Source of the DNA: Halobacterium jilantaiense
Lineage (GTDB): Archaea > Halobacteriota > Halobacteria > Halobacteriales > Halobacteriaceae
Direction of reading: 5' to 3'
Length of the DNA stretch: 64,000 nucleotides
Assembly (NCBI RefSeq): GCF_900110535.1
Contig: NZ_FOJA01000001.1
Coordinates: forward strand, 2,081,393-2,145,392
Translations under genes and position numbers: made by a program
Shown here: positions 1 to 64,000 of the stretch, piece by piece
How the letters are laid out: every line of letters starts with the position of its first letter
Position numbering within the stretch: the stretch's first letter is position 1
Notes under the pieces: model-generated
The model's input: only the letters and a program-made list of their open reading frames with translations
Told to the model about the DNA's origin: nothing
Databases searched by the model: none

Positions 1-2
1 CC

Positions 3-926
3 CTCATCGCAGCGCGCTCGCTGCAGGGCACTGGCGACACGCGCACGCCCATGTACGTGAACGCCGTCGCAAACGTCGCGAACATCGTCGGGAGCGTCGG
101 TTTGGGCCTCGGCTACTTCGGGCTCCCCGAACTCGGCGTCCTCGGCGTCGGGCTTGCGACTGCCGCGGGCAACGTCTTCACTGCGCTCGCGCTTATGGCC
201 GCCATCGCGTCGGACGCGACCGAAGCCGGGTTCGCGCGCCCGGCGTCCGCGGTCATCACGAGACAGCTGTTCGTCGTCAGCCTCCCCAAAATCGCGGAGG
301 GGTTGAGTTCCACGCTCGCCGAGTTCCCGTTCAACGCCGTGCTGCTGACGTTCGGCACGAACGTCAACGCGGCCTTCCAAGTCGGGCGGCGGGCCTACCA
401 GCAGGTCACCGGCCCGCTCTCCCGGGGGTACAGCGTCGCCGCGAACGTCGTCGTCGGGCAGGCGCTCGGCGAGGGCGACTCCGAGGGCGCGCGGTACAAC
501 GGCTGGGCGGTCGCCGCGCTCGGCGTTCTCACCGTCGGTCTGGTGGGCGTCCTGCTCGCCGTCTACGCCCGCCCGCTCGTCTCGCTGCTCGACGACACGC
601 CGGCGACGCTCCGGTACGCCGTCCCGTTCGCGCAAGTGTACGGCCTGAGCGCGCCCTTCCTCGCCTCGTTCGTCGCGCTGTCCGGGGCTCTCCAGGGAGC
701 CAGCGAGACCCGCATCCCGCTGCTCGCGCGCGCCACCGGCATGTTCGGGTTCCTCGTCGGGTTCGCGTACGTCGCCGGCGTCGCGCTCGGCTGGGGCGTC
801 ACCGCCGCGTACTGGAGCGTCGTCCTCTCGAACGTCTGGATGGCACTGGTCGTCGCCCTCGGGTTCCACTACAGCGGGTGGGCCGACCGCGCCGCCGGTA
901 TGATGGCCGAACGCGGTAACAGTTGA
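3..926 (+). CDS. MATE family multidrug/Na+ efflux transporter, C-terminal part (5' end outside window)
   Basis: The reading frame is open from the left edge and encodes about 307 residues of a polytopic membrane protein, so the true start lies upstream. The first visible residues (LQGTGDTRTPM) match the conserved QGxGDTRTP loop of MATE exporters. About six further hydrophobic segments follow, including a second QGASETRIP loop, the pseudo-repeat expected in the C-terminal half of this family. MATE proteins export cationic organic compounds in exchange for Na+ or H+; the substrate cannot be read from sequence. The frame ends in TGA about 115 nt before the arsR-like gene, which has its own promoter. 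Confidence 0.9.
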   Translation, partial: LIAARSLQGTGDTRTPMYVNAVANVANIVGSVGLGLGYFGLPELGVLGVGLATAAGNVFTALALMAAIASDATEAGFARPASAVITRQLFVVSLPKIAEGLSSTLAEFPFNAVLLTFGTNVNAAFQVGRRAYQQVTGPLSRGYSVAANVVVGQALGEGDSEGARYNGWAVAALGVLTVGLVGVLLAVYARPLVSLLDDTPATLRYAVPFAQVYGLSAPFLASFVALSGALQGASETRIPLLARATGMFGFLVGFAYVAGVALGWGVTAAYWSVVLSNVWMALVVALGFHYSGWADRAAGMMAERGNS

Positions 927-983
927 ACCACTGCCGAACTCTCGCAGAGAAACATATCGATACGTAGGCGAAGAGAGGGCTCT

Positions 984-998
984 GTAGCGTCTCGCTAC
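984..998. promoter_or_regulatory. Perfect 6-3-6 inverted repeat upstream of arsR, candidate operator
   Basis: GTAGCG-TCT-CGCTAC is a perfect inverted repeat. It lies about 12 nt before an A/T-rich TATA-like stretch (AAATACTT, 1011-1018), which is about 28 nt before the arsR start. The position just upstream of the TATA box of an ArsR-type gene is where a regulator site is expected. No binding data are implied. Confidence 0.45.
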
Positions 999-1042
999 CT
1001 CTACCGGAACAAATACTTGAGCGGCCACTCAACTATACCGCG

Positions 1043-1444
1043 ATGGCAGACGCCACCCAGCGGCTGCGGCGCTACCTCGACGACGAACTCGAGGAGTGCC
1101 GGGACGAAGACGTGGACCAGCGCCTCGACGAGCTGACCGCGCTCGAAACCGCAATCGGCGAAGCGCGCGTCGACGCCGAACTCGACGTGCTGTCGGCGCT
1201 CGCCAGCGAGACCCGGTACTCGCTCGTCCGCGCGCTGGTCGCCGACGGCGACGAACTCTGCGTCTGCGAGCTGGACGCGCTCGTCGACGTCTCCGAGAGC
1301 GGGCTGAGCCACGCGCTCTCTCGGCTGGTCGACGCCGGCCTCGCCGACGCCCGGAAGGACGGCCGCTGGAAGAAGTACCGGGCGACGAACCGCGCGGTCG
1401 CGCTCGTCACCGTCCTCGACGGGAGCGTGACCGTCGATGAGTGA
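1043..1444 (+). CDS. arsR: ArsR-family winged-helix transcriptional regulator
   Basis: 133-residue protein with an acidic N-terminal helical region (residues 1-45) and an ArsR-type winged helix (about 50-125). The segment ALASETRYSLVRAL begins the domain, and the recognition helix region reads VSESGLSHALSRLVDAGLA. ELCVCEL contains the Cys pair that resembles the metal-sensing ELCVCDL motif of ArsR/SmtB proteins. Its 3' end overlaps the ACR3 pump start by 8 nt, so the two are translationally coupled. Inferred role: repressor of the arsenic operon, released by As(III). A perfect inverted repeat lies just upstream. Confidence 0.88.
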   Translation: MADATQRLRRYLDDELEECRDEDVDQRLDELTALETAIGEARVDAELDVLSALASETRYSLVRALVADGDELCVCELDALVDVSESGLSHALSRLVDAGLADARKDGRWKKYRATNRAVALVTVLDGSVTVDE

Positions 1445-2585
1445 GCCCGTCCACGACCACGGCCCGGACTGCGGCTGCGAGGCCTGCGGCGACCCGCGGT
1501 CGATGGACGTCCTCGACAAGTACCTCACCGTCTGGATTCTGGCCGCGATGGCCGCCGGCGTCGCCCTCGGGTTCGCCGCGCCCTCCGTGACAGCCCCCAT
1601 TCAGGACCTCCACCTCGTCGAGGTCGGGCTGATTCTCATGATGTACCCGCCGCTGGCGAAAGCCGACTACTCGCAGCTCCGGACCGTCTTCTCGAACTAC
1701 CGCGTGCTGAGTCTGAGCCTCGTCCAGAACTGGCTCATCGGCCCCACGCTCATGTTCGCGCTCGCCGTCGTCTTCTTCGGTGGCGTCGTCCCCGGGCTGC
1801 CCGCCCGTCCCGAGTACTTCCTCGGGCTCGTGTTCATCGGGATGGCGCGCTGCATCGCGATGGTGCTCGTCTGGAACGAACTCGCCGAGGGTTCCACGGA
1901 GTACGTCACGGGCCTCGTCGCGTTCAACAGCCTCTTCCAGATTCTCACGTACGGCGTCTACGTCTGGCTGTTCGCGCTCGTGCTTCCGCCGCTGCTCGGC
2001 CTCGACTCGCTGGTCACCGGCATCGAGACGTTCGCCATCTCGCCCGGCCAGGTGTTCGAGGCCATCGTCGTCTTCCTCGGCATCCCGTTCGCCGCGGGGT
2101 TCCTCACGCGGTACGTCGGCACGCGCGCGAGGAGCGAGCAGTGGTACGACGACGAGGTCGTCCCCAGAATCGACCCGCTCACGCTGGTCGCGCTGCTGTT
2201 CACCGTCGTCGTGATGTTCGCCACGCAGGGGGGGACCATCGTCGCCGCCCCCGGCGACGTGCTCCTGCTCGCCGTCCCGCTCACGGTCTACTTCGTCGTG
2301 ATGTTCCTCGTGAGCTTCGCGATGGGGCGGGGCGTCGGTGCCGACTACGCCACCACGACCGCCATCGGCTTCACCGCCGCCTCCAACAACTTCGAACTCG
2401 CCATCGCCGTCGCCGTCGCCGTCTTCGGTGTCGGCTCCGGCGTCGCGTTCGCCACCGTCGTCGGCCCCCTCATCGAAGTCCCAGTCCTGCTCGCGCTCGT
2501 GAACGTCGCGCTGTCCTTTCAGGACCGCTTCGACTGGACCGGCCGCGGCGACGGCTCCGCGGACAGCGTTCCCACCGACGACTGA
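1437..2585 (+). CDS. arsB: ACR3-family arsenite efflux permease
   Basis: 382 residues with about ten hydrophobic segments. The N-terminus carries a short His/Cys-rich patch (HDHGPDCGCEACGD, about residues 5-18) before the first membrane helix. VGLILMMYPPLAKADY and the GMARCIAMVLVWNEL segment (with the Cys that binds As(III) in the family) are typical of ACR3 rather than the unrelated ArsB family. ACR3 exports arsenite at the cytoplasmic membrane. The gene overlaps arsR by 8 nt and is followed by arsC material. The Cys/His-rich tail is an extra that might help metal delivery (inference). Confidence 0.9.
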   Translation: MSEPVHDHGPDCGCEACGDPRSMDVLDKYLTVWILAAMAAGVALGFAAPSVTAPIQDLHLVEVGLILMMYPPLAKADYSQLRTVFSNYRVLSLSLVQNWLIGPTLMFALAVVFFGGVVPGLPARPEYFLGLVFIGMARCIAMVLVWNELAEGSTEYVTGLVAFNSLFQILTYGVYVWLFALVLPPLLGLDSLVTGIETFAISPGQVFEAIVVFLGIPFAAGFLTRYVGTRARSEQWYDDEVVPRIDPLTLVALLFTVVVMFATQGGTIVAAPGDVLLLAVPLTVYFVVMFLVSFAMGRGVGADYATTTAIGFTAASNNFELAIAVAVAVFGVGSGVAFATVVGPLIEVPVLLALVNVALSFQDRFDWTGRGDGSADSVPTDD

Positions 2586-2596
2586 CCACCCAACTC

Positions 2597-2698
2597 ATGC
2601 CCACAACCACCACCACGCTCGCGTTCGTCTGCGTGCAGAACTCCGTCTCACCTGCGGCGCGACGTGCGCTGCACGCCGCTCGGGCGGTGGTCGCGTGA
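2597..2698 (+). pseudogene. Truncated duplicate of the arsC 5' end
   Basis: A 33-codon frame starts ATG at 2597 and encodes MPTTTTTLAFVCVQN, the expected arsenate reductase N-terminus up to the phosphate loop. It then diverges (SVSPAARRALH) and stops. The same LAFVCVQN start recurs in the intact gene that begins at 2695. The stop of this fragment overlaps the GTG start of the intact gene by 4 nt (GTGA). It looks like the original 5' end of arsC cut off by an insertion that also duplicated the target. Confidence 0.7.
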
Positions 2699-2730
2699 CC
2701 ACTACCCTCGCGTTCGTCTGCGTGCAGAAC
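2618..2730 (+). repeat. 24-bp perfect direct repeat flanking a 65-bp palindrome-bearing block in arsC
   Basis: CTCGCGTTCGTCTGCGTGCA plus four further bases (24 nt) is identical at 2618-2641 and 2707-2730. The 65 nt between the copies holds the inverted repeats CGTGC-GCT-GCACG (with GCGG/CCGC outside) and GTGGTC-GCGT-GACCAC (2687-2702). The period is 89 nt, so the reading frame is not kept; the downstream copy restarts at GTG 2695. Confidence 0.8.
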
Positions 2731-3129
2731 GCTGGCCGCTCCCAGATGGCCGCCGTCTTCGCCGAGCGCGAAGCCGAACGCCGCGGCCTCGGCGACCGGG
2801 TGGAGGTGCTCACGGGCGGCACCCGCCCCGCCGACAGCGTCCACGACGCGGTCCGCGACGCGATGGCCGACGCCGGATTCGACCTCTCGGACCGCCAGCC
2901 GCGCGAAGTCGACCGCGAAACGCTCGGGAACTGCGACTACGTCGCGACGATGGGGTGCTCGACGCTCGACCTCGGAGCCGTCGCTGGGGTCGACGTTCGC
3001 GACTGGGCGCTCGCCGACCCCGACGGAGCCGACGCCGAGACGGTCCGGGAGATACGCGACGAGGTCGAACGCCGGGTCGTCGCGCTGTTCGACGAACTAG
3101 CGCGGGCGGAGACCGAACGCGGCCGGTAG
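2695..3129 (+). CDS. arsC: ArsC-type arsenate reductase of the low-molecular-weight phosphatase family
   Basis: 144 residues. CVQNAGRS near the N-terminus is the CX5R phosphate-binding loop, with the catalytic Cys at about residue 10. A later segment with GNCDYVATMGCSTLDL and a DWALADPDG motif corresponds to the family's DP loop. The enzyme would reduce arsenate to arsenite for export by the upstream ACR3 pump. The GTG start is chosen because it overlaps the preceding fragment's stop (GTGA) and puts the P-loop at the normal distance. The upstream duplicate suggests the present start was acquired after an insertion. Confidence 0.85.
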   Translation: MTTTLAFVCVQNAGRSQMAAVFAEREAERRGLGDRVEVLTGGTRPADSVHDAVRDAMADAGFDLSDRQPREVDRETLGNCDYVATMGCSTLDLGAVAGVDVRDWALADPDGADAETVREIRDEVERRVVALFDELARAETERGR

Positions 3130-3243
3130 GCTGCCGCACCCGCCGAGAGATACGTTTCGACCAGCGCGGCGGCGTGGCTGTCGAGTCCGGTGTACTGGCC
3201 GGTTCCGGGCTACTGGTCGGACGTGTCCACACCGGCACGACCG

Positions 3244-3444
3244 CTATGACGCGACGCCTTCGACCGCACTGCTCGCGAATAGAACGAACGAGAGCGCAGG
3301 ATGTTCCTCGGGGGCCGCGTCGAAGACGGTCGAGCCGTCGGTCTCTCCCACGTCGGAGTCGGTGACGACACAGCCGGCAGCCCGCTGCCGGCGTCGTTCC
3401 CGCGTGTCGTCGACGTGGCGGGCGTTGGTCGTGTTCTCTGACAT
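3244..3444 (-). CDS. Small acidic hypothetical protein
   Basis: 66-residue frame beginning MSENTTNARHVDDTRERR, with strong G/C third positions and an acidic middle (TDSDVGETDGSTVF), both as expected of real haloarchaeal genes. No signal peptide or known domain is recognised. An A/T island at 3484-3497, including a TTTTTAC stretch on this strand, lies about 45 nt before the ATG and could be the promoter, giving a leader of about 20 nt. No homologue is recognised, so a chance frame cannot be excluded. Confidence 0.45.
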   Translation of the reverse strand: MSENTTNARHVDDTRERRRQRAAGCVVTDSDVGETDGSTVFDAAPEEHPALSFVLFASSAVEGVAS

Positions 3445-3483
3445 GCTCGGGCTTGCGCCCACGTCATGTCGCGTAATCTCGTA

Positions 3484-3497
3484 GTAAAAATTTTTAC
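3484..3497. promoter_or_regulatory. 14-bp perfect A/T palindrome, candidate promoter/operator
   Basis: GTAAAAATTTTTAC is a perfect palindrome and the only strong A/T island between the DUF418 gene and the small ORF at 3244-3444. On the minus strand it could supply the TATA box of that ORF. The two halves are identical, so a regulator could bind over the TATA box. Transcription termination of the DUF418 gene is an alternative use. Confidence 0.4.
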
Positions 3498-3666
3498 ATG
3501 GATTGGCGGCCGCCCCTCCCGTTCGTCCAGCGCTGCGTCGACCAGCCGCTGTCGACACGGGTCTCGTGCCGCCCACTCGGCCAGTAGTGCGCTGGACAGT
3601 TCGGGCTCCGGAACGGCGCGCTCGCCGTCGACTGAGCCCGGTCGAGCGTGACTGACGGTGGAGAAA

Positions 3667-4884
3667 TCAGGCGTTCTCGGCGGTGTCTACTCGCATCGTG
3701 GGGAGCGTCCGGTAGGTGAGCGCGCGCCAGAGCCACTCCAGGGGACCGTACCGGAAGTACCGCAGCCAGAGCACCGAGAGGGGGACCTGGACCGCCCAGA
3801 TGGCGACGACGACGCCGAGGGCCTCGACGCGGGAGACGCGGCCGAACAGGCCGAGGCCGTGGCCGTAGAAGATGCTGGTGGCGACAACGGTCTGGAAGAT
3901 GTAGTTGCTGAACGCGGTGCGGCCGACGGCCGCCAGCCAGCGCGTCGCGGTGCCGTCCGGACGCCACGACGCCCACAGCATCACGAGACCGAGGTACGCG
4001 CCGGCGAGCGGGATGCTCCCCCAGTAGTTGAACTGGTGCCAGTACAGGGAGGCCGAGGCCGCCCAGCCGCTGGCCTCGATGTACCAGAGGCCGGCGAGGA
4101 TGGCGGCGAGACCGACGGTGCCACCGACGGCGGCGAGCCGCCGGTAGAAGCCCCTCGACCGCTCGTTCGTGATGACGCCGGTCTCGAACAGCGCCATCCC
4201 GTACAGCATCAGGCCGGCCGTCCGCCAGCTCGTGGAGGCGACGTAGCCCGAAGTCTGCCGGAAGAACGACGTGTCGACGCGGTGGCTCATCTGGCCGAGC
4301 CAGCCGCTCCGGTAGGCCTCGATTTCGGCCCGGAGCGCCGACTGGTCGGGCTGCCAGGAGGCCGCGAGCGCGGCCGGGTCGACGGCGAGCGCGGACAGCA
4401 CCTCCAGCGCCGACGGAATCAGGAGGAGCGCGGTGCCGACCATCGCGAGCTTCCGGGGCTCCCAGTCGCGGGCGAAGACGACGAACAGCGCGGTGACGCC
4501 GTACGCGACGAGGATGTCGCCGTACCAGAGCAGGTAGGCGTGTGCGAGCCCGAACGCGACGAGCCACAGCGACCGGCGGGTGTGGAGGGCGACGGCGTTG
4601 TCGCCGTCGCGCTCGCGGTTCCGCGTGAACAGCGCGACGCCGGCCCCGAACAGCAGCGTGAACAGCGTGATGAACTTCTGTTTCACGAGGACGTGGCCGG
4701 CGAGCCACGCCCAGTAGTTCGCGCCCGAGAAGTCGCCGTACGCGGTGGGGTTGAACAGCACGACTTCGGGCATCGAGAACACCCGGACGTTGATGACGAG
4801 GATGCCGAGGAGCGCGAACCCGCGGAGCGCGTCGAGGCCGACGATGCGCTCCGAGGGCGGAGTCGGGCTTCGTTCACCGCTCAT
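3667..4884 (-). CDS. DUF418-domain (YeiB-like) polytopic membrane protein
   Basis: 405 residues and about ten hydrophobic segments. The N-terminal RIVGLDALRGFALLGILVIN is the hallmark opening of DUF418/YeiB and related acyltransferase-like membrane proteins. FITLFTLLFGAGVALF and the C-terminal FSNYIFQTVVATSIFYG and GPLEWLWRALTY segments complete the DUF418 pattern. The biochemical role of the family is not established; transport or membrane-lipid acyl transfer has been suggested. It is monocistronic, with flanking gaps of about 220 bp on both sides. Confidence 0.85.
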   Translation of the reverse strand: MSGERSPTPPSERIVGLDALRGFALLGILVINVRVFSMPEVVLFNPTAYGDFSGANYWAWLAGHVLVKQKFITLFTLLFGAGVALFTRNRERDGDNAVALHTRRSLWLVAFGLAHAYLLWYGDILVAYGVTALFVVFARDWEPRKLAMVGTALLLIPSALEVLSALAVDPAALAASWQPDQSALRAEIEAYRSGWLGQMSHRVDTSFFRQTSGYVASTSWRTAGLMLYGMALFETGVITNERSRGFYRRLAAVGGTVGLAAILAGLWYIEASGWAASASLYWHQFNYWGSIPLAGAYLGLVMLWASWRPDGTATRWLAAVGRTAFSNYIFQTVVATSIFYGHGLGLFGRVSRVEALGVVVAIWAVQVPLSVLWLRYFRYGPLEWLWRALTYRTLPTMRVDTAENA

Positions 4885-5053
4885 CGACCCACCTCTCTGC
4901 GGCCGTCGGGTGCCGTCTGTCTCCGTGGTTCCCTCGGTCGACCATCACTGTTCACCTCGTGGCGTACCGGACACAAAGGTGTGGGTTCGCGGCCGCGCCG
5001 GCGCGGCGTGGCGGTCCCGGGACTCGGGCTGCTCCGAGCGGCGTTAAGCCGCC

Positions 5054-5069
5054 GCTATCCGAAGATAGC
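5054..5069. promoter_or_regulatory. GCTATC-CGAA-GATAGC inverted repeat near a TATA-like box
   Basis: A perfect 6-4-6 inverted repeat sits between a GCGTTAAGCC box and a GTATAG box, about 40 nt before the ATG of the small gene at 5109. It is a candidate regulator site for that gene. Confidence 0.3.
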
Positions 5070-5108
5070 CGACGTATAGCCAAGTCACCGTGCTCGGTGT
5101 GTCCGGCC

Positions 5109-5435
5109 ATGTCGACTAGCGAGGAGAGTCCGGCGGAGACGCTGGCGGACCTGCGGATGCTGGAACGCCTGCGTTTCGAGGTCGCGGACGAACAGTTCGA
5201 GGGGTACTCGCACCGCAAGCAGGTCGACGACGGCCGCATGTGGGTGGTGGTTCAGACGGAGGGCGACCGCGTGTTCCGCATCGAGACGCAGTGGGCGAAC
5301 GGCTGGCTGGAGCCGCTGGTCGACGAGTACGACGGCAGCGACGACTCCGTGGAGCCCGTCGGGAATCTCTCGGCCGTGGAGGCGCTGGGGTACACGCGTG
5401 ACGAGCGTGAGCGCGGCGCAGACGAGGCCCACTGA
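5109..5435 (+). CDS. Conserved-looking small hypothetical protein (108 aa)
   Basis: 108 residues, starting at the ATG of MSTSEESPAETLADLRMLERL; the frame is open further upstream but has poorer codon character there. The N-terminal helix is followed by an apparent antiparallel beta region (GRMWVVVQTEGDRVFRIETQW, quoted in part as GRMWVVV and RVFRIETQW) and an acidic C-terminus. No membrane helix, signal or known catalytic motif is visible and no function is assigned. It lies alone upstream of the thermosome gene on the same strand, with about 190 nt and a separate thermosome promoter between them. Confidence 0.7.
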   Translation: MSTSEESPAETLADLRMLERLRFEVADEQFEGYSHRKQVDDGRMWVVVQTEGDRVFRIETQWANGWLEPLVDEYDGSDDSVEPVGNLSAVEALGYTRDERERGADEAH

Positions 5436-5590
5436 CGGCTCGACCACCGATTCTAGTACTTAAACGCCTTCCCCCGGGCCATGGCTCGTGTGAACGACTA
5501 ACACAACAATCCCCGGCGTCAGTGTCCTTGCCTGCGGTACGGCGGCGACTCGGTCTGTCGGCTTCCCGGCAATCTCGTCGCAAAACACAT

Positions 5591-5600
5591 ACTTTTATAT
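5591..5600 (+). promoter_or_regulatory. TATA box of the thermosome gene
   Basis: ACTTTTATAT lies 28-37 nt before the ATG at 5628, the normal distance for a leaderless haloarchaeal transcript. This supports the 5628 start over the in-frame ATG at 5604, which would lie inside the promoter-to-start interval. Confidence 0.75.
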
Positions 5601-5627
5601 AGAATGGCAATCAATGTATCTATCACA

Positions 5628-7292
5628 ATGGCTCAGCAACAGCGAATGCAGGGGCAGCCGATGATCATCATGGGCGACGACGCGCAGCGCGTGAAAGACC
5701 GCGACGCCCAGGAACACAACATCTCGGCCGCCCGTGCGGTCGCAGACGCGGTACGCTCCACGCTCGGCCCGAAGGGCATGGACAAGATGCTCGTCTCCTC
5801 GATGGGCGACGTCACCGTCACCAACGACGGCGTCACCATCCTCCAGGAGATGGACATCGACAACCCGACCGCGGAGATGATCGTGGAAGTCGCCGAGACC
5901 CAGGAAGACGAGGCCGGCGACGGCACCACGACCGCGGTCGCCATCGCGGGCGAACTCCTGAAGAACGCCCAGAACCTCCTCGAACGCGACATCCACCCGA
6001 CGGCCATCATCAAGGGCTACAACCTCGCCGCCGAGCAGGCCCGCGAGGAAGTCGACAACGTCGCCGTCGACGTCGACCCCGACGACGAGGACCTCATCCG
6101 TAGCGTCGCCGAGACCTCGATGACCGGCAAGGGCGCGGAACTCGACAAGGAGCTGCTCTCCGGCATCATCTACGACGCCATCAATCAGGTCTCCGTCGAC
6201 ACCGACGAGGGCGGCATCGTCGTCGACGCGGCGAACATCAACATCGAGACCCAGACCGGTCGCGGCGTCGGCGAGAGCCAGCTGCTCCGCGGCGCGGCCA
6301 TCAGCAAGGACCCCGTCCACGACCAGATGCCCAGCGCGGTCGAGGACGCCAGCATCCTCCTCCTGAACGAGGCCATCGAAGTCGAGGAGGCAGAGGCCGA
6401 CACCTCCGTCAACATCGAGAGCCCCGACCAGCTCCAGTCCTTCCTCGACCAGGAGGAGAAGCAGCTCAAGCAGAAGGTCCAGCAGATCGTCGACACGGGC
6501 GCGGACGTCGTCTTCTGCCAGAAGGGCATCGACGACATGGCCCAGCACTACCTCGCGAAGGAGGGTATCCTCGCGGTCCGCCGCACCAAGAAGTCCGACA
6601 TCGAGTTCCTCACGAACGTGCTTGGCGCGTCCGTCGTCACGGACCTCGACGCGGCGTCCAGCGACGACGTCGTCTCCGGCTCCGTCACTCGCGACGAGGA
6701 GGACGAGCTGTTCTACGTCGAGGGTGCCAGCGACGACGCCCACGGCGTCACCATCCTCCTGCGCGGCTCCACCGACCACGTCGTCGACGAGCTCGAACGC
6801 GGCGTCTCCGACGCGCTCGACGTGTCCGCGCAGACGCTCTCGGACGGCCGCGTCCTCCCCGGTGGCGGTGCCACCGAGGTCGAGGTCGCCGACCGACTCC
6901 GTGACTTCGCGGACTCCGTCGAGGGCCGCGAGCAGCTCGCCGTCGAGGCGTTCGCCGACTCCCTGGAGCTCGTGCCTCGCGTCCTCGCCGAGAACGCGGG
7001 CCTGGACTCCATCGACACGCTCGTCGACCTGCGCTCCGCCCACGAGAGCGGCGAGGAGCGCACCGGCCTGAACGTCCTTTCCGGCGACCTCGAGGACACC
7101 TTCGAGGCCGGCGTCGTCGAGCCCGCGCACGCCAAGGAGCAGGCGGTCACGTCTGCCTCCGAGGCCGCGAACCTCGTGCTCAAAATCGACGACATCATCT
7201 CCGCCGGCGACCTCTCCACCGACAAGGGTGACGACGAGGGCGGTGCCGGCGGCATGGGTGGCATGGGCGGCGGCATGGGCGGCATGATGTAA
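5628..7292 (+). CDS. thsA: Thermosome (group II chaperonin) subunit
   Basis: 554 residues, the usual thermosome length. The N-terminus [19 protein letters not shown] and the ATP-site motifs [10 protein letters not shown] and [10 protein letters not shown] are clear, and [10 protein letters not shown] is present in the C-terminal equatorial half. The protein ends in a Gly/Met-rich tail ([14 protein letters not shown]), the disordered tail inside the chaperonin cavity. The sequence closely resembles the Halobacterium subunit as I remember it. It forms a cytosolic double-ring ATP-driven folding machine. A strong TATA box at 5591-5600 suggests high, possibly heat-induced, leaderless expression. 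Confidence 0.97.
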
Positions 7293-7433
7293 GCTCGGGC
7301 ACAGCCTAGCTTCCAGCACCCACCGAATTCGCCGTCGCACCGCTCGTCCGACCGATTTGCCGACTTCTTTCGACGCTCGTCGCGCAGCCGCTGCTGTGCG
7401 TTCCGTGTCGCGTGGAGAATCCGCGGCCCGTTA

Positions 7434-7892
7434 CTACTCGTCGACGTCGAGTTCGAACTGCTCGTTCTCGGCGGCGGCGTTCAGGACGACGCTCGTGTTG
7501 GACTCGTTGATGTCGGCGTCGGACAGCAGTTCCTTGATGAGCGCGTTCATGTCGTCGGTGTCCTGAAACTTCCCGACGGCGACGACGTCGTAGTCGCCGG
7601 TGACCTCGTAGACGGAGACCATCTGTTTGTGGCCGCGGAGCCGGTCCGTGATGTCGGGGAGGGCGTCACCGTCGACTTTGAGCTGGAGGATTGCGGTGAC
7701 GTCGAACCCGAGTCGCTCGTAGTCGACGACGGGCGTGTAGCCGTCGACGACGCCCTCGTCTTCGAGGGTCTGGAGGTGGTTCGAGACGGTGGTGACCGAG
7801 ACGTCGAGGTCGTCCGCGAGACTCCGGAGGCTCGCGCGACCGTCGCCGAGTAGTTCGTTGACCAGTTTCACGTCGAGGTTCTCGTAGGTCAT
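7434..7892 (-). CDS. lrp: Lrp/AsnC-family transcriptional regulator
   Basis: 152 residues. The N-terminal winged helix-turn-helix (about 1-55) includes [20 protein letters not shown]. The C-terminal RAM/ligand-binding domain (about 65-140) includes [35 protein letters not shown] is taken as the start because TATA-like CTTCTATACC sits about 26 nt upstream, giving a leaderless message. It is divergent from glnA with about 125 nt between starts, so control of glutamine synthetase and of itself is the natural inference. An inverted repeat (GAAGT...ACTTC) overlaps its promoter. Confidence 0.92.
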
Positions 7893-7913
7893 ACACCACG
7901 CTACCGACTCCAC

Positions 7914-7941
7914 GGTATAGAAGTTTACGAACGTCCACTTC
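7914..7941. promoter_or_regulatory. lrp promoter with overlapping GAAGT-N12-ACTTC inverted repeat
   Basis: On the minus strand CTTCTATACC (plus 7914-7923) is a TATA box about 26 nt before the lrp ATG. GAAGT at 7920-7924 and ACTTC at 7937-7941 form an inverted repeat with a 12-nt spacer covering the BRE/TATA side. This is the position expected of an autoregulatory Lrp site. Confidence 0.4.
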
Positions 7942-8018
7942 TCTATCCTTCTGGCTCTACTTACACCGAGCGATACTCATTTAGTGATGGAAGTAGACCA
8001 CTCTTACCGTAGATAGAG

Positions 8019-9383
8019 ATGACGAACGGACATTCCGAAACCGACGGGCTGACAGACCGGGAGCAGGCGGTACTGGACGAGATCGAGGCGGAGGGCATCG
8101 ACTTCCTGCGGCTGCAGTTCACGGACATCCTCGGCACGGTGAAGAACGTCTCCATCCCCGCCCACCAGGCGGAGAAGGCGTTCACGGAGGGCATCTACTT
8201 CGACGGCTCCTCCATCGAGGGCTTCGTGCGCATCCAGGAGTCGGACATGCGCCTCGACCCCGACCCCGACACGTTCGCGGTGCTCCCGTGGCGGTCGAAC
8301 GGCGAGGGCGGGAGCGCCCGCCTCATCTGTGACGTCGTCGACCGCGAGGGCAACGCGTTCGCCGGCGGCCCCCGCCAGGTCCTGAAGAACGTCCTCGCGC
8401 GCGCCGAGGAGATGGGGTACTCGGTGAGCATCGGGCCCGAGCCCGAGTTCTTCCTCTTCGAGAAAGACGAGGAGGGCAACGCCACCACGGACGCCCACGA
8501 CAACGGCGGCTACTTCGACCTCGCGCCGAAGGACCTCGCGTCGGACATCCGCCGCGAAATCATCTTCACCCTCGAGGAGATGGGCTTCGAAATCGAGGCC
8601 AGCCACCACGAGGTCGCCCGCGGTCAGCACGAGATCAACTTCAAGTACGACGACGCGCTCACCACCGCGGACAACATCGCGACGTTCCGCTCGGTCGTGC
8701 GCGCCGTCGCCGAGCAGAACGACGTGCACGCGACGTTCATGCCGAAGCCCATCGGCGAAATCAACGGCTCGGGCATGCACAGCCACATCTCGCTGTTCGA
8801 CGAGGACGGCGAGAACGCGTTCGCCGACGACGACGACGAGTTCAACCTCTCCGAGACGGCCTACCAGTTCATGGGCGGCGTGCTCGAACACGCGCCAGCG
8901 TTCACCGCAGTGACGAACCCGACGGTGAACTCCTACAAGCGTCTGGTCCCCGGCTACGAGGCACCGGTCTACATCGCGTGGAGCGACGTGAACCGGTCGG
9001 CGCTCATCCGCGTCCCGGACGCCGCCGGCGTCTCCGCGCGCTTCGAGATTCGCTCGCCGGACCCGTCCTGTAACCCCTACCTCGCGCTCGCCGCGGTCAT
9101 CGCGTCCGGGCTGGACGGCATCGAGACGGGTGCCGACCCCGGCGACGCAGTCCGCGAGGACATCTACGAGTTCGACGACGAGAAGCGCGCCGAGTACGGC
9201 ATCGAGACGCTGCCCGGGAACCTCGGCGAGGCCATCACGGCGCTCGAGGCGGACTCGGTCCTCCAGGAAGCGCTCGGCCCGCACGTCTCCGAGAAGTTCG
9301 CGGAGGCCAAGCGCCAGGAGTTCTCGGAGTACAAGGCGTCCGTCTCCGAGTGGGAGACCGACCGCTACCTCGAGAAGTTCTGA
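8019..9383 (+). CDS. glnA: Glutamine synthetase
   Basis: 454 residues, typical of [22 protein letters not shown] and the Mg-binding [10 protein letters not shown] occur in the N-terminal half. [11 protein letters not shown] is the glutamate/ammonia site, and [12 protein letters not shown] is the conserved C-terminal segment. The enzyme makes glutamine from glutamate, ammonia and ATP in the cytoplasm. I see no clear bacterial-type adenylylation loop, so control is probably transcriptional. A CATTTAGTG box about 35 nt upstream could be the TATA element. The 3' end overlaps the convergent PAP2 gene by 19 nt. Confidence 0.96.
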
Positions 9384-10192
9384 ACGGCGGGCAGCCCCAC
9401 GAACACCGTTCCGGCCGCGACGTGGGTCGCGAACACCGCCGCCGCCGCGGCCTCCACGGCGAGCGTCGCCGCGGCGGCTCCGCCGACCGCGAGCACGACG
9501 CCCGTGCTCGCCACGGGCCGCACCGCCTCGGTCACTCGTTCTCGCTCCGTGACGAGCAGCCAGCCCGCGAGCGCGCCGCTCGTCCCGCCGAGCGCCGCCA
9601 CGGCGTCCACGGTCGGTCCGGCCACGACGACGGCCGCCACCGCGAGCGCGACGGCGAGCAGGAAGCCGTAGACGACGCGACGCCGCGTCGCGGCGAGCGC
9701 CAGCCCGACGAACGCCGTTCCGGCGGTCATCCCCGCGAGCACGTCGACGAGGTAGTGGACGCCGAGCGCCACGCGCGTGAACGACACGAGCACAATCAGT
9801 CCCGCACCGACGAGATACCGGCGCGGTCGCGAGCCGACCGCGAGCAGCGCCGCCAGCCCGCTGTAGAACACCGTCGCTCCGGTGGCGTGCCCGCTCGGGA
9901 AGCCGTTGCCGTCCTCGGCGATTCGCATCACCGACTCGGGCGGCCGCGGCTCCGCGAACGCGCCCTTCAGCAACACGACCAGCGCCAGCCCGCCGATGGT
10001 GACGGCGAGCAGACGCGCGCCGTCCCGGCGGTCCAGCAGGCCCAGTCGCTCCCCGAAGAGGTACGCGAACGGCCCGGCGCTCGTCACGACGTACGTACTC
10101 CCGAGCGCGGTGAGGACCACCAGCACCGCGACCAGCGCGTCCGGAACGCTGCCCGCGACGAGTTCGGTGACGCCGACGCCGCGCGCGCTCAC
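9365..10192 (-). CDS. PAP2-family membrane phosphatase
   Basis: 275 residues with several membrane helices. All three PAP2/acid phosphatase motifs are visible: KGAFAEPRP (KX6RP), FPSGHATG (PSGH) and [12 protein letters not shown] (S/T-R-X5-H-X3-D). The likely substrate is a lipid phosphate such as phosphatidate, isoprenyl diphosphate or phosphatidylglycerophosphate; sequence does not decide. The GTG start at 10192 overlaps the stop of the upstream YihY-like gene by 4 nt (GTGA), giving a two-gene membrane operon. Confidence 0.88.
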
Positions 10193-11364
10193 GACCGCCA
10201 CGACCGCACGCGGTCCGCGACTTTCCCCGGCAGCCCGACCGCGTTCACGCCGATGCCGAACAGCACCATCAGGGTGTAGAGGCCGAGCGTCGACAGCCAC
10301 ACCACGAGCATCGCGAGTATCGCCCAGCCGCCGGAGAGGTAGGCGAACGCCGCGACGGTCATCCCGGTGCCGTACAGCAACACGAGGTACGGTCCCCAGC
10401 CGCGGGCTTTCCCGCGGCGCTGGCGGGCGCGCACGTACTGCCGCAGGTCCGCCTCGAGGTCGTCGCGACTCACTGTCTTCGCGTCTAATTCTTCGCGGAG
10501 CGCCGCGACTTCGGCTCCGAGGGCGGCGACGTCCGGGGCCTCGTCGGGGGGCTCGCGGCCGCTGTCCGTGTCGTCTTCGTTGTCGTCAGTTCGTCCCGAC
10601 AGCACGGCGTTGAATACCGCCCCGACCGTGATAATGATGCCGCCGAAGTAGAGGAACGTAACGAACAACAGCGCGCCACCGAGTACACCGTACAGTTCGA
10701 GGCTCGCGGTCTGTGCGTAGACGCGGAACCCCTCGACGAGCGCCGTCCAGCCGACCGCTCCGAAGACGGCTCCGGGCACCGCGTTCTGGAGTGTCATTCC
10801 GACGTCCGGGAACACGTAGTACGCGGGCAGGAAGAGCACGGACAGCACGACGACGAGCGACGCGACACTCGTGACGTTCGCGAACGGCAGCAGCCCGAGC
10901 ACCGGAGCCGCGATGCCGATGCCGGCCGCGACCACGACCGCGACCGGAATCGTCACCAGCACGACGCTGGCGTCTTTCAACTGGTCGACGAGCCCTTCGC
11001 TCCCCTCGACGCCGTAAATCTGGGAGAACGCCACGTCGAGTCCGCGGAACAGCTTCAGCCCGGACCACGCCAGCAGCGCGACGCTCACCACGGTCGCGCT
11101 CGCCCGGCCCTCGGTGTTGGTGACGGCGTTGCGCACCGCCTGCTGGCCGGTGCCGGAGAGGAACTCGTCGGTCAGCCGGAGCCCCTCCTCGACGAGCGCG
11201 TCGCCCCCGAGCGCCTGGCCGACTGTCACTCCGAGCAACACCAGCGGCACGATGCTCACGAACGCGTAGTACGCGATGGCGGCCGCGAGGAACGTCACTT
11301 GCTCGTCGCGGGCTCCCGTCGCTGTCTGCCGAGCGACGACCGCGGCGCGTCGGAGTCGTGTCAC
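10189..11364 (-). CDS. YihY/BrkB-family inner membrane protein
   Basis: 391 residues starting at GTG. The N-terminal half has about six hydrophobic segments with the family pattern AAAIAYYAFVSIVPLVLLG, a ...LLAWSGLKLFRGLDVAF motif and FVTFLYFGGIIITVGAVFNA. A charged acidic/coiled stretch (about 275-330) is followed by two more membrane helices that the core family lacks. Older names as 'ribonuclease BN' are not supported; the function is unknown. It is translationally coupled to the PAP2 gene, suggesting an envelope or lipid role (inference). Confidence 0.85.
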   Translation of the reverse strand: MTRLRRAAVVARQTATGARDEQVTFLAAAIAYYAFVSIVPLVLLGVTVGQALGGDALVEEGLRLTDEFLSGTGQQAVRNAVTNTEGRASATVVSVALLAWSGLKLFRGLDVAFSQIYGVEGSEGLVDQLKDASVVLVTIPVAVVVAAGIGIAAPVLGLLPFANVTSVASLVVVLSVLFLPAYYVFPDVGMTLQNAVPGAVFGAVGWTALVEGFRVYAQTASLELYGVLGGALLFVTFLYFGGIIITVGAVFNAVLSGRTDDNEDDTDSGREPPDEAPDVAALGAEVAALREELDAKTVSRDDLEADLRQYVRARQRRGKARGWGPYLVLLYGTGMTVAAFAYLSGGWAILAMLVVWLSTLGLYTLMVLFGIGVNAVGLPGKVADRVRSWRS

Positions 11365-11404
11365 ACGTCAGACTTCCACGGCGTCCGGTATAAATCGCCG
11401 CGGC

Positions 11405-12523
11405 TCACCCGAGGACGGCGGCCTCGATGTCCCCGAGCCCGCCGTCGGTCTTGAACGTCGTGCCGCCGAAGTGCGTTCGGGAGGCGTCGAGGCCGGCGTC
11501 CCGGAGCAGGTCGAGAAACTCGTCCATGCCCACCGCGGGCTCGCCCCACTGGCTGTACAGCCGGTGCTGGTCGTAGTGCGTCGGCTCGTGGAGCTCGCCC
11601 TCGATGGTCTGCAGGAGGTGGAACGCCTGCGAGGCCTCGCCCATCTCGCCGGTGAGGTGTTCGCGCACGCTCGCCGCGAAGTCGACGTCGTGGGCGGCCC
11701 CGAGCCAGAGCGGGCCGGCCGTGAGCACCTGGCTGCCGCCACAGCGCGGGCACTCGTCCCGCGGGTCGGCGACGAGGCCGTGCTCGTGTTCGCGGTAGAG
11801 GCACTGCTGGCAGTGGTAGACGTGCCCGAGTTCGTCGATTGCCTCGTTCGCGTCCGTCGCCCGGTGGTGGAGTTCGAGGTACGTCCGCACGTAGTGGTCG
11901 CTGACGTGGCTCAGAATCGGTGTGACGCCCACGTCGTAGCGCGCCGCGGTCCGCGCCATCGCCCCCAGCAGGACGCGCAGCCCCATCTCCGCGTGGTACT
12001 CGGTGTTCCGGGGGGTCGCGGAGTACTTCCGCACGCCGGACTCGAAGTGCGCGCCGCACAGCGGCGCGGTGTCCGTCGCCGTCACGCAGACGAGGTTCCG
12101 GGCGTTCGCGAACGCCGCGTCAGCGAACGGAATCGGGGAGCCGAAGGGGTCGACGTCCACCACGTCGAACACGCGGTCGTCGTCGTGCAGGACGCTGTTG
12201 GCGTCCCGCTCGACCACTTCGCCGTCGAGGCCGTTGCGCGCGAGGTTCTCCCCGGCCAACTCGACGGCGTCCGGGTCGAGGTCCGCGAGCGTCGCGTCCC
12301 AGCCGTTCGCGGCGGCACGCACCCCGCGGATGCCGCTTGCGGTCATCGCGTCGAGGTACGTCTCGGCCCGCGGCTCGCGCTCCCGGAACGCCGACAGCGT
12401 CGCCACGGTCAGGTCGCGATTGAGTTCCTGCGTCTCGTTGAAGAACACGTCGTCGGCGGCACCCTCGCCGCCGCCCGACGCCTCCGGGACCTCCACCGCG
12501 ACGCCGCCTTCCTCGACGAGCAT
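11405..12523 (-). CDS. trm1: tRNA (guanine(26)-N2)-dimethyltransferase
   Basis: 372 residues, the normal archaeal Trm1 length. [19 protein letters not shown] and [13 protein letters not shown] are the SAM-binding and catalytic DPFG(S/T)P motifs. The C-terminal half has a zinc site, CQQCLYREH followed by CPRCGG. Trm1 makes N2,N2-dimethylguanosine at position 26 of many tRNAs. The gene stands alone between aceB (upstream) and yihY (downstream), with short gaps and the same direction. Confidence 0.95.
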
Positions 12524-12592
12524 ACCGCTACTCGACGGCGTCGCGAAAAAAGGACGACGGTTGGCGGACGCGAGCGCGCAGCGGGCGGTCGG

Positions 12593-13903
12593 CTACTCGC
12601 CGAGTTCGGTCGCGCGCTCGACGACCTCGCGGCCGTACCGGTCGGCCAGCGCGTCGTGCTGGTCGGGCCGATGCTCGTAGACGTCTTGAAACAGGTCTAT
12701 CGGCGTCTTCGCGGCCTGATACGTCGCCTCGTCCCACATCCGGTCGGTCTCGATGTCCACTGGAACCCCGTCGATTTCGAGGGTGGCCCCTCGCGTCATC
12801 GCGATTGCGCCCCGCCCCGCCGCTTTCGCGGCCTCGAACTCCGCCATCGAGTCCACGATGTCGGCCATGCTCGGGACGTACGACGTGCGCGCGAGCAGTT
12901 CCGCCCGGAGTTCGTCGGGGCCGAGGTCGTGCTCGCGGCCGTCGGCGTGCAGGACGTAGCCGTCCCCGGTGTCGTCGAGGCCGAGGTCGTCGCCGTCGTA
13001 CACCCAGCGGCCGTCCGCCTCCCGGAGTTCGGTCTCGGACTCGCCGTCGTCGAGCAGCCAGTAGCCCGCCTCCGGCGGCAGGGGTTCGGTGTTCGCTTCG
13101 ACCACCTGGCCCGGGGTCAGCGACCAGATGCCCGTCATCCCCTTCGCGCGGTTCGCCGTCATGCGGTCGCGGTACCCCTCGACGTCCCGGATGTCGTCGA
13201 AGGGACCGTCGACCGCAATCAGACCGGCGGCGCTCGCGCCACGGGACGTGTTGTGGCGCAACTCCGGCCACTCGGGGAGTTCGCCGGTCGGCGTCATCGC
13301 CCGCATGTCCTTCGTGTAGTCGACCTCGCCGTCCACCAGCAGGAACAGCCGTTCGAGGTTGTTCGACGGCTTCCCCATCTCCTCGCGGAGGTCGCCCATC
13401 GCGAGTTCGGCCTCGCCGCTCTCGACGATGACGGACATCGAGAGGCTGCCCTCGTCGAGGCCGTGGTCGGTCTCAACGACGGTCAGGAACTCGTCGGCCT
13501 TCTTCCAGTCGTCGACGTCGCCGACCTCGGGAATCACGAAGCCGTCGAGGTGTTCGACAGCCCCTCGCTCGGGGTCGGCCATCGCGTGCATCTGCTGGAA
13601 CCCCGCGTGCCGCGTCGCCGGGTCCTCGCGGTGCCAGACGACTCGCGGGTGAATCTCGCCCGGGAAGTCCGCGCCGTGCTCGCTCACGACCTCGACGACG
13701 TTCTCGACGCCCTGGTCGCGCATCGACGGCGCGGTGGCGTCCTCGTTGTCCGGCACCCACACGTCGGGGGCCTCCACCCCCCGGAGCTCGGCTGCGCTCC
13801 GGAGCATCTTCGCGGAGTCGTCGTCGTCCACGGCCGTCGGGGACGTGAAGAACGTCCGCACGAACTCGCGGTCGTAGTGGCGGGCGGTCGGGTCAGTCGT
13901 CAT
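12593..13903 (-). CDS. aceB: Malate synthase, haloarchaeal type (glyoxylate shunt)
   Basis: 436 residues from [57 protein letters not shown] (in part) and [21 protein letters not shown] (in part) are features of the compact malate synthase described from Haloferax, shorter than the bacterial A and G types. It condenses glyoxylate and acetyl-CoA to malate. The start is 11 nt inside the end of aceA, so the two enzymes are coupled. The pair allows growth on acetate or fatty acids; thiolase, acyl-CoA synthetase and crotonase genes occur elsewhere in the window. Confidence 0.93.
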
Positions 13904-14945
13904 CGCTGGCTTCCGTGGTCGCGCCGTCTTCGGCCGTGATGGGGTCGGCTTCGTCCTCGCTGTACCCCTCCGACTGCTCGATGCGGCGCTTCGCCTCCGG
14001 GTCGAACTGCGTCTCGATGTCCTGATAGCGGCTGACAAGCGAGAGGTCGTGGTGGCTCTCCGTCTCGTGGCCGAGGTAGCGGTCTTCGAGGTCGAACTGC
14101 GCTTCCTCGGCGTTCTCCTGGATGTTCACCATGTCCTCGTAGACGGCGTGGGCTCCGGAGTGTAGGCCAAATAGGGTGATGAAGACGTACTTGTAGCCGA
14201 GGTCGCCGAGCTCCTCGAACGTCAGCGGGTCGTCCTGCTCGCTCCACGCGAACGACGACGAGTAGTTGAACGCCAAATCGAGGTCCGGGTGGGTCTCGTG
14301 GATGGTCTCGGCGTACTCGACGGCGTCCTCCCGGGACGGGTCGGGCATCTCCGGCCACACCAGGTCGACGCCCGCGTCGGCGTAGATGCGGCCGCGTTCG
14401 AGGTGTTCCTCCCAGTCGCCGTTCGCGGACCCGTAGGCGTCGGTGCGCGCGATGATGACCGTGTCCTCGCACTGCTTGGCGTCGACGGCGGCCTCGAAGC
14501 GCGCCCTGGCCTTCTCCCGGGAGACAATCTGTTTGCCCGCGATGTGGCCGCAGCGCTTCGGCGTCGTCTGGTCCTCGATGTGGATGGCGGCGACGCCCGC
14601 CTTCTCGTACTCGCGGACGGCGCGCCGGACGTTGTGGATGCCGCCGTAGCCCGTGTCGCAGTCGGCGACCACGGGGAGGCTGGTGGCGTCGACGATGCGC
14701 TTGGCGTTCTCGACCATCTCGGTCATCGACACCATCTCCAGGTCCGGGAAGCCGAACTGCCCGAGGACGGTGGAGTACCCGCTCATGTAGACGGCGTCGT
14801 GGCCGGCGCGCTCGGCGAGCCGCGCGTCGAGGGCGTGGTAGAGCCCGGGCGCGAACACGTACTGGTCGTCGAGCAGCTCGCGGAACTCGCGGGCTGCGGG
14901 GTTGTCGATGTCTCGTCGCGTGTAGTCGGGGTACTCGTCAGTCAT
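13893..14945 (-). CDS. aceA: Isocitrate lyase
   Basis: 350 residues, short like other haloarchaeal isocitrate lyases. [17 protein letters not shown] contains the K-R-C-G-H catalytic signature (the usual form is KKCGH). [11 protein letters not shown] holds metal-binding Asp residues, and IARTDAYGS and FNYSSSFAW complete the PEP-mutase/ICL barrel. It splits isocitrate into succinate and glyoxylate, feeding aceB immediately downstream. The start overlaps the end of a 53-codon ORF by 8 nt (ATGACTGA). Confidence 0.95.
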
Positions 14946-15099
14946 CAGTTGTGTCGGTGGGGTCGGCTGGCTCGTCGGTCGGTTCGTCGAGGCGGTGGCT
15001 GCGGACTGTCTCGTCGAGCCACGTCTCGCGGTCGTAGTCGGTTCGCATGTCGGGGACGACTGGCGCGCCCGTGTTCTCTATGTCAGTGTAGGTTGGCAT
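14938..15099 (-). CDS. 53-aa acidic ORF coupled to aceA
   Basis: ATG at 15099 opens a 53-residue frame: [18 protein letters not shown], then a charged helix ([17 protein letters not shown]) and an Asp/Thr/Pro-rich tail ending TDTTDD. Its stop overlaps the aceA start by 8 nt, so ribosomes finishing it would be placed to start aceA. Codon use is haloarchaeal (G/C third positions, acidic). No known domain is recognised. It may be a real microprotein of the glyoxylate shunt or a coupling leader. Confidence 0.6.
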
Positions 15100-15210
15100 C
15101 GGCGTTGTCGGGGGGGCTGCGGTTGTGGTCGCGTGGTGGTGCTGCGGGCGGGGGTCTGACCGAGATGGCCTGCTACGCGCATTGCGACCAGACAGGCATC
15201 GAGGACACGA

Positions 15211-15231
15211 ATAAAGTTAATGATTAATCAT
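15211..15231. promoter_or_regulatory. Promoter region of the aceA operon with a 12-bp palindrome
   Basis: AATAAAGTT (15211-15219, read AACTTTATT on the minus strand) is a TATA-like element for the 53-aa ORF/aceA/aceB unit. ATGATTAATCAT at 15220-15231 is a perfect palindrome just upstream of it. A second A/T-rich stretch (about 15246-15266) follows. The layout suggests a regulator site controlling the glyoxylate shunt. Confidence 0.45.
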
Positions 15232-15350
15232 GTGGAATTGGGTTGGTATAATGGATAATAATTAAGGTCTCAGATTGGCGCGTGTAAACACACCGCACGA
15301 ACTCGCTGCTAACCGAACCTGCTATACCACGCCCCACCCAACGAACGGCC

Positions 15351-15689
15351 GTGCCCGAGGTCGACGACTGGCGCGACGCGCTCGCCGACGACGGCGAACT
15401 CACGCCAGCCACCACGGAACGCATCCTCGACGCCCACGGCGACCGCGGCCAGCGCGCCATCGAAGCCGCCAGCGAAGGCCGCGTCAAACAGTACAACGAC
15501 TTCACCGTCGTCGTCGGCCACGGCGACGAGTACATCGTCGAAGCCGGCTCCTGCAACTGCGAGGACGCCCAGTACAACCTCGGCCCGGAGGAATCCTGCT
15601 GGCACGCCCTCGCCGCCGCCATCGCCGACCGCGTCGGCGAAGTCGACCACCACGACATGTTCTACAGCGACGTCCGAGACTTCGTCTGA
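15351..15689 (+). CDS. SWIM zinc-finger protein
   Basis: 112 residues from a GTG start; CTATACC about 26 nt upstream fits a leaderless transcript. The pattern C-N-C-E-D...ESCWHALAAAIA is the CxC...CxH zinc-binding SWIM motif at about residues 68-90, preceded by a beta-rich segment (FTVVVGHGDEYIVEAGSC). SWIM domains bind DNA or proteins. Small haloarchaeal SWIM proteins have no established function. The gene is alone, divergent from the aceA operon. Confidence 0.82.
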   Translation: MPEVDDWRDALADDGELTPATTERILDAHGDRGQRAIEAASEGRVKQYNDFTVVVGHGDEYIVEAGSCNCEDAQYNLGPEESCWHALAAAIADRVGEVDHHDMFYSDVRDFV

Positions 15690-15761
15690 GTCGTCCCGTC
15701 TCGCTGCGGGCGCGCCAGAGAGTATAATCGTCGGCGTCCCGTACGCGTACGGAACACCGTA

Positions 15762-17636
15762 ATGAACGAGAACGCCGACGTGGATTCGATAACTGACGCA
15801 GACGCGACGCTCGGCGGCGAGTCGCCGAACGTCTACGAGGTCATCTTCCGCGAGATGGAGGACGCAGTCTTCCTGATCGGCGTCGACCAGTCGGGCGACG
15901 ACTACCAGTTCACGTTCCGGCGAGACAACGCCTCACACCGGGACTTGACTGGCTTTTCGGAGGGCGAGATGCGCGGCCAGACGCCGCGTGAACTCCTCGG
16001 CGACGAACAGGGCGCGACCGTCGCGGCGAACTACCGTCGGTGTGTCGAACAGCGCGAATCCATCGAGTACGAGGAGACCCTGGACCTGCCGGGCGGCACC
16101 AGCCACTGGCAGACGAAACTCACCCCCATCGTCGAGAACGACACGGTGACACAGATTGTCGGTGTCGCCCGCGACATCACCGAGAAGAAGACCCAGGAGC
16201 GAGAGATACAGCGCCTCCACCGCAGATTCGAGACCGTCCTCGGAACGATGTCCGCGGCGGTGTTCCTGAAGGACACGGAGGGGCAGTACCTCCTGATGAA
16301 CCAGGCCTGCCGCGAGCTGTTCGGCCTCGACGACGGAGCGGTCATCGGGTCGACCGACGACGAACTGTTCCCCCCGGACGTCGCCCAGCGAGCCAGGGCG
16401 ACCGACCGGTACGTCACCGAGACCGGGGACACGACCGAAGTCGAGGAGACGATTCCGACGGCGACGGGGAGCACTGTCCGCCTCACGAGGAAGTCACCGG
16501 TGTACGACGACGACGGCGAGGTCACGGCGGTCTGTGGCGTGTCGACGAACATCACCGACCAAAAGCAGCGCGAACTCGAGCTTCGACGCCTCAAAGAGCG
16601 GTTCGAGCTCGCCGTCGAGGGCGCGAACCTCGGTGTCTGGGACTGGGATATGACCGCCGACGAGGTGACGTTCAACGAGCAGTGGGCCCGCATGCTCGGC
16701 CACCAGCCCCGCGAGGTCACACTCAGCTTCGCGGAGTGCGGACAGCGCGTCCACCCCGACGACCTCGACCAGATCGAGAGCGCACTGGACGCCAACCTCG
16801 CCGGCGACGCAGACCGCTTCGACACGGAACACCGGATGCAGACGGCCGACGGCGGCTGGAAGTGGGTCCGGGACATCGGCGAGGTCGCCGAGCGCAACGA
16901 GGACGGCGACCCGATTCGAGCCGTCGGCATCCACCTCGATATCGACGAGCGCAAAGCCTACGAGCACGCCCTCGAACGCCAGCGGGACAACCTCGAAGTC
17001 CTCAATCAGGTGGTTCGCCACGACGTCAGGAACGCCCTCCAGCTCGTGCTCGCGTACGGCGGCATGCTCGAAGACCGCGTCGAGGGCGACGGGGAGACAC
17101 ACCTCAGCAAGATTCTGAAAGCGGGCCGCGAGGCCGTCGACGTCACGCGGACCGCCGGCGACGTCACCAAGGTGTTGCTCCGTTCGGAGGCCGACCGGAC
17201 GCCGGTGAACGTCCGGCGGGTGCTCGAAGACCAGATCGACGGCGTCCGCGCCCGCCACGAGCGCGCCATCGTCTCTGTCGACGCGGCGATTCCGGACGCC
17301 GACGTGGTGGCCGACGACATGCTGGAGTCCGTCTTCCGGAATCTGCTCAACAACGCGGTCGTTCACAGCGACGCGACGCTCCCCGAAGTGTCGGTGTCGG
17401 CGACCGTCGAGGCGGACGTGGTTCGGGTCCGCGTCGCGGACAACGGGCCGGGGATTCCGGACGACGAGAAAGAGCGCATCTTCGACGAGGGCGAACGCGG
17501 CCTCGACAGCGATGGGACCGGGCTGGGGCTGTACCTCGTGCGGACGCTCGTCGACCGCTACGGCGGCGACGTCTGGGTCGAGGACAACGACCCCGACGGC
17601 AGCGTCTTCGTCGTCGAGTTGCGGCGCTCCGAGTGA
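15762..17636 (+). CDS. Multi-PAS sensor histidine kinase
   Basis: 624 residues, no membrane helix, so a cytoplasmic sensor. Three PAS/PAC units lie at about residues 25-145, 150-275 and 280-405; the third has the PAS_3 pattern with WVRDIGEVAERNEDGDP. The kinase core has the H-box VVRHDVRNALQ with His420, the N-box NLLNNAVVHS, and ATP-lid motifs DNGPGIPDDE and GTGLGLYLV. No response regulator is adjacent, so it is an orphan kinase in this window. Oxygen, redox or light sensing through PAS cofactors is possible but not shown. Confidence 0.93.
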   Translation: MNENADVDSITDADATLGGESPNVYEVIFREMEDAVFLIGVDQSGDDYQFTFRRDNASHRDLTGFSEGEMRGQTPRELLGDEQGATVAANYRRCVEQRESIEYEETLDLPGGTSHWQTKLTPIVENDTVTQIVGVARDITEKKTQEREIQRLHRRFETVLGTMSAAVFLKDTEGQYLLMNQACRELFGLDDGAVIGSTDDELFPPDVAQRARATDRYVTETGDTTEVEETIPTATGSTVRLTRKSPVYDDDGEVTAVCGVSTNITDQKQRELELRRLKERFELAVEGANLGVWDWDMTADEVTFNEQWARMLGHQPREVTLSFAECGQRVHPDDLDQIESALDANLAGDADRFDTEHRMQTADGGWKWVRDIGEVAERNEDGDPIRAVGIHLDIDERKAYEHALERQRDNLEVLNQVVRHDVRNALQLVLAYGGMLEDRVEGDGETHLSKILKAGREAVDVTRTAGDVTKVLLRSEADRTPVNVRRVLEDQIDGVRARHERAIVSVDAAIPDADVVADDMLESVFRNLLNNAVVHSDATLPEVSVSATVEADVVRVRVADNGPGIPDDEKERIFDEGERGLDSDGTGLGLYLVRTLVDRYGGDVWVEDNDPDGSVFVVELRRSE

Positions 17637-17643
17637 CCGGCGC

Positions 17644-18354
17644 TCACCGGTCCGCGCAGTAGTCGACGAAGTTCCGGAGGATGCGCAGTCCGGTCTCGCC
17701 GGACTTCTCTGGGTGGAACTGGGTGCCGAAGACGTTGCCGGCGTCGTTCGCGACGACGGCGGGGAACCGCTCGCCGTAGTCGGTCTCGGCGACGGTGTGA
17801 CCGGGGTCGTCGGGCGCGGCGTAGTAGGAGTGGACGAAGTAGGCGTGCTCGCCGTCGACGGAACCACCGGTGGTTCCGTCTGCTCGTTGCGTCTCTGACG
17901 AGACGGTGTCGACGCCGTCGACGAGCGGGTGGTCGCGCGTGACGTCCAGTTCGTTCCAGCCCATGTGTGGGACCTTCACGTCGCCCGTGAACCGGACGTT
18001 CCGGCCCGGAATGAGGTCGAGTCCTTTCGCGTCGCCCTGCCCTTCGCGGTCGGCCTCCTCGCTGGACGTCAGCAGCATCTGCATGCCGAGACAGATGCCG
18101 AACAGCGGCCGCCCCTCGTCGGCGGCGTCGACGAGCGCGTCCCGGAACGGGCCGGCGTTCTCCATGCCGTCGCCGAACGCCCCGACGCCCGGCAGCACGA
18201 TGCCGTCTGCGTCGTCCAGCGCGCCCGGGTCGTCAGAGACGGTGACGGCGGCGTCCGCGCGTTCCAGACCGCGCGTGACGCTCCGGAGATTCCCGAGCCC
18301 GTAGTCCACCACGACGACCTCGGCGGCCGTCTGGCGGGTGGCGGATTTACTCAT
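17644..18354 (-). CDS. hisH: Imidazole glycerol phosphate synthase, glutaminase subunit
   Basis: 236 residues from MSKSATRQTAAEVVVVDYG. VLPGVGAFGDGMEN, the nucleophile Cys88 in FGICLGMQML, the PHMGWNEL loop and the C-terminal FHPEKSG (His-Glu of the triad) define a class I glutaminase of HisH type. It supplies ammonia to HisF in histidine synthesis; no other his gene is nearby. Between PLVDG and VDGEHAYFVHSYY, residues 148-165 form an extra in-frame 18-residue insert encoded by palindromic DNA. The insert is in a surface loop before the conserved FVHSYY strand, so activity may survive. Confidence 0.93.
   Translation of the reverse strand: MSKSATRQTAAEVVVVDYGLGNLRSVTRGLERADAAVTVSDDPGALDDADGIVLPGVGAFGDGMENAGPFRDALVDAADEGRPLFGICLGMQMLLTSSEEADREGQGDAKGLDLIPGRNVRFTGDVKVPHMGWNELDVTRDHPLVDGVDTVSSETQRADGTTGGSVDGEHAYFVHSYYAAPDDPGHTVAETDYGERFPAVVANDAGNVFGTQFHPEKSGETGLRILRNFVDYCADR
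17854..17913 (-). repeat. Palindromic in-frame insertion in hisH
   Basis: A 54-bp block (17860-17913) lies between GTCGAC copies at 17854-17859 and 17908-17913. It contains a perfect 24-bp palindrome (17857-17880, centre ACCACCGGTGGT) and a CGTCTC-TGAC-GAGACG hairpin (17890-17905). Removing 54 bp restores the normal ...VDG-VDGEHAYF protein sequence in frame. Confidence 0.7.
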
Positions 18355-18442
18355 GTCCGTGTATTCGACCTCGGTAACCAAGTGCGTTGGCATCCATAAC
18401 AGTACATAGACGTGCGTACAACCCGGGAGAACGGAACGGCAA

Positions 18443-18452
18443 CTCTTATGCC
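18443..18452 (+). promoter_or_regulatory. TATA-like box of the phnDCE operon
   Basis: CTCTTATGCC lies about 35 nt before the phnD ATG at 18483 and would give a leader of a few nucleotides. It is shared in the intergenic space with the divergent hisH gene. Confidence 0.45.
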
Positions 18453-18482
18453 GTACCATTCACAGTCCCAATACGAATTCGC

Positions 18483-19535
18483 ATGGCGGGACGACGTAAA
18501 TTCCTCAAAGTTGCAGGCGCTACAGGTATCGCGGGACTGACAGGCCTCGCCGGCTGTACGGGTGACGGCGACGGTGACGGCGGCAGTGAGACGACGGAGA
18601 GCGGCGATGGCGGCATGACCTCCGAGTCGACGGCTGAGAGCTCCGACCAGCTCACCTTCGGTGGCGACAACGCCATCAACTTCGGCATCTCACCGGCCGT
18701 TCCTCAGGAGGACCTCGAAGTCCAGTACTCGCCTCTCAAAGACCACGTCGATAGCTACATCCACGAGAACTACGAGGTGGCGAGCGATCTGAGCGTCAAC
18801 GGAACCATCGGTAGCAACTACAGCGCCATCATTCAGTCGCTCGGCCAGGGCACGCTCGACATGGCCGAGACCGGGCCGTTCGCGGCCGCGCTCGGCGTGA
18901 TGACTGGGAACGCCGAAGTCATCCTCCAGCGGTACGGCTACGGCGGCTGGACGTACAAGAGCATCATCGCGACGCCGAACGACAGCGACATCGAGGAGCT
19001 ATCGGACCTCTCCGGGAAGACGGTCGCGTTCTCCGACCAGCTCTCGACCAGTGGCGCACTCTATCCGCTGTACAGCATCTCCGAAGACGGCGGTCTCGAC
19101 GTCGGCGAACTCCCCGAAGGCAACGGTTCGCAGGCCGAGTTCGACGCCCGCTTCGCCGGCGGTCACGTCGGCTCGTACACGCTTCTCAAACAGGGTCAGG
19201 TCGACGCCGCCGCGATGGGCGGCTTCGTCCGCGACACGAAGACCGGCCCGGCGCCCGAAGAGTGGCAGGAGGTCGCGACCACGCTCCACGAGGACTCGGG
19301 GCTCCCGCGTGCGCCCATCGTCGTCTCGCCGGAACTCAGCGACGACGCGAAGTCGGCCATCCAGGACGCGTTCCTCGAAGGCCCGGACAGCATCTACTAC
19401 GGTGCGGACGGCGAAGACGGCACTGACGACGACCTGTGGTTTAGCGACGTTCGCGAAGCGACGCGGGACGACTACCAGTCCGTCATCGATGTCGCCGACG
19501 AACTCAACGTCGGCACCGACATCTTCGAGCAGTAG
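18483..19535 (+). CDS. phnD: PhnD-type substrate-binding lipoprotein of a phosphonate/phosphite ABC transporter
   Basis: 350 residues. MAGRRKFLKVAGATGIAGLT is a Tat signal and LAGC a lipobox (Cys near residue 24), followed by a Gly/Asp/Ser/Thr linker. The mature domain has the PhnD fold signature: INFGISPAVPQEDLEVQYSP, then IQSLGQGTLDMAETGPFAAAL and DLSGKTVAFSDQLSTSGALY. It should bind its ligand at the outer face of the membrane and deliver it to PhnE/PhnC encoded next. Phosphonate, phosphite or a phosphate ester cannot be told apart by sequence. Confidence 0.9.
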   Translation: MAGRRKFLKVAGATGIAGLTGLAGCTGDGDGDGGSETTESGDGGMTSESTAESSDQLTFGGDNAINFGISPAVPQEDLEVQYSPLKDHVDSYIHENYEVASDLSVNGTIGSNYSAIIQSLGQGTLDMAETGPFAAALGVMTGNAEVILQRYGYGGWTYKSIIATPNDSDIEELSDLSGKTVAFSDQLSTSGALYPLYSISEDGGLDVGELPEGNGSQAEFDARFAGGHVGSYTLLKQGQVDAAAMGGFVRDTKTGPAPEEWQEVATTLHEDSGLPRAPIVVSPELSDDAKSAIQDAFLEGPDSIYYGADGEDGTDDDLWFSDVREATRDDYQSVIDVADELNVGTDIFEQ

Positions 19536-19612
19536 ACCGACTCCGATCCCGGCGTGAAAGTTCGGGCAGTTTTTCCGGCGGCCGGGCAATTGCCTAATCC
19601 CCCACATCACAT

Positions 19613-20425
19613 ATGCCATCCATCGAATTCGAAAACGTCACGAAAATATACGACGAGGACACCGTCGCCCTCGACGACGTGTCCTTCACCATTCCCGAGG
19701 GCGAGTTCGTCATTCTCCTCGGTCCCTCCGGCGCGGGGAAGTCCACGATGCTCCGTGTCCTGAACGGCCTCACGACGCCCACCGAAGGCACTGCTCGCGT
19801 CGGCGGTCAGGAAATCAAGAAGAACCGCAGCGAGGTCGGGATGGTCTTCCAAGAGCACTACCTCCTCGAAAGCAAGACTGCCTTCGGAAACGCGTTGTCC
19901 GGCGCGCTCTCCCGGAATGGGCTCGTACGGAGCGCCCTCGGCATGCACGACGAGTACGACAAGGTCAACGCACTGGAAGCTCTCCAGACCGTCGGTCTGC
20001 TCGACGAAGCCGGTCAGCGCGCCGAGTCGATGAGCGGGGGCCAGAAACAGCGCGTCGGGATTGCTCGCGCACTCGTTCAGGAGCCAAAGATTGTGCTCGC
20101 CGACGAACCGGTCGCCAGCCTCGACCCGAAGGCCGCGCGTGACGTGATGCGCTACCTGAAGAAAGCAGCGTCCAAACAAGACCTCACGACCGTCACCAGC
20201 CTCCACCAAGTGAACATCGCCCGCGAGTTCGGGGACCGATTCCTCGGCATCCGTGACGGCGAAGTCATCTTCGACGGCGACGCAGACGACCTCACGATGG
20301 AGGAGATGGACCGGATCTACTACGGCGACACCGCCGAGTCGGACACATCCTCAGACGGCCCGAAGACGAAGCCGATGGAGAGAGACATGACGGAAGCAGG
20401 TACCGCCGGAGGTGACGAGACGTGA
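19613..20425 (+). CDS. phnC: PhnC-type ABC transporter ATP-binding protein
   Basis: 270 residues. Walker A GPSGAGKST begins at Gly37, the signature is MSGGQKQRVGIARAL, and Walker B is KIVLADEPVASLD. TVTSLHQVNIAREFGDRFLG is the H-loop region in the form typical of PhnC. It powers the importer whose binding protein is phnD (77 nt upstream) and permease phnE (overlapping by 4 nt, GTGA). The C-terminal 30 residues are an acidic/Thr-rich extension. Confidence 0.93.
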   Translation: MPSIEFENVTKIYDEDTVALDDVSFTIPEGEFVILLGPSGAGKSTMLRVLNGLTTPTEGTARVGGQEIKKNRSEVGMVFQEHYLLESKTAFGNALSGALSRNGLVRSALGMHDEYDKVNALEALQTVGLLDEAGQRAESMSGGQKQRVGIARALVQEPKIVLADEPVASLDPKAARDVMRYLKKAASKQDLTTVTSLHQVNIAREFGDRFLGIRDGEVIFDGDADDLTMEEMDRIYYGDTAESDTSSDGPKTKPMERDMTEAGTAGGDET

Positions 20426-21435
20426 GTTCGCCGTCCGCCGACTCCGGCATCCGGGAGAAGCTCGCGGCGCTCGACCGAGTCCGACGGCTCAAGTACGTCT
20501 TCTGGCTCGCGCTGTTCGCTGCGGTCGTCGGCATCACGTACTGGGGGCTGGGCTTCGTCGGCTTCAAGGCGTACGTCGTCGCCGACCGGTTCCCGGCCAT
20601 GTACGACTTCATCTCGACTGGCTTCTTTCCGCCGGACTTCCAGAAGTTCACGATATACACGAAAGATCAGGGTATCAGTGGCCTGCAGGCCATCCCGGCG
20701 AGCTTCCGGGACTTCGGTCAGCCGATCATCGACAGCTTCGGGTCGTCCCGACAGTCCCTGGTGAAGGCGAGCGTAGTGACGCTCCTGCTGGGCTTCATGG
20801 GCACTGCGCTCGCGTTCCCGTTCGCGCTCATTCTGGGTGTCCTCGGGAGCGAGCGCGTCACGCCGTTCCCGTTCAACTTCATCTTCCGTGGGACGCTCAG
20901 CGCCATCCGCGCGATTCCCGCCGTCGTCTGGATCTTCCTCTACATCCCGATTGGACCGCCCAGTCAGATGACCGCGGTGCTCGCCATCGCAACTGACGGC
21001 ATCGGGAACCTGGGCCGACTGTTCACAGACGACCTCGAAGAGATCGATGAAGGCCCGATCGAAGCCATCCGGTCGACGGGCGCGTCGAGCACGCAGACAA
21101 TCAGCTTCGGGATGCTCAGTCAGGTCTCCCGGTCGTTCATCGCGTGGACGCTGTACATCCTGGAGATCAACACCCGAATCGCTATCTCGCTCGGCGTCGT
21201 CGGCGCCGGCGGCTTGGGGCTGATGATTCGGAACAGCCAGGACCTCTTCAGCTTCCAGCAGACCGCCGCCGGCCTCATCATGGTGTTCATCGTCGTGCTG
21301 GGCATCGAACTCGTTTCGTCGCGAATCCGTGCTCGCCTCCGTCCCGGCGAGCACAGCGGCAAGGGCTTCGTCGAGGCCGTCCGCGACCTGTTCAACCCGA
21401 AGAAGTGGCTCGGCATCAGTGACCGGCAGCCCTAG
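20422..21435 (+). CDS. phnE: PhnE-type ABC transporter permease
   Basis: 337 residues from a GTG that overlaps the phnC stop. About six membrane helices; the long segment between the first and second helix (about 45-110) is extracytoplasmic. The EAA-type cytoplasmic loop reads EEIDEGPIEAIRSTGASSTQ. FIAWTLYILEINTRIAISLG and VVGAGGLGLMI follow the PhnE pattern. No C-P lyase or other phosphonate catabolic gene is next to it, so the system may import phosphite or act with enzymes elsewhere. Its stop overlaps the convergent UDG gene by 4 nt. Confidence 0.92.
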   Translation: MSSPSADSGIREKLAALDRVRRLKYVFWLALFAAVVGITYWGLGFVGFKAYVVADRFPAMYDFISTGFFPPDFQKFTIYTKDQGISGLQAIPASFRDFGQPIIDSFGSSRQSLVKASVVTLLLGFMGTALAFPFALILGVLGSERVTPFPFNFIFRGTLSAIRAIPAVVWIFLYIPIGPPSQMTAVLAIATDGIGNLGRLFTDDLEEIDEGPIEAIRSTGASSTQTISFGMLSQVSRSFIAWTLYILEINTRIAISLGVVGAGGLGLMIRNSQDLFSFQQTAAGLIMVFIVVLGIELVSSRIRARLRPGEHSGKGFVEAVRDLFNPKKWLGISDRQP

Positions 21436-22019
21436 AAGTCGCCGAGGTTCGACTGCCCGCCGCTGACGCCCGCCATCGTCGCCGCTCGTTCGATGGTCTC
21501 CCGGAAGGCCGTCTTCTGACTCGCGTCGTACAGCGTCGCCGCCGGGTGCAGGCACAGCAGTACGTCGCGCTCTCGGCCGCCGAGCGCGACGCGTTCGACG
21601 CTCCCGGTTTCGTTCGTAACGGCGACATCCCGTTCGAGGAGGTGTTCGCCCGGCACCTTCCCGAGCGTGACCACGACCTCGGGGTCGACGAGTTCGAGCT
21701 CGCGGTCGAGGTACGGCCGGCAGTTCACGAGTTCTTCGCTGGCCGGGTCGCGGTTGTCCGGCGGCCGGCAGCGCACGCAGTTCGTGATGCGGACATCCGC
21801 CCGGTCGAGACCGGCGTCCCGGAGCGCGCCGTCGAGTACGTCGCCGCTCCGGCCGACGAACGGCACCCCCTCCGCGTCCTCGTTCGCGCCCGGTGCTTCG
21901 CCGACGAACACCACGTCCGCGTCCGCCGGGCCGTCGCCGTTGACGATCTGGCTGCGGGAGTCGACGAGCGCCTCGCAGTGCGTGCAGCTCTCTACCTCCA
22001 CCCCGTCCATTCCGTCCAT
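21432..22019 (-). CDS. udg: Uracil-DNA glycosylase, 4Fe-4S family 4 type
   Basis: 195 residues. Fe-S ligands Cys12 and Cys15 (SCTHCEAL) plus Cys84 and Cys100 match family 4 spacing; Cys81 is extra. VFVGEAPGANED is the water-activating GEAPG motif, and LLCLHPAATLYD the C-terminal HPAA motif. The enzyme removes uracil from DNA, important where cytosine deamination is frequent. It is transcribed after the DUF99 gene, 25 nt downstream of it on the same strand, which suggests a shared role in uracil repair. Confidence 0.92.
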   Translation of the reverse strand: MDGMDGVEVESCTHCEALVDSRSQIVNGDGPADADVVFVGEAPGANEDAEGVPFVGRSGDVLDGALRDAGLDRADVRITNCVRCRPPDNRDPASEELVNCRPYLDRELELVDPEVVVTLGKVPGEHLLERDVAVTNETGSVERVALGGRERDVLLCLHPAATLYDASQKTAFRETIERAATMAGVSGGQSNLGDF

Positions 22020-22044
22020 GTCCCGTCGTCGTCGTCGCGCAGAG

Positions 22045-22617
22045 TTAAGCGTGGTCGTCGGACGCTCCCCGAGCTGGACCGCGCTCCTCGACGCCTCTCG
22101 CGGCCAGCCTCGCTACCCGTAGTGGCTCCGGCCGCCCGCCTTCGGGCGTGAACGCGGCGACGATCTCACCCGGGTCCTCGCAGCCGACGCTCCGCACGAA
22201 CACTCGCTCGCCGTTCACGTCGAGGCTGTAGCGGTCGGGGAGCGCCTCGTAGACGGCGAGCCGGTCGTCGCGGGCCGCACCCGAGAACTCCCGTTCGATG
22301 GGGGCGCGAAGGCCGTCGCTCGCTTCGAAGGAGACCGAGAGGACGGGCCGGTCGACGGCGTCGTGGACGGCCCGCAGGTCGACGACGTTGAACCAGGCCG
22401 GCGCGACGCCCGCCAGCAGGACGTACCGAACGTCCTCGCGGCCGAGGCGCTCGTAGCAGTCCACGACGGCCGCGGTGCTGTCGAGCCCGCCGACCGTACA
22501 CGAAGTAAACGAGAATCCGTCGACGACCCGGGTCGCGCGCACCACTGCGCCAGCGACCGTCGCGCGGTCGCCACCCCCGGAGACGGCGACGCCGAGCGCG
22601 CGCGTCCCGGGTTTCAC
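22045..22617 (-). CDS. DUF99/UPF0215 protein, 'endonuclease dU' type
   Basis: 190 residues. KPGTRALGVAVSGGG at the N-terminus, TVGGLDSTAAVVDCYERLG (in part), LLAGVAPAWFNVVDL and the C-terminal EPLRVARLAARG region match DUF99, an archaeal family with an endonuclease V-like fold named endonuclease dU in databases. The proposed activity is cleavage of DNA at deoxyuridine. It is followed by udg on the same strand and preceded by a DUF5786 small gene only a few nucleotides away, forming a three-gene unit. Confidence 0.82.
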   Translation of the reverse strand: MKPGTRALGVAVSGGGDRATVAGAVVRATRVVDGFSFTSCTVGGLDSTAAVVDCYERLGREDVRYVLLAGVAPAWFNVVDLRAVHDAVDRPVLSVSFEASDGLRAPIEREFSGAARDDRLAVYEALPDRYSLDVNGERVFVRSVGCEDPGEIVAAFTPEGGRPEPLRVARLAARGVEERGPARGASDDHA

Positions 22618-22621
22618 GACG

Positions 22622-22804
22622 CTACGACTCGTCTTTGATGTCCTGGAGGCGGTCCAGGAGTTCGTCGTTCGACGCGCCGATTTCGTAGTCCACGCCCCCG
22701 TCGTGTTCGTATTCGGCCGTGTCTACGCCGTCGTCGGCGTCGAGGTCGTCGGAGTCGATGGACTGGTTGTCCTGTTCGGATTCGTCGTAGCTCCCGAAGC
22801 CCAT
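22622..22804 (-). CDS. DUF5786 small acidic haloarchaeal protein
   Basis: 60 residues beginning MGFGSYDESEQDNQ, the family opening, followed by a very acidic stretch (DSDDLDADDGVD) and a C-terminal helix (NDELLDRLQDIKD). The family is haloarchaea-specific with unknown function. It is the first gene of a likely unit with the DUF99 and UDG genes (4-nt gap to the former). The ATG two codons upstream in frame is less likely. Confidence 0.82.
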   Translation of the reverse strand: MGFGSYDESEQDNQSIDSDDLDADDGVDTAEYEHDGGVDYEIGASNDELLDRLQDIKDES

Positions 22805-22880
22805 GACCACCTGAGCGTAGGTGGTTGGATTACTAAAATTCCTCGCCGGGTTTAGGTACCGAACGCGCCTGTTCGGTCAC

Positions 22881-23492
22881 ATGGACGTCGAAGTCGTCAC
22901 CAGCGGCGCGGAATCGTTCACCTGCAACGCCTTCCTCGCGCTCGGCGAGACCACGACACTCGTGGACGCCGGCGCGTACGAGGGCGTCGTCGACGAGGTC
23001 CGAGAGCACACCGACGGCGTCGACCAGGTGGTGCTCACGCACCAGCACGGCGACCACGTCCAGCAACTCGACACCGTCGTCGAGGCCTTCGACCCGGACG
23101 TGTACGCGTTCGCCGATCACCCGCGTCGGACCCACGAACTCGCCGACGGCGATACACTCCCGGTGGGCGACGAGACCGCCGAGGTCGTGTTCACGCCCGG
23201 GCACGCCCCCGACCACGTCTCTCTGGTCACCGAGAGCGCGCTGTTCTCCGGTGACGTCGTGGTCCACGACGACGGCGCGTTCGACGACGGTAGCTTCGGT
23301 CGGACGGACATGCCCGGTCAGTCCCGCGAACGCCTCGTCGGGAGCATTCGAGAGCTGCTCGCTCGCATGCCGGACTCAGTCTCGGGGTTCTACGCCGGCC
23401 ACGGCAGCGTCTTCGAGGGCGATGTCCGCGCGGTCGTCGAGCGCGCTCTGGAGCGCGCCGAGCGCCGCGAACCGAAGTACCCCGACGAGTAG
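22881..23492 (+). CDS. MBL-fold metallohydrolase
   Basis: 203 residues. VVLTHQHGDHVQQ is the HxHxDH metal site, FTPGHAPDHVS supplies the next His, FSGDVVVHDDGAF the bridging Asp, and FYAGHGS the last His, so a dinuclear zinc site is complete. The layout (GRTDMPGQ after the fourth motif) resembles glyoxalase II-like hydrolases. The substrate is unknown, with thioester hydrolysis plausible. The start MDVEVVTSG is chosen over an ATG 20 codons upstream that lies in poor coding sequence. Confidence 0.88.
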   Translation: MDVEVVTSGAESFTCNAFLALGETTTLVDAGAYEGVVDEVREHTDGVDQVVLTHQHGDHVQQLDTVVEAFDPDVYAFADHPRRTHELADGDTLPVGDETAEVVFTPGHAPDHVSLVTESALFSGDVVVHDDGAFDDGSFGRTDMPGQSRERLVGSIRELLARMPDSVSGFYAGHGSVFEGDVRAVVERALERAERREPKYPDE

Positions 23493-23547
23493 CCAGGGCC
23501 TGCCACACCACGACAACCCTTATTCGGCGGGCGGCGAACTACCAGCC

Positions 23548-24081
23548 ATGCCCGGCCGCCCGTTCGTCTCCGGCGACACCGTCGACCTCTGCCCGGTCGA
23601 GGAGGACGACCTCGACTTCCTCCGGGACACCGTCAACGACCCCGCCGTCTGGCCGACCATCGGCGGCCGCACGCCGACCACGGCGCGCCAGGAACGCGAG
23701 TGGTACGAGGAACAGGCCAGCGACGACGACGGGAACGTGAACTTCGTCCTCGCCGTCGACGGCGACCCCGTCGGCACCATCGGCGTCCACGGCGTCGACG
23801 ACGTGAACGGCAGCGCCGAACTCGGAATCTTCCTCGCAGAGGCGTACTGGGGCGAGGGCTACGGCACCGAGGCCGGCCGGCTCGCCACCACGTACGCCTT
23901 CGACCAGCACCGCCGGCACCGCGTCGTCGCCTGCGTCTTCGAGGGTAACGAGGCCTCGATGCGCGTCTGGGAGAAACTCGGCTTCGACCTCGACGGCACC
24001 CACCGCGACGCGGTGTACGTCGACGGGTCCTACCGAGACCTCCACTACTACAGCGTCCTGGAGTCCGAGTGGGACGGATGA
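23548..24081 (+). CDS. GNAT-family acetyltransferase (RimJ/RimL-like)
   Basis: 177 residues. LCPVEEDDLDFLRDTVNDPAVW opens the domain (quoted in part: LCPVEEDDLDFLRD). LGIFLAEAYWGEGYGTEAG is the acetyl-CoA-binding motif A region. VVACVFEGNEASMRVWEKLGF is motif B (quoted in part: GNEASMRVWEKLGF). These are typical of N-terminal/ribosomal-protein acetyltransferase-like enzymes. The target is not known. Its stop overlaps the NUDIX gene start (ATGA), so the two form an operon. Confidence 0.87.
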   Translation: MPGRPFVSGDTVDLCPVEEDDLDFLRDTVNDPAVWPTIGGRTPTTARQEREWYEEQASDDDGNVNFVLAVDGDPVGTIGVHGVDDVNGSAELGIFLAEAYWGEGYGTEAGRLATTYAFDQHRRHRVVACVFEGNEASMRVWEKLGFDLDGTHRDAVYVDGSYRDLHYYSVLESEWDG

Positions 24082-24527
24082 CGACGCCGACCGGGGCGTC
24101 ACAGCCCCTCGACCTCGTGCCCGCTGTCGTCGCGGTCGTTCTCGACGGCGAGGGTCGCGTCTGTCTCGTTCGCGACGAGAAACGCGACCGGTGGACGCTC
24201 CCGATGGGGCGCGTCGACCCCGGAGAGTCGGTCCGCGAGGCCGTCGTCCGCGAGGTCCGCGAGGAGGCCGGACTCGTCGTCACCGGCCCCGAACTCACCG
24301 GCGTCTACACCGACCCCGCGACCCAGGTCTTCGACACCCCGGACGGCCGAAAACAGTTCCTCGCGCACGTCTTCCGCTGCGAGTGGGTCGACGGCGACCC
24401 GGAACCGGACGGGGACGAGACGACGGCCGTCGACTTCTTCGCGGTCGGCGACTACCCGAACGACCTCGAACCCAGCGACGACTGGGTCGTCCACGCGCTC
24501 GACGGCGACGGCGTCGAAGTCACGTGA
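24078..24527 (+). CDS. NUDIX hydrolase
   Basis: 149 residues. The NUDIX box GX5EX7REUXEEXGU is complete as GRVDPGESVREAVVREVREE followed by AGL at about residues 47-70. The domain begins with VVAVVLDGEGRVCLVRDEKR. Such enzymes hydrolyse nucleoside diphosphates linked to another moiety (8-oxo-dGTP, ADP-ribose, NADH, dinucleoside polyphosphates); the substrate cannot be chosen here. Coupled by a 4-nt overlap to the upstream acetyltransferase gene. Confidence 0.9.
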   Translation: MTTPTGASQPLDLVPAVVAVVLDGEGRVCLVRDEKRDRWTLPMGRVDPGESVREAVVREVREEAGLVVTGPELTGVYTDPATQVFDTPDGRKQFLAHVFRCEWVDGDPEPDGDETTAVDFFAVGDYPNDLEPSDDWVVHALDGDGVEVT

Positions 24528-24581
24528 CTGACCCCGGTGCTGCCGCTGCCCGGCGTCGAGCGACTGGAAAACGAGGTGCGT

Positions 24582-24725
24582 CTACGTCGAACGCCGCTCG
24601 AGGGCCTTCGGACGGAGGTTCTTGTAGCCGCACTTCCGGCAGCTCTCGGTGTCCTTCGGGTTCCGTGCGTTGCACCGCATGCAGATCTGCTTCCCCAGCA
24701 GTCGGTCCTCGATGGTCTGGCTCAT
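24582..24725 (-). CDS. rpl40e: Large ribosomal subunit protein eL40
   Basis: A 47-residue gene. [18 protein letters not shown] opens it; the zinc site is CMRCNARNP and [10 protein letters not shown] (two CxxC pairs), and the end is KALERRST. It is a basic protein in an otherwise acidic proteome, as expected of a ribosomal protein. It lies 55 nt downstream of the tsr3-like gene on the same strand, the usual archaeal pairing of eL40 with this rRNA-modifying enzyme. Confidence 0.92.
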
Positions 24726-24780
24726 GCACCCGGGTTCGGCACCACCGCGTTTAAGCGGTTCGGAACGGGGTCACGCCGCG

Positions 24781-25278
24781 TCAGCCCTCGCCGGCGTCCA
24801 GGTACTCCTGCTGGACCGCCACGACTTCGCTGGAGTCCTCGCAGTCGGCGTACCGCCGGAGCGGCTCCTCGTTCAGTTCGAGGAAGGTGTGGCCCCACGT
24901 GAACTTCGAGAGCACCGCTTCGGCGCGCTCCCGGTGGCCGAGGATGGCGAGCGCGCCGGCGAACGCCTCGGCCGTGTTCAACTGGAACGGCTGCCCGTAG
25001 TTCACGGGGTTCGCGGCGACGAGGAACGGGAGCGCGCGGTGCTCGCCGTCCAGCTCGAACATCGCTTTACCCGCCGTCTCCCACGAGCAGTCCAGCGCCA
25101 CGAGGACCGAGGTGTCGTCGGCCGGCGACAGCGCCTGCTCGGCGTGCGGATTCAACACGACCCCGTACGGCGTCTCCCGGGCGGTGTGGTGGAGGTCGAC
25201 CACGTCGAAGCGCGCGAGCTTCCGCGCCGTACACTTCTCGGGGTCGTCGTCGCCCTCGTAGCGCACGTGCAGGTCCAC
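24781..25278 (-). CDS. tsr3: Tsr3-type rRNA aminocarboxypropyltransferase (DUF367)
   Basis: 165 residues. [45 protein letters not shown] and [20 protein letters not shown] (each as seen) are the conserved blocks of the Tsr3/DUF367 family. In eukaryotes and archaea Tsr3 transfers the aminocarboxypropyl group of SAM to an N1-methylpseudouridine of small-subunit rRNA. The gene precedes eL40 on the same strand, consistent with a ribosome-biogenesis pair. Confidence 0.9.
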
Positions 25279-25384
25279 GATTCACTCTTCGTTGACTGCC
25301 AGCCGGCAAAAGCCACTCGCTCGCGTCGCCGCGTCCGCAGTGGCGAGCCGCGCTTTCTTGACGCGGCGGCCACTTTGTCCGCGC

Positions 25385-25744
25385 ATGCACGCCGACGGCC
25401 TCGTGCAGGCCTACTACGACGCCATCGACGACGGCGACTACGACGCCCTCCGAGAGGTGCTCGCGCCCGAGTTTGAGCACGTCCGCCCCGACCGCACGCT
25501 CTCGGGCCGCGAGGAGTTCGTCGCCTTCATGCGCGACGACCGCCCGCAGACCGACACCGCACACGTCCTCGACGCCGTCTACGAGGGCCGGAACGGTGTG
25601 GCCGCCCGCGGCCGCCTGCTCGACGCCGACGGCGAGATTTTCGCGTTCGTCGACGTCTTCGACGTCTCGACGGGCGTCGTCCAGCACCTGAGGACTTACA
25701 CCAGCCCGGCGTCCGCGAGGGCCGGGAACACCTCGTCCTCGTAG
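25385..25744 (+). CDS. SnoaL/NTF2-like small protein
   Basis: 119 residues. LVQAYYDAIDDGDYDALREV, LAPEFEHVRPDRTLSGREEF and IFAFVDVFDVSTGVVQHLRT follow the cone-shaped NTF2/SnoaL fold, often a polyketide-cyclase-like or ligand-binding domain without fixed function. The last 16 residues (from TYTSPASARAG) lie in sequence that also encodes the end of the convergent oxidoreductase on the other strand (49-nt overlap). Homologues would be expected to stop near LRTYT, so the tail may be a read-on after loss of the original stop. Confidence 0.8.
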   Translation: MHADGLVQAYYDAIDDGDYDALREVLAPEFEHVRPDRTLSGREEFVAFMRDDRPQTDTAHVLDAVYEGRNGVAARGRLLDADGEIFAFVDVFDVSTGVVQHLRTYTSPASARAGNTSSS

Positions 25745-26664
25745 AACGCCACGAACTCGGCCTGGTTCGGGCCGACCTGGTGGACGTAGACGTGGTCGTA
25801 GCCCGCGTCGACGGCCTCTCGGATGCTCTCGACGTGGTCCTCGGGGTCTGGACTCGTGACCATGCCGCCCTCGGCGATGTCCGCCTCCGAGACCAGTTCG
25901 CAGGCCTGTTCGAAGTGGACCGGCGTCGGCAGCTGCGCGCTCAACTCTCCGGGGAGCGCGTCGTTCGGCCACCACTCGTGGGCCGTCTCGACGGCTTCCT
26001 GCTCGGTCTCGGCGTAACACATCTGCAACTGGGTGTACCGCGGGCCTTCGCCGCCCGCCTCCTCCCACGTCTCGACGGTGTCCTGGGGGCCGACGCACCA
26101 GAAGCCGTCACCGATGTCCGCCGCGGTCCTCGCCGCGCGCTCGCCGTACGCCGAGACCTGAATGGGTGGCGTCTCCTCGGGGAGCGTGAACAGCCGCGCG
26201 TTCTGGACGGTGTAGTGCTCGCCGTGGTGGTTCACCTGCTCGCCCGTCCAGAGGCTCCGGATGACATCGACGGCCTCTTCGAGCATCTCCAGGCGGACCG
26301 CGTGCTCGGGCCAGTGGTCGCCGAGGACGTGCTCGTTCAGGAGTTCGCCCGTCCCGACGCCGAGCGCGAACCGCCCCGGCAGCATGTCAGCGACAGTGGC
26401 CGCCGCCTGCGCGACAGTCGCCGGGTGGTACCGCAGGATTGGGCAGGTCACGCCGACGCCGACCGGGATGTCGTCGGTGGCGTGGGCGACACCGCCGAGC
26501 GTCGACCACACGAACGCGCTCTCGCCCTGCGTGGTCGTCCACGGGTGGAAGTGGTCCGAGATGCCGAGGAAGTCGAAGCCCGCGTCCTCCGCCAGCGCGG
26601 CGTGTTCCACCAGGTCGTTCGGAGGATGCTCCTCGCTGGAGAGCGTGTACCCGAGTGCCACCAC
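25696..26664 (-). CDS. LLM-class F420-dependent oxidoreductase
   Basis: 322 residues. LGYTLSSEEHPPNDLVEHAA, DFLGISDHFHPWTTTQGESA and LPGRFALGVGTGELLNEHVLG are signatures of the TIM-barrel luciferase-like F420 enzymes close to F420-dependent glucose-6-phosphate dehydrogenase. It probably uses coenzyme F420, which haloarchaea make; the sugar or alcohol substrate is unknown. Its 3' end overlaps the convergent NTF2-like gene by 49 nt. Confidence 0.9.
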   Translation of the reverse strand: MVALGYTLSSEEHPPNDLVEHAALAEDAGFDFLGISDHFHPWTTTQGESAFVWSTLGGVAHATDDIPVGVGVTCPILRYHPATVAQAAATVADMLPGRFALGVGTGELLNEHVLGDHWPEHAVRLEMLEEAVDVIRSLWTGEQVNHHGEHYTVQNARLFTLPEETPPIQVSAYGERAARTAADIGDGFWCVGPQDTVETWEEAGGEGPRYTQLQMCYAETEQEAVETAHEWWPNDALPGELSAQLPTPVHFEQACELVSEADIAEGGMVTSPDPEDHVESIREAVDAGYDHVYVHQVGPNQAEFVAFYEDEVFPALADAGLV

Positions 26665-26864
26665 TCAGCACCACCTCCGCGGTGTTCGTCTCATCACCGC
26701 GACAGTTCGGCCGCGACCGGAAAGAGCGTAGTTTCAGATTAGTTGCGTTCGTCGAACTGACGCGGCCACGCACTCTCCGTTCGCGCAGTCCGAGGCCTTC
26801 ACTTCGCTCGCGGCTCGCGTCGTTCGCCGCTCGCCACTCCCGCGGTTCTCGCTCGCTACGCTCG

Positions 26865-26924
26865 GCTCACGGCTCGCTTCGCTCCCCGTTCGCCGTCCCG
26901 TGGGTCTCACTTGCTCCGACCCAC
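26865..26924. repeat. Intergenic palindromic block related to the bud32 insertion
   Basis: In the 283-bp gap between the oxidoreductase start and the serS end, 26865-26893 matches the reverse complement of 47940-47968 (inside bud32) at 27 of 29 positions. In both cases a GTGGGTC...GACCCAC inverted repeat follows (here 26900-26906 and 26918-26924). The rest of the gap, from about 26780, is low-complexity TCGCTC/CGCTCG-rich sequence with no credible gene. Confidence 0.7.
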
Positions 26925-26947
26925 GCACTCGCTCCGAACCGCGCCGT

Positions 26948-28330
26948 TCAGGCCTCGCGTTCCCCGTCCCCGAGCGCCGACTCCCCGACCTTCCGCGACC
27001 CCTCGATGACCTCTTGGCCGTTCATGTACGGCTGGAGGGGCTCGGGCACGTCGACGGTGCCGTCCTCGTTCTGGTAGTACTCCAGAATAGCGACGAGCAC
27101 GCGGGGCACCGCGACGCCCGACCCGTTCAGAGTGTGGAGGTGTTCGGCCGACTCGTGTCGCTCCGGCCGGTACCGGATGCCAGCACGGCGCGCCTGGAAG
27201 TCCTCGAAGTTCGACACCGACGAGACTTCGAGCCAGCGGCCGCCCTCCTCGGGGCCATCGTCCATGTCGTCGCCGGGAGCCCACACCTCGATGTCGTACT
27301 TCTTCGCCTGCGTGAACCCGAGGTCGCCCGTACACATCTCCAGAATTCGGTACGGGAGGTCGAGGCGGCGCAGTACCTCTTCGGCCTCGTCGACGAGCCC
27401 GTGGAAGCGCTCCTCGGAGTCCTCGGGGCGCACGAAGTTCACGAGCTCGACCTTGTTGAACTGGTGGACGCGCACGATGCCCCGGGTCTCGGTGCCGTGC
27501 TCACCGGCCTCCCGGCGGAAGTTCGGCGAGTACGCCTGGTGTTTCAGCGGGAGGTCGTCGTCCAGCAGAATCTCGTCGCGGTACATGTTGGTCACCGGGA
27601 CCTCCGCCGTCGGCAGCAGCCAGAGGTCGTCGTCGGCGTACTCCGCGTCGTTCTCGCCACCGATTCGGTAGGCGTCCTCGACGAACTTCGGGAACTGGCC
27701 GGTGCCCTCCATCGACTGCGAGTTCACGGGAATCGGCGGGAAGACGTCCTCGTAGCCCTGCTCGCGGTGGACCTCCAGCATGAACTGGACGAGCGCGTGT
27801 TCGAGGCGGGCACCGGCTCCCTTCGCGAAGTAGAAGCCGCCGCCCGAGACCTTCGCGCCGCGCTCGAAGTCGAGAATGTCCATCTCCTCACCGAGGTCGT
27901 AGTGCGGGACGACCGAGTCGGGGAGGTCGCGGAGGTCGTCGAAACCCTCGCGGCGGCGCTCCACGTTCTCGTCCTCGCTGGCCCCGACCGGCACGTCGTC
28001 GTCGGGCACCATCGGAAGCGTCAGGAGCCGTTCCTCGAGTTCGGCCTCCAGTTCGTCGGCGCGGGCCTCGACGGTCTCCAGTTCGTCCTTGAGTTCCTGC
28101 GAGCGCTCGATAGCGTCCTGGGCTTCCGCCTCCTCGCCGGCTTGCTTCAGCTCGCCGATCTTCGAGGACACCTCGTTGCGCTCGTGGCGCAGCTCGTCGC
28201 CGCGCGCTTTGAGTTCGCGCCACTCCTCGTCGACCTCCAGAATCCGGTCGAGGTCCGCGTCGACGCCCTTCTTGTCGAGGGCGTCCCGCACGTCGTCGGG
28301 GTGCTCGCGGACGAACTGTCGGGACAGCAT
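26948..28330 (-). CDS. serS: Seryl-tRNA synthetase
   Basis: 460 residues. The N-terminal antiparallel coiled coil (about 25-105, rich in KAR/EEAEA-type heptads) binds tRNA. Class II motifs follow: LVQFMLEVHREQGYEDVFPP (motif 1), YSPNFRREAGEHGTETRGIV (motif 2 with the arginine) and GSGVAVPRVLVAILEYYQNE (motif 3). It is the standard bacterial-like SerRS, not the methanogen type. The gene is divergent from the small acidic gene at 28466. Confidence 0.97.
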   Translation of the reverse strand: MLSRQFVREHPDDVRDALDKKGVDADLDRILEVDEEWRELKARGDELRHERNEVSSKIGELKQAGEEAEAQDAIERSQELKDELETVEARADELEAELEERLLTLPMVPDDDVPVGASEDENVERRREGFDDLRDLPDSVVPHYDLGEEMDILDFERGAKVSGGGFYFAKGAGARLEHALVQFMLEVHREQGYEDVFPPIPVNSQSMEGTGQFPKFVEDAYRIGGENDAEYADDDLWLLPTAEVPVTNMYRDEILLDDDLPLKHQAYSPNFRREAGEHGTETRGIVRVHQFNKVELVNFVRPEDSEERFHGLVDEAEEVLRRLDLPYRILEMCTGDLGFTQAKKYDIEVWAPGDDMDDGPEEGGRWLEVSSVSNFEDFQARRAGIRYRPERHESAEHLHTLNGSGVAVPRVLVAILEYYQNEDGTVDVPEPLQPYMNGQEVIEGSRKVGESALGDGEREA

Positions 28331-28465
28331 TCTTGCTCGTCGGTTCGCCGGGCCCGGGCAAGAACGTATCGCATCCCTGTGACGCAGTCACGCCGCGGTC
28401 CGGCGGCACGGGCGCTAGTTGCCCACAGCGAGACCCTTTTTACGACCTGCCCCCTCCTGAAGGGT

Positions 28466-28837
28466 ATGACTGCCGACAGAGACAACTGGGACGTGTACGT
28501 CGAAGACAACGCACTGGTCGCGGACTTCGCGGCCGACATCTCGACCGACGAGGCCGTGTTCGCGGCCGTCAACGAGGAGTTCGAGCGGCTGGCTGCCGAC
28601 CCGGACGTCGACACCCACATCTCCGTGCTGCGGATGGACTCACCGCTGAGCAGCGACGTCTTCGGGAAGGCCAAGGAGGCGGCGACAGTCGGCGTCGACC
28701 ACGACATCCACACCTGGATCGCGGTCTCCGAGGGCATCAAGGGCCACGCGATGACGAGCGAAATCGGGAGCATCGAGGGCGTCGACGTCGAGACGGCGTC
28801 GACCCTCGACGAAGCGCTGGCGCTGGCAGCCGAGTAA
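28466..28837 (+). CDS. Conserved acidic protein, possible SpoIIAA/STAS-like fold
   Basis: 123 residues from MTADRDNWDVYVEDNALVAD. The alternation of strands and helices (VADFAADISTDEAVFAAVNE, ISVLRMDSPLS, HTWIAVSEGIKGHAMTSEIG and a final helix TLDEALALAAE) resembles the SpoIIAA-like/STAS family by eye, but no diagnostic motif is seen. No membrane segment or metal site is visible. It is divergent from serS and followed by an MBL gene in the same direction about 120 nt away. Confidence 0.7.
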   Translation: MTADRDNWDVYVEDNALVADFAADISTDEAVFAAVNEEFERLAADPDVDTHISVLRMDSPLSSDVFGKAKEAATVGVDHDIHTWIAVSEGIKGHAMTSEIGSIEGVDVETASTLDEALALAAE

Positions 28838-28956
28838 CGCGGCCGCCGCCGCTCGCGCCGGCTCGTCTCGGGTGCTGCGTCCGCGCAGCGTGTCGGTTCG
28901 ACCGCCGCTGTGCTGGCACACGAACGCTTTTCCCGGCGGCCGTCCCCCGTTCGTGT

Positions 28957-29868
28957 ATGAGTCCTGGCGACGTCTTCGACGTCGAGTCCTGCCCCGGTGT
29001 CTCCTACGTGGACACCGGCATGTACGACACGGCCGAGTACGGTTCGGTGTACGTCATCGACGCCGACCGCCCCGCCATCGTGGACACGGGCATCGGCACG
29101 AACCACGAGCGCATCCTCGACGCCCTCGACGAGCAGGGCATCGAGCGCTCGGACCTCGAAGCGATTCTCGTCACCCACGTCCACCTCGACCACGCCGGCG
29201 GCGCGGGCTACCTCGCGGCGGCGTGCCCGAACGCGGACGTCTACGTCCACGAGGTCGGAGCGCGCCACCTCGTCGACCCCGGCCGGCTCGTCGAGGGGAC
29301 GAAGGAAGCGGTCGGCGACCAGTGGCAGTACTACGTCGAGCCGGAGCCCGTCCCCGAGGACCGAATCGTCGAACTCACCGACGGCGACACGGTGGACCTG
29401 GGGAGCCGGGAGCTGACGGCCCACCACGCGCCCGGCCACGCCCCCCACCAGGTCGTCTTCGAGGACCACTCCTGTGACGCCGTGTTCACGGCCGACGCGG
29501 CCGGCATCTGGATTCCCGAACAGGACCGGGTGCGGGAGACGAGTCCGCCGCCGAACTTCGACCTCGAACAGTGCATCGACGACGCGGAACTGCTCCGCCG
29601 GCTGGACCCCGACACGCTGCTGTACGCGCACTTCGGCCCCGGCCCGGACGACACGGACGCGGTGCTGAAGCAGTACGAGCAGGTGCTGCGGGACTGGGTC
29701 GAGGCCGTGGAAGCCGAAGTCGTCGAGCGCGGCAGCGAGGAGGCCGCCATCGACCACTTCTCCGCGACGACCGAGGTGCAGTACGTCTGGGGCGAGCACA
29801 AGGCCGAGGCGGAAACTGCGATGAACGTTCGTGGAGTTCTCCATTACCTTAAGAACAGGGGTGCGTAG
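28957..29868 (+). CDS. MBL-fold metallohydrolase
   Basis: 303 residues. IVDTGIGTNHE, ILVTHVHLDHAGGAGYLAA (HxHxDH), HHAPGHAPHQ, VFTADAAGIWIP and YAHFGPGP supply the zinc ligands of the metallo-beta-lactamase superfamily. The C-terminal 80 residues are helical. The protein resembles the larger, uncharacterised haloarchaeal hydrolases with an EGTKEAVGD segment. It ends 8 nt before the acyl-CoA synthetase start, so the two are probably cotranscribed, hinting at an acyl-thioester substrate (inference). Confidence 0.9.
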   Translation: MSPGDVFDVESCPGVSYVDTGMYDTAEYGSVYVIDADRPAIVDTGIGTNHERILDALDEQGIERSDLEAILVTHVHLDHAGGAGYLAAACPNADVYVHEVGARHLVDPGRLVEGTKEAVGDQWQYYVEPEPVPEDRIVELTDGDTVDLGSRELTAHHAPGHAPHQVVFEDHSCDAVFTADAAGIWIPEQDRVRETSPPPNFDLEQCIDDAELLRRLDPDTLLYAHFGPGPDDTDAVLKQYEQVLRDWVEAVEAEVVERGSEEAAIDHFSATTEVQYVWGEHKAEAETAMNVRGVLHYLKNRGA

Positions 29869-29876
29869 TAGGGGCC

Positions 29877-31814
29877 ATGACCTTCAGCGAAGCCGAGTCC
29901 GAGTACACGGACGACACCATCGCTCGGCAGACACTCCCACGCACGTTCGAGACGGCGGCCGCCCGGCACGCCGACAGCGCCGCACAGAGCTACAAGGGCG
30001 ACGTCTACGAGCGGACACTCACACCGGACGTCGTCGAACCCGCGCCGCCGGACGATTTCGAGACACTGACGTACGGCGAACTCCGCGACATCGTCCGGAA
30101 TCTCGCCGCCGGCTTCCGCGACCTCGGCGTCGAGGCCGGCGACCGCGTCGGCATCTTCTCGCACACCCGCATGGAGTGGGCGCAGGCCGACTTCGGCATA
30201 CTCGCCGCCGGTGGTGCCGTCACCACCGTCTACGCCAGCTCCAGCCCCCGACAGGTGCGACACCTCCTCGGCGACAGCGGTGCCGTCGGCGTCGTCGTCG
30301 AGAACGCGGAGATGCTCGACCGAGTGCGGGCGGTCGAAGACGACCTCGACATCGAGTTCGTCGTCACGATGGACCGCGTCGCGGACGACGACGCCATCCC
30401 GCTGTCGGACGTCTACGAGCGCGGCCGCGAGACGTTCGACCGCGACACCTACGAGGGCTGGATCGACGACCGCGACTACGGCGACATCGCGAGCCTCATC
30501 TACACCTCCGGTACCACCGGGAAGCCGAAGGGTGCCGCGCTCAGCCACGAGAACTTCCGGGAGAACGTCAACCAGTGCCGCAAACGCTTCGGGCCGCGGC
30601 CCGACCGCGGCGGCGCGCCCGCCATCACGAACGAGACCCGCCACCTCTCCTTCCTCCCGCTCGCGCACGTCCTCGAACGGCTCGCGGGACACTTCCTGCT
30701 GTTCGCGTCCGGGGCGGAGGTGTGTTACGCCGAATCACCGGACACGCTCCGCGAGGACTTCGGGCTGTTCGAGCCGTCCACTGCGACCAGCGTCCCCCGG
30801 GTGTACGAGAAGCTCTACGACGCCATCCGCGAACAGGCCTCGGAGTCACCGGTCAAAGAACGCATCTTCGAGTGGGCGACCGACGTCGGCCGCGACTTCC
30901 ACGAGACCGACGACCCCGGACTCGCCCTGCGTGCGAAACGCACCGTCGCGGACAAACTCGTCTTCGGCCAGGTGAAAGACGCCCTCGGCGGCAACATCGA
31001 CTTCTTCATCTCCGGCGGCGGGTCGCTGTCCGCAGACCTCTGTGCGCTCTACCACGGCATGGACATCCCGATTCTTGAGGGGTACGGGCTCACGGAGACC
31101 AGCCCCGTACTCGCGGTCAATCCCTACGAGAACCCCCAGGTCGGGACCATCGGCCCGGCGCTCCCGGACACCGAACTGGTCGTCGACGAGTCCGTCGCCA
31201 GCCCGGAGCAGCGCGAGCGCCACGACGGAGACGTCGGTGAACTGCTCGCCCGCGGCCCCCAGGTGTTCGACGGCTACTGGGACCTCCCGGACGCCACCGA
31301 GGAGGCGTTCGTCGAGTACGAGGGCAAAGAGTGGTTCCGAACCGGCGACGTCGTCGAGATTCGCGAGGACGGCTATGTCCAGTTCCTCGAACGCGCGAAG
31401 CAGCTGCTCACGCTCTCGACGGGCAAGAACGTCGCGCCCGGCCCCATCGAGGACGCGTTCGCCGCCAGCCCGCTCGTCGAACAGGCGATGGTCGTCGGCG
31501 ACAGCCAGAAGTTCATCTCCGCTATCGTCGTCCCGAACTTCGACGGCGTCCGCAAGTGGGCCGACCAGGCGGGCGTCGACATCCCCGACGACCCGGACGC
31601 CGTCTGCCGGGACGACCGCGTCTACGACCGCATCCAGGAGGAAGTCGACGACGTCAACGAGAACTTCGAGACGTACGAGCAGATCAAACAGTTCCGGCTC
31701 GTCGCCACGGAGTTCACGGAGGACAACGACCTCCTGACGCCCACGATGAAGAAGAAGCGCCGGAACATCCTCGACAAGTTCGCCGACACCGTCGGCGACA
31801 TGTACGCCGAGTAA
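29877..31814 (+). CDS. Long-chain fatty acyl-CoA synthetase (AMP-forming)
   Basis: 645 residues. The AMP-binding P-loop YTSGTTGKPKG begins at Tyr209. EGYGLTETSPVLAVNPY, GEWFRTGDV-like EWFRTGDVVEI, and the C-terminal LTLSTGKNVAPGPIEDAF and LLTPTMKKKRRNI are typical of long-chain acyl-CoA synthetases. It activates a carboxylic acid to acyl-CoA with ATP. A thiolase and a crotonase are encoded elsewhere in the window, so fatty acid or related acid degradation feeding the glyoxylate shunt is plausible. Confidence 0.93.
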   Translation: MTFSEAESEYTDDTIARQTLPRTFETAAARHADSAAQSYKGDVYERTLTPDVVEPAPPDDFETLTYGELRDIVRNLAAGFRDLGVEAGDRVGIFSHTRMEWAQADFGILAAGGAVTTVYASSSPRQVRHLLGDSGAVGVVVENAEMLDRVRAVEDDLDIEFVVTMDRVADDDAIPLSDVYERGRETFDRDTYEGWIDDRDYGDIASLIYTSGTTGKPKGAALSHENFRENVNQCRKRFGPRPDRGGAPAITNETRHLSFLPLAHVLERLAGHFLLFASGAEVCYAESPDTLREDFGLFEPSTATSVPRVYEKLYDAIREQASESPVKERIFEWATDVGRDFHETDDPGLALRAKRTVADKLVFGQVKDALGGNIDFFISGGGSLSADLCALYHGMDIPILEGYGLTETSPVLAVNPYENPQVGTIGPALPDTELVVDESVASPEQRERHDGDVGELLARGPQVFDGYWDLPDATEEAFVEYEGKEWFRTGDVVEIREDGYVQFLERAKQLLTLSTGKNVAPGPIEDAFAASPLVEQAMVVGDSQKFISAIVVPNFDGVRKWADQAGVDIPDDPDAVCRDDRVYDRIQEEVDDVNENFETYEQIKQFRLVATEFTEDNDLLTPTMKKKRRNILDKFADTVGDMYAE

Positions 31815-31896
31815 CGACGAGAAGGCCGCCGCAACCCGGCTGCTTTATACCGAGGGAAAGTAACGTCCCTACGATGCGACAACCGGAGGGCCACAG

Positions 31897-33759
31897 ATGA
31901 GTTCCGCAATCATCCCCGTGGTCGCCACAATCATCGCGCTCGGCGTCCTCGCGCAGGTCGTCGCCGCCCGGCTGCAGGTGCCCAGCGTGCTGTTTCTCAT
32001 CCTCGCGGGCATCGTCGTCGGCCCCGAGGTTCTGGGCGTCGTCACCCTGAAGTCGTTCGGCGGCATCGAGACGCTGTCGGGCATCGTCGGCCTCTCGGTC
32101 GCGATTATCGTCTTCGAGGGCGCGTTCCACCTCAAACTGGAGAAGCTCCGGGAGGCCCCGGGAGCGTGGCTCCGGCTCGTCACAGTCGGTGCGGCCATCG
32201 CACTCGTCGGGACGGCGCTCGCCGTCCGCGTCCTGTTGAACGCCGACTGGGGGGTCGCGTTCCTCATCGGGAGCCTCCTGGTCGCGACCGGTCCGACGGT
32301 CATCACACCGATTCTGAACGTCGTCCCGGTCCGGGACCGCGTCGGTGCCGCCCTCGAGACCGAGGGGGTCGTCAACGACGTCACGGCGGCCATCCTCGCC
32401 ATCGTCGTCTTCGAGGTCGTCGTGGACCCCAACCGGTCGAGCGACGTCATCGTCCGGGACTTCATCACTCGGCTCGGCACCGGCGTCCTCATCGGCCTCA
32501 TCGTCACCGGTGCCGTCTGGTACCTCCTCCGGTACGTCGACCTCTCACGGGGGAACGCCCCCCAGAACGCGCGGCTGGTCGTCCTCGCCGGCGCGCTCGT
32601 CGCGTACGGTGCCGCGGACACCCTCTACAGCGAGGCCGGCATCGCCGCCGTCGCCACCGCGGGCGTCGTGCTCGGAAACGCGAATCTCCCCTACGAGGAG
32701 GAGATAGAGGCGTTCAAAGGCGACGTGACGCTCGTCGTCCTGTCCTTTGTCTTCATCGGGCTGGCCGCCCTGCTATCCTTCGAGACGCTGCTCGACCTCG
32801 GGTTCGCGGGACTCGCCGTGGCCGTAGTCGCGGCCGCCATCGTGCGACCGATTGCGGTGTTCGCGTCCACGGCCGGCGGCCGGTACGAGCGCTCCGAGCG
32901 CGCGTTCATGAGCGCGGTCGGTCCGCGCGGCATCATCCCGGCGTCCGTCGCGACGCTGTTCGCCGCGGAGCTCCAGACAATCGGGATGAACGAGGCCGCG
33001 AACCTCCTCGTCGGTACCGTCTTCCTCACCATCCTCCTGACCGTCGTCGTGGAGGGAGGATTCGCCAGACACATCGCGCAAGCACTCGACGTCATACCAA
33101 TGCGTGTCATCATCGTCGGCGGCGGCACCGTCGGTCGCGCGCTCGCAGAGCGCCTCGAAGACCGCGGTGAGAACGTCGTCATCGTAGAGAACCGTGAACC
33201 GGCAGTCGAACGAGCGCGGAACGAAGGGTACGCCGTCCACAAGGGCGACGGAACCGACACCGACGAACTCCGGTCGGCGGGCGCGGAGAACGCCAAGATA
33301 CTGGTCGCGTCGACCGGCGACGACGACGTGAACCTCCTGGTCGCCCAGCTCGCGGACTCGAAGTTCGACGTGGACACCATCATCGCTCGCGCGAACAACC
33401 CCGACAACGTCGACGCGTTCGAGGACCTCGGTGTCCGAACCGTCTCCTCGTCGCTCGCGACCGCGTGGGGCATCGACAACATCATCGAGCGGCCCGCGCT
33501 CTCCAACTGGATGACCGAAATCGGGCGCTCGGGCGACGTCCAGGAGGTTGAAGTGACCTCGGAGGACCTCGTCGGCCTGACCATCGACGAACTCGACGAG
33601 GACCTGCCCGCTGGCGTCATCATCGCGCTCGTCGGTCGCGACGGCGACAACAGGGTGCCGGACGCCGACTTCACGCTTCAGGAGGGCGACCACTTGACGT
33701 TCCTCGGCCGGAAAGACGCCGTCAGGAACGCGCTCGACTGGTGTCACGCCGAGGCGTAA
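31897..33759 (+). CDS. Cation:proton antiporter (CPA family) fused to RCK/TrkA regulatory domains
   Basis: 620 residues. Residues 1 to about 395 form 10-13 membrane helices of a Na+(K+)/H+ exchanger, with TGPTVITPIL and GVVNDVTAA (the ND pair). Residues from Met402 (MRVIIVGGGTVGRALAERL) are a Rossmann RCK_N/TrkA-N domain. A TrkA-C domain ends the protein (about 545-615). The fusion implies control of ion exchange by NAD(H) or another nucleotide, useful for Na+/K+ balance in a salt-in organism. The internal ATG at 33100 starts the RCK part and could in principle be used separately. Confidence 0.92.
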   Translation: MSSAIIPVVATIIALGVLAQVVAARLQVPSVLFLILAGIVVGPEVLGVVTLKSFGGIETLSGIVGLSVAIIVFEGAFHLKLEKLREAPGAWLRLVTVGAAIALVGTALAVRVLLNADWGVAFLIGSLLVATGPTVITPILNVVPVRDRVGAALETEGVVNDVTAAILAIVVFEVVVDPNRSSDVIVRDFITRLGTGVLIGLIVTGAVWYLLRYVDLSRGNAPQNARLVVLAGALVAYGAADTLYSEAGIAAVATAGVVLGNANLPYEEEIEAFKGDVTLVVLSFVFIGLAALLSFETLLDLGFAGLAVAVVAAAIVRPIAVFASTAGGRYERSERAFMSAVGPRGIIPASVATLFAAELQTIGMNEAANLLVGTVFLTILLTVVVEGGFARHIAQALDVIPMRVIIVGGGTVGRALAERLEDRGENVVIVENREPAVERARNEGYAVHKGDGTDTDELRSAGAENAKILVASTGDDDVNLLVAQLADSKFDVDTIIARANNPDNVDAFEDLGVRTVSSSLATAWGIDNIIERPALSNWMTEIGRSGDVQEVEVTSEDLVGLTIDELDEDLPAGVIIALVGRDGDNRVPDADFTLQEGDHLTFLGRKDAVRNALDWCHAEA

Positions 33760-33780
33760 CCCCGGCGTCGCCCCGTCCGT

Positions 33781-34272
33781 TCACTCGCGGTGGACCTGCC
33801 ACGTGAAGATGCTCTCGAAGACGTAGTTGACGAGCATCGCCACGGCGATTGCGCCGCCTTTCACCAGGACCAGCCAGAGGTCGACACCGGCGACTGCTAG
33901 CTCGACGGAGACGCTGTAGAACACGCCGACGAACAGGAGGTACTGGAGCGTCGACCCGCCAGCGCGGACGACGTGCGAGCGGAGGAGCCGTCTGCCGAGC
34001 GACCGGCCGTCGTCGCCGCCTTCGTCGGCGAACGTCCAGTGTTCGTTGACGGTGAACATCACGAGGATGGCCGTCTCGATGCTGGCGACGTTCGCGACGG
34101 CCGCGGACAGCCCCGCGAACTCGGTCAGGACGAGGAGCGTCGTCACGTCGAAGGCGGCACCCACGACGCCGACGGAGACGAACTGCCCGAATCGCACACC
34201 GGAGACCAGCGCCTCGAAGCGCGCCGGCACCGCTGCCCGGACGCGGTCCAGACTGCCGTCGAGCCTACTCAT
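33781..34272 (-). CDS. GtrA-family membrane protein
   Basis: 163 residues with four membrane helices, from [36 protein letters not shown] is the first helix, NEHWTFADEG the conserved W-T-F segment after helix two, and VNYVFESIFTW the last helix. GtrA proteins act with GT2 enzymes in moving or using lipid-linked sugars. The start overlaps the end of the GT2 gene by 8 nt, so the pair is coupled and likely works together in surface glycan or glycoprotein assembly. Confidence 0.9.
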   Translation of the reverse strand: MSRLDGSLDRVRAAVPARFEALVSGVRFGQFVSVGVVGAAFDVTTLLVLTEFAGLSAAVANVASIETAILVMFTVNEHWTFADEGGDDGRSLGRRLLRSHVVRAGGSTLQYLLFVGVFYSVSVELAVAGVDLWLVLVKGGAIAVAMLVNYVFESIFTWQVHRE

Positions 34273-35038
34273 GGTCCGTCGGCTCCTCGACGAGCGCCGG
34301 TTCACCGTCGCGGCGGTCCGCGATGGCGGCGTGCAGTGTGCTGTCCCCGAGGCGTTTCGCGCGGTGGCGCGCCCGCAGCAGCGACCCGAGCAGCCGGAAC
34401 GGCGTGCGGACGGCCGACACCGTCGACCCGGGCTGGTCCTCCCACGAGATTGGGACCTCGGCGACCCGGCAGCCGAGCGCGCCAGCGACGGCGACCAGTT
34501 CCACGTCCCACGCGAACCCGGCCTCGTGGAGGTGACTGCGTACGCGCTCCCACGCGCCGGTCGTGAGTGCCTTCGCGCCGCACTGGTAGTCGTAGAGGTC
34601 CACGGTGAGGAGCGTGCCAGCGAGCCACGCGAACCCGTCGCCGAGCAGCCGGCGGACGACGGTCTGGTGGCTCTTCACGTCGCTGTCGGGGTGCCGTCGC
34701 GACCCGACGGCGAGGTCCGCGCTGCCGTCTGCCACGCGGGCGACGACATCAGCCAGCGAGCCCGCTGGCGTCGCGCCGTCGGCGTCCGCGAACGCCAGCA
34801 CGTCCGTGTCGAGTGCCTCGAAGCCGGCCGTGATTGCGGCTCCCTTGCCGCGGCGACCGGCGCTCTCGGCGACCGTCGCGCCCGCGTCTCGAATACGGTC
34901 GGCGACCCCGGCGCTGGCAGCATCCAACTCGACGTGCAGCTCGGCCGGGTCGAGCGTCTCCCGGAGGTCGTCGAGGTAACCGACGAGTCGCTCCACGTCG
35001 GGGTCGTAGGCGGGGACGACGATGCCGACGGAGTCCAT
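34265..35038 (-). CDS. Family 2 glycosyltransferase (dolichyl-phosphate-sugar synthase like)
   Basis: 257 residues. [20 protein letters not shown] opens the GT-A fold, [16 protein letters not shown] and [11 protein letters not shown] hold the nucleotide and the D-x-D metal motif, and [16 protein letters not shown] and [12 protein letters not shown] are typical of dolichyl-phosphate mannose/glucose synthases. It would transfer a sugar from a nucleotide to a lipid phosphate at the inner face of the membrane. The adjacent GtrA gene overlaps its 3' end. Confidence 0.9.
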
Positions 35039-35103
35039 CGTCCCTAGAGAATCGGGGGGCCGGTATCAGTTTCGTGGTTTCTCACCGGGCGGTGGCCGCA
35101 GCC

Positions 35104-35308
35104 TGCGGCGCGGCCGGTGGCTTACCGCTCGAACGTGATCGCCGCGCCCTGCCACGACGACCTTTTGCGCTGCGCGAGCGGCGTCGCCGCTCGGCTCGGC
35201 AAAAGCTCGGCCAAAAGCACCGTCGGACCCCACTACGGGGGTCCTCGGTACCCGCGCCCGCGGCGCGGTCGGCGGCTTACCGTTCGAACGTGATCGCCGC
35301 GCCCTGCC
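35104..35308. repeat. Duplicated 50-bp thiolase 3' end flanking a palindrome-rich block
   Basis: 35104-35153 and 35259-35308 match at 46 of 50 positions. The second copy is the true 3' end of the thiolase gene (encoding ...[10 protein letters not shown]-stop); the first is an extra copy 155 bp downstream of it that also retains the ITFER-stop sequence. Between them are CGAGCGGCG-T-CGCCGCTCG (35174-35192) and GGACCCC-ACTAC-GGGGGTCC palindromes and two AAAAGCTCGG/CAAAAGC motifs. Confidence 0.8.
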
Positions 35309-36419
35309 CGAAGCCGACACAGAGCGTCGCGAGGCCCTTGTCGACGTTCCGCTCGTTCATCTCGTGGACGAGCGTCACGGGGAGGCGCGCGCCGCTCGCG
35401 CCGAGCGGGTGGCCGAGCGCGATTGCGCCGCCGTTGACGTTGAACTTCTCGTTGTCGATGCCGAGCTCGTCACGGGAGTAGACCGTCTGGGACGCGAACG
35501 CCTCGTTCAGCTCCACGAGGTCGAAGTCCTCGATGGAGTCGCCGGTGCGGTCGAGCAGGCCCCGGGTGGCGGGCACCGGGCCGATGCCCATCACTTCGGG
35601 GTCGACGCCCGCGACGTTGTGGTCGCCGACGTACGCGAGGATGTCGAGGCCGTGGTCCTCGGCGAACGACTCGCTCGTGACGAGCGTCGCGGCCGCACCG
35701 TCCGAAATCTGGCTGGCGTTGCCCGGGGTGACGGAGCCGTCGCTCTTGAACACGGTCGGGAGCTGGCCGAGCGCCTCCATCGTGGTGTCGCGGCGGATAC
35801 CCTCGTCCTCCTCGACGAGGCCGTCGTCGGTCTCGATGGGGACAATTTGGTCGTCGAAGCGGCCCTCGTCGGTCGCCGCGGCGGCGCGCTGCTGGCTCTG
35901 GAGCGCGTACTCGTCTTGCGTCTCACGGGAGATGTCGTGGCGCTGTGCGACCTCCTCGGCGGTCATCCCCATCTGGAGCTGAGGGATGTTGTAGTGCTCG
36001 GCGAGCCCGGGGTGGAGGTGCTCGTAGGAGTTGCCGTCCATCGGCACGCGGCTCATGTTCTCCACGCCGCCCGCGATGATGGCGTCGCGCTGACCGGCGC
36101 GAATCGAGTCCGCCGACCGCATGATGGCCTCCATCGAGGACGCACACCAGCGATTGATGGACGCGGCCGGCACGTCCTCACCGAGCTCCGAGAGCAGGGC
36201 GATGACGCGCGCGACGTTGTTGTCCTGTTCGCTGCGCTGCTGAGCGACGCCCCACTGGAGGTCGTCGACGTGGTCGCTCGTCAGGCCGGTCTCGTCGAGG
36301 ATGTGGTCGATGAGCGCGACCGAGAGGTCCTCGCTGCGGGTGTCCGCGTACACGCCGTCCTCCTTGCCCTGGGGGGTTCGGTAGGCCGCCGCGATGACTG
36401 GAGTGGTGGTATCTGCCAT
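35277..36419 (-). CDS. Acetyl-CoA C-acyltransferase (thiolase)
   Basis: 380 residues. The acyl-accepting Cys is in [13 protein letters not shown] (about residue 92). [16 protein letters not shown] holds the catalytic His, and [17 protein letters not shown] the second Cys and the conserved C-terminus. It cleaves 3-ketoacyl-CoA in beta-oxidation or makes acetoacetyl-CoA in reverse. The loop segment [20 protein letters not shown] is the typical CoA-binding part. Monocistronic; a 50-bp copy of its 3' end lies downstream. Confidence 0.94.
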
Positions 36420-36547
36420 ACCAGTAGCGTGCGGACGACAGTCCTTAAACCTCCGACAACCGGCCGCACACCACCAGCCGTTTACTCGGGCCGTCAGACT
36501 CCCCGGTTGCGGCGCTCGGCTCGCGGCCGCACTGCGTTCCAGAAAGC

Positions 36548-36555
36548 GTTTAGTA
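36548..36555 (+). promoter_or_regulatory. TATA-like box of the Agl23-like gene
   Basis: GTTTAGTA is centred about 25 nt before the ATG at 36577, the leaderless arrangement. This supports that start over the further upstream in-frame ATG at 36394, which lies inside the thiolase gene region. Confidence 0.55.
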
Positions 36556-36576
36556 CCGTCTCCGCAACCGCGTGGT

Positions 36577-38271
36577 ATGTCACGGAGCCGCGACGGCGCG
36601 TCGGTCCGCGTCGCTGCCGCCCTCCTCGCGGTCGCCGCCGCCGGGCTCGCAGCGCGGCTGTGGGCGCTCGGCTGGCGAGTCGCCCACCAGGACGAAGCCC
36701 GCGTCGCAAGCTGGATTCTCCACTACATGGACGTCGGGGGCTGGGAGTACCGCGCCATCATCCACGGCCCGTTTCTCCCGCACGTCAACGGCGTCGTCTT
36801 CGACCTCCTCGGGCCATCGGACTTCGCGATGCGGCTGGTGGTCGCGCTCGTCGGCAGCCTGCTGCCGCTGGCGGCGTGGCTCTACCGCGAGCACCTCACC
36901 GACGTCGAGGTTGTCGCGCTCGGGGTGTTCCTCGCGGCGAACCCCGTCCTGCTGTACTACTCGCGGTTCATGCGCAACGACCTGCTGCTCGCCGCGTTCA
37001 CGTTCGTCGCGCTCGGCCTGTTCGTGCGCGCCATCGACACCGGGAAGACGCGGTACCTCTACGCCGGCGCGCTCCCGTTCGCGCTGGCGTTCACCACGAA
37101 GGAGAACAGCCTGCTGTACCCCGTGTGCTGGCTGGGCGCGCTCGCGCTGGTGTTCGACGGCCGGATGGTGCTCGCGGAGGCCGACGAGGAGGAGAGCCGG
37201 TTCGACACCGCACGAAGCCACCTGCGCCGCGTGCTCCGTGTCGCGTGGCGGTACAAACTCGCTCTCACCCTCGTCGCCGTTCAGGTGGCTGCCGTCGTCG
37301 TCGCGTTCTACGCGCCGAAACCGGAGCTCTACCGCATCCTCGCGAACCCCGACCTCGCCGGCGGCGTACTGCGCGCGGCGACGTTCGGCACCTACGACGA
37401 GTTCGTCGGGCTCTGGGGGTCGACGAGTACGAAAGAGCACTCCTACATCGCCTTCCTGAAACACGACCTCGAAGTCCTACTCGCGGGCGCGTCCGCGCTC
37501 ACCGTCGCGGCGCTCCTCGGGTTCCTCCACGACCGGTACACCGGCGACCGACCGCGAGCGATCGTCGCGTTCGCGTTCTACTGGGGGGCGTTCTCCGTGT
37601 TCGGCTACCCCGCCGTCTCCGACATCGCCGCGCCCTGGACCGCCGTGAACGCGCTCGTCCCGCTCGCGATTCCGGCTGCGGTCGGCGTCGGCGTCGTCGT
37701 GCGGTACGGGCTGAGCGGGGTCGAACTCGACCGCCCGACGAGGGCGCGCCTCGCCGCCGCCGTGCTGGTGGTCGCCGCGGTCGGCACCGGCGCTGTAGCC
37801 GCACAGACCACGTACGCGAACGCGCAGGGGCCGAACAATCCGCTCGTGCAGTACGCCCAGCCGTCCGGACAGATGCAGGGGACGCTCGCCGACATCGAGG
37901 AGCGCGCCGCCGCAAACGAGGGCGTCGACGTCCTGTTCTACGGCGAGGAGTTCTACAACGCCGAGGAGGCGGCGGGCGGGACGCCCACGCTCCGCATCGA
38001 CGACTACGACGACCAGAACGACACTGGCGGCGGGTACGAGGGCTGGTTCGACCGCCTGCCGCTGCCGTGGTATCTGGAGACCTACGACGCGAACGTCTCC
38101 AGCACCACCGACGCCGGCGCGGTCGCGGACTCGAACTCACCCGTCGTCGTCACGCTCGAAGACGACGAGGAGCCGATTCGCGAGGGGCTCGAAGCCCGAG
38201 GGTACGACCGCGTCGTCCACCAGGGCTACCAGCACAGCCAGCCGCTCGTGTTCTACGTCGCACCGTCGTAG
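36577..38271 (+). CDS. Agl23-type flippase-associated membrane protein (TIGR03663 family)
   Basis: 564 residues with about ten hydrophobic segments. Near the N-terminus HQDEARVASWILHYMD and HGPFLPHVN resemble the D-E loop of GT39/PMT-type glycosyltransferases. NPVLLYYSRFMRNDLLLAAF and ALAFTTKENSLLYP are conserved in this haloarchaeal group. The C-terminal 130 residues are soluble, with an EGVDVLFYGEEFYNAEEAAG motif (quoted in part: FYGEEFYNAEEAAG). The family has been linked with N-glycosylation flippase activity; direct function is not proven. Confidence 0.85.
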   Translation: MSRSRDGASVRVAAALLAVAAAGLAARLWALGWRVAHQDEARVASWILHYMDVGGWEYRAIIHGPFLPHVNGVVFDLLGPSDFAMRLVVALVGSLLPLAAWLYREHLTDVEVVALGVFLAANPVLLYYSRFMRNDLLLAAFTFVALGLFVRAIDTGKTRYLYAGALPFALAFTTKENSLLYPVCWLGALALVFDGRMVLAEADEEESRFDTARSHLRRVLRVAWRYKLALTLVAVQVAAVVVAFYAPKPELYRILANPDLAGGVLRAATFGTYDEFVGLWGSTSTKEHSYIAFLKHDLEVLLAGASALTVAALLGFLHDRYTGDRPRAIVAFAFYWGAFSVFGYPAVSDIAAPWTAVNALVPLAIPAAVGVGVVVRYGLSGVELDRPTRARLAAAVLVVAAVGTGAVAAQTTYANAQGPNNPLVQYAQPSGQMQGTLADIEERAAANEGVDVLFYGEEFYNAEEAAGGTPTLRIDDYDDQNDTGGGYEGWFDRLPLPWYLETYDANVSSTTDAGAVADSNSPVVVTLEDDEEPIREGLEARGYDRVVHQGYQHSQPLVFYVAPS

Positions 38272-38286
38272 CTGGGCCATCCGTCC

Positions 38287-38487
38287 CGTGATTCGATTGG
38301 TCGCCAATCACGACTCGGCGCACTACGGTTCGCACTGGACCGATCTAACGGGCAGTATTGGTTCTTCGCTGCCGGAATGCAAAGAGCCGATTTCTCTACG
38401 AAAGATGGTCAGTACAGTGACGGGGCCGCAGGATATGCTCTCGCAAACAACCTCACTCCGGACTTTGGCAGTTACGAGATGAACTAG
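38287..38487 (+). pseudogene. Unrecognised coding-like remnant downstream of the Agl23-like gene
   Basis: In the same frame as the upstream gene, after its stop, 66 codons from a GTG encode ...SHWTRSNGQYWFFAAGMQ, then RADFSTKDGQYSDGAAGYAL and end DFGSYEMN. The string reads like the C-terminal end of a real protein with few acidic residues, but base composition is lower in GC than flanking genes and no start signal is seen. The most likely explanation is a decayed fragment of a foreign gene. No homologue is recognised. Confidence 0.4.
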
Positions 38488-38522
38488 TCGGTTCTTTCTT
38501 TCTCCTGCAAACCAGTCCCCCG

Positions 38523-38969
38523 TTATTCAACATCTAGATCTAGTTTCAAGTCAGAGGAAAGTCGAACGATGATTCTATCTTCGTTGTGAAGAGTTGTAGT
38601 CTGTTCAACGGGTGACTTCTCGAAGCTGACGCTGGCTGTGTCTGGCATTCCTTCGGTCTGAATAGATGCTTCTTCATCAGATATCTCTGCGGTTGCTTCG
38701 ATTTTATACCGCTCACCAGAGTTTATCTGGGTATGGAAGTGGTTACGTTCACCCGAAGCCAGAGCGCTATTTCGCGAAATGCTGGCCCTAGAAGTGGTTG
38801 AGTTGAGGGTTGCTGCTATTTTCGCGTTTTCACCGGAACGATTGATGAACTGGAGGAGCACTGTTCCTTCTGAACGAGGGTTGTTTTTTCTGGCGGACCA
38901 GAGAGTGAATCCTGAAAGGCCGGCAAGGCCTGTACCGACACCGGACAGGAACTTTCTTCGACTCTGCAT
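38523..38969 (-). CDS. Tat-exported hypothetical protein, lower-GC codon use
   Basis: 148 residues from MQSRRKFLSGVGTGLAGLSG, a twin-arginine signal with no lipobox Cys. The mature part is a beta-rich domain (VLLQFINRSGENAKIAATLN, SGERYKIEATAEISDEEASI) ending DLKLDLDVE, like a small secreted beta-sandwich. Codon use includes many A/T third positions, unlike its neighbours, which suggests recent transfer. GTTTACC about 28 nt before the ATG may be the TATA box. The function is unknown. Confidence 0.7.
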   Translation of the reverse strand: MQSRRKFLSGVGTGLAGLSGFTLWSARKNNPRSEGTVLLQFINRSGENAKIAATLNSTTSRASISRNSALASGERNHFHTQINSGERYKIEATAEISDEEASIQTEGMPDTASVSFEKSPVEQTTTLHNEDRIIVRLSSDLKLDLDVE

Positions 38970-39226
38970 AATTAAAATATCTGTCTCCACGGTAAACTGT
39001 TTTCTGTGGTTGTTCAGGCGTTTTCCGGTTAGCTGATTCCGCACGGTCGGTCATCAGAGGCCGGTACCCCGGAGGACCGGCAGCAGAGGTGCAATGTGAC
39101 GAGCTGATACGGAAGCACCCCGCTGACGGCCAAGCCGATAATCTACGCTCGGGCGTGGCTCTAGCCGTCGCTGAGGGCCGAGCGGTCTGATCCCTCAACT
39201 ATCCAGACTTCCGCGTCCGCCCACCC

Positions 39227-39385
39227 TCAGATGTATCGGCCCTCAAGCGTCTCCGTGTTCAGCGTGTACCGATTCCTCTCTCGGTGGCTGGTCTCGTCCA
39301 CCCTGATACGCCCGATAGGCTCTGCCAGCGTGTTCAAAATCCCCAATACTAACGTACTCCCGTTCGCAGACGGACTGCGACGCTC
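39227..39385 (-). pseudogene. Remnant resembling the C-terminus of a winged-helix regulator
   Basis: A 52-codon stop-to-stop frame without a start codon encodes LVLGILNTLAEPIGRIRV, then ETSHRERNRYTLNTETLEGR. The RNRYTLNTE end looks like the wing and final strand of haloarchaeal HTH regulators. Together with 38287-38487 it suggests that 38.3-39.4 kb collected broken genes. From 38970 to about 39226 I see no credible gene. Weak evidence. Confidence 0.3.
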
Positions 39386-39392
39386 TTAAACC
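39383..39392 (+). promoter_or_regulatory. TATA-like box of the AAA ATPase gene
   Basis: CTCTTAAACC is centred about 29 nt before the GTG at 39417, the usual spacing for a leaderless transcript. A CCGCCCGGGGCGG palindrome (39391-39403) follows directly. Confidence 0.5.
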
Positions 39393-39416
39393 GCCCGGGG
39401 CGGTAGTTCTTGGGTA

Positions 39417-40733
39417 GTGACCGAGGCTCTCGACGTCGTGGAGTTCCTGTTGACGGCTCGCGTCTACGACCGCCACCAGGACTTAGACGAGAACGACCTG
39501 CCGCCGGCGCATCGGAGCGCGCTCTGGGGAGACGACGGCGTCCCCCGGCCGCCACAGACCACCGAAGACGCGACCCGCGAAGCGACCGGCGTCGACAACC
39601 CGTGGGACGCCGTCTCCGGGCTCATGTTCACCGACCGGGACGCGTTCGCCGGGAACGTCTCGCTGGTGGACGACGACATGGCCATCGACTGGTACGTCGA
39701 GCGCGCCGACGCCGACCGCGTCCGCGACAACCCCGTGCTGGCGTTCGTCTTCGGCGACGAGTTCGGCGTCGACTACGAGGCCGCGCGGGACGCGAACCGC
39801 TCCGTGCAGGCCGACCCGCAGTGGATCGACGGCCTGCTGGAGGAGTACTTCGACGAGGACGACGAGGAGATGCTGGACCTCGTGGAGGTGCGGTCGCCCG
39901 CCGAAATCGAAGTGACCCTCGACGACATCGTGCTCACGGAGGAGCAGGAGGAGGAGATGTCGAAGGTGGCGAAGGCCATCGAGCACCGCGACTACCTCGC
40001 GACCATCGGGCTCAGCGAAATCGGGAAGCTGCTGTTCGTCGGCCCGCCGGGCACGGGGAAAACGTCGACCGCTCGCGGGCTCGCCCACCAGCTCGACCTG
40101 CCGTTCGTCGAAGTCAAGCTCTCGATGATCACGAGCCAGTACCTCGGCGAGACGGCGAAGAACGTCGAGAAGGTCTTCGAGGTGGCGAAGCGCCTCTCGC
40201 CCTGTATCCTCTTCATGGACGAGTTCGACTTCGTCGCCACGACGCGGACCGGTGACGAGCACAACGCCATCAAGCGCGCCGTCAACACGCTCCTGAAGAG
40301 CATCGACGAGGTCAGCCTCGTCAACGACGACGTGTTGCTCATCGGCGCGACCAACCACCCGGACGAACTGGACGCCGCGGCGTGGCGGCGCTTCGACGAG
40401 ATTCTCTCGTTCCCGCGGCCGGACGAGCAGATGCGCGCGGACATCATCTCGCTCGTCACCAGCGAGGTCGACGTCGCGGACTTCGAACCCGCGGAGATTG
40501 CCGCCGAGACGGACGGGCTGACCGGCAGCGACCTCCGGCTGGTGCTGCGGGAGGCCGTCCTCGACGCGCTCGTGGAGGACCGCACCGAACTCACCCAGGA
40601 CGACCTCATGGCCGCCATCGAGGACTTCGAGGACCGCGACCACCTCCGGAACCTCGACACGCTGGAGGACGCGCTCGACGAGGATCACGACGGCCACGAC
40701 CACGCGGACCACGACCACCCGACGCCCGAATGA
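39417..40733 (+). CDS. AAA-family ATPase with acidic N-domain and His-rich tail
   Basis: 438 residues from GTG. Residues 1-165 form a family-specific acidic N-terminal domain (DVVEFLLTARVYDRHQDLDE). Walker A VGPPGTGKTSTARGLAHQL is at about 208-225, Walker B ILFMDEFDFVA, sensor 1 LLIGATNHPDEL, and a C-terminal helical lid. The tail HDGHDHADHDHPTPE is a His/Asp run that could bind metal. It looks like a haloarchaeal AAA group related to proteasome-activating ATPases, but with no HbYX motif visible. Its stop overlaps the PhnP-like gene (ATGA). Confidence 0.88.
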   Translation: MTEALDVVEFLLTARVYDRHQDLDENDLPPAHRSALWGDDGVPRPPQTTEDATREATGVDNPWDAVSGLMFTDRDAFAGNVSLVDDDMAIDWYVERADADRVRDNPVLAFVFGDEFGVDYEAARDANRSVQADPQWIDGLLEEYFDEDDEEMLDLVEVRSPAEIEVTLDDIVLTEEQEEEMSKVAKAIEHRDYLATIGLSEIGKLLFVGPPGTGKTSTARGLAHQLDLPFVEVKLSMITSQYLGETAKNVEKVFEVAKRLSPCILFMDEFDFVATTRTGDEHNAIKRAVNTLLKSIDEVSLVNDDVLLIGATNHPDELDAAAWRRFDEILSFPRPDEQMRADIISLVTSEVDVADFEPAEIAAETDGLTGSDLRLVLREAVLDALVEDRTELTQDDLMAAIEDFEDRDHLRNLDTLEDALDEDHDGHDHADHDHPTPE

Positions 40734-41551
40734 GGGTGACGCTGCTCGGCACGGGCGACACGACCGGCACGCCGACGCCGGACTGCGACTGCGACACCTG
40801 CCGGGCCGCCCGCGACCGCGGCGTCGAACGCACCCGCTTCTCCGTCCACGTCGAGGACGAGGCATCGGGAGACGCGCTGCTCGTGGACTTCAGCCCCGAC
40901 TTCCGGCACCAGTTCCTCCGCGAGGACGACGCCCACCTCCCGGACGCCGGCATCGTGACCCACATCCACTTCGACCACCTCGACGGCCTCGGGAACGCCT
41001 ACCGGCTGTTCGACGACCTCCCCGTGTACGCCGCCGACGAGACAGACCCGGTGACCGGCGAGTCTGTCGCGGACACCGTCGCGTCGAAGTACGACTACCT
41101 CGCTCCGCTGGACACCCACCCCGTCTCGCCGCTCGAACCGTTCGAGGCGGCGGGCTTCGAGGTCACGCTCGTCCCCGTCGACCACCCGCCGCTGGTCTGT
41201 TACGGCGTCGTGATAGAGCGAGACGGCGCGACACTCGCCCTCTCGGGGGACACCACCTACGACATCCCCGAGGCGTCTCTGGACGCGATGCGAGACCCAG
41301 ACCTCCTGCTCGCGGACGGCATCGTCCCCGCGAGCCTCGCGGACTACCACCCGAAGGGCGGCCGGCACCTCGACAGCGACGGCGTTCCGCGGACGTTCGG
41401 CACGAAACACATGACCCGGGAGGGCGCGCTCGCGCTCGGCGACGACCTCGACGCCGACGAAACGAAGGTCGTCCACGCCGCCCACTACTACCCGGAAGAC
41501 GAAGCCTTCGCCGACGAAATCGCGGTCGACGGCGAGACGTTCCGACTCTGA
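40730..41551 (+). CDS. PhnP-like MBL phosphodiesterase
   Basis: 273 residues from MRVTLLGTGDTTGTPTPDCD, with the C-x-C-x2-C cluster of PhnP proteins (CDCDTCRAAR). The metal site is IVTHIHFDHLDGLGN, with LVPVDHPPLVCYG and LALSGDTTYDIPE further on. Bacterial PhnP hydrolyses 1,2-cyclic ribose phosphates. Here the substrate is open, since no C-P lyase genes are near. Coupled by 4 nt to the AAA ATPase. Confidence 0.86.
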   Translation: MRVTLLGTGDTTGTPTPDCDCDTCRAARDRGVERTRFSVHVEDEASGDALLVDFSPDFRHQFLREDDAHLPDAGIVTHIHFDHLDGLGNAYRLFDDLPVYAADETDPVTGESVADTVASKYDYLAPLDTHPVSPLEPFEAAGFEVTLVPVDHPPLVCYGVVIERDGATLALSGDTTYDIPEASLDAMRDPDLLLADGIVPASLADYHPKGGRHLDSDGVPRTFGTKHMTREGALALGDDLDADETKVVHAAHYYPEDEAFADEIAVDGETFRL

Positions 41552-41566
41552 CTGGCGGCCGCCCTC

Positions 41567-41920
41567 TCACGCTGTGGCGTCGCCCGTCTCGCGACTCTCT
41601 CGGCCGTACGCGACGCCCGTCGCGAAGCCGAACACGACGAACCCGAATCCGAACAGCAGCAGCCACGGCGGCGCGTCCGCGTTCGCGAGGCCGAGCAGCC
41701 CGAACGTGAGGCCGCCGCCCAGTGCGCCCGCGGTCCAGTCGGGTCGCGACCGCTCGCGCCCCCAGACCACGTCGGGGTGGGCAGCCACGTAGTAGCCAGC
41801 GCCGGCGTACAGCGCTGGAATCGCGACTGCGGCCGTCGGCGGCGTGTCGAGGAGCACCGCTGCCGCGGCCGCGGCGAGCCCACTCAGCACTGCCGCGGCG
41901 CGGCGGCGAACGCGACTCAT
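41567..41920 (-). CDS. Small polytopic membrane protein, unknown
   Basis: 117 residues from MSRVRRRAAAVLSGLAAAAA, or 120 from a GTG three codons upstream. About four hydrophobic segments occur (AVLSGLAAAAAAVLLD, VAIPALYAGAGYYVAAHP, AGALGGGLTFGLLGLANA and LLLFGFGFVVFGFATGVAYG). No functional motif is recognised. It is convergent with the PhnP-like gene, 15 nt apart. Confidence 0.7.
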   Translation of the reverse strand: MSRVRRRAAAVLSGLAAAAAAVLLDTPPTAAVAIPALYAGAGYYVAAHPDVVWGRERSRPDWTAGALGGGLTFGLLGLANADAPPWLLLFGFGFVVFGFATGVAYGRESRETGDATA

Positions 41921-41985
41921 ACGCGTCACTACGGCTCTGCCGACTTCAAACGTCGGTCGCGCTCACACCGGCTGCGAGGCGCGAC

Positions 41986-43011
41986 TCAGAACTGGTCGAG
42001 GCCGGCCTGCCGCCGCCGGCCGCCCGCGTCGCGCTCCCAGGGCGTCCTGCGCTCGCGCTCGGCGTCGAGGTCAACGTCGGGCGCGTCGGCGGCCTCGAAG
42101 CCCGGGCACTCGTCGCCGCACTCGCTGGCTGGGTCGACGACGCGCCCGAAGTGCTCGCAGCACGGGAGCGGGGTGTCGCCGTCGCCCGTGGACACGCGAG
42201 CGCAGGCCGGCAGGTCGAACGTCCGCCAGCCCTTCCCGTAGGCGCGCTCGACGACGCGGCGGCGCTGGCGGGCCTTCTCGCCGGCCGTCACCGGCCGGAC
42301 GTCGGTGCGCGCCGCGTGTTCGTCCAGCACCTCCAGTCCCGGACCAGTCGAGTCGAGCCGTTCGGGGGCGCGAATCACCTCGACTGGGTCCTCCCGATCG
42401 AAGTCCACGCGCCACACTCCCACGTCGTCGGGGAGTCGGTTCAGGTGGGCGCGCGTCACGTGGCTCTCGGTCGCCACGACGGCGTAGTCGAGGACCCCGA
42501 GGCTCGCGTCGTGGCGCATCTGGCGTTCGAGGTCGCCGGGCCGCCCGAGGTCGGGCTTGTTCTCCACGCCGATCAGGCCGCCCACCCAGTCGGGGTAGCG
42601 CGTGGTCTGCCGGACGACCTGCTGGCCGTCTCGGCGCGTCACGTCAAGGAACCCCGTCTTGGCCCCGGCGTCGGCCAGCGACCGCGCGCGCTCCGGCGGT
42701 CCGTCGAAGACCCGGGTCACGCGCTCGTACTCGCCGATGGGTACGTCCGTATCGAGGACTGCGGGCGGGACGGTGTCGCTGGTGAGCGCCACGCGGTCGC
42801 CGAACTCCGGGCCCGGGAGCACGCAGACGGTGTCGACGATGCGGCCCCCGGAGGCGTGTACGCTCGTCCCGAGCTGGCGAGACACGACGCTGGCGTCGCC
42901 GACGCCCGGCACATCCGCTGTCTCGAGGTGAGCGCACAGCCGCAGTTCGAACGCGTACTCTCGCACTGGACTGCCGTAGGCGGGCTGTGCGGTTAAATCG
43001 TCGGCAGCCAC
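41986..43011 (-). CDS. DUF5787 haloarchaeal protein
   Basis: 341 residues from a GTG. VREYAFELRLCAHLETADVP is the family opening, IGVENKPDLGRPGDLERQMR contains a Glu-x-Lys pair resembling restriction-endonuclease-like nucleases (inference), and a CCEHFGRVVDPASECGDECP region carries several Cys (quoted in part: CCEHFG and ECGDECP). The domain arrangement (PD-(D/E)XK-like core plus Cys-rich tail) suggests nucleic-acid metabolism, but no activity is established. It is divergent from the aIF2-gamma cluster. Confidence 0.8.
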   Translation of the reverse strand: MAADDLTAQPAYGSPVREYAFELRLCAHLETADVPGVGDASVVSRQLGTSVHASGGRIVDTVCVLPGPEFGDRVALTSDTVPPAVLDTDVPIGEYERVTRVFDGPPERARSLADAGAKTGFLDVTRRDGQQVVRQTTRYPDWVGGLIGVENKPDLGRPGDLERQMRHDASLGVLDYAVVATESHVTRAHLNRLPDDVGVWRVDFDREDPVEVIRAPERLDSTGPGLEVLDEHAARTDVRPVTAGEKARQRRRVVERAYGKGWRTFDLPACARVSTGDGDTPLPCCEHFGRVVDPASECGDECPGFEAADAPDVDLDAERERRTPWERDAGGRRRQAGLDQF

Positions 43012-43090
43012 AGTACGCTGCCGCCGGGGGCCGGCAGCGGCTCTGACGAACGCGAGAACCGGGCGTCGTGGCGTCGCCTCCGTAACAGTA

Positions 43091-43098
43091 GGTTTATC
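43091..43098 (+). promoter_or_regulatory. TATA-like box of the aIF2-gamma cluster
   Basis: GGTTTATC lies about 45 nt before the ATG at 43140 and would place the transcript start near 43121, a short leader. It serves the tightly packed run aif2g-PIN-rpo7-spt4-DPCK. Confidence 0.5.
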
Positions 43099-43139
43099 AG
43101 TCGTTCGGGGCGAAATTCACGCAAGATTACTCTGTGAAC

Positions 43140-44378
43140 ATGGCAGATGAACACCGACAACCGGAGGTGAATATCGGACTGGTCGGGCACGTCGACCACG
43201 GGAAGACGACCCTGGTCCGCGCGCTCAGTGGCGAGTGGACAGACCAGCACTCCGAGGAGATGAAACGCGGCATCTCCATCCGCCTCGGGTACGCCGACGC
43301 GACGCTGCGTCGGTGCCCTGACTGCGAGGAGCCGGAGTGTTACACGGTCGCGGAGACGTGCGACGAGCACGACACCGAGACCGAAATCGTGCGGACGGTG
43401 TCGTTCGTCGACGCGCCGGGCCACGAGACCCTGATGGCGACGATGCTGTCGGGCGCGGCGCTGATGGACGGCGCGGTGCTCGTCGTCGGCGCGAACGAGC
43501 CGGTGCCCCAGCCCCAGACCGAGGAGCACCTCATGGCGCTGGACATCATCGGCATCGAGAACATCGTCATCGCGCAGAACAAGGTCGACCTCGTGGACGC
43601 CGACGAGGCCCGAGAGAACTACGAGGAGATCAAGGAGTTCGTCGAGGGCACCGTCGCGGAGGACGCGCCCATCGTCCCCATCTCCGCCGAGCAGGAGATC
43701 AACGTCGACCTCGTCATCGACGCCCTCGAATCCGAGATTCCGACGCCGGACCGCGACCCGACGGCGGACCCCCGGATGTACGTCGCGCGGTCGTTCGACA
43801 TCAACCGCCCCGGCACGAAGTACGGCGGGCTGATGGGCGGCGTGCTCGGTGGCAGCCTCGTGCAGGGCGAACTCGAACCCGACGAGGAGATCGAACTCCG
43901 CCCGGGACGTGAGGTCGAGGAGGGCGGCCAGACCGAGTGGCGGTCCGTGAGCACCGACATCCGGAGCATTCAGGCCGGCGGCGAGTCGGTCGACAGTGCC
44001 TCGCCGGGCGGGCTGCTCGGTGTCGGCACGGGGCTCGACCCGAGCCTGACGAAGGGCGACGCGCTCGCCGGACAGGTCGCCGGACCGCCCGGCACGCTGC
44101 CGCCGACGTGGAACTCCTTCGAGATGGAGGTCGACCTCCTGGAGCGCCTCGTCGGTGCCGAAGAGGGCGAGGAGATCGAGAACATCTCGACCGGTGAGCC
44201 GCTGATGCTCACCGTCGGCACCGCCACCACCGTCGGCTCGGTGACGAGCGCGCGCGGCGGCGAGTGCGAGGTCGCACTCAAGCGCCCGGTCTGTGCGCCC
44301 GCTGGGGCGAAAATCGCCATCAACCGCCGGGTCGGCGCGCGCTGGCGGCTCATCGGCGTCGGGACGCTGACGGAGTGA
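43140..44378 (+). CDS. aif2g: Translation initiation factor aIF2 subunit gamma
   Basis: 412 residues from [20 protein letters not shown]; a GTG two codons earlier is less likely. G-domain motifs GHVDHGKTT (16-24), [14 protein letters not shown] and PISAEQEIN are complete. A zinc-knuckle ([16 protein letters not shown], in part) sits in the domain as in archaeal and eukaryotic eIF2-gamma. It carries Met-tRNAi to the small subunit. First gene of the conserved archaeal cluster that continues to kae1-bud32. Confidence 0.97.
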
Positions 44379-44755
44379 TGCGGGTCGCCATGGACGCCAA
44401 CGCGCTGATGCTGCCGGTCGAGCAGAACCTCCGGCTCTTCGAGGAGCTGGACGGCCTGCTCGGCGACTACGACGGCGTCGTCCCCCAGTCCGTCCGCGAG
44501 GAGCTGTCGGAGCTCCGCGCGGGCAACGGGGAGACGGCGACGGCGGCGAGCGTGGCGGCGGACCTGGCAGACCGGTGTGACACCGTCGAGACGGAGGAAT
44601 CGTACGCGGACGACGCGCTCCACGCGCTCGCGGCGGGCGGCGACGTGGACGCTGTCGCGACGAACGACGGCCCCCTGAAAGAGCGCGTGCTCGACGCGGG
44701 CGCGCCGGTAATTCATTTAAGGGGTCGGACGCAACTGACTATCACTCGACCATAG
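44378..44755 (+). CDS. PIN-domain protein (Fcf1/Nob1-like)
   Basis: 125 residues from the ATG of TGATG, so coupled to aif2g. [20 protein letters not shown] has the first acidic residue of PIN nucleases, with VPQSVREELSEL and ATNDGPLKERVLDAG supplying the later acidic/Thr-Asn site. Archaeal PIN proteins at this place are considered rRNA-processing (Fcf1/UTP24-like) rather than toxins; no antitoxin gene is present. Ends one base before the rpo7 start. Confidence 0.86.
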   Translation: MRVAMDANALMLPVEQNLRLFEELDGLLGDYDGVVPQSVREELSELRAGNGETATAASVAADLADRCDTVETEESYADDALHALAAGGDVDAVATNDGPLKERVLDAGAPVIHLRGRTQLTITRP

Positions 44756-45328
44756 ATGTACAAGCGAGCACGGCTGAAAGACACGATTGAGGTCCCACCC
44801 GAGCACCTCGGGGACGTCGGTCCGGACCTGGTGAAGCGACTGCTACAGGACAAACTCGAAGGGCGCATGGACGAGGACGTCGGCAGCGTCGTCACCGTCA
44901 CCGAGGTCCACGACCTCGGCGAGGGCGCGGTGCTGCCGAACCGTCCGGGCGTCTACTACGAGGCGGAGTTCGACGCCGTCACGTTCGAGCCCGAGATGCA
45001 GGAGGTCGTCGACGGCGAGGTCGTCGAGGTCGTCAGCTTCGGCGCGTTCGTCGGCATCGGGCCCGTTGACGGTCTGCTGCACGTCTCCCAGATCAGCGAC
45101 GAGTACCTGGCCTTCGACGAGGAGAACCAGCAGCTGGCCTCCCGAGAGTCGAACCAGATTCTCGGCACGGGTGACGCGGTGCGGGCGCGCATCGTCACCA
45201 AGAGCATCGACGAGCGCAACCCCCGGGAGTCCAAGATCGGGCTCACGGCGAAACAGCCCGGCCTCGGGAAGCACGGCTGGCTCCGCGAGACCCGCGAGCA
45301 GGAGCAAGCCAGCAGCGAGGGCCAATAG
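44756..45328 (+). CDS. rpo7: DNA-directed RNA polymerase subunit Rpo7 (RpoE1)
   Basis: 190 residues, normal length. MYKRARLKDTIEVPPEHLGD is the N-terminal tip domain that contacts the polymerase core. The S1/OB domain (about 80-165) contains VVEVVSFGAFVGIGPVDGLL and HVSQISDEYLAF. With Rpo4 it forms the RNA-binding stalk. Starts immediately after the PIN gene stop and ends directly before spt4. Confidence 0.97.
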   Translation: MYKRARLKDTIEVPPEHLGDVGPDLVKRLLQDKLEGRMDEDVGSVVTVTEVHDLGEGAVLPNRPGVYYEAEFDAVTFEPEMQEVVDGEVVEVVSFGAFVGIGPVDGLLHVSQISDEYLAFDEENQQLASRESNQILGTGDAVRARIVTKSIDERNPRESKIGLTAKQPGLGKHGWLRETREQEQASSEGQ

Positions 45329-45526
45329 ATGGCGTCGAACCGACTCGCGTGCCACGACTGCCACCGCATCGTGGAGCCCGACGAGGAGCGGTGTCCGCAC
45401 TGCCAGTCGAACAGCCTCACCGAGGACTGGGCGGGCTACGTGGTCGTCACGCACCCCGAGGAGTCCGAGATCGCGGAGAAGATGGAAGTCAGTGAGGCGG
45501 GCGAGTACGCGCTGAAGGTCCGCTGA
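45329..45526 (+). CDS. spt4: Transcription elongation factor Spt4
   Basis: 65 residues. ACHDCHRIVEPDEERCPHCQ gives the four-Cys zinc site, and GYVVVTHPEESEIAEKMEVS the Spt5-contact strand. Spt4 pairs with Spt5 (NusG-like) to keep archaeal RNA polymerase processive. Former name RpoE2. It abuts rpo7 without a gap. Confidence 0.96.
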   Translation: MASNRLACHDCHRIVEPDEERCPHCQSNSLTEDWAGYVVVTHPEESEIAEKMEVSEAGEYALKVR

Positions 45527-45528
45527 GC

Positions 45529-46056
45529 GTGAGCGACGCGGTCGCCACCCTCCCCGAGGAGGCGCGGGACGCGTTCAAGGACCCCGTTGGTCCGGTCTAC
45601 ACGGCCGCCGAGCGCCTGCTGGCGGACGCCGGCAGCCCGATTGTCACCGTGGGCGACGTGGTGACGTACCATCTGGTGGCGGCCGGACACACGCCGAAGG
45701 TCGCGGTAATCGATGGGCGGACGGAACGCGAGGCGGTCACCGACGAGGTCAGCGAGGGGCTGCCGCCCGCGGACGTCTCGGTGGCGAGCGATCCGGCGAC
45801 GGTCTCCCGGGACCTCCTCGACGCGCTCGTGACGGCCATCGACGGCGACGGCGAGACGGTCATCGAGGTCGACGGCGAGGAGGACCTCGCCGTGGTCCCT
45901 GCGGTGCTGGCGGTGCCCGAGGGCGCGAGCGTCGTCTACGGGCAGCCCGGCGAGGGAATGGTGCTGGCGACCGTCGACGCCGACCTCCGGTCGCGGATGC
46001 GTGAACTCGCCGAGCGCCTCGAGACGACCGAGGCGTTCTGGCGGCTCGTGGACTGA
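45529..46056 (+). CDS. GTP-dependent dephospho-CoA kinase (DUF359)
   Basis: 175 residues from GTG, two bases after the spt4 stop. [52 protein letters not shown] and [17 protein letters not shown] are the conserved blocks of DUF359, shown in archaea to phosphorylate dephospho-CoA with GTP in coenzyme A synthesis. It ends the first transcription unit; a new TATA box precedes rps24e. Confidence 0.92.
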
Positions 46057-46072
46057 GGCGGCGTGTCGAAAT

Positions 46073-46082
46073 GCTTTTACAG
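46073..46082 (+). promoter_or_regulatory. TATA-like box upstream of rps24e
   Basis: GCTTTTACAG lies about 36 nt before the rps24e ATG and is the only A/T-rich stretch in this gap. It would start a second unit, rps24e-rps27ae-kae1/bud32, inside the cluster. Confidence 0.5.
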
Positions 46083-46112
46083 ATTTCGCGCGCAAGTACG
46101 TCATAACTGACC

Positions 46113-46427
46113 ATGGAAATCGAGATTCTGGGGCAGGAGGACAACCCTCTGCTCCACCGGACCGAGGTCGACTTCGAGATCGTTCACGAGGACGCCAGCC
46201 CGTCGCGGCTGTCCGTTCGCGACAGCCTCGCGGCGAAGCTGGACAAGGACTCCGAGGAGGTTGTCGTCCAGAAGCTGGACACGAAGTTCGGGATGCGGAA
46301 GACCCGCGGCGAGGCGAAGGTCTACGACTCCCCGGCGGAGGCCGCCGAAATCGAGCACGACCACATGCTCGAACGGAACAAGATCGGCACCGAGGAGGAC
46401 GCCGACGCGGAGACGGAGGAGGCCTAA
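46113..46427 (+). CDS. rps24e: Small ribosomal subunit protein eS24
   Basis: 104 residues. [20 protein letters not shown], the [17 protein letters not shown] block and the acidic tail ([11 protein letters not shown]) are typical of haloarchaeal eS24. It binds the small subunit rRNA. Followed after 2 nt by rps27ae. Confidence 0.96.
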
Positions 46428-46429
46428 AG

Positions 46430-46564
46430 ATGGCGCGCGGCGACTACTACAACGACGACGGCACCACCGAGAAGGACATGTGCCCGCGCTGCGGCGACAC
46501 GTTCCTCGCGGACCACGGCGACCGGCAGGTCTGTGGGAAGTGCGGGTTCACCGAGTGGGAGTAG
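46430..46564 (+). CDS. rps27ae: Small ribosomal subunit protein eS31 (S27ae)
   Basis: 44 residues starting [20 protein letters not shown]. The two CxxC pairs CPRCGD and [10 protein letters not shown] form the zinc ribbon. In eukaryotes the homologue is fused to ubiquitin; here it stands alone. Encoded 2 nt after rps24e and 8 nt before kae1-bud32. Confidence 0.95.
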
Positions 46565-46572
46565 CGACGTAG

Positions 46573-48210
46573 ATGCGCGTCGTCGGCGTCGAGGGCACCG
46601 CGTGGTGCGCGAGTGCAGCGCTGTACGACGCCGACGCTGATTCTGTCGTCATCGAGTCTGACGCGTACCAGCCGGACAGCGGCGGTATTCACCCGCGTGA
46701 GGCCGCCGAGCACATGCGGCAGGCGATTCCCCGAGTAATCGAGACGATTCTCGACGAGGCGGACGGTGACGTGGACGCGGTCGCGTTCTCCCGGGGGCCG
46801 GGCCTCGGCCCCTGCCTGCGCATCGTCGGGTCGGCGGCGCGCGCGCTCGCTCAGACGCTGGACGTGCCGCTGGTCGGCGTCAACCACATGGTGGCCCATC
46901 TCGAAATCGGGCGTCACGGGTCCGGGTTCGACGCGCCGGTCTGCCTGAACGCGAGCGGCGCGAACGCGCACGTGCTCGCGTACCGGAACGGCCGGTACCG
47001 CGTGCTCGGGGAGACGATGGACACCGGCGTCGGCAACGCCATCGACAAGTTCACGCGGCACGTCGGCTGGCAGCACCCCGGCGGCCCGAAGGTCGAGGCC
47101 CATGCGGCGGACGGCGAGTACACGGAGCTGCCGTACGTCGTGAAGGGGATGGACTTCTCGTTCTCGGGCATCATGAGCGCCGCCAAGCAGGCCGTCGACG
47201 ACGGCGTCCCCGTCGACGATGTCTGTCGGGGGCTGGAGGAGACGGTCTTCGCGATGCTCACGGAGGTCTCGGAGCGCGCGCTCGCGCTGACGGGTCGCGA
47301 CGAACTCGTCCTCGGTGGCGGCGTCGGGCAGAACGACAGGCTCCGGTCGATGCTCGCGGAGATGTGCGAGGCGCGCGGCGCGGAGTTCTACGCGCCCGAA
47401 CCCCGGTTCCTGCGGGACAACGCCGGAATGATTGCGGTGCTCGGTGCACGGATGGCCGAAGCCGGCGACACCCTCGACGTCGACGACTCCGCTATCGACT
47501 CGCACTTCCGGCCGGACGAGGTGCCGGTGACGTGGCGCGCGCCCGAGGCACCGCCGGCCCGCGAGGGGGCGGTCCGGCAGGGCGCGGAAGCCACCGTCAC
47601 CATCGAGGCCGACCGCGTCGTGAAAGAGCGCGTCCCGAAGCGCTACCGCCACGAGCGACTGGACGACCGCCTGCGGCGGGACCGCACCGTCCTCGAAGCC
47701 CGGTTGACGAGCGAGGCGCGGCGGCAGGGCGTCCCGACGCCGCTCGTCTGGGACGTCGACGTTCCCGAGGCGACCATCGAACTCCAGCACGTCGGCGACA
47801 GCGACCTCCGGGACGCCCTGAGCGAGCAGCGGGTCCGGGACGTGGGCCGGCACCTCGCTGCGATTCACCGCGCCGGGTTCGTGCACGGCGACCCGACGAC
47901 GAGAAACGTCCGGGTGGGTCCGCAGGACCCACCGAACGAGCGAACGGGGAGCAAAGCGACCCGTGAGCAACGGGTGGGTCCCGAAGACGACCGCACGTTC
48001 CTCATCGACTTCGGGCTCGGCTACTACACGGACGACGTGGAGGACTACGCGATGGACTGCCACGTCTTCGAGCAGAGCCTCGCGGGCACCGCGGACGACG
48101 CGGACGCGCTCGTGGCGGCGTTCGAGCAGTCCTACCGGACAGTCGGTGATTCGGCGGTGCTCGACCAACTGCGCGCCATCGAGGGTCGCGGGCGGTACCA
48201 GGACGACTGA
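46573..48210 (+). CDS. kae1-bud32: Fused Kae1-Bud32: tRNA t6A threonylcarbamoyltransferase and atypical kinase
   Basis: 545 residues. Kae1 (1 to about 320) has the metal motif NHMVAHLEIG with His105 and His109, and the ASKMT fold blocks GVEGTAWCASAAL and ELVLGGGVGQNDRL. Bud32 (about 335-545) has VVKERVPKRYRH (kinase Lys), the catalytic loop VHGDPTTRNV (Asp440) and DFG in FLIDFGLGYY (Asp479). As part of KEOPS it makes t6A37 of ANN-decoding tRNAs. Residues 447-466 between loop and DFG are an in-frame 20-residue insertion flanked by repeated RVGP, encoded by palindromic DNA. Confidence 0.95.
   Translation: MRVVGVEGTAWCASAALYDADADSVVIESDAYQPDSGGIHPREAAEHMRQAIPRVIETILDEADGDVDAVAFSRGPGLGPCLRIVGSAARALAQTLDVPLVGVNHMVAHLEIGRHGSGFDAPVCLNASGANAHVLAYRNGRYRVLGETMDTGVGNAIDKFTRHVGWQHPGGPKVEAHAADGEYTELPYVVKGMDFSFSGIMSAAKQAVDDGVPVDDVCRGLEETVFAMLTEVSERALALTGRDELVLGGGVGQNDRLRSMLAEMCEARGAEFYAPEPRFLRDNAGMIAVLGARMAEAGDTLDVDDSAIDSHFRPDEVPVTWRAPEAPPAREGAVRQGAEATVTIEADRVVKERVPKRYRHERLDDRLRRDRTVLEARLTSEARRQGVPTPLVWDVDVPEATIELQHVGDSDLRDALSEQRVRDVGRHLAAIHRAGFVHGDPTTRNVRVGPQDPPNERTGSKATREQRVGPEDDRTFLIDFGLGYYTDDVEDYAMDCHVFEQSLAGTADDADALVAAFEQSYRTVGDSAVLDQLRAIEGRGRYQDD
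47911..47981 (+). repeat. 60-bp palindromic in-frame insertion in the Bud32 kinase domain
   Basis: CGGGTGGGTCC occurs at 47911-47921 and 47971-47981, exactly 60 bp (20 codons) apart. Inside are GGTGGGTCC-GCA-GGACCCACC (47913-47933) and the 29-nt core 47940-47968 also found, reversed, at 26865-26893. Deleting one 60-bp unit restores NVRVGPEDDRTFLIDFG. Confidence 0.82.
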
Positions 48211-48279
48211 GCCGGGCCGCGGCCGACGCGACCCGACTTGAGCCCCAACTGATATGACCGCCGGCGTCGAAGTGAGGGT

Positions 48280-48555
48280 ATGGCCGAGAAACCCACCAGT
48301 GGGGAACTGTTCGGGGTGCCGTACAACTTCGAGCGCCCGAAACTCTCGAAGATGCTGTCGTCGTACTGGCAGCCCGGCGAGGGGATGCTCGTCGAGAAGC
48401 CGTTCGGCGTCGGCTACACGCTGAACCTCGCGAACTGGCGGTCGTGGATCGTGCTTGCGGTCGCGGGTGTGCTGCTCTACCAGCAGCAGGGGTCCGACGA
48501 AGACAGCGACGAGTCGGCGGTCGACGAGGCCGTCGAGGTCGTCGTCGACGACTAA
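48280..48555 (+). CDS. DUF5808-like small membrane protein
   Basis: 91 residues. GELFGVPYNFERPKLSKML and PFGVGYTLNLANWRSWIVLA match the haloarchaeal DUF5808 pattern of an FGVPYDW-like motif before one membrane helix (LAVAGVLLYQQQ). An acidic C-terminal tail follows. Function unknown. It lies between kae1-bud32 and rdgB in the same direction. Confidence 0.82.
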   Translation: MAEKPTSGELFGVPYNFERPKLSKMLSSYWQPGEGMLVEKPFGVGYTLNLANWRSWIVLAVAGVLLYQQQGSDEDSDESAVDEAVEVVVDD

Positions 48556-48593
48556 CCGACGCCATCTTCTCCCCGGAGTAAGAGTGCTCGGGC

Positions 48594-49148
48594 ATGAGCA
48601 CGCTCCGGTTCGTCACGACGAACGCCGGGAAGGTCCGGGAAGCCGAGGAGTACCTCGCGGGCCTGCGCAGCGTCGAACAGTTCGATTACGACTACACGGA
48701 AGTCCAGAGCGACGACCTCGCGACCATCGCCGCCGAGGGCGCGGCCGAAGCCTACGAGGCCAGCGAGGGCGACGCGCCCGTCATCGTCGACGACGCGGGG
48801 CTCTTCGTCCGGGACCTAGACGGCTTTCCGGGTCCGTACTCAGCGTACGTGGAGGACACGCTCGGCGTCGAGCGCGTCTGGGAGTTGGCCGAGGACCTCG
48901 ACGACCGCCGGGCCGCGTTCCGCTGTGTCGTCGCGTACACGGACGGCGAGACGACCGAGACGTTCGACGGCGCGGTTCAGGGTACTATCGTGGCACCCCG
49001 GGGCGACGGCGGCTTCGGCTACGACCCCATCTTCGAGCACGACGGCGCGACGTTCGCGGAGATGGAGACCGACCGGAAGAACGCGTTGAGCCACCGCGGC
49101 CGCGCGCTCGCGAAGCTCGCCGACTGGCTCGCCGACGGCGACACCTGA
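48594..49148 (+). CDS. rdgB: Non-canonical purine NTP pyrophosphatase (RdgB/HAM1 family)
   Basis: 184 residues. RFVTTNAGKVREAEEYL is the N-terminal nucleotide motif, VIVDDAGLFVRDLDGFPGPY the metal site, GGFGYDPIF and LSHRGRALAKL the conserved C-terminal motifs. It hydrolyses XTP, dITP and similar aberrant nucleotides to monophosphates, protecting DNA from deaminated purines. The stop directly abuts the stop of the convergent PIN-like gene. Confidence 0.95.
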   Translation: MSTLRFVTTNAGKVREAEEYLAGLRSVEQFDYDYTEVQSDDLATIAAEGAAEAYEASEGDAPVIVDDAGLFVRDLDGFPGPYSAYVEDTLGVERVWELAEDLDDRRAAFRCVVAYTDGETTETFDGAVQGTIVAPRGDGGFGYDPIFEHDGATFAEMETDRKNALSHRGRALAKLADWLADGDT

Positions 49149-49649
49149 TTACTCGCGGGGGTCGCGGTCGGGGCCCGGGTACTCGCCGCCGACGACAGTC
49201 GGGTACAGTCGCTCGGGGTCGAACAGCCGCGCGAACGCCGCCGGCGACTTCACGCTGACGTCCGCTCTCTTCGAGAGCATAGCGCCCGTCGCTGCGGACT
49301 GTAGCCGTCCGTCCATCGAGAGCACGTGGGCGGCGCTGCCGTGGACGGCGGCCGACAGCGCCGGGTGGTCGCCGTCCGGGTGGTCCACGACCGTCGCCAG
49401 CGCCTCGATGGTCTCGCGCCAGTCGCTTGCGAGGTCGTCGTCGGCGAGCGCGGCGACGACCGCTTCGGCGTCGTTGAGCAGTGGTTCGCTGGCGACGAGT
49501 GTCACCCAGTCGTGGGCGCGCACCACGTCCATGGCGTCTCGGGCGTCGCCGTCCACGAACAGGTCTGCGGCGAGCACGTCGGCGTCCGCTGCGAGCGCGG
49601 CGGGGTCGGGGCCGTCGCCGCTCGCGTCGCTCCGTCCTGCGTCAGTCAT
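49149..49649 (-). CDS. PIN-like domain protein
   Basis: 166 residues. LAADADVLAADLFVDGDARD is an N-terminal acidic helix with the Asp pattern of PIN nucleases. WVTLVASEPLLNDAEAVVAA and HVLSMDGRLQSAATGAML contain the later acidic residues. A conserved C-terminus (FARLFDPERLYPTVVGGEYP) follows. RNA or DNA cleavage is possible but unproven. The start overlaps the 34-aa ORF by 8 nt (ATGACTGA), so three genes are coupled in a row. Confidence 0.75.
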   Translation of the reverse strand: MTDAGRSDASGDGPDPAALAADADVLAADLFVDGDARDAMDVVRAHDWVTLVASEPLLNDAEAVVAALADDDLASDWRETIEALATVVDHPDGDHPALSAAVHGSAAHVLSMDGRLQSAATGAMLSKRADVSVKSPAAFARLFDPERLYPTVVGGEYPGPDRDPRE

Positions 49650-49746
49650 CGCTGCGGCGGTTCGCGAGCGCGTCCTGAACGTCCCCGACCGTCACACCGG
49701 CGTCCGCGGCTCGGTCGAAGAGCGCCCGCCAGTCGTGGTCGGGCAT
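49642..49746 (-). CDS. 34-aa coupled microprotein ORF
   Basis: MPDHDWRALFDRAADAGV, then TVGDVQDALANRRSDD: an amphipathic two-helix protein with haloarchaeal codon use. Its ATG shares one base with the lipoprotein stop (TGATG), and its stop overlaps the PIN-like start by 8 nt. Such exact coupling on both sides is unlikely by chance. I do not recognise a homologue with a known role; a partner of the PIN-like protein is an inference. Confidence 0.62.
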   Translation of the reverse strand: MPDHDWRALFDRAADAGVTVGDVQDALANRRSDD

Positions 49747-50513
49747 CACTTCGTCGCTGCCATCAGACGCCGGGTCTCCTCGCGGTACTCGTCCGGCGTC
49801 AGCCCGAGGTCGACGTCGACAGTGACGGTGATTGCGTCCGAGAGGTCGCGGGTCACGGTGTCGGCGTAGTTCTCGTCCGGGTAGGCACCACCGGCGACGA
49901 CGACGTAGTCGCCCTCGTTCCAGACCGCGACATCGCCGGCCACTTCGATTGCACCGACGTCGAGCGCGAACGTCTCACCGTCCGTGTCGAACTCGATGGT
50001 GCCGACTGGGAACTCGCCGCGGTACGTCGCCAGTCCCGGGTTCTTCCCGGAGTCCGTGGTGAACTCGGCCTCGCCGACGCGCTCGACGTTCTCGAGGCCC
50101 TGGTCGCGCATCTGCTGTTCGAACTGCGAGCGGGCCTGGCTCTCCACTTCGTTGACGACCTCCTTCTTGCCGATGTCCGCCGGGAGGTTGTTGAGGTTCG
50201 GGTCGAAGTTGATGTGTGAGGCCGCGTAGATGGCCATCGTCCCCTCGATGCGGTCGAGGGTCTTGTCCGTGACCTCCGACGCGAGCGCCGTGTCGCTGAA
50301 CAGCAGCGTGGTGGACTTCGCGGTGACGTTCACGGGGCCGTAGGACCGGTCGAGAACCGTCTCCTCGGTGCGGTCGGTCTGCTCCCAGCCGCCCTCGTCC
50401 AGCTGCTCGTCCGGGACCTCGGGCGGCGCGACCGTGCCGAGCGCGTTCGTACAGCCAGCCAGAGCGCCGAGCCCGACGACGCTCGCTCCCCCGATGAATC
50501 TGCGGCGGTTCAT
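49746..50513 (-). CDS. Tat-exported lipoprotein of the DUF6517 type
   Basis: 255 residues from MNRRRFIGGASVVGLGALAG, a Tat signal with lipobox LAGC. The mature domain contains VNVTAKSTTLLFSDTALASE, LNNLPADIGKKEVVNEVESQ and YRGEFPVGTIEFDTDGE, as in haloarchaeal DUF6517 lipoproteins anchored outside the cell. Role unknown. The first of a coupled trio with the 34-aa ORF and the PIN-like gene. Confidence 0.82.
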   Translation of the reverse strand: MNRRRFIGGASVVGLGALAGCTNALGTVAPPEVPDEQLDEGGWEQTDRTEETVLDRSYGPVNVTAKSTTLLFSDTALASEVTDKTLDRIEGTMAIYAASHINFDPNLNNLPADIGKKEVVNEVESQARSQFEQQMRDQGLENVERVGEAEFTTDSGKNPGLATYRGEFPVGTIEFDTDGETFALDVGAIEVAGDVAVWNEGDYVVVAGGAYPDENYADTVTRDLSDAITVTVDVDLGLTPDEYREETRRLMAATK

Positions 50514-50621
50514 ACACCTCTCTCCGTCGCTGCGCGCGTATGGGTGTTTTGGCCGGTGTAGGCCGTGCAACACGATGGTCTGTGTGTTCAGTCGACCGCC
50601 CCGGTCACTGGGTCGACGGCC

Positions 50622-51491
50622 TCACAGCGCGTCGTCGACAAGCGCGGCGAGGTCGGCCGCGGTGTCGTCGTCGACCGGGCGGTGCGGCGAGCGCACGGTG
50701 CCCGCGGGCGCGCCGCGGGAGCGCATCGCGGCTTTGAGCCCGGCGACGCCGTGGCCGGCCGTGACGGCGTGGTTGAGGTCGACGGCCGCGCGGTTCAGGT
50801 TACGTGCGCGGTCGTCGTCGCCGCTGCGGTGGGCGTCCAGTATCTCGCTGGCGACTTCGGGCGCGACGTTCGCGAGCGCCAGCACGCCGCCGTCCGCGCC
50901 GGCGTCCAGCGCGGGCGCGAACACGCCGCCGCTGCCGACCAGGAGGTCGAAGTCAGCGTCGGCGGTGCGAGCGCGCGTCCGCTGGAACGCGGCGAGGTCG
51001 CCCCCAGAGTCTTTCATTCCGGCGACGTTCGGGTGGTCGGCGAGGTCACCGGCCACCGCGGGCGGAAGCGTGTAGCCGGTGTACTTCGGGACGCTGTAGA
51101 GAAAGACCGGAATCGGGGCGTCGTCCGCGACTGCCCGGTAGTAGGCGGCCACGTCGTCGTCGCCGTGGTCGAAGTAGAACGGCGTGACGACGAGCGCGCC
51201 GTCGGCACCCGCGCCGGCCGCGCCCTCGGTAAGTTCGAGGGTCTCACGGAGACCGGGCGCACCCGTCCCGGCGAGCACGGGCACGTCGTCCGGCGCGGCG
51301 TCCGCGACCGTCTCGACGACGGCCGTGCGCTCGTCGGCCGTTAGCAGTTCCGCCTCGCTGTTCGACCCGCAGGGGACGAGAAAGTCCACGCCCCGGTCGG
51401 TCACCCACTCGGCGAGCGCGCCGAGCGCGTCGTGGTCCACGTCGCCGTCGTCGTCGAACGGTGTCGCCAGCGGTACGCCGAGTCCCTGCAT
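50622..51491 (-). CDS. DapA/NAL/KDG aldolase-family enzyme
   Basis: 289 residues from MQGLGVPLATPFDDDGDVDH. The Schiff-base Lys160 is in VAGMKDSGGDL, and Tyr132 in FLYSVPKYTGY. The substrate loop reads PCGSNSEAELLT rather than the GTTGE of true dihydrodipicolinate synthases. In haloarchaea this group includes the aldolase for 2-keto-3-deoxy(6-phospho)gluconate, so a sugar-acid aldolase is at least as likely as DapA. TATA-like ACTTAAATC lies about 60 nt upstream. Confidence 0.88.
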   Translation of the reverse strand: MQGLGVPLATPFDDDGDVDHDALGALAEWVTDRGVDFLVPCGSNSEAELLTADERTAVVETVADAAPDDVPVLAGTGAPGLRETLELTEGAAGAGADGALVVTPFYFDHGDDDVAAYYRAVADDAPIPVFLYSVPKYTGYTLPPAVAGDLADHPNVAGMKDSGGDLAAFQRTRARTADADFDLLVGSGGVFAPALDAGADGGVLALANVAPEVASEILDAHRSGDDDRARNLNRAAVDLNHAVTAGHGVAGLKAAMRSRGAPAGTVRSPHRPVDDDTAADLAALVDDAL

Positions 51492-51728
51492 GGGCCACCC
51501 ATCGACCCGCCGCCCGATGACGGTTGTGGTCGGCCGAACGTCTGACGCGGATTTAAGTACCGACAGCGAAACCGGCCGAGTGGACGCGCGACTCCTCCTC
51601 CCCCCGCGCGTCCGGCACTCTCCCACTCCCGCTTTCGATGTGGACCACGCCCGGCAGCGCTGCCGCTGCCGGGCCATACACACGCGGAGAACGACTGCGA
51701 CGCGGTTCGGCTCCGAGCGGCCGCTACG

Positions 51729-52685
51729 TCACCGTTCGAGGATGGTGCCGCCCGCGCCGACGGCGAGTTCGATGCTGCTGTCGACGGGCGTCACGGCCGT
51801 GAGGTTCTGGCCGGTCGGCGTCGCTTCCCGCGTCCAGCCGGCGCTGTCGCGGCGGTAGACCGCGCCGCCACCGCCGACCGTGAGCGCGTCGACGCCGTCG
51901 GCCTCCACGTCGCGCAGGCCGGCGTCGCCGGTGTCCTCGGGCGTCCACGACGAGCCGTTCCAGTTGTGCACCACGCCGCCGCCCGCGGAGACGGTGACGT
52001 CGCCGTCGCCGTCGCTGTCGACGCCGTAGAAGTTCACGTTCGCGTTCTCGATGCCGAGCTTCTCCCACGTCACGCCGTCGTCAGTGACGAAGACTGTCTT
52101 GTTGCCGTCGACGGCGTGCCCGGAGCGCGGGCCGTGGAAGTCGATGGCGTTGACGGCGCTCCCGCTCCCGGGCGTGACGTAGTCCCAGGTGCCGGTCGCG
52201 CCGTTCTCGAAGCTGTAGTATATCTTCCCCGAGTCGCCGGCGACGTAGACGTTCGCCGAGCCGGCTTCGCCCCGGACGGCGACCCCGTTGAAGTTGTTCG
52301 TGATGTCCATCGGCGCGGAGTGGCTGTACAGCGTCCGCGCGGGGATGTCGTACTCGCCGATAGCGCCGGAGGACCCGGCGAACCAGAGGCGGTCGCCGTC
52401 GTCGGTGACGTCCAGCCCGTGGAGGCTGTTCCCGTTGCCCGTCGGGCCGCCGTCGAGGAGCTTCCGCCAGCCGCGGTCCGTGCGCTCCAGGACGACGCCG
52501 CCGGCACCGACGGCGTACGCACCGTCGGCCGCGTAGGCGACGTCGTAGAGGGTGTTCCCGGTCGGGGTTTCTGCGACGGTCCAGCTGTCTCCGTCGGCGG
52601 CCGATACTGTCAGGGGGACGCCTGCGAGCGCGGCGGTCGCAGCGCCAGCGCCGCGCAGGAACGTCCGTCGTGTGTGGTCGGTCAT
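51729..52685 (-). CDS. Tat-exported YCF48/beta-propeller-like protein
   Basis: 318 residues from MTDHTRRTFLRGAGAATAAL, a Tat signal without an obvious lipobox Cys. The mature part has at least six repeats with GGVVLERTDRGWRKL, GNKTVFVTDDGVTWEKLG, GGGGAVYRRDSAGW and ending AVGAGGTILER, the strand pattern of BNR/YCF48-type beta-propellers. A cell-surface protein of unknown ligand. TATTAAG-like A/T sequence lies about 35 nt before the ATG. Confidence 0.82.
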   Translation of the reverse strand: MTDHTRRTFLRGAGAATAALAGVPLTVSAADGDSWTVAETPTGNTLYDVAYAADGAYAVGAGGVVLERTDRGWRKLLDGGPTGNGNSLHGLDVTDDGDRLWFAGSSGAIGEYDIPARTLYSHSAPMDITNNFNGVAVRGEAGSANVYVAGDSGKIYYSFENGATGTWDYVTPGSGSAVNAIDFHGPRSGHAVDGNKTVFVTDDGVTWEKLGIENANVNFYGVDSDGDGDVTVSAGGGVVHNWNGSSWTPEDTGDAGLRDVEADGVDALTVGGGGAVYRRDSAGWTREATPTGQNLTAVTPVDSSIELAVGAGGTILER

Positions 52686-52873
52686 TGGAATCGACCCGGG
52701 TGAGCCTGGGAGCGACACGAACTTAATACCGTCTTCGGTCGAACTGAGATAAACCCAGTTCAGGCGAATCAATCGGGTTCTGTCCTTGCGGTGGGGTCGA
52801 AACCCGGGTTGGGTCGCCGTGGCGACCCCCGCTGCCCGTAGCTTTACAACTGCGCGAGCCCCCCGTACAGGTA

Positions 52874-54385
52874 ATGGCCGCCTCGGGACCGTCAGACGAC
52901 CGCAGCGTCCCAGATCTCGACGCACTCGCCCAGGACGCGGAGTTCTTCCGCTCGCTGGTCGACAACGGGTCGGACGCCATCGTCACTATCGACGAACACA
53001 GCACCATCCGGTACGCCAACCAGGCGGTCGAGCGCGTCTTCGGGTACGCACCGGAGGACCTGATCGGCGAGAAACTCACCGCTGTCATGCCCGAGCGATT
53101 CTGCGCCGACCACTTCGACGCCGTCGACCGCTACCTCGACACCGGCGAACGCCAACTCGACTGGAGCAACATCGAGTTGCCCGCCGAACACGCCGACGGC
53201 CACGAGATTCCGCTCTCGATCACGTTCGAGGAACACGTCCACGAGGACGACCGCGTGTTCTCCGGCATCATGCGGGACATCTCCGCCCGGAAGTCCTACG
53301 AGGAGACGCTCGAATCCCTCCAGGCCACGGCGCGAGCGCTGATGGAGGCCCGCACCAGTTCGGCCATCGGCGACTGCGCCGTGGACGCCGCCGTCGACGT
53401 CATCGGCTTCCCGCTGGCCTCCCTGTACCGCCACGACGCCGCCAGCAACGTGCTGCGACCGGCCGCACAGAGCGACGACGCGGTCGACCTCTTCGGGGAG
53501 GCACCGACGCTCGCGGACGGCAGCCTCGCGTGGCAGGCGTTCCAGTCCGGCGACCCGGCGGAGTACCACGAGGACGACGACCGCGACGTCCCCGTCCACC
53601 GCCCCGACGGGCCGGTCGCCGCCGAGTACGCCGTCCCGCTCGGCGACCACGGCGTCCTGCTCGTCGCGGACACCGACACCGCCAACTTCGACGACCACAC
53701 GAAACACCTCGTGCGCATCCTCGCGGCGAACACGGAGGCCGCGCTCGCCCGCGCCGAACGCGAAGCCGAACGCGAACGACAGAACGAGCGCCTCGAACGG
53801 TTCGCGAGCATCGTCTCCCACGACCTCAGAGACCCCATCCAGTCCGCCCGGGCCACCACCGCGCTCGCGAAAGCCGGCGACGAGACGGCTCTCGACGACC
53901 TCGAAACCATCTTCGACCGCATGGAGGAACTCGTCGAGGACGTTCTCACGCTCGCCAAGCACGGCCAGGCCGTCGGCGAGACGGAGCCGGTCTCGCTGGC
54001 AGCGGTCGCCGACGACGCGTGGTCGACCGCCGGCACCGACGACGCCACGCTCGACGTCGACCCCGACCTCCCGACGCTGCAGGCGGACGGCGAACGCCTC
54101 CGCACACTCCTCGAGAACCTCTTCCGGAACTCGGTGACACACGGCGGTGACGCCGTCACGGTCACGCTCGGCCCCACCGACGACGGCTTCTACGTCGCCG
54201 ACGACGGGGCCGGCTTCGGCGACGCCGACCCCGAACAGCTCTTCGACTACGGCTACACGACCAGCGAGGACGGCACGGGCTTCGGCCTGAGCATCGTCCG
54301 GGACGTCGTCACGGCCCACGGCTGGACCATCGAGGCGTCCGAATCCGCGGCCGGTGGAGCCCGCTTCGACGTTCACCCGAGGTGA
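52874..54385 (+). CDS. PAS-GAF sensor histidine kinase
   Basis: 503 residues, cytoplasmic. PAS (about 20-140, with IRYANQAVERVFGYAPEDLI), GAF (about 150-300), HisKA with FASIVSHDLRDPIQSARAT (His316) and HATPase with LENLFRNSVTHGG, VADDGAGFGDAD and GTGFGLSIV. It should phosphorylate the response regulator encoded 6 nt downstream. TTTACAAC about 30 nt before the ATG may be the TATA box. The signal is unknown. Confidence 0.93.
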   Translation: MAASGPSDDRSVPDLDALAQDAEFFRSLVDNGSDAIVTIDEHSTIRYANQAVERVFGYAPEDLIGEKLTAVMPERFCADHFDAVDRYLDTGERQLDWSNIELPAEHADGHEIPLSITFEEHVHEDDRVFSGIMRDISARKSYEETLESLQATARALMEARTSSAIGDCAVDAAVDVIGFPLASLYRHDAASNVLRPAAQSDDAVDLFGEAPTLADGSLAWQAFQSGDPAEYHEDDDRDVPVHRPDGPVAAEYAVPLGDHGVLLVADTDTANFDDHTKHLVRILAANTEAALARAEREAERERQNERLERFASIVSHDLRDPIQSARATTALAKAGDETALDDLETIFDRMEELVEDVLTLAKHGQAVGETEPVSLAAVADDAWSTAGTDDATLDVDPDLPTLQADGERLRTLLENLFRNSVTHGGDAVTVTLGPTDDGFYVADDGAGFGDADPEQLFDYGYTTSEDGTGFGLSIVRDVVTAHGWTIEASESAAGGARFDVHPR

Positions 54386-54391
54386 CTACAC

Positions 54392-54988
54392 ATGGACTCA
54401 CGCACACCCGACGACACGGACACCGCGACGACTACGGACACCGACGACCGCCCGGTCGTCCTCGCTGTCGACGACGAACCACGCGTCGTCGAGGCGTTCG
54501 CCCTCTGGCTGGAGGACGACTACCGCGTGCTGACCGCCACCAGCGGCGAGGAGGCCCTCGAGGTGGCCGACGACAGCGTCGACGTGGCGCTGCTCGACCG
54601 ACAGATGCCGGGGACGACCGGCGACGAGGTCCTCGAAGAACTCCGGAACCGGGGACTCGACTGCCGGGTGGCGATGGTCACCGGCGTCGACCCCGACTTC
54701 GACATCGTCGAGTTGCCCTTCGAGGAGTACGTCCAGAAGCCCGTCGACGGCGACGCGCTCCACGACGTGGTCGGCCGCCTGCTCGACCTCGAACAGTACG
54801 ACGACTCCGTCGACGACCTCTACGCGGTCGTCCAGAAGCGCGTGACGCTCGAAGCCGAACTCCCCGACTCCGCGCTCGAAGACAACGACGAGTACCAGCG
54901 ACTCCGCGACCGCGAACGCGACCTCCAGAACGAGACCCAGTCGGTCATCGAGGACCTCGACGACGACGAGTTCGCGAAGCTCTTCTAG
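54392..54988 (+). CDS. Response regulator with HalX-type C-terminal domain
   Basis: 198 residues. The receiver domain (about 20-135) has VVLAVDDEPRVVEAFAL, the phospho-acceptor Asp69 in VALLDRQMPGTTG, and a VQKPVDGDALHD lysine. The C-terminal 60 residues (LYAVVQKRVTLEAELPDSAL, then a charged helix) fit the HalX domain common in haloarchaeal regulators; no winged helix is present. Cognate to the kinase upstream. How HalX proteins signal is not known. The stop overlaps the convergent small gene by 4 nt. Confidence 0.92.
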   Translation: MDSRTPDDTDTATTTDTDDRPVVLAVDDEPRVVEAFALWLEDDYRVLTATSGEEALEVADDSVDVALLDRQMPGTTGDEVLEELRNRGLDCRVAMVTGVDPDFDIVELPFEEYVQKPVDGDALHDVVGRLLDLEQYDDSVDDLYAVVQKRVTLEAELPDSALEDNDEYQRLRDRERDLQNETQSVIEDLDDDEFAKLF

Positions 54989-55221
54989 CCCATCCGCGTC
55001 AGCAGGTCTTCGACGTACTCCGGCACCGCGACGTCCGCCAGCGCCCCGGTCTCGTCCCAGGACGCCACGACCTCGTAACTGCCGTCGCGGTCGAGGTCGA
55101 GTTCCCACTTCGTGCCGTCCTCGTCGGTCACCTCCACGCGCGCCCCGCCGGACTCCAGCGGATGCTGGGGCGCTATCTCCACCGTGTTCCCGTTGTAGGC
55201 TTCGACGGTTTCCGCGTCCAT
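54985..55221 (-). CDS. Small hypothetical protein coupled to a methyltransferase
   Basis: 78 residues from MDAETVEAYNGNTVEIAPQH, or 95 from a GTG at 55272 that would overlap the methyltransferase stop (GTGA). A beta-rich domain (GARVEVTDEDGTKWELDLDR, SYEVVASWDET) is followed by a short helix. No function is recognised. Cotranscription with the upstream methyltransferase is likely. Confidence 0.7.
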   Translation of the reverse strand: MDAETVEAYNGNTVEIAPQHPLESGGARVEVTDEDGTKWELDLDRDGSYEVVASWDETGALADVAVPEYVEDLLTRMG

Positions 55222-55268
55222 GGACGGGAGTACGTCGCCCCGGTACTTGAGGCTTCGAGGACGCTGTG

Positions 55269-56024
55269 TCACTTCACCAGCTCCCAGACCTGCACGTCGT
55301 CCCCGTCACCGAGCGGCTGTCCGTCGAACCCACCGTTGACCGTCCACTCGGTGAACGGGGACTGTCGGGCGAGCAACTCGACCTGCTGGGCTGGCAGGTG
55401 CGAGAGTACGAACTCGTCTCGGGCGACGACCTCGCCGCCAGCGTCGCGGAGCTCCTGTTCGGTGCGGTAGGTCTGTGCCGTCTCGTCGGCGAGTATGGCC
55501 CGCGACCGGCCAGTCAGCGTCTCGTCGCCGTACTCGAACTCCCGGACACTGTGCCACTCACCGAACGACTCCGCGACAACCTCGTAGCGAGGGACGTAAA
55601 CGTCGAACAGCAGGCGACCGCCGTCGGCCAGCACGTCGTACAGCGAGCGCAGCGCCGCGAGCTGGTCGTCAACGGTCTGGAGGACGCACATCGAGTTGTA
55701 CGGCACTACTGCCAGCTCGTACGTCCGGTCGGCCCCGACCGTCCGCAGGTCCGCCTGCCAGACCGCCGGCGACAACCCCTCTCTGGCCGCCTGTTCGCGG
55801 AGCAGTGACAGCATCGGGGTGGACGCGTCGAAGCCGTCGGCGTCGACGCCCTGTCGACAGAACTCCAGATAGAGCCGGCCGCTCCCGCAGGCTCCCTCCA
55901 GTACGGGTCCGTCAGCCGCCGTCGCCGCGCCGACGTAGAACCCCTCATCGCCCACGTCACCGTAGTCGTGGGTGGCCTCGTAGAACGCTGCCAGCGGTGC
56001 AGAAAACCCCTCTGGTTCGCTCAC
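55269..56024 (-). CDS. Class I SAM-dependent methyltransferase
   Basis: 251 residues. VLEGACGSGRLYLEFCRQGV is motif I and its helix, VDADGFDASTPMLSLLREQA (in part) motif II, and LAVVPYNSMCVLQTVDDQLA motif IV/V. LRSLYDVLADGGRLLFDVYV ends the core. The C-terminal beta region resembles small-molecule methyltransferases. Substrate unknown. Followed by a small gene on the same strand. Confidence 0.9.
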   Translation of the reverse strand: MSEPEGFSAPLAAFYEATHDYGDVGDEGFYVGAATAADGPVLEGACGSGRLYLEFCRQGVDADGFDASTPMLSLLREQAAREGLSPAVWQADLRTVGADRTYELAVVPYNSMCVLQTVDDQLAALRSLYDVLADGGRLLFDVYVPRYEVVAESFGEWHSVREFEYGDETLTGRSRAILADETAQTYRTEQELRDAGGEVVARDEFVLSHLPAQQVELLARQSPFTEWTVNGGFDGQPLGDGDDVQVWELVK

Positions 56025-56134
56025 TTCGGGTTCGTCGGAGCGACGCAGTATAAGCGTTGCCGGGGGTTCCGCGATTCGACACTCGTTTCGGTTCCGTAGA
56101 GATGAAACTCCACGATTTGTCGCTTCGCAGGAAG

Positions 56135-56206
56135 AGCCTAGGCCGGAATTTGAATCCGGGGTCTCGTCCTTACCAAGGACGCGCTTTACCGCTAAGCTAC
56201 CCAGGC
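56135..56206 (-). tRNA. tRNA-Thr (GGT anticodon)
   Basis: 72 nt on the minus strand. Acceptor GCCTGGG pairs with CCTAGGC, anticodon loop TTGGTAA between CGTCC/GGACG gives anticodon GGT, and the T-arm is CCGGA-TTCAAAT-TCCGG. No encoded CCA; the discriminator base is T. Confidence 0.93.
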
Positions 56207-56250
56207 ACGCATTCCGAGAAAGGTTCGGGAGTAACTTTAGGCGTTTCGAT

Positions 56251-56916
56251 TCAGCGGTCGCCGACGGACGGCGTGCCGACCCGGTCGTCCCCCGTCTGGG
56301 TGCCGACTCGCGCCATCACGTCCTCGACGCCCTCCGGGAGCGCGTCGCCGGAGTCCGGCAGCGGCGGTTCGCCGTGGTTGTCGGCGAGGCCCACGAGGTA
56401 CTGCCGGAGCGGCACCGGCGCTTCGGAGCCGGACGTCGAACCGCCGGCGATGGCGGCGAGCTCGAAGACGTTCGCCTCCAGGCCGCGGTCGGTCGGCGTG
56501 CGGTCGGCGTGCTGGTCGGTCTGCTCGCGGCCGAACGCCCGAACGGTCTCGACGGCCTGCTCGGCAGCCTCGGTGCGCGCGAGCAGCCGGAATCCCCGTG
56601 CGACGAGCACGTCGGCGGCGAGGATGTCGAGGTCGGCCGTCGGGTCGTCGGCGTCGGCGTGCGTCCACGGCTCGGCGGCGACCAGCGAGCGCGTGACGCG
56701 CAGCCCGTCGTAGATGAGCTGCACACCGGCTGCTCGTCGGGATGCGGCGTGGTCGTCGACCGCACCGTCGACGACGCGGGCGCTGAGAACGGTCAGGACG
56801 CCCGGAAGCATCGAGGACGACGCGACGTGGTCGTCGATGACCGCCCGGAGCCCGTCGGGTTCGACGTCCGCGACGGCCTCTCTGGCGGCGGCACTTACCT
56901 GCTCGGCCTCGTCCAT
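56251..56916 (-). CDS. Haloarchaea-type helical protein of unknown function
   Basis: 221 residues from MDEAEQVSAAAREAVADVEP. The middle is a helical bundle (MLPGVLTVLSARVVDGAVDD, GVQLIYDGLRVTRSLVAAEP, DLDILAADVLVARGFRLLAR) that recalls polyprenyl-synthase-like all-helical folds, but the DDxxD motifs are absent. No catalytic residues are recognised. It is divergent from the crotonase gene with 60 nt between starts. Confidence 0.75.
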   Translation of the reverse strand: MDEAEQVSAAAREAVADVEPDGLRAVIDDHVASSSMLPGVLTVLSARVVDGAVDDHAASRRAAGVQLIYDGLRVTRSLVAAEPWTHADADDPTADLDILAADVLVARGFRLLARTEAAEQAVETVRAFGREQTDQHADRTPTDRGLEANVFELAAIAGGSTSGSEAPVPLRQYLVGLADNHGEPPLPDSGDALPEGVEDVMARVGTQTGDDRVGTPSVGDR

Positions 56917-56976
56917 CTTGGTCGGACTAGCGGTGGCAACGGCAAAGACCTTTGGAAACCACACCTAGCCACCGGC

Positions 56977-57645
56977 ATGCTCTCGGTGACCGACGGCGAC
57001 CACCTGCGCGAGATTCTCCTCGACCGGCCGGCCAAGCGAAACGCTCTCACGCGCGACGGACTGGACCGCCTCCGAGAGTGCGTCGAGTCGGCCGCCCAGC
57101 CCGTCGTCTACGTCCACGGTGCTGGCGACGCGTTCAGCGCCGGTGCCGACCTCGACACAGTCCAGCGTCTGGACGGCGAATCCGGGCAGGCGTTCGCCCG
57201 CCGCGGCCAGCGCACGATGAACGCTATCGCGGACGCCGACAGCGTCGTGGTCGCGGGCGTCGACGGCCCCGCCCGGGGTGGCGGCGTCGAACTCGCGCTC
57301 GCCTGCGACGTCCGCGTCTGCACGCCGCGCGCGTCGTTCGCGGAGACCGGAGTCACTCTCGGCCTGTTCGGTGCCTGGGGCGGCACCCGGCGGCTCCGGC
57401 AGGCGGTCGGCTCCACGCACGCCGCCGACCTCTCGCTCTCGGGTCGAGCCGTCGACGCGGACGAAGCCCGAGAGATGGGGCTGGTCTCCCGGGTCGTCGA
57501 CGACCCGCGGCGGGTCGCCGAAGAGATTGCGGCCAACGACCCGGACGCGCTCCGAGAACTGACGCCGCTGCTGCGGGTGGACGGCGACCGGGAGACGACC
57601 GACGACCGCGAAGCGGCGGCGTTCGGCCGACTGCTCGACGAATAG
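56977..57645 (+). CDS. Enoyl-CoA hydratase/isomerase family (crotonase) protein
   Basis: 222 residues. GAGDAFSAGADLDTV is the first oxyanion-hole segment, VDGPARGGGVELALACDVRV the second. FAETGVTLGLFGAWGGTRRL carries a Glu at the position used by hydratases. Shorter than typical (about 255-260), with a reduced C-terminal helix. It may hydrate or isomerise an acyl-CoA in fatty acid degradation; the exact substrate is unknown. Confidence 0.88.
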   Translation: MLSVTDGDHLREILLDRPAKRNALTRDGLDRLRECVESAAQPVVYVHGAGDAFSAGADLDTVQRLDGESGQAFARRGQRTMNAIADADSVVVAGVDGPARGGGVELALACDVRVCTPRASFAETGVTLGLFGAWGGTRRLRQAVGSTHAADLSLSGRAVDADEAREMGLVSRVVDDPRRVAEEIAANDPDALRELTPLLRVDGDRETTDDREAAAFGRLLDE

Positions 57646-57658
57646 CGGCTCTCCGGCG

Positions 57659-58465
57659 TTACGGCGCTGGCGGCATCGCGCGCTTGTGCTCGCTCGCCTC
57701 GTAGAGCTCCCGGACGGTCTCGACCACGGTCGCGTCGACGCCGAGGTGGTCGGCCGTCGCGCTCGCCGGGACGCCGCCCTCGACGTGGACGGCGAGCACG
57801 GCGTCGATGACATCGTAGCCGACGCCGAGTTCGCCCTCGTCGGTCTGGTCGGCCCACAGCCCCGCGGTCGGCGCTTTCGTCACGAGGTCCTCGGGGACGC
57901 CGAGGTCGCGGGCGAGCTGCCGGACCTGCATCTTGTAGAGATTCCCGATGGGGTTGCAGTCGACGGCCTGGTCGCCGTACTTCGTGTAGTAGCCCGTCAT
58001 CGCCTCCGCGCGGTTCCCCGTCCCCAGCACGAGGCCCTGCTCGTGGTTCGCGACGAAGTAGTTCAGGACGGCTCTCGTCCGCGCGCGAGCGTTCCCGACC
58101 GCGAGCTCGTCGTCGGCCGCGTCGGGGTAGATGTCTGCGAGCTGGTCGACGAACGGGTCGATTTCGACGACGTCGTACTCGATGCCGAGGTCCTCGGCGA
58201 CGCGCTCGGCGTCGCTCATGTTCTCGTCGCTGGACACCGCGCCCGGCATCACGAGTCCGTGCAGGGCGTCCGCGCCGAGTTCGTCGACGGTCAGGTGCGC
58301 GACGGTCGTCGAGTCGATGCCGCCCGAGAGCCCGAGCACGCAGCGCTCGGCACCCGCGGCGTCGACAGTTTCTCGAACGAACGACTGGATGCGGTCTCGA
58401 CGGTCCGCGAGTTCGGCGTCCGAGAAGCGAAGGTCGAGCGGCTCGACGGTCTCTGGGGCACTCAT
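57659..58465 (-). CDS. nadE: NAD+ synthase, ammonia-dependent
   Basis: 268 residues from MSAPETVEPLDLRFSDAELA. The PP-loop is LGLSGGIDSTTVAH (Ser47-Ser52). VLGTGNRAEAMTGYYTKYGD and NPIGNLYKMQVRQLA bind deamido-NAD. No glutaminase domain is present, so ammonia is the nitrogen donor. Last step of NAD synthesis. An imperfectly spaced palindrome (58520-58533) lies in its upstream region. Confidence 0.95.
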   Translation of the reverse strand: MSAPETVEPLDLRFSDAELADRRDRIQSFVRETVDAAGAERCVLGLSGGIDSTTVAHLTVDELGADALHGLVMPGAVSSDENMSDAERVAEDLGIEYDVVEIDPFVDQLADIYPDAADDELAVGNARARTRAVLNYFVANHEQGLVLGTGNRAEAMTGYYTKYGDQAVDCNPIGNLYKMQVRQLARDLGVPEDLVTKAPTAGLWADQTDEGELGVGYDVIDAVLAVHVEGGVPASATADHLGVDATVVETVRELYEASEHKRAMPPAP

Positions 58466-58519
58466 CGCCCCTAGATTCGGCGCACCGCGACTAAAACCCC
58501 CGCGCCCGGGCGAGAAACT

Positions 58520-58533
58520 TGGACGAACGTCCA
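58520..58533. promoter_or_regulatory. TGGACG-AA-CGTCCA palindrome upstream of nadE
   Basis: A perfect 6-2-6 inverted repeat 55-68 nt before the nadE ATG. It is a candidate operator; no TATA box is obvious between it and the start. Confidence 0.35.
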
Positions 58534-58637
58534 CTCCGCGAAGCGCTACGTTCAAGTGCAGGCGCAGACAAATCCCGGTCGCGCGCTGGTGGTGAGCGGA
58601 CCCGACGGGTTCGCGAGGTACAGCGCAAGTGCAACGG

Positions 58638-58708
58638 GCGCTGGTGGTCTAGTGGTAGGACATGAGCTTCCCAAGCTCATAGCCCGGGTTCAATTCCCGG
58701 CCAGCGCA
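58638..58708 (+). tRNA. tRNA-Gly (CCC anticodon)
   Basis: 71 nt. Acceptor GCGCTGG pairs with CCAGCGC, D-arm GGTCTAGTGGTAGGACA, anticodon loop TTCCCAA between TGAGC and GCTCA gives CCC, T-arm CCGGG-TTCAATT-CCCGG; discriminator A, no encoded CCA. Two further copies of its 3' end follow downstream. Confidence 0.95.
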
Positions 58709-59035
58709 CTCCCCTGAAACTCGAACCGACCAGCGACGGCTGTGTCGCTGTTCGTTCGATTCGTCACGTGGCTTCGCGAGGGAATTGAGCCCTGCCAGTC
58801 GCGCGCAGCGAACACAGTGAGCGAGCACGTCTGGCTCTGGTTCAATTCCCGGCCAGCGCACTTCGCAATCTCACTTCGTTCGACAGCTCGTGCGCTGCCG
58901 ACGTCTCGTTCGCTCCGCTCACGAGATTTCCGGAAGACGCGTAGCGTCTTCCGACGTTCGCAGTCCTGCGGACTGCTCACTCCCGGCCAGCGCACTCCTC
59001 TGGAACTCGAACCGCCAGCGACGGCCGTGTCGCCG
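58709..59035 (+). repeat. Tandem copies of the tRNA-Gly 3' end with palindromic filler (372-bp gene-free stretch)
   Basis: The 24 nt 58687-58710 (tRNA 3' end plus CT) recur exactly at 58839-58862. The 56 nt 58695-58750 recur with about five differences at 58981-59035. The filler holds CGGAAGACGC-GTA-GCGTCTTCCG and GCAGTCC-TGC-GGACTGC hairpins and a TCTCG...CGAGA pair. No integrase or credible gene lies in 58709-59080; frames here encode peptides such as AGRELN from tRNA sequence. Confidence 0.85.
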
Positions 59036-59080
59036 AACGTGGACGCGGACGGACACTGCCTCGCGAGGGCTCGCGGCCGG

Positions 59081-60076
59081 TCAGAACACCAGTAGCTCTG
59101 CGACGACGGCTCCGAGGACGGCGAGCACGGCGAGCGCGAAGCCGGTGCGTTTGACGCGCCAGCCGTATGCGTCGAGGTCGTCGTCGTCGGTGCCGAGGAT
59201 GGTGACGAGCCGACTCGGGTGTCGGAATGGGCTGGGCGGCCGTGGTTCGCGGACGCGGGCGCGGACGCGACGGTACTCCCCGAACGACCAGGTGAGATAC
59301 AGCACGACGCCGAGCACGAGGAGCCCCAGACCGCCGGCCAATCCGAAGACGGCGAGGCCGGCCGGGTCGGTGGGTTCCGACTCCAGCGTCGGGGACGCGC
59401 CCGGCGCGCCACCGCCGGCGGCGAGGAGGATGCCGACGAGCGCGAGCACCGAGACGAGCACCAGCACCGGTCCGGCGACCATCAGGCGCTTGCTCGCGGT
59501 GTTGACGGCGTTCCGGTCGACGCCGAGCAGCGTCCCGGCGTCCGCGTCGGTCGACTCTCGCTCCGGCCGGAGGTCGGTGTGCTGTCCGGGGTCGCGTGCG
59601 CCGATGGCGTTCAGTGCGACCAGCGCGAAGACGACCGCGCCGCCGCCGACGAACACGAACGGACCGGAGGTCGTCTGGCGCTCCAGGAACGCCTCGCCCG
59701 GGGCAGACGGGTCGACGTACGCGGTCACGGTCGCGTTCGGCTCGTAGGGTTCGAGGACGGCTTCGGCGTCGCTCCGGGAGTCGTACTGGCGACTGATGCT
59801 CCCCGGGAACACGCGGTCGCTCGTGTACTCCGTGCCCTCGTAGCGGTAGGTGAACTCGACGTCGAACCCGTACTGGATGCCGCTGCGACGGCCGCCGCTG
59901 TCACTTTCGACAGCCGCCTCGTGGATGGTCGCGTCGACGGCCACGGCGTCCTCGACGGCCGCCGACTGCTGGACGTAGTCGTACCCCCCGTAGCCGGCGC
60001 AGGCGGTCGCGAGCAACAGCGCGACGACAGTCCACTTCGTGACCGTGACTGGCGTCTCGCCGACGGTGAACTGCAT
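59081..60076 (-). CDS. DUF3592-type membrane protein
   Basis: 331 residues from MQFTVGETPVTVTKWTVVAL. The first helix is followed by an extracytoplasmic domain with VEFTYRYEGTEYTSDRVFPG and YEPNATVTAYVDPSAPGEAF, the DUF3592 pattern. Three more hydrophobic regions and a final helix (ALAVLAVLGAVVAELLVF) complete it. CATAATAT lies 28-35 nt upstream of this ATG, which favours it over an ATG ten codons earlier. Function unknown. Confidence 0.85.
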   Translation of the reverse strand: MQFTVGETPVTVTKWTVVALLLATACAGYGGYDYVQQSAAVEDAVAVDATIHEAAVESDSGGRRSGIQYGFDVEFTYRYEGTEYTSDRVFPGSISRQYDSRSDAEAVLEPYEPNATVTAYVDPSAPGEAFLERQTTSGPFVFVGGGAVVFALVALNAIGARDPGQHTDLRPERESTDADAGTLLGVDRNAVNTASKRLMVAGPVLVLVSVLALVGILLAAGGGAPGASPTLESEPTDPAGLAVFGLAGGLGLLVLGVVLYLTWSFGEYRRVRARVREPRPPSPFRHPSRLVTILGTDDDDLDAYGWRVKRTGFALAVLAVLGAVVAELLVF

Positions 60077-60205
60077 CCTACGCGCTGCTGACAGCGCCGA
60101 CGGCATAATATCTGGCGGACCGTGTCACGCCACGAAACTCCGCCTGCAGCCGCCAGCGCTCGCGAACCCGGAACGTTCTTTGTGCGAGGCGAGCGAAACC
60201 GGGCC

Positions 60206-60619
60206 GTGTCACTCGACGCTCCGGCCGCCCGAGAGTGCGTGCTGACAGAACACGCGGACGTCGTCGCGGCCGTCGGAGAGAGTGCGGACGCGGTCGAGCG
60301 CGCCGCGCAGGGAGATGCTGGGGACTGCTTCGAAACCGGTACCGCGCTCGCCGACGCGTTCGAGTCGACGCTCGCCGAGCGCGGCGTCCTCAGTCGGCTG
60401 CCGGGCGTGCTCGTGGCGGCTGTCGAGGCCGCGGGCGGAGCGCTGTCGGCAGCGCCGGTGGCAGCGCCGCCGTACGTCACCGTAACGGGCCGCGGGCCGG
60501 TGCTGCGCGCGACGCTCGACGGTGGCCGGCTCGTCGTCGAACTGCAGGCGTTCCGGCTCACGAACCAGCACCGCTACGAGCGCCGGGGCGACGTGGCCGT
60601 CGACGCCGTGGTCCGCTGA
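60206..60619 (+). CDS. Conserved-looking hypothetical protein
   Basis: 137 residues from GTG (MSLDAPAARECVLTEHADVV), with TTCTTT about 28 nt upstream; a GTG 28 codons earlier is possible. A helical N-terminal half (DAVERAAQGDAGDCFETGTA, LADAFESTLAERGVL) is followed by strands (PPYVTVTGRGPVLRATLDGG, RLVVELQAFRLT). No function is recognised. Ends 5 nt before the convergent glutaredoxin stop. Confidence 0.7.
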   Translation: MSLDAPAARECVLTEHADVVAAVGESADAVERAAQGDAGDCFETGTALADAFESTLAERGVLSRLPGVLVAAVEAAGGALSAAPVAAPPYVTVTGRGPVLRATLDGGRLVVELQAFRLTNQHRYERRGDVAVDAVVR

Positions 60620-60624
60620 GCCGG

Positions 60625-60885
60625 CTACGCGTAGTGCGTCTCCAGGTACTCGACGATGTCGTCGCTGCCGTACAGCGCCTCCTCGCGGTCGGTGTCGACG
60701 AGGTACGGGATTTCGTCGTCCCCACCGGCCTGAAGTTCGTCGTGGGTGCGTTCGTTCGTGACGTCGCCGCCCTCGTCGCCGGGGAGCCGGGGGTTGTGGG
60801 CGACGTATGAGACTCCGAGATCTGAGAGCGTCTCGCGGACGGTCGCGGAGTACGGGCAGCCCTCCGACTGGTAGAGTTCCAGCAC
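60625..60885 (-). CDS. Glutaredoxin/GST-N-like thioredoxin-fold protein
   Basis: 86 residues from GTG. VLELYQSEGCPYSATVRETL carries the active-site C-P-Y-S (a monothiol-type motif; the second Cys of CPYC is Ser). DDEIPYLVDTDREEALYGSD is the cis-Pro loop and GSD motif that bind a thiol cofactor. Haloarchaea use gamma-glutamylcysteine rather than glutathione. Last gene of the Nmad3 operon. Confidence 0.88.
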   Translation of the reverse strand: MLELYQSEGCPYSATVRETLSDLGVSYVAHNPRLPGDEGGDVTNERTHDELQAGGDDEIPYLVDTDREEALYGSDDIVEYLETHYA

Positions 60886-60917
60886 ACCAGACCGTTCGAC
60901 GGCCAGCCACGTAAGCG

Positions 60918-61628
60918 TCAGCGGACGGCTGGATACGTCTCCCGCTCGACCCACTCGTGCAGGCGGGCAGCGCCGTCCTCGTCGTACCGCAGGGGGCGAC
61001 GCCACCACGGTCCCTTCCCGGAGTCCGACGACCACTCGGTGACCGCGCGGTTCGCGTCGACGCCCCGGGCCCCGCTGAGCGGGACGGCACCGTCGTACAG
61101 CCGCGAGTCGTCGGTGCCGGCGAGCATCACGGCGGCGTCGAAGGGGTCCCGCCGCAGGTGGGCGTTCCCCGCGAACGCCACCTGCTCGTCGTCCGGTAGG
61201 GCGGTGAACTCGTCGCCCGTGAGGGGGTCGCGGGCGAGCGTGAACTCGCCGAGGAGGTACGCGCCCCAGTCCGGCGGCATCCAGTCGGCGGGCTCGTCCG
61301 GGGCGTCGAGTGTCGCGTAGAAGTAGACGCGGTCGCCCGCCGCCAGGTCGAGCAGCGGCCGGGCCTTCACGCCGTGAGGGTCGCCGTACGTGTAGCGCTC
61401 ACAGCAGGGGTACTCGGCGAACGACGGGTCGAGGTGGACGGGCGTGTCGCGGCTGTCCTCCGGCACGTCTGTCGGGAGGTCGAGGTCAGCGTACGTGGGG
61501 GCGTTGCCGGCCGTCGGCTGGCTCTCCGGGATGGGGACGTAGACGAACGAGCCGTCGGCTCGTAGTGGGCCGCGGAACCCCGGCTGGTTCGTGTTCGCCG
61601 CGACGTTGACGGCGACGGCCCGCGTCAC
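60918..61628 (-). CDS. Nmad3-type putative nucleotide modification protein
   Basis: 236 residues from GTG. VAVNVAANTNQPGFRGPLRA, DGSFVYVPIPESQPT and the dense acidic/aromatic C-terminal half (SSDSGKGPWWRRPLRYDEDG) match, by memory, the nucleotide-modification-associated domain 3 family predicted by comparative genomics to act on modified bases; no activity has been shown. CCERYTYGDPHGVKARPLLD is a conserved Cys-containing segment. It shares 4 nt with the zinc-ribbon gene upstream (GTGA) and is followed by a glutaredoxin, so it sits in an operon. Confidence 0.65.
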   Translation of the reverse strand: MTRAVAVNVAANTNQPGFRGPLRADGSFVYVPIPESQPTAGNAPTYADLDLPTDVPEDSRDTPVHLDPSFAEYPCCERYTYGDPHGVKARPLLDLAAGDRVYFYATLDAPDEPADWMPPDWGAYLLGEFTLARDPLTGDEFTALPDDEQVAFAGNAHLRRDPFDAAVMLAGTDDSRLYDGAVPLSGARGVDANRAVTEWSSDSGKGPWWRRPLRYDEDGAARLHEWVERETYPAVR

Positions 61629-61870
61629 GGTCCCAGGCTACCCACGCAGCGCCGACAGAAGTCGTAGCAGACCTCGTTCTCTGCGCCGCAGGCCGGGCAC
61701 AGCATTGCCTCCGGGTCGTCGGGTTCGCTCGTGAGGTCGACCGGGTGGCTCTGGTCGCGGGGCGCGGTAGCGTCGGAGACGCCGACGTTGCCGCTCTGGA
61801 TGCGCCGCCACACCACGAACTGGAGCGCGGCCACGAACAGCATCGCGAGCACGAACAGCCCCCACTCCAT
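61625..61870 (-). CDS. Membrane-anchored zinc-ribbon protein (DUF7577-like)
   Basis: 81 residues from MEWGLFVLAMLFVAALQFVV, one N-terminal helix. The C-terminal zinc ribbon reads MLCPACGAENEVCYDFCRRC, four Cys ligands with a few extras. A GTG 15 codons upstream (61915) would overlap the acyltransferase stop by 4 nt and is an alternative start. Coupled to the Nmad3 gene, with which it may form a membrane-associated complex (inference). Confidence 0.78.
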   Translation of the reverse strand: MEWGLFVLAMLFVAALQFVVWRRIQSGNVGVSDATAPRDQSHPVDLTSEPDDPEAMLCPACGAENEVCYDFCRRCVGSLGP

Positions 61871-61911
61871 GCGTGTCACTAACACGCCCTCGGTCTTGAG
61901 CTTTCGGTTGC

Positions 61912-62826
61912 TCACGCGTCCGGCGGCGACAGGTCGCGGCCGAACTCGTCGTACGCGTCGAGGTCCGCCGGCAAGTCGTCGTCGAGCCGCCGCTGGTCCT
62001 GGTTGCGCTCGCCGGCGTCCGACAGCGGCGCGGCGACCGACTCCCAGCCCGGCTTCACGCGGACGCTCTCCGCCGGACTCCCGACGGCGATGTGGTGGTC
62101 CGGCACGTCGCCCTGGACGACCGACCGGGAGCCGACCAGCGCGTTCTCGCCGACGCGGACGCCGGCCCGCACGAGCGCGCCCTGCGTGACGCGGGCGTCG
62201 TCGCCGATTTCGGTGCGGTAGTTCGTCACCTCGGTCTGGTCGACGACGTCGTGATCGTGTGTGTAGACGTGCGCGCCGTCGCTGACGCTCGCGCGGTCAC
62301 CGACCACGAGCTCGCCGCGGTCGTCGAGGTGGACGTCGTCGTGGACGACGACGTCGTCCCCGAGTTCGATGTTGTGACCGTACGTCATCGAGATGCCCTT
62401 GAACAGCCGGACACCCTCGCCGACGTCCGCGAACAGGTGGTCGGCGAGCATCCGGCGGAACGACAGCGCGAACTCGACGTTGTCCGCCAGCGGCGTGCCG
62501 TCGAACTGCCGCCACAGCCACTGCAGGGGCTTCGAGCGCGCGAACGCGTCCTCGTCTTTCTCCGCGTAGTACTCCGATTCGAGGGTGGCGTTCCGCGGGT
62601 CGAAGTTCGCCAGCCGCGCCGCCGCGGTCGGCGACACGTCGGCGTCGTCGTCCAGCCAGGCCTCGTAGGCGTCCCGCGCCCCGTGGAGGTCCACGAGCGT
62701 CTCCGTGACGGCGTCGGCGAGCTCGTCGGGCGTCTCGGCGACGGACAGCCGCTCGTCGACGTCCGACACGAACGCCCGCCGGGTCGCCTCGGCGTCTGCG
62801 GGCAGCGAGACGTGTCGCTTGGTCAT
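61912..62826 (-). CDS. Left-handed beta-helix acyltransferase
   Basis: 304 residues. The N-terminal 110 residues are helical (SVDERLSVAETPDELADAVT type). From about residue 140 hexapeptide repeats (GISMTYGHNIELGDDVVVHD, VGDRASVSDGAHVYTHDHDV, GENALVGSRSVVQGDVPDHH) form a left-handed beta helix with the His of the maltose/galactoside acetyltransferase group. ESVRVKPGWES and an acidic tail follow. It transfers an acetyl or other acyl group; acceptor unknown. Next to the zinc-ribbon/Nmad3 pair. Confidence 0.85.
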   Translation of the reverse strand: MTKRHVSLPADAEATRRAFVSDVDERLSVAETPDELADAVTETLVDLHGARDAYEAWLDDDADVSPTAAARLANFDPRNATLESEYYAEKDEDAFARSKPLQWLWRQFDGTPLADNVEFALSFRRMLADHLFADVGEGVRLFKGISMTYGHNIELGDDVVVHDDVHLDDRGELVVGDRASVSDGAHVYTHDHDVVDQTEVTNYRTEIGDDARVTQGALVRAGVRVGENALVGSRSVVQGDVPDHHIAVGSPAESVRVKPGWESVAAPLSDAGERNQDQRRLDDDLPADLDAYDEFGRDLSPPDA

Positions 62827-62883
62827 GTCCCGTAGTGGACTGCCGGTACGGATAGTGGTTTTCGTCCCGACGGCTCCCGCCGG

Positions 62884-63090
62884 TTACGCGTCGTCACCGG
62901 CCGCCAGGTCGCCCAGCGACCACACAACCGTCAGGGCGACGACGGCGAGACCACCGAACACGAGAACCGCGACGAGCGTCGAGAGGTACTGGTTGCCGTA
63001 CTCGTGGAAGCCCAGGGCGAGCACGGCGACGAGGAGGCCGGCCACGAGCCAGGTCAATCTGTCGAGTCTGCGCTGGAGGGCGTCGTCCAT
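62884..63090 (-). CDS. Small two-helix membrane protein
   Basis: 68 residues: MDDALQRRLDRLTWLVAGLL, then two hydrophobic segments (WLVAGLLVAVLALGF and LVAVLVFGGLAVVALTVVW) joined by HEYGNQYLST, with an acidic end. Function unknown. First gene of the same-direction run with the acyltransferase, 57 nt away. Confidence 0.75.
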   Translation of the reverse strand: MDDALQRRLDRLTWLVAGLLVAVLALGFHEYGNQYLSTLVAVLVFGGLAVVALTVVWSLGDLAAGDDA

Positions 63091-63178
63091 GCCCGTGGCT
63101 GTCGAATCCACTCGACTAAAACGTTCCCCAGTCGCTGGAACCGTCGGCGCTAAGTGGCAGAACGCCCAACTCGGAACC

Positions 63179-64000
63179 ATGCAACATCGGGAGCTCGGTG
63201 ACTCCGGCGTCGAGGTCAGCGAAGTCGGGTTCGGCGCGTGGGTCGTCGGCACGGACTGGTGGGGCGACCGCGACGAGGACGACGCCCTCGAGATGGTGGA
63301 GTACGCGCTCGACCACGGCATCACGTACTTCGACACGGGCGACGTCTACGGCCACGGCCGCAGCGAGGAACTGCTCGGCAAGTCCCTGGCCGAGCACGGC
63401 GACGAGATGACGGTCGCGACGAAGGTCGGCTACGACTTCTACAACAACCCCCAGGCGGGCCACGGCGAACTCCCGAAGGAGATGTCCGTCGACTACCTCC
63501 GGGACGCCGTCGAGAAGTCCATGGACCGCCTCGGCGTCGACCACGTCGACGTCCTCCAGCTCCACAACCCGGACGTCGACGAACTCACGCCGGACGTCCT
63601 CGAACTGCTGGACGAGCTCCGCGAGGACGGCCGCGCCGACGCAATCGGCGTCGCGCTCGGCCCCTCCATCGGCTGGCTCGCCGAGGGCGACCGCGCCATC
63701 GAGGAGGCGTTCGACTCCGTGCAGTACGTCGGGAACATCCTCGAACAGGACGTCCACAACCACTTCGTGGACACCGTCCGCGAGCAGGACGCGGCCACGT
63801 CCCTGATTCCGCGCGTCCCGCACTCCTCCGGTCTCCTGAACGAGCAGGTCACGCCTGACACCGAACTCGGCGAGGGCGACCACCGCGGCTTCCGGCCCGA
63901 GGAGTGGTACGAGACGGGCTGGGAGAAGGTCGACGCCCTGCGCTTCCTCGAACGGGATGGCGTCCGCACGATGGGGCAGGCCGCAATCCAGTGGCTCCTC
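63179..64000 (+). CDS. Aldo/keto reductase, N-terminal part (3' end outside window)
   Basis: 274 residues visible. MQHRELGDSGVEVSEVGFGA is the family start. The catalytic residues are visible in ITYFDTGDVYGHGRSEELLG (Asp, Tyr), VATKVGYD (Lys) and VLQLHNPDV (His). The C-terminal NADPH-binding part is cut by the window edge. Reduces carbonyl compounds with NAD(P)H; substrate unknown. Confidence 0.92.
   Translation, partial: MQHRELGDSGVEVSEVGFGAWVVGTDWWGDRDEDDALEMVEYALDHGITYFDTGDVYGHGRSEELLGKSLAEHGDEMTVATKVGYDFYNNPQAGHGELPKEMSVDYLRDAVEKSMDRLGVDHVDVLQLHNPDVDELTPDVLELLDELREDGRADAIGVALGPSIGWLAEGDRAIEEAFDSVQYVGNILEQDVHNHFVDTVREQDAATSLIPRVPHSSGLLNEQVTPDTELGEGDHRGFRPEEWYETGWEKVDALRFLERDGVRTMGQAAIQWLL

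Follow-up and report, generated by a model that had tools for sequence, protein, structure and literature searches.

Palindromic inserts in coding sequences occur in some bacteria, above all in Rickettsia, where palindromic elements form sequence families and are found as in-frame inserts in unrelated protein genes. The palindromes of REP/RAYT systems are short, carry a GTAG or CGTC tag, have stems that vary but remain complementary, and lie mostly behind genes, with some in open reading frames; in the accessible part of the source, one site, recB, is described as struck in two species, and the Rickettsia elements are mentioned as well (PMC3733652). For Haloquadratum, the accessible part of a further study describes PATEs, which make no target duplication and have end palindromes in common with IS605-type transposons, and small mobile repeats (SMRs), which have terminal inverted repeats, make no target duplication and mostly enter other mobile elements; IS605-type elements are themselves said there to give no target duplication (PMC3119063). 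The intergenic terminators of Haloferax, according to the accessible part of their description, are T stretches behind genes, some with hairpins (PMC7237163).

The window analysed here is a stretch of 64,000 nucleotides from Halobacterium jilantaiense, in which a first-pass annotation had seen a single undescribed family of palindromic, target-duplicating elements at arsC, hisH, the thiolase end, bud32 and tRNA-Gly. I compared this genome (G000) with syntenic congeners, drawing on 13 genomes of the genus, 26 of the family and 292 of the class.

Five sites, three kinds of sequence

All five blocks are present in the window, and the comparison with congeners sorts them into separate kinds (Table 1): in-frame double-hairpin insertions in bud32 and hisH, an element of another layout behind the thiolase gene (the T-element), and older duplications at arsC and tRNA-Gly. 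The 24-nt repeat at arsC is real, and its whole arrangement is also found in G011, G013 and G018, the three of 10 congeners in which both arsC anchors were found. At tRNA-Gly, the repeated 3' ends of the tRNA are likewise confirmed; G011, G016, G014 and G008 have similar blocks, G009 has a shorter version and G012 has none. As these arrangements are common to several species, I judge arsC to be an old partial duplication and tRNA-Gly an inherited, attachment-site-like block, both outside the element class.

The existence of the five blocks thus stands, but membership of arsC and tRNA-Gly in one family does not. Repeats of host DNA flank all five blocks, and four have clear hairpins, which would suit a single family; however, this view is already contradicted for the two shared duplications, and no common sequence was found among the bud32 core, the hisH insert and the thiolase element, so that I regard it as hardly tenable. 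The length of the duplication varies as well, from 6 nt in hisH and 11 nt in bud32 to 53 nt at thiolase. A MITE of a canonical transposon was also considered for hisH and bud32 and rejected, as neither has matching ends on inspection and their duplications, of 6 and 11 nt, are not of fixed length.

Table 1. Features of the window, with positions counted from its first nucleotide
Feature	Position	Strand	Evidence or remark
arsC 5' repeat (2618-2641, 2707-2730) and the part between	2618..2730	+	not in the element class
hisH insert, 54 nt, two hairpins	17856..17909	-	GTCGAC copies at 17908-17913 and 17854-17859
Intergenic composite copy: core 26865-26893 and GTGGGTC/GACCCAC stem 26900-26924	26865..26924	-	
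Second copy of thiolase 3' end, behind T-element	35101..35153	-	
T-element, TTTTGGCCGAGCTTTT-hairpin-AAAAGG on the thiolase strand	35161..35216	-	
Thiolase 3' end and first bases past the stop, copy joined to the gene	35256..35308	-	
kae1-bud32 fusion gene (545 aa), insert carrier	46573..48210	+	ORF, motifs; relatives in 26/26 family genomes
bud32 hairpin 1, GGTGGGTCC-GCA-GGACCCACC	47913..47933	+	
bud32-loop in-frame insert, 60 nt, including second CGGGTGGGTCC copy	47922..47981	+	relatives with related inserts or none
bud32 hairpin 2, the repeat core GCGAACGGGGAGCAAAGCGACCCGTGAGC	47940..47968	+	BLAST matches in own genome; class genomes
tRNA-Gly and downstream repeats of the tRNA 3' end	58638..59034	+	not in the element class

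Coding inserts in bud32 and hisH

The palindromic insertions themselves are real and, as had been claimed, contain no transposase; those in bud32 and hisH are coding and in frame, with a duplication of host DNA. In bud32, CGGGTGGGTCC stands at 47911-47921 and again at 47971-47981, around the insert. Two-hairpin inserts recur in the loop that separates HGDxxxxN from DFG, and stand at the same position in 15 of 92 haloarchaeal sequences (kept from 105 loci after dropping duplicates of the trimmed protein and those without a pattern match). A carrier had to show an ER..RE-like motif and at least 21 residues, decayed inserts being scored as absent, and the tree has at least 11 changes at this site, a count that does not separate gain from loss.

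The stems mostly differ between carriers yet stay complementary. Stems of at least 8 bp occur in 7 of the 25 long bud32 loops, against 0.39 expected from codon shuffling (maximum of 300 sets, 3), and in none of the 67 short loops. Arms centred on the hairpins are paired in 92 of 96 cells for 12 of the 25 rows, a count biased towards paired rows, with 13 rows omitted for having no clear stem or another layout; the codon shuffle over all 25 is the test. These arms were used instead of an RNAalifold alignment of 8 inserts, in which hairpin 1 was out of register in some rows. What is kept is the architecture: a pair of hairpins linked by RACGAGC, with short G-rich caps and complementary arms. I place the bud32 insert in a REP-like class, spread across haloarchaea, that keeps this architecture and leaves the stem sequence free. 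The cap signature with a stem of at least 6 was found in 5 of 42 cases, and at most once in each of 11 control layouts. The linker, on the other hand, is no proof of one class, as a scan of 1.89 Mb for hairpin-RACGAGC-hairpin gave 9 unique sites, near the counts for control motifs (7, 2 and 7).

The core that forms hairpin 2 has 6 further BLAST matches in G000, and in degenerate form, with at most 2 mismatches, it occurs at 7 sites there, bud32 and 26865 included. One stem version was found in 114 of the 292 class genomes, compared with none for the reversed control, and the core stem shows paired changes among copies. The resemblance first noticed between bud32 and the intergenic copy is confirmed (27 of 29 positions equal, with the GTGGGTC...GACCCAC stem adjoining both in the same order), and the core reaches far outside these two places. 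The block of 26755-26945 around the intergenic copy is absent from G010, G014, G016, G008 and G017. For perfect hairpins in general the enrichment is mild (119 versus 97 in one Markov set; loop 3, stem at least 7, 464-kb sample), and codon usage dominated the k-mer enrichment.

Covariation of this kind would also be expected from kept structure, if one ancient insertion into the bud32 loop had been followed by many losses, with the hairpins under mRNA or DNA structure selection and the stems drifting by compensatory change. The same site and layout in several families would agree with this, as would hairpin 1, which G000 shares with G011, where it is decayed. Since G011 is the nearest relative, no clean empty bud32 site is available there, which counts against the explanation preferred below. 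However, the stems are unrelated even in close species, the carriers are patchy, the core also recurs between genes in several copies, and similar inserts lie in other genes at unrelated places. I consider a single ancient insertion rather unlikely.

In hisH, G000 has GTCGAC on either side of 48 nt, where G010 has GTCGAC...ATCGAC. The site is filled, with an extra GTCGAC, in 2 of 13 genus genomes and empty in the other 11. Compared with the 7 sites of the bud32 core in G000, the hisH insert occurs there once, and among the 26 family genomes 2 have it, each as a single copy, which counts against a mobile repeat. As the empty site is already a tandem GTCGACGGC, slippage could yield the extra GTCGAC.

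Replication slippage and template switching, producing hairpins and host duplications without a mobile element, would more generally agree with the right arm of the bud32 insert, which repeats the duplicated host DNA in inverted orientation, with the varying duplication lengths and with insert sequences that are mostly unique. However, apart from the flanking duplications the inserts have no local donor, as the longest matches within 1 kb are at or below the control 95% point, and the class-wide core and the recurrence of the site would be left unexplained. An origin by slippage alone seems to me distinctly improbable.

Among the 61 window genes that have support from congeners, G000 insertions of at least 18 aa that over half the congeners lack are confined to hisH and bud32. 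Their stems measure 10 and 9 bp, respectively, and no other listed insertion exceeds 6 bp; the thresholds of the MAFFT insertion census missed bud32 and a histidine kinase insert. Of 11 coding insertions found in congeners, 5 have stems of at least 8, against 16 of 220 controls. In-frame palindromic inserts are found in unrelated genes, namely hisH and bud32, and in congeners kae1, which has a second recurrent insertion site, and the gene at 45495; across the DNA compared, the inserts of different genes are unrelated in sequence. In G011, what looked like a duplication at kae1 residue 227 was dropped, as it is already in the empty site.

T-elements behind genes

The thiolase block is also real, with an imperfect 53-nt direct repeat on either side of a hairpin element. 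Its layout, TTTT-NSYSNAGM-TTTT-hairpin-AAAAGG, differs from the bud32 type. The pattern has 12 matches in G000, which represent 10 places, because a site is entered twice when it matches with both the AAAAGG and the AAAAG ending. I analysed 94 sites, those among the retrieved pattern matches with 200 nt available on either side, tandem units counted apart. The triplets across the hairpin are complementary in 73 of these (shuffles: mean 37, maximum 51). At the hairpin foot, where the pattern itself fixes AG, GTA precedes G in 65 of the 94, CGA in 20, GGA in 6, CCA in 2 and GCA in 1. A convergent stop codon lies 2-7 nt from the element in 50 of 94 (genes assigned by a heuristic on G+C at the third position), and the hairpin between T tracts suggests, from sequence, that the T-element could act like a terminator on both strands.

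Filled and empty sites were observed at thiolase and citrate synthase. A flanking direct repeat exceeds the control maximum at 12 of the 94 sites, and wherever the gene could be named among these, the repeat is a copy of its 3' part. This is best explained if, in a minority of sites, a second copy of the 3' part of the neighbouring gene came in along with the T-element. Tandem duplication, or recombination with a foreign allele, could instead have joined a donor gene end and its terminator to the recipient gene while leaving the old end behind. In favour of an allelic origin, gene and spacer travel with the T-element, and at the citrate synthase of G010 the two gene-end copies differ, the copy behind the element keeping the ancestral downstream flank (compared with G017). 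However, in none of the cases examined does a series close with a further T-element after its last unit, and in 11 of the 12 best cases the junction follows the element within 0-10 nt, a proximity greater than random recombination needs; on the whole I lean slightly against such an origin. Where it stands beside a duplicated gene end, the T-element points to a route by which terminators may spread and gene 3' ends may be replaced.

A possible mechanism and the comparison with known systems

The explanation that I consider best, and to which I would give an even chance, has three parts: REP-like in-frame hairpin inserts moved in trans, a separate T-element, and older duplications. My best guess at a mechanism is a single-stranded hairpin mobilised in trans and recognised by its shape. 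The hairpin DNA would enter as a single strand, most likely through an enzyme of the IS200/IS605 type (HUH/Y1) that acts in trans, or did so in an ancestor, and the insert would survive where the frame is kept inside a loop. However, no match to the Y1 transposase (PF01797) was found in G000; 7 of the 13 genus genomes have one, and 5 others also lack it, including the insert-bearing G009 and G011 and the T-element-rich G016. This absence counts against Y1 acting in trans, and the reported lack of target duplication counts against an IS605-type explanation of inserts that duplicate.

A further-reaching and on balance unlikely proposal would be a class of mobile DNA set by single-strand shape and not by sequence, in which hairpins with short G-N-A-type caps and freely exchangeable stems add new peptides, time and again, to the same loops in essential proteins such as Kae1-Bud32, while a sister terminator-like element takes gene ends with it and duplicates them. 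A haloarchaeal class of kept architecture and free stems would make recognition of sequence versus shape by the enzyme testable in tractable archaea, and would account for variable loops of conserved proteins. Among the papers found in searches of the open-access literature, a scope outside which most subscription papers fall, none describes the insert class or the T-element in its title or the beginning of its abstract.

Because of the host duplications, the free stems and the absence of Y1 from G000, I do not file these sequences under REP/RAYT, PATEs or the Rickettsia elements. The likeness to REP/RAYT lies in short palindromes whose stems vary but pair and, for T-elements only, in a tag at the 5' hairpin foot, which reads GTAG (65 of 94) or NNAG; the differences are the missing Y1 transposase and the host duplications and, in T-elements, two T tracts, a matching triplet past the hairpin and in some cases a copied gene end. 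Like the Rickettsia elements, the inserts of hisH, bud32 and, in congeners, kae1 are palindromic and in frame in unrelated genes, but no element sequence is common across genes, the hisH insert being unique and the bud32 stems varying freely. As far as the accessible part of their description goes, PATEs resemble them as small palindrome-bearing haloarchaeal DNA without a transposase, and SMRs as short sequences without a transposase whose movement is unexplained (PMC3119063). The duplications seen here, an extra GTCGAC in hisH (for which slippage is possible) and the 53-nt repeat at thiolase, set them apart from PATEs; SMRs differ in their terminal inverted repeats, lack of target duplication and mobile-element targets (PMC3119063). 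The Haloferax terminators, as partly accessible, resemble the T-elements in their T stretches behind genes, some of them with hairpins; the T-elements are distinguished by their conserved layout, in which there are two T tracts and a triplet that covaries, and some of them also have a duplicated gene end.

The arsC and tRNA-Gly blocks

The window lies within contig 1 of a 2.95-Mb genome, and syntenic stretches from ten congeners (other genomes of the genus, here G008, G009 and so on) were used for comparison with it. The closest is G011, Halobacterium sp. TGN-42-S1, with 86% mean identity over the aligned parts, the remaining congeners being at about 81-83%. The first-pass annotation had taken the arsC, hisH, thiolase, bud32 and tRNA-Gly blocks as one palindromic family; the arsC and tRNA-Gly blocks are read differently here. 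The former is a short open reading frame upstream of arsC in which the first arsC codons are repeated, and G011, G013 and G018 share this arrangement, including a similar stretch in the middle; these are the three of ten congeners in which both anchors were found. The block is read as an old partial duplication. The frame itself, 33 codons overlapping the arsC start (MPTTTTTLAFVCVQNSVSPAARRALHAARAVVA) and with counterparts in the same three genomes, could be a leader peptide.

In the tRNA-Gly block the 3' end of the tRNA is repeated, and there are several hairpins, of which one has a GAGCGGAGCGA cap. Similar blocks occur in G008, G011, G014 and G016 and a short version in G009; there is none in G012 (H. 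salinarum DSM 3754), and the matches listed include none for G010, G013, G017 and G018. The block resembles an inherited remnant of an attachment site. Downstream of the tRNA, an inverted copy of its T-arm (GGGAATTGAGCC...GGTTCAATTCCC) is common to G011 and others.

Positions of the features within the window
Feature	Position	Strand
33-codon ORF at arsC	2597-2697	
hisH insert	17856-17909	-
T-element at thiolase	35161-35216	-
bud32 insert	47922-47981	
bud32 core	47940-47968	
Stretch holding the inverted tRNA T-arm copy	58720-58860	

In-frame hairpin inserts in bud32, kae1 and hisH

In the Kae1-Bud32 fusion, HGDPTTRN precedes the bud32 insert and DFG follows it; folding of the insert beats that of shuffles both as DNA and as RNA (z -2.42 and -3.67). 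Several family genomes carry a related insert at exactly this site, others do not. Further bud32 loci were examined for the best 80 of 361, and the layout hairpin 1, RACGAGCG, hairpin 2, GAGC is that of long loops in Natrinema, Haloarcula, Halarchaeum and one MAG beside Halorussus. Perfect stems of at least 8 bp are present in 7/25 long loops versus 0/67 short ones, while codon shuffling of the long loops gives 0.39 expected (maximum 3 in 300 sets). Twelve rows chosen from these 25 show nine different left arms, with pairing in 92 of 96 cells (shuffles: mean 53, maximum 81). In a tree from which the loop was left out, at least 11 changes are needed for 15 carriers among 92 rows, a count that does not distinguish gain from loss. 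Ancient descent with structural selection may also account for the in-frame inserts. A second recurrent site is located in kae1, with long forms in 6/45 distinct segments matching the search pattern, four of which (Halobacterium TGN-42-S1, two Halolamina, one Haloarchaeobius) have a GAGCGNAGCGA cap.

The bud32 core has the layout GC-GA-stem-GA-GC-GNA-GC-GA-stem'-GA-GC, with one changed base in the bud32 copy itself. GCGNAGC would be expected to form an unusually stable DNA mini-hairpin. Matches with at most 2 mismatches occur in 20/26 family genomes, many of these matches having paired stem changes, for example ACGGG/CCCGT, GCGGG/CCCGC and ACGCG/CGCGT (control 0). One stem version is present in 114/292 genomes of the class and 40/77 genera (reversed control 0). 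In 464 kb of the H. jilantaiense genome, 5/42 cap signatures have a perfect 6-7 bp stem, versus at most one in each of 11 control layouts. The core motif also forms a tandem array of seven GAGCGGGGAGCGTAGCGACCCGCGAGC copies at a regular spacing of 77 nt (G010:C1:2168942-2169430).

The hisH insert adds 18 codons with two hairpins, and its site is empty in 11 of 13 genus genomes, including G011, the nearest relative. It reads GTCGAC, 48 nt, GTCGAC in H. jilantaiense and GTCGAC, 48 nt, ATCGAC in G010, the two being identical at 44/48 positions (counted by eye) within an aligned stretch of 81.8% identity. No further occurrence of a 33-nt part was found in 26 family genomes at up to 3 mismatches. 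A simple target duplication is disfavoured, because many empty sites already hold tandem GTCGACGGC.

Congener support was available for 61 genes, of which only hisH and bud32 have H. jilantaiense insertions of at least 18 aa missing from more than half of the congeners. Stems of at least 8 bp occur in 5/11 congener insertions, two of these five being one gene in two species, versus 16/220 control stretches. By eye, host duplications were noted in G009 at kae1 (TCGACGC) and in G010 at the gene at 45495 (GGACGCCG); G011 has a diverged one, in a gene for a histidine kinase. Template switching may likewise account for the in-frame inserts. Duplications aside, no donor for the inserts within 1 kb rose above the chance level.

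The T-element

The thiolase block holds the T-element, a hairpin between T tracts. Read along the gene strand, the thiolase end and its stop are followed by a spacer, TTTTGGCCGAGCTTTT, the hairpin and AAAAGG, after which the thiolase end is repeated. The site has two tandem units in G010 and one each in G013 and G014; it is empty in G008, G011, G012, G016 and G017, and in G009 and G018 holds other sequence, with no second copy seen. The same structure is located at citrate synthase in G008, G010 and G016, where seven further congeners have a single copy. It also recurs beside a GST-like gene of G014 and a purM-like gene of G282, a genome from another family; the gene names are readings of translations. 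The pattern occurs in 12/13 genus genomes (reversed control 0) and 37/59 class genomes (one reversed-control match). G012, the sole genus genome lacking it, nevertheless has two matches to Y1 (IS200/IS605-type) transposases, of which one contains an internal stop.

Flanking repeats exceed the control maximum at 12/94 unique sites, in 11 of which the second copy begins within 10 nt of the element, and the control 95% point at 17/94. At 50/94 sites the stop codon of a convergent gene is 2-7 nt from the element's end. The triplet that precedes the second T tract is complementary to that behind the hairpin at 73/94 sites, in five versions, and 17 of the remaining sites have GTA with TCC. These covarying triplets fit a stem base or, alternatively, a recognition pair comparable to the guide and cleavage sequences in IS200/IS605. 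T-element-like hairpins also follow hisH in G010, G008 and G018 (stretches L098-L101, L110-L113, L122-L125), with triplets varying by species (GTA/TAC in G010, CCA/TGG in G018), whereas a different sequence directly follows hisH in H. jilantaiense.

Mechanism and relation to known systems

For the in-frame inserts I favour single-stranded hairpins whose shape would be recognised and which would move in trans, a model already put forward for REPs and RAYTs; copies that stay in frame would survive in loops. This view is weakened because H. jilantaiense has no Y1 gene and host duplications are present. For the T-element the favoured reading is a terminator-like hairpin, putatively active on both strands, that would spread by recombination together with neighbouring gene ends.

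In the sources consulted, the closest described kinds are REP/RAYT (PMC3733652), PATE and SMR (PMC3119063) and the Rickettsia palindromic elements; Haloferax intergenic terminators (PMC7237163) were also compared. For each of REP/RAYT, PATE, MITE and the Rickettsia type, one of the defining features examined does not hold here, and the present elements are therefore regarded as a variant related to the known kinds rather than as members of them.

Follow-up and report, generated by a model that had tools for sequence, protein, structure and literature searches.

What are the repeated tRNA ends behind the tRNA-Gly(CCC) gene of Halobacterium jilantaiense, and how did they come to lie there? Prokaryotic mobile DNA has a preference for landing at tRNA genes, and a sequence-only reading of this locus proposed either eroded attachment sites of integrated elements or insertions of a palindromic family. 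We analysed the locus within a window of 64,000 nucleotides from this species (genome G000), together with its counterparts in relatives and with other haloarchaeal tRNA genes. The repeats described by that reading are real: the 24-bp 3' end of the tRNA (GGTTCAATTCCCGGCCAGCGCACT, 58687–58710) recurs exactly at 58839–58862, at a spacing of 152, and the longer repeat (58695–58755) recurs at 58981–59040 with ~90% identity and a 1-nt indel, in two ungapped blocks, one of 34 nt with 94% identity at spacing 286 and one of 26 nt with 85% identity at spacing 285. The strong hairpins noted between the copies were confirmed as well, the RNA fold of 58769–58861 reaching −44.4 kcal/mol (z −3.2). Three features were absent from the earlier description: an inverted copy of the T-arm (58780–58791) in front of the second tail copy, an inverted copy of the acceptor end (58890–58899) in front of the third, and the presence of the same arrangement at other tRNAs. 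The locus is composed as follows.

58638–58708/9, + strand: tRNA-Gly(CCC), host gene of the array (ARAGORN; Rfam RF00005, 70.6 bits)
58687–58709, + strand: tail 1, the copied segment, made up of the T-loop, the T-stem 3' strand and the acceptor 3' strand (repeat comparison, unit boundaries)
58710–58779, + strand: A module of unit 1, with inner hairpin H near 58729–58755 (sequence; H occurs again after the last tail copy)
58780–58791, + strand: antisense T-arm of unit 1 (GGGAATTGAGCC), which pairs with 58839–58850
58792–58838, + strand: B hairpin of unit 1, family CTGCCAGTCGCGCGCAGCG...GAGCACGTCTGGCTCT, a family present at many haloarchaeal tRNAs
58839–58861, + strand: tail copy 2, exact (repeat comparison)
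58862–58889, + strand: A module of unit 2 (short-target type, E2), a segment also found in loci L008 and L017
58890–58899, + strand: antisense acceptor end of unit 2 (GTGCGCTGCC; sequence)
58900–58933, + strand: B palindrome of unit 2, with a TTTCCGG right end, missing in L005–L007 as a clean insertion
58932–58976, + strand: E3, two small hairpins within a tail copy, with TCCCGG on both sides (sequence, locus comparison)
58981–58995, + strand: tail copy 3, partial (TCCCGGCCAGCGCAC; repeat comparison)
58996–59040, + strand: flank homologous to the start of the first A module (H copy; repeat comparison)
56134–56206, − strand: tRNA-Thr(GGT), an empty site that is occupied by a 131-bp unit in G003, a genome of the same genus; the flank aligns directly after the G003 tail copy

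The locus exists in several versions among relatives. Genomes G006 and G010 have no unit behind tRNA-Gly(CCC), G007 and G005 have unit 2 only, G002, G009 and G011 have unit 1 with the E3 hairpins, and G000, G003 and G008 have unit 1, unit 2 and E3. The same triple repeat in all relatives, which the earlier reading had named as evidence against itself, was therefore not found, as the locus is empty or partly filled in some of them; no island was seen at this tRNA in the Halobacterium loci read. CCCGG flanks both unit 2 and E3, at the boundary between T-stem and acceptor. A likely order of events is that unit 1 entered, E3 entered its tail copy, and unit 2 entered in the lineage of G000, G003 and G008. 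The antisense acceptor end of unit 2 reads GTGCGCTGGCCG in L008 and GTGCGCCGACCG in L017, each fitting its own tRNA. The H segments behind the first and last tails are alike within a species, a sequence likeness that points to gene conversion or repeated duplication. In G011 (locus L006, 1644–1715), the acceptor stem and the anticodon stem of tRNA-Gly(CCC) are both different (GCGCCGTTGG...GGACGGCGCAC), and this tRNA is almost directly followed by the last tail copy.

Eleven tRNAs of G000 are followed by a copy of their own last 18 nt (at most 4 mismatches), ~83–134 bp away and in one case weak, and several of them by a second copy; no tRNA gene of this genome has an upstream or inverted copy of its own last 18 nt. 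As own-tail copies occur downstream at 11 tRNAs and never upstream or inverted, chance is excluded, and as the copies vary by tRNA and fit the local one, they are not a single dispersed repeat. Their common grammar is tRNA tail, A module, reverse complement of the tail, B hairpin and tail copy. We collected 257 such units at 183 of 322 sampled tRNA loci, covering 35 isoacceptors, in a sample weighted towards loci with units, which gives no estimate of their frequency. Across these 257 units, the copied tail spans tRNA positions 52/53 to 73, starting sharply at G52/G53 and ending at the discriminator, with tail identity of 0.90–1.00 inside the 5' boundary and at control level outside it. A short-target version uses only the last 13–15 nt of the tRNA. 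Including the tail, units have a median length of 128 bp, with the bulk at ~97–184 bp, and nearly all are without genes. A tRNA may be followed by 0 to 5 copies; behind tRNA-Ala(CGC) of Halorubrum sp. Atlit-26R (locus L245, 6042–6113), four near-exact tandem short-target units occupy the first 400 bp.

The hairpin is matched to the tRNA beside it. The antisense arm matches the tail at 8 or more of 11 positions in 231 of the 257 units, compared to 18 after shuffling, and where the T-loop varies, arm and tail covary. Strong covariation is also seen in the inner stem of the B hairpin, which pairs in one register only, being Watson–Crick in 72% of cells and in at most 22% when slid. The arm is separated from the inner stem by a 2x3 internal loop, which, judged by eye, is unlike the bulge-helix-bulge motif of the splicing endonuclease.

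These units are a haloarchaeal feature that is found beside tRNAs. The hairpin pattern GGATTYGANNC-(20–50)-GNTTCRAATCC was present in 74 of 81 haloarchaeal genomes, with up to 23 forward matches per genome, and in 0 of 312 other Halobacteriota; the backward control gave zero. In all of the first 22 pattern loci, a tRNA gene preceded the pattern on its 5' side at a distance of no more than ~460 bp, and most of these loci continued into a cognate tail copy. An interior-only pattern, which holds no tRNA sequence beyond GGTTCRA, was scanned against 84,980 species and yielded 97 matches in 92 stretches. Among the matches listed, all were haloarchaeal by title except one metagenome-assembled genome: L217, a hypersaline-metagenome contig labelled Bacteroidetes bacterium QS_9_68_14, which is probably a mis-binned haloarchaeal contig. 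A same-strand tRNA ends 46–505 bp upstream of 86 of the 97 matches, and the remaining 11 lie near contig starts or behind displaced tails. The fit to the tRNA is specific: 49 of 85 tails matched their own tRNA perfectly over 15–16 nt, compared to 0.27% when the tails of other tRNAs were used. The B family of unit 1 is common to many tRNAs in different genera. Of the two earlier readings, palindromic insertions came closer to the truth than eroded attachment sites, and the empty and partly filled versions of the locus support insertion. The units are not generic palindromes, since the interior-only matches all adjoin a tRNA tail, and units carry a matching tail and antisense.

A viral or plasmid source of the units was considered and rejected. 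The generic pattern matched 43 viral contigs, nearly all by chance or in tRNA clusters, although one (L133) carries a tRNA-linked unit of the same kind; it matched no phage record and three plasmid records, all haloarchaeal. Six high-GC viral contigs (L146, L151, L160, L162, L168 and L172) share a conserved hairpin whose ends resemble a T-arm, for example GGATTTGAACCGTGGACCTCTGG...CCAGAGGTCCACGGTTCAAATCC, and have no convincing tRNA gene at the hairpin.

Related species differ in which tRNAs carry units. In four Halobacterium genomes with near-complete tRNA sets, tail copies were detectable within the mismatch limit at 13 of 42, 21 of 42, 15 of 39 and 11 of 36 tRNAs, and these were different tRNAs in each genome; tRNA-Lys(CTT) of G009 counts as empty under this limit, yet holds a degenerate unit. 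At tRNA-Leu(TAA), where the flank directly adjoins the tRNA in G009, the two are parted in G010 by an insert of 111 bp at exactly this junction. Such comparisons are between species, with one genome per species, and at that level the sequences give good support to the mobility of the units. In 33 multi-unit arrays the copy nearest the tRNA was the better preserved one, against 6 in which it was the worse (P 1.4e-5); entry of new units beside the tRNA would give this order. Modules are also shared between tRNAs. In G020, an identical B module occurs at Arg-CCG, Lys-TTT and Leu-TAG, another at Pro-TGG and Ser-TGA, and a 77-nt A module is near-identical at Leu-TAG and Leu-GAG; the tail of each of these units agrees fully or almost fully with the local tRNA. 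Across different tRNAs, pairs of highly similar B modules were more frequent within genomes (2.15%) than between genomes (0.81%).

Could each tail copy be the attR of a lost integrative element? As in islands, the tRNA is intact and its 3' part is repeated distally, and islands do use these tRNAs. Two of them in G020 allow a direct comparison: a 55-kb island at tRNA-Arg(TCG) (contig 1, 1166560–1221313) and a 34-kb island at tRNA-Lys(CTT) (contig 1, 899237–933652), each with an integrase at one end, beside attR. Their att cores are 13–17 nt long and their ends have no antisense-tail hairpin. Both lie between the tRNA and a unit that is found beyond attR, and that unit was therefore resident before the island arrived; a Halorubrum locus has a similarly displaced unit, behind a longer tRNA repeat. 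The units are not att scars of these islands, from which they differ in att structure, hairpin and position. In the bulk of units, no element with an integrase lies between the tail copies, as inserts in the narrow range of ~97–184 bp are too short for one, and only one tail copy was found beyond 700 bp in 489 kb searched. The attachment-site reading is largely refuted, and we regard it as very improbable.

The main rival to a mobile cassette is a functional pre-tRNA trailer, which would be co-transcribed with the tRNA and whose hairpin or tail copy would act in 3' processing, folding or stability, for instance as a tRNA-like end for RNase Z. A trailer would fit the invariable position of the units behind a tRNA, as well as the stable folds: in addition to the z of −3.2 for unit 1, in the minimum-energy fold of a transcript of tRNA-Gly(CCC) plus unit 1 (z −5.2), the distal tail copy is the pairing partner of the tRNA 5' end. 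Mispairs in the outer arm are more often G.U than A.C (125 to 41), which could reflect selection on RNA, but in this arm the tRNA dictates the sequence of the tail strand, and a small number of family variants make up most of the data. The inner stem, however, is unbiased (G.U 44, A.C 38), so that there is no sign of selection on RNA there, and the units match no Rfam family, the tRNA alone having reached the gathering score at the window locus. The very patchy occurrence among congeneric species, the variable copy number per tRNA and the identical modules at unrelated tRNAs also speak against trailers, and we consider this explanation unlikely. Copying errors are a further alternative, in which the palindrome of the T-arm would prompt template switching during replication, as well as gene conversion, and direct and inverted copies of the tail would arise in place, without any element. 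The order of tail, antisense and tail is what a double template switch produces, the H segments evolve in concert within species, and longer arrays can be tandem duplications. Local copying cannot, however, yield A and B modules that are common to unrelated tRNAs and different genera, which makes this origin improbable.

On balance, we favour the reading that the units are gene-less, non-autonomous mini-cassettes that stack at haloarchaeal tRNA 3' ends, because of their cognate tails and antisense arms, the clean insertions, the turnover, the best copies near the tRNA and the identical B modules. Insertion would leave the tRNA intact, duplicate the tail, and shift older units and the original flank downstream. 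We infer that a trans-acting tyrosine recombinase working on the folded unit, either a resident integrase or one of the Xer type, is the most likely mover, since a folded asymmetric hairpin, a fixed anchor and ordered arrays resemble integron cassettes. The right arm of the hairpin it recognises would be the tRNA tail, and its recognition would be much like that of folded attC sites by integron integrases. The need to fold would preserve the antisense arm, and a matching tail would be required, since this segment turns into, or has to take the place of, the tRNA 3' end. Gene conversion among neighbouring copies may then homogenise tails and linkers. The weakest point of the cassette reading is that the antisense arm tracks each tRNA: ordinary target duplication fails to account for this, and gene conversion or correction directed by the hairpin, or selection for folding, would be needed too. 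Spread among tRNAs with different tails is also not normal for a site-specific recombinase, which counts against cassettes.

Generic matches to the tyrosine recombinase domain (PF00589) were found in all three genomes tested. Reverse transcriptase (PF00078) was found in 0 of 7 genomes, with positive controls, and Y1 transposase (PF01797) in neither G000 nor G003, which carry 10 and 24 units. Cas1 (PF01867) was found in one of seven genomes tested, unit-rich ones included, and this sole gene lies inside the 55-kb tRNA-Arg(TCG) island of G020. These three enzymes were rejected as required resident movers, as they are missing from unit-carrying genomes tested; an enzyme that came and went may have been the mover. 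An HNH endonuclease gene between tRNA-His and a distal tail in G009 was rejected as an autonomous form, being a separate gene family beside tRNA-His, and it gave no match at E 1e-8 in G000 or the unit-rich G020. This gene has zinc-ribbon-like motifs (L413, 1501–2340; L414–L440) and lies ~250 bp or less 3' of tRNA-His in 28 of 30 haloarchaeal loci of best homologues, with relatives adjoining tRNA-Gln(TTG) in L441 and L442.

How do the units compare to known systems? Like integron cassette arrays, they stand head-to-tail at a fixed anchor with the best copies near it, and their 2x3 loop and covarying inner stem recall the architecture of attC, an imperfect hairpin with an internal loop and a variable terminal stem. 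Unlike in integrons, nearly all units lack genes, a tRNA tail serves as the anchor, the right arm equals the target tRNA, and the recombinase matches are to generic PF00589; the text consulted from an IntegronFinder study, in which 47 genomes of archaeal halophiles were among those analysed, mentions no archaeal array (PMC7923331). The MITEs, PATEs and SMRs of Haloquadratum are likewise short, non-coding, often palindromic and patchy among strains, but have fixed ends and other targets, whereas unit arms follow the tRNA and occur only beside tails (PMC3119063). MITE-like constant terminal inverted repeats related to a transposon were not found in the units, whose arms follow the tRNA at each locus. 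REPINs, which are associated with the RAYT transposase, are also small palindromic non-autonomous repeats, but the arms of our units are tRNA tail, and the two genomes searched yielded no Y1 transposase. Archaeal elements of the SNJ2, pNOB8 and SSV types also use tRNA 3' ends and leave the tRNA whole, but they bring an integrase and cargo (PMC8371274), and the ends of the G020 islands are without an antisense hairpin. CRISPR arrays and casposons (Cas1) resemble the units in that a repeat is duplicated beside a fixed leader and distal copies decay, whereas the unit insert is a conserved module, not foreign sequence, and Cas1 is present in a single genome of the seven.

The units look like an undescribed kind of miniature mobile DNA. 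We found no description of them in the open-access literature, which makes their novelty provisional; related topics include archaeal tyrosine recombinases (PMC8371274) and tRNA fragments from islands (PMC9897764). Tentatively, the mini-cassettes may carry an antisense-tail address that is rewritten for each new tRNA, which would place one family on dozens of tRNAs in integron-like gene-less arrays. As rewriting per target is seen as a pattern among sequences, not as a mechanism, we keep the units within the known miniature non-autonomous mobile DNA at tRNA genes. If true, a haloarchaea-wide family that is confined to the 3' side of tRNA genes and adapts its arms to each of them would represent a novel mode of targeting, one that can be tested in genetically tractable haloarchaea. 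It would account for repeated tRNA tails that might readily be taken for island scars, and the arrays would be a natural record of insertions ordered in time.
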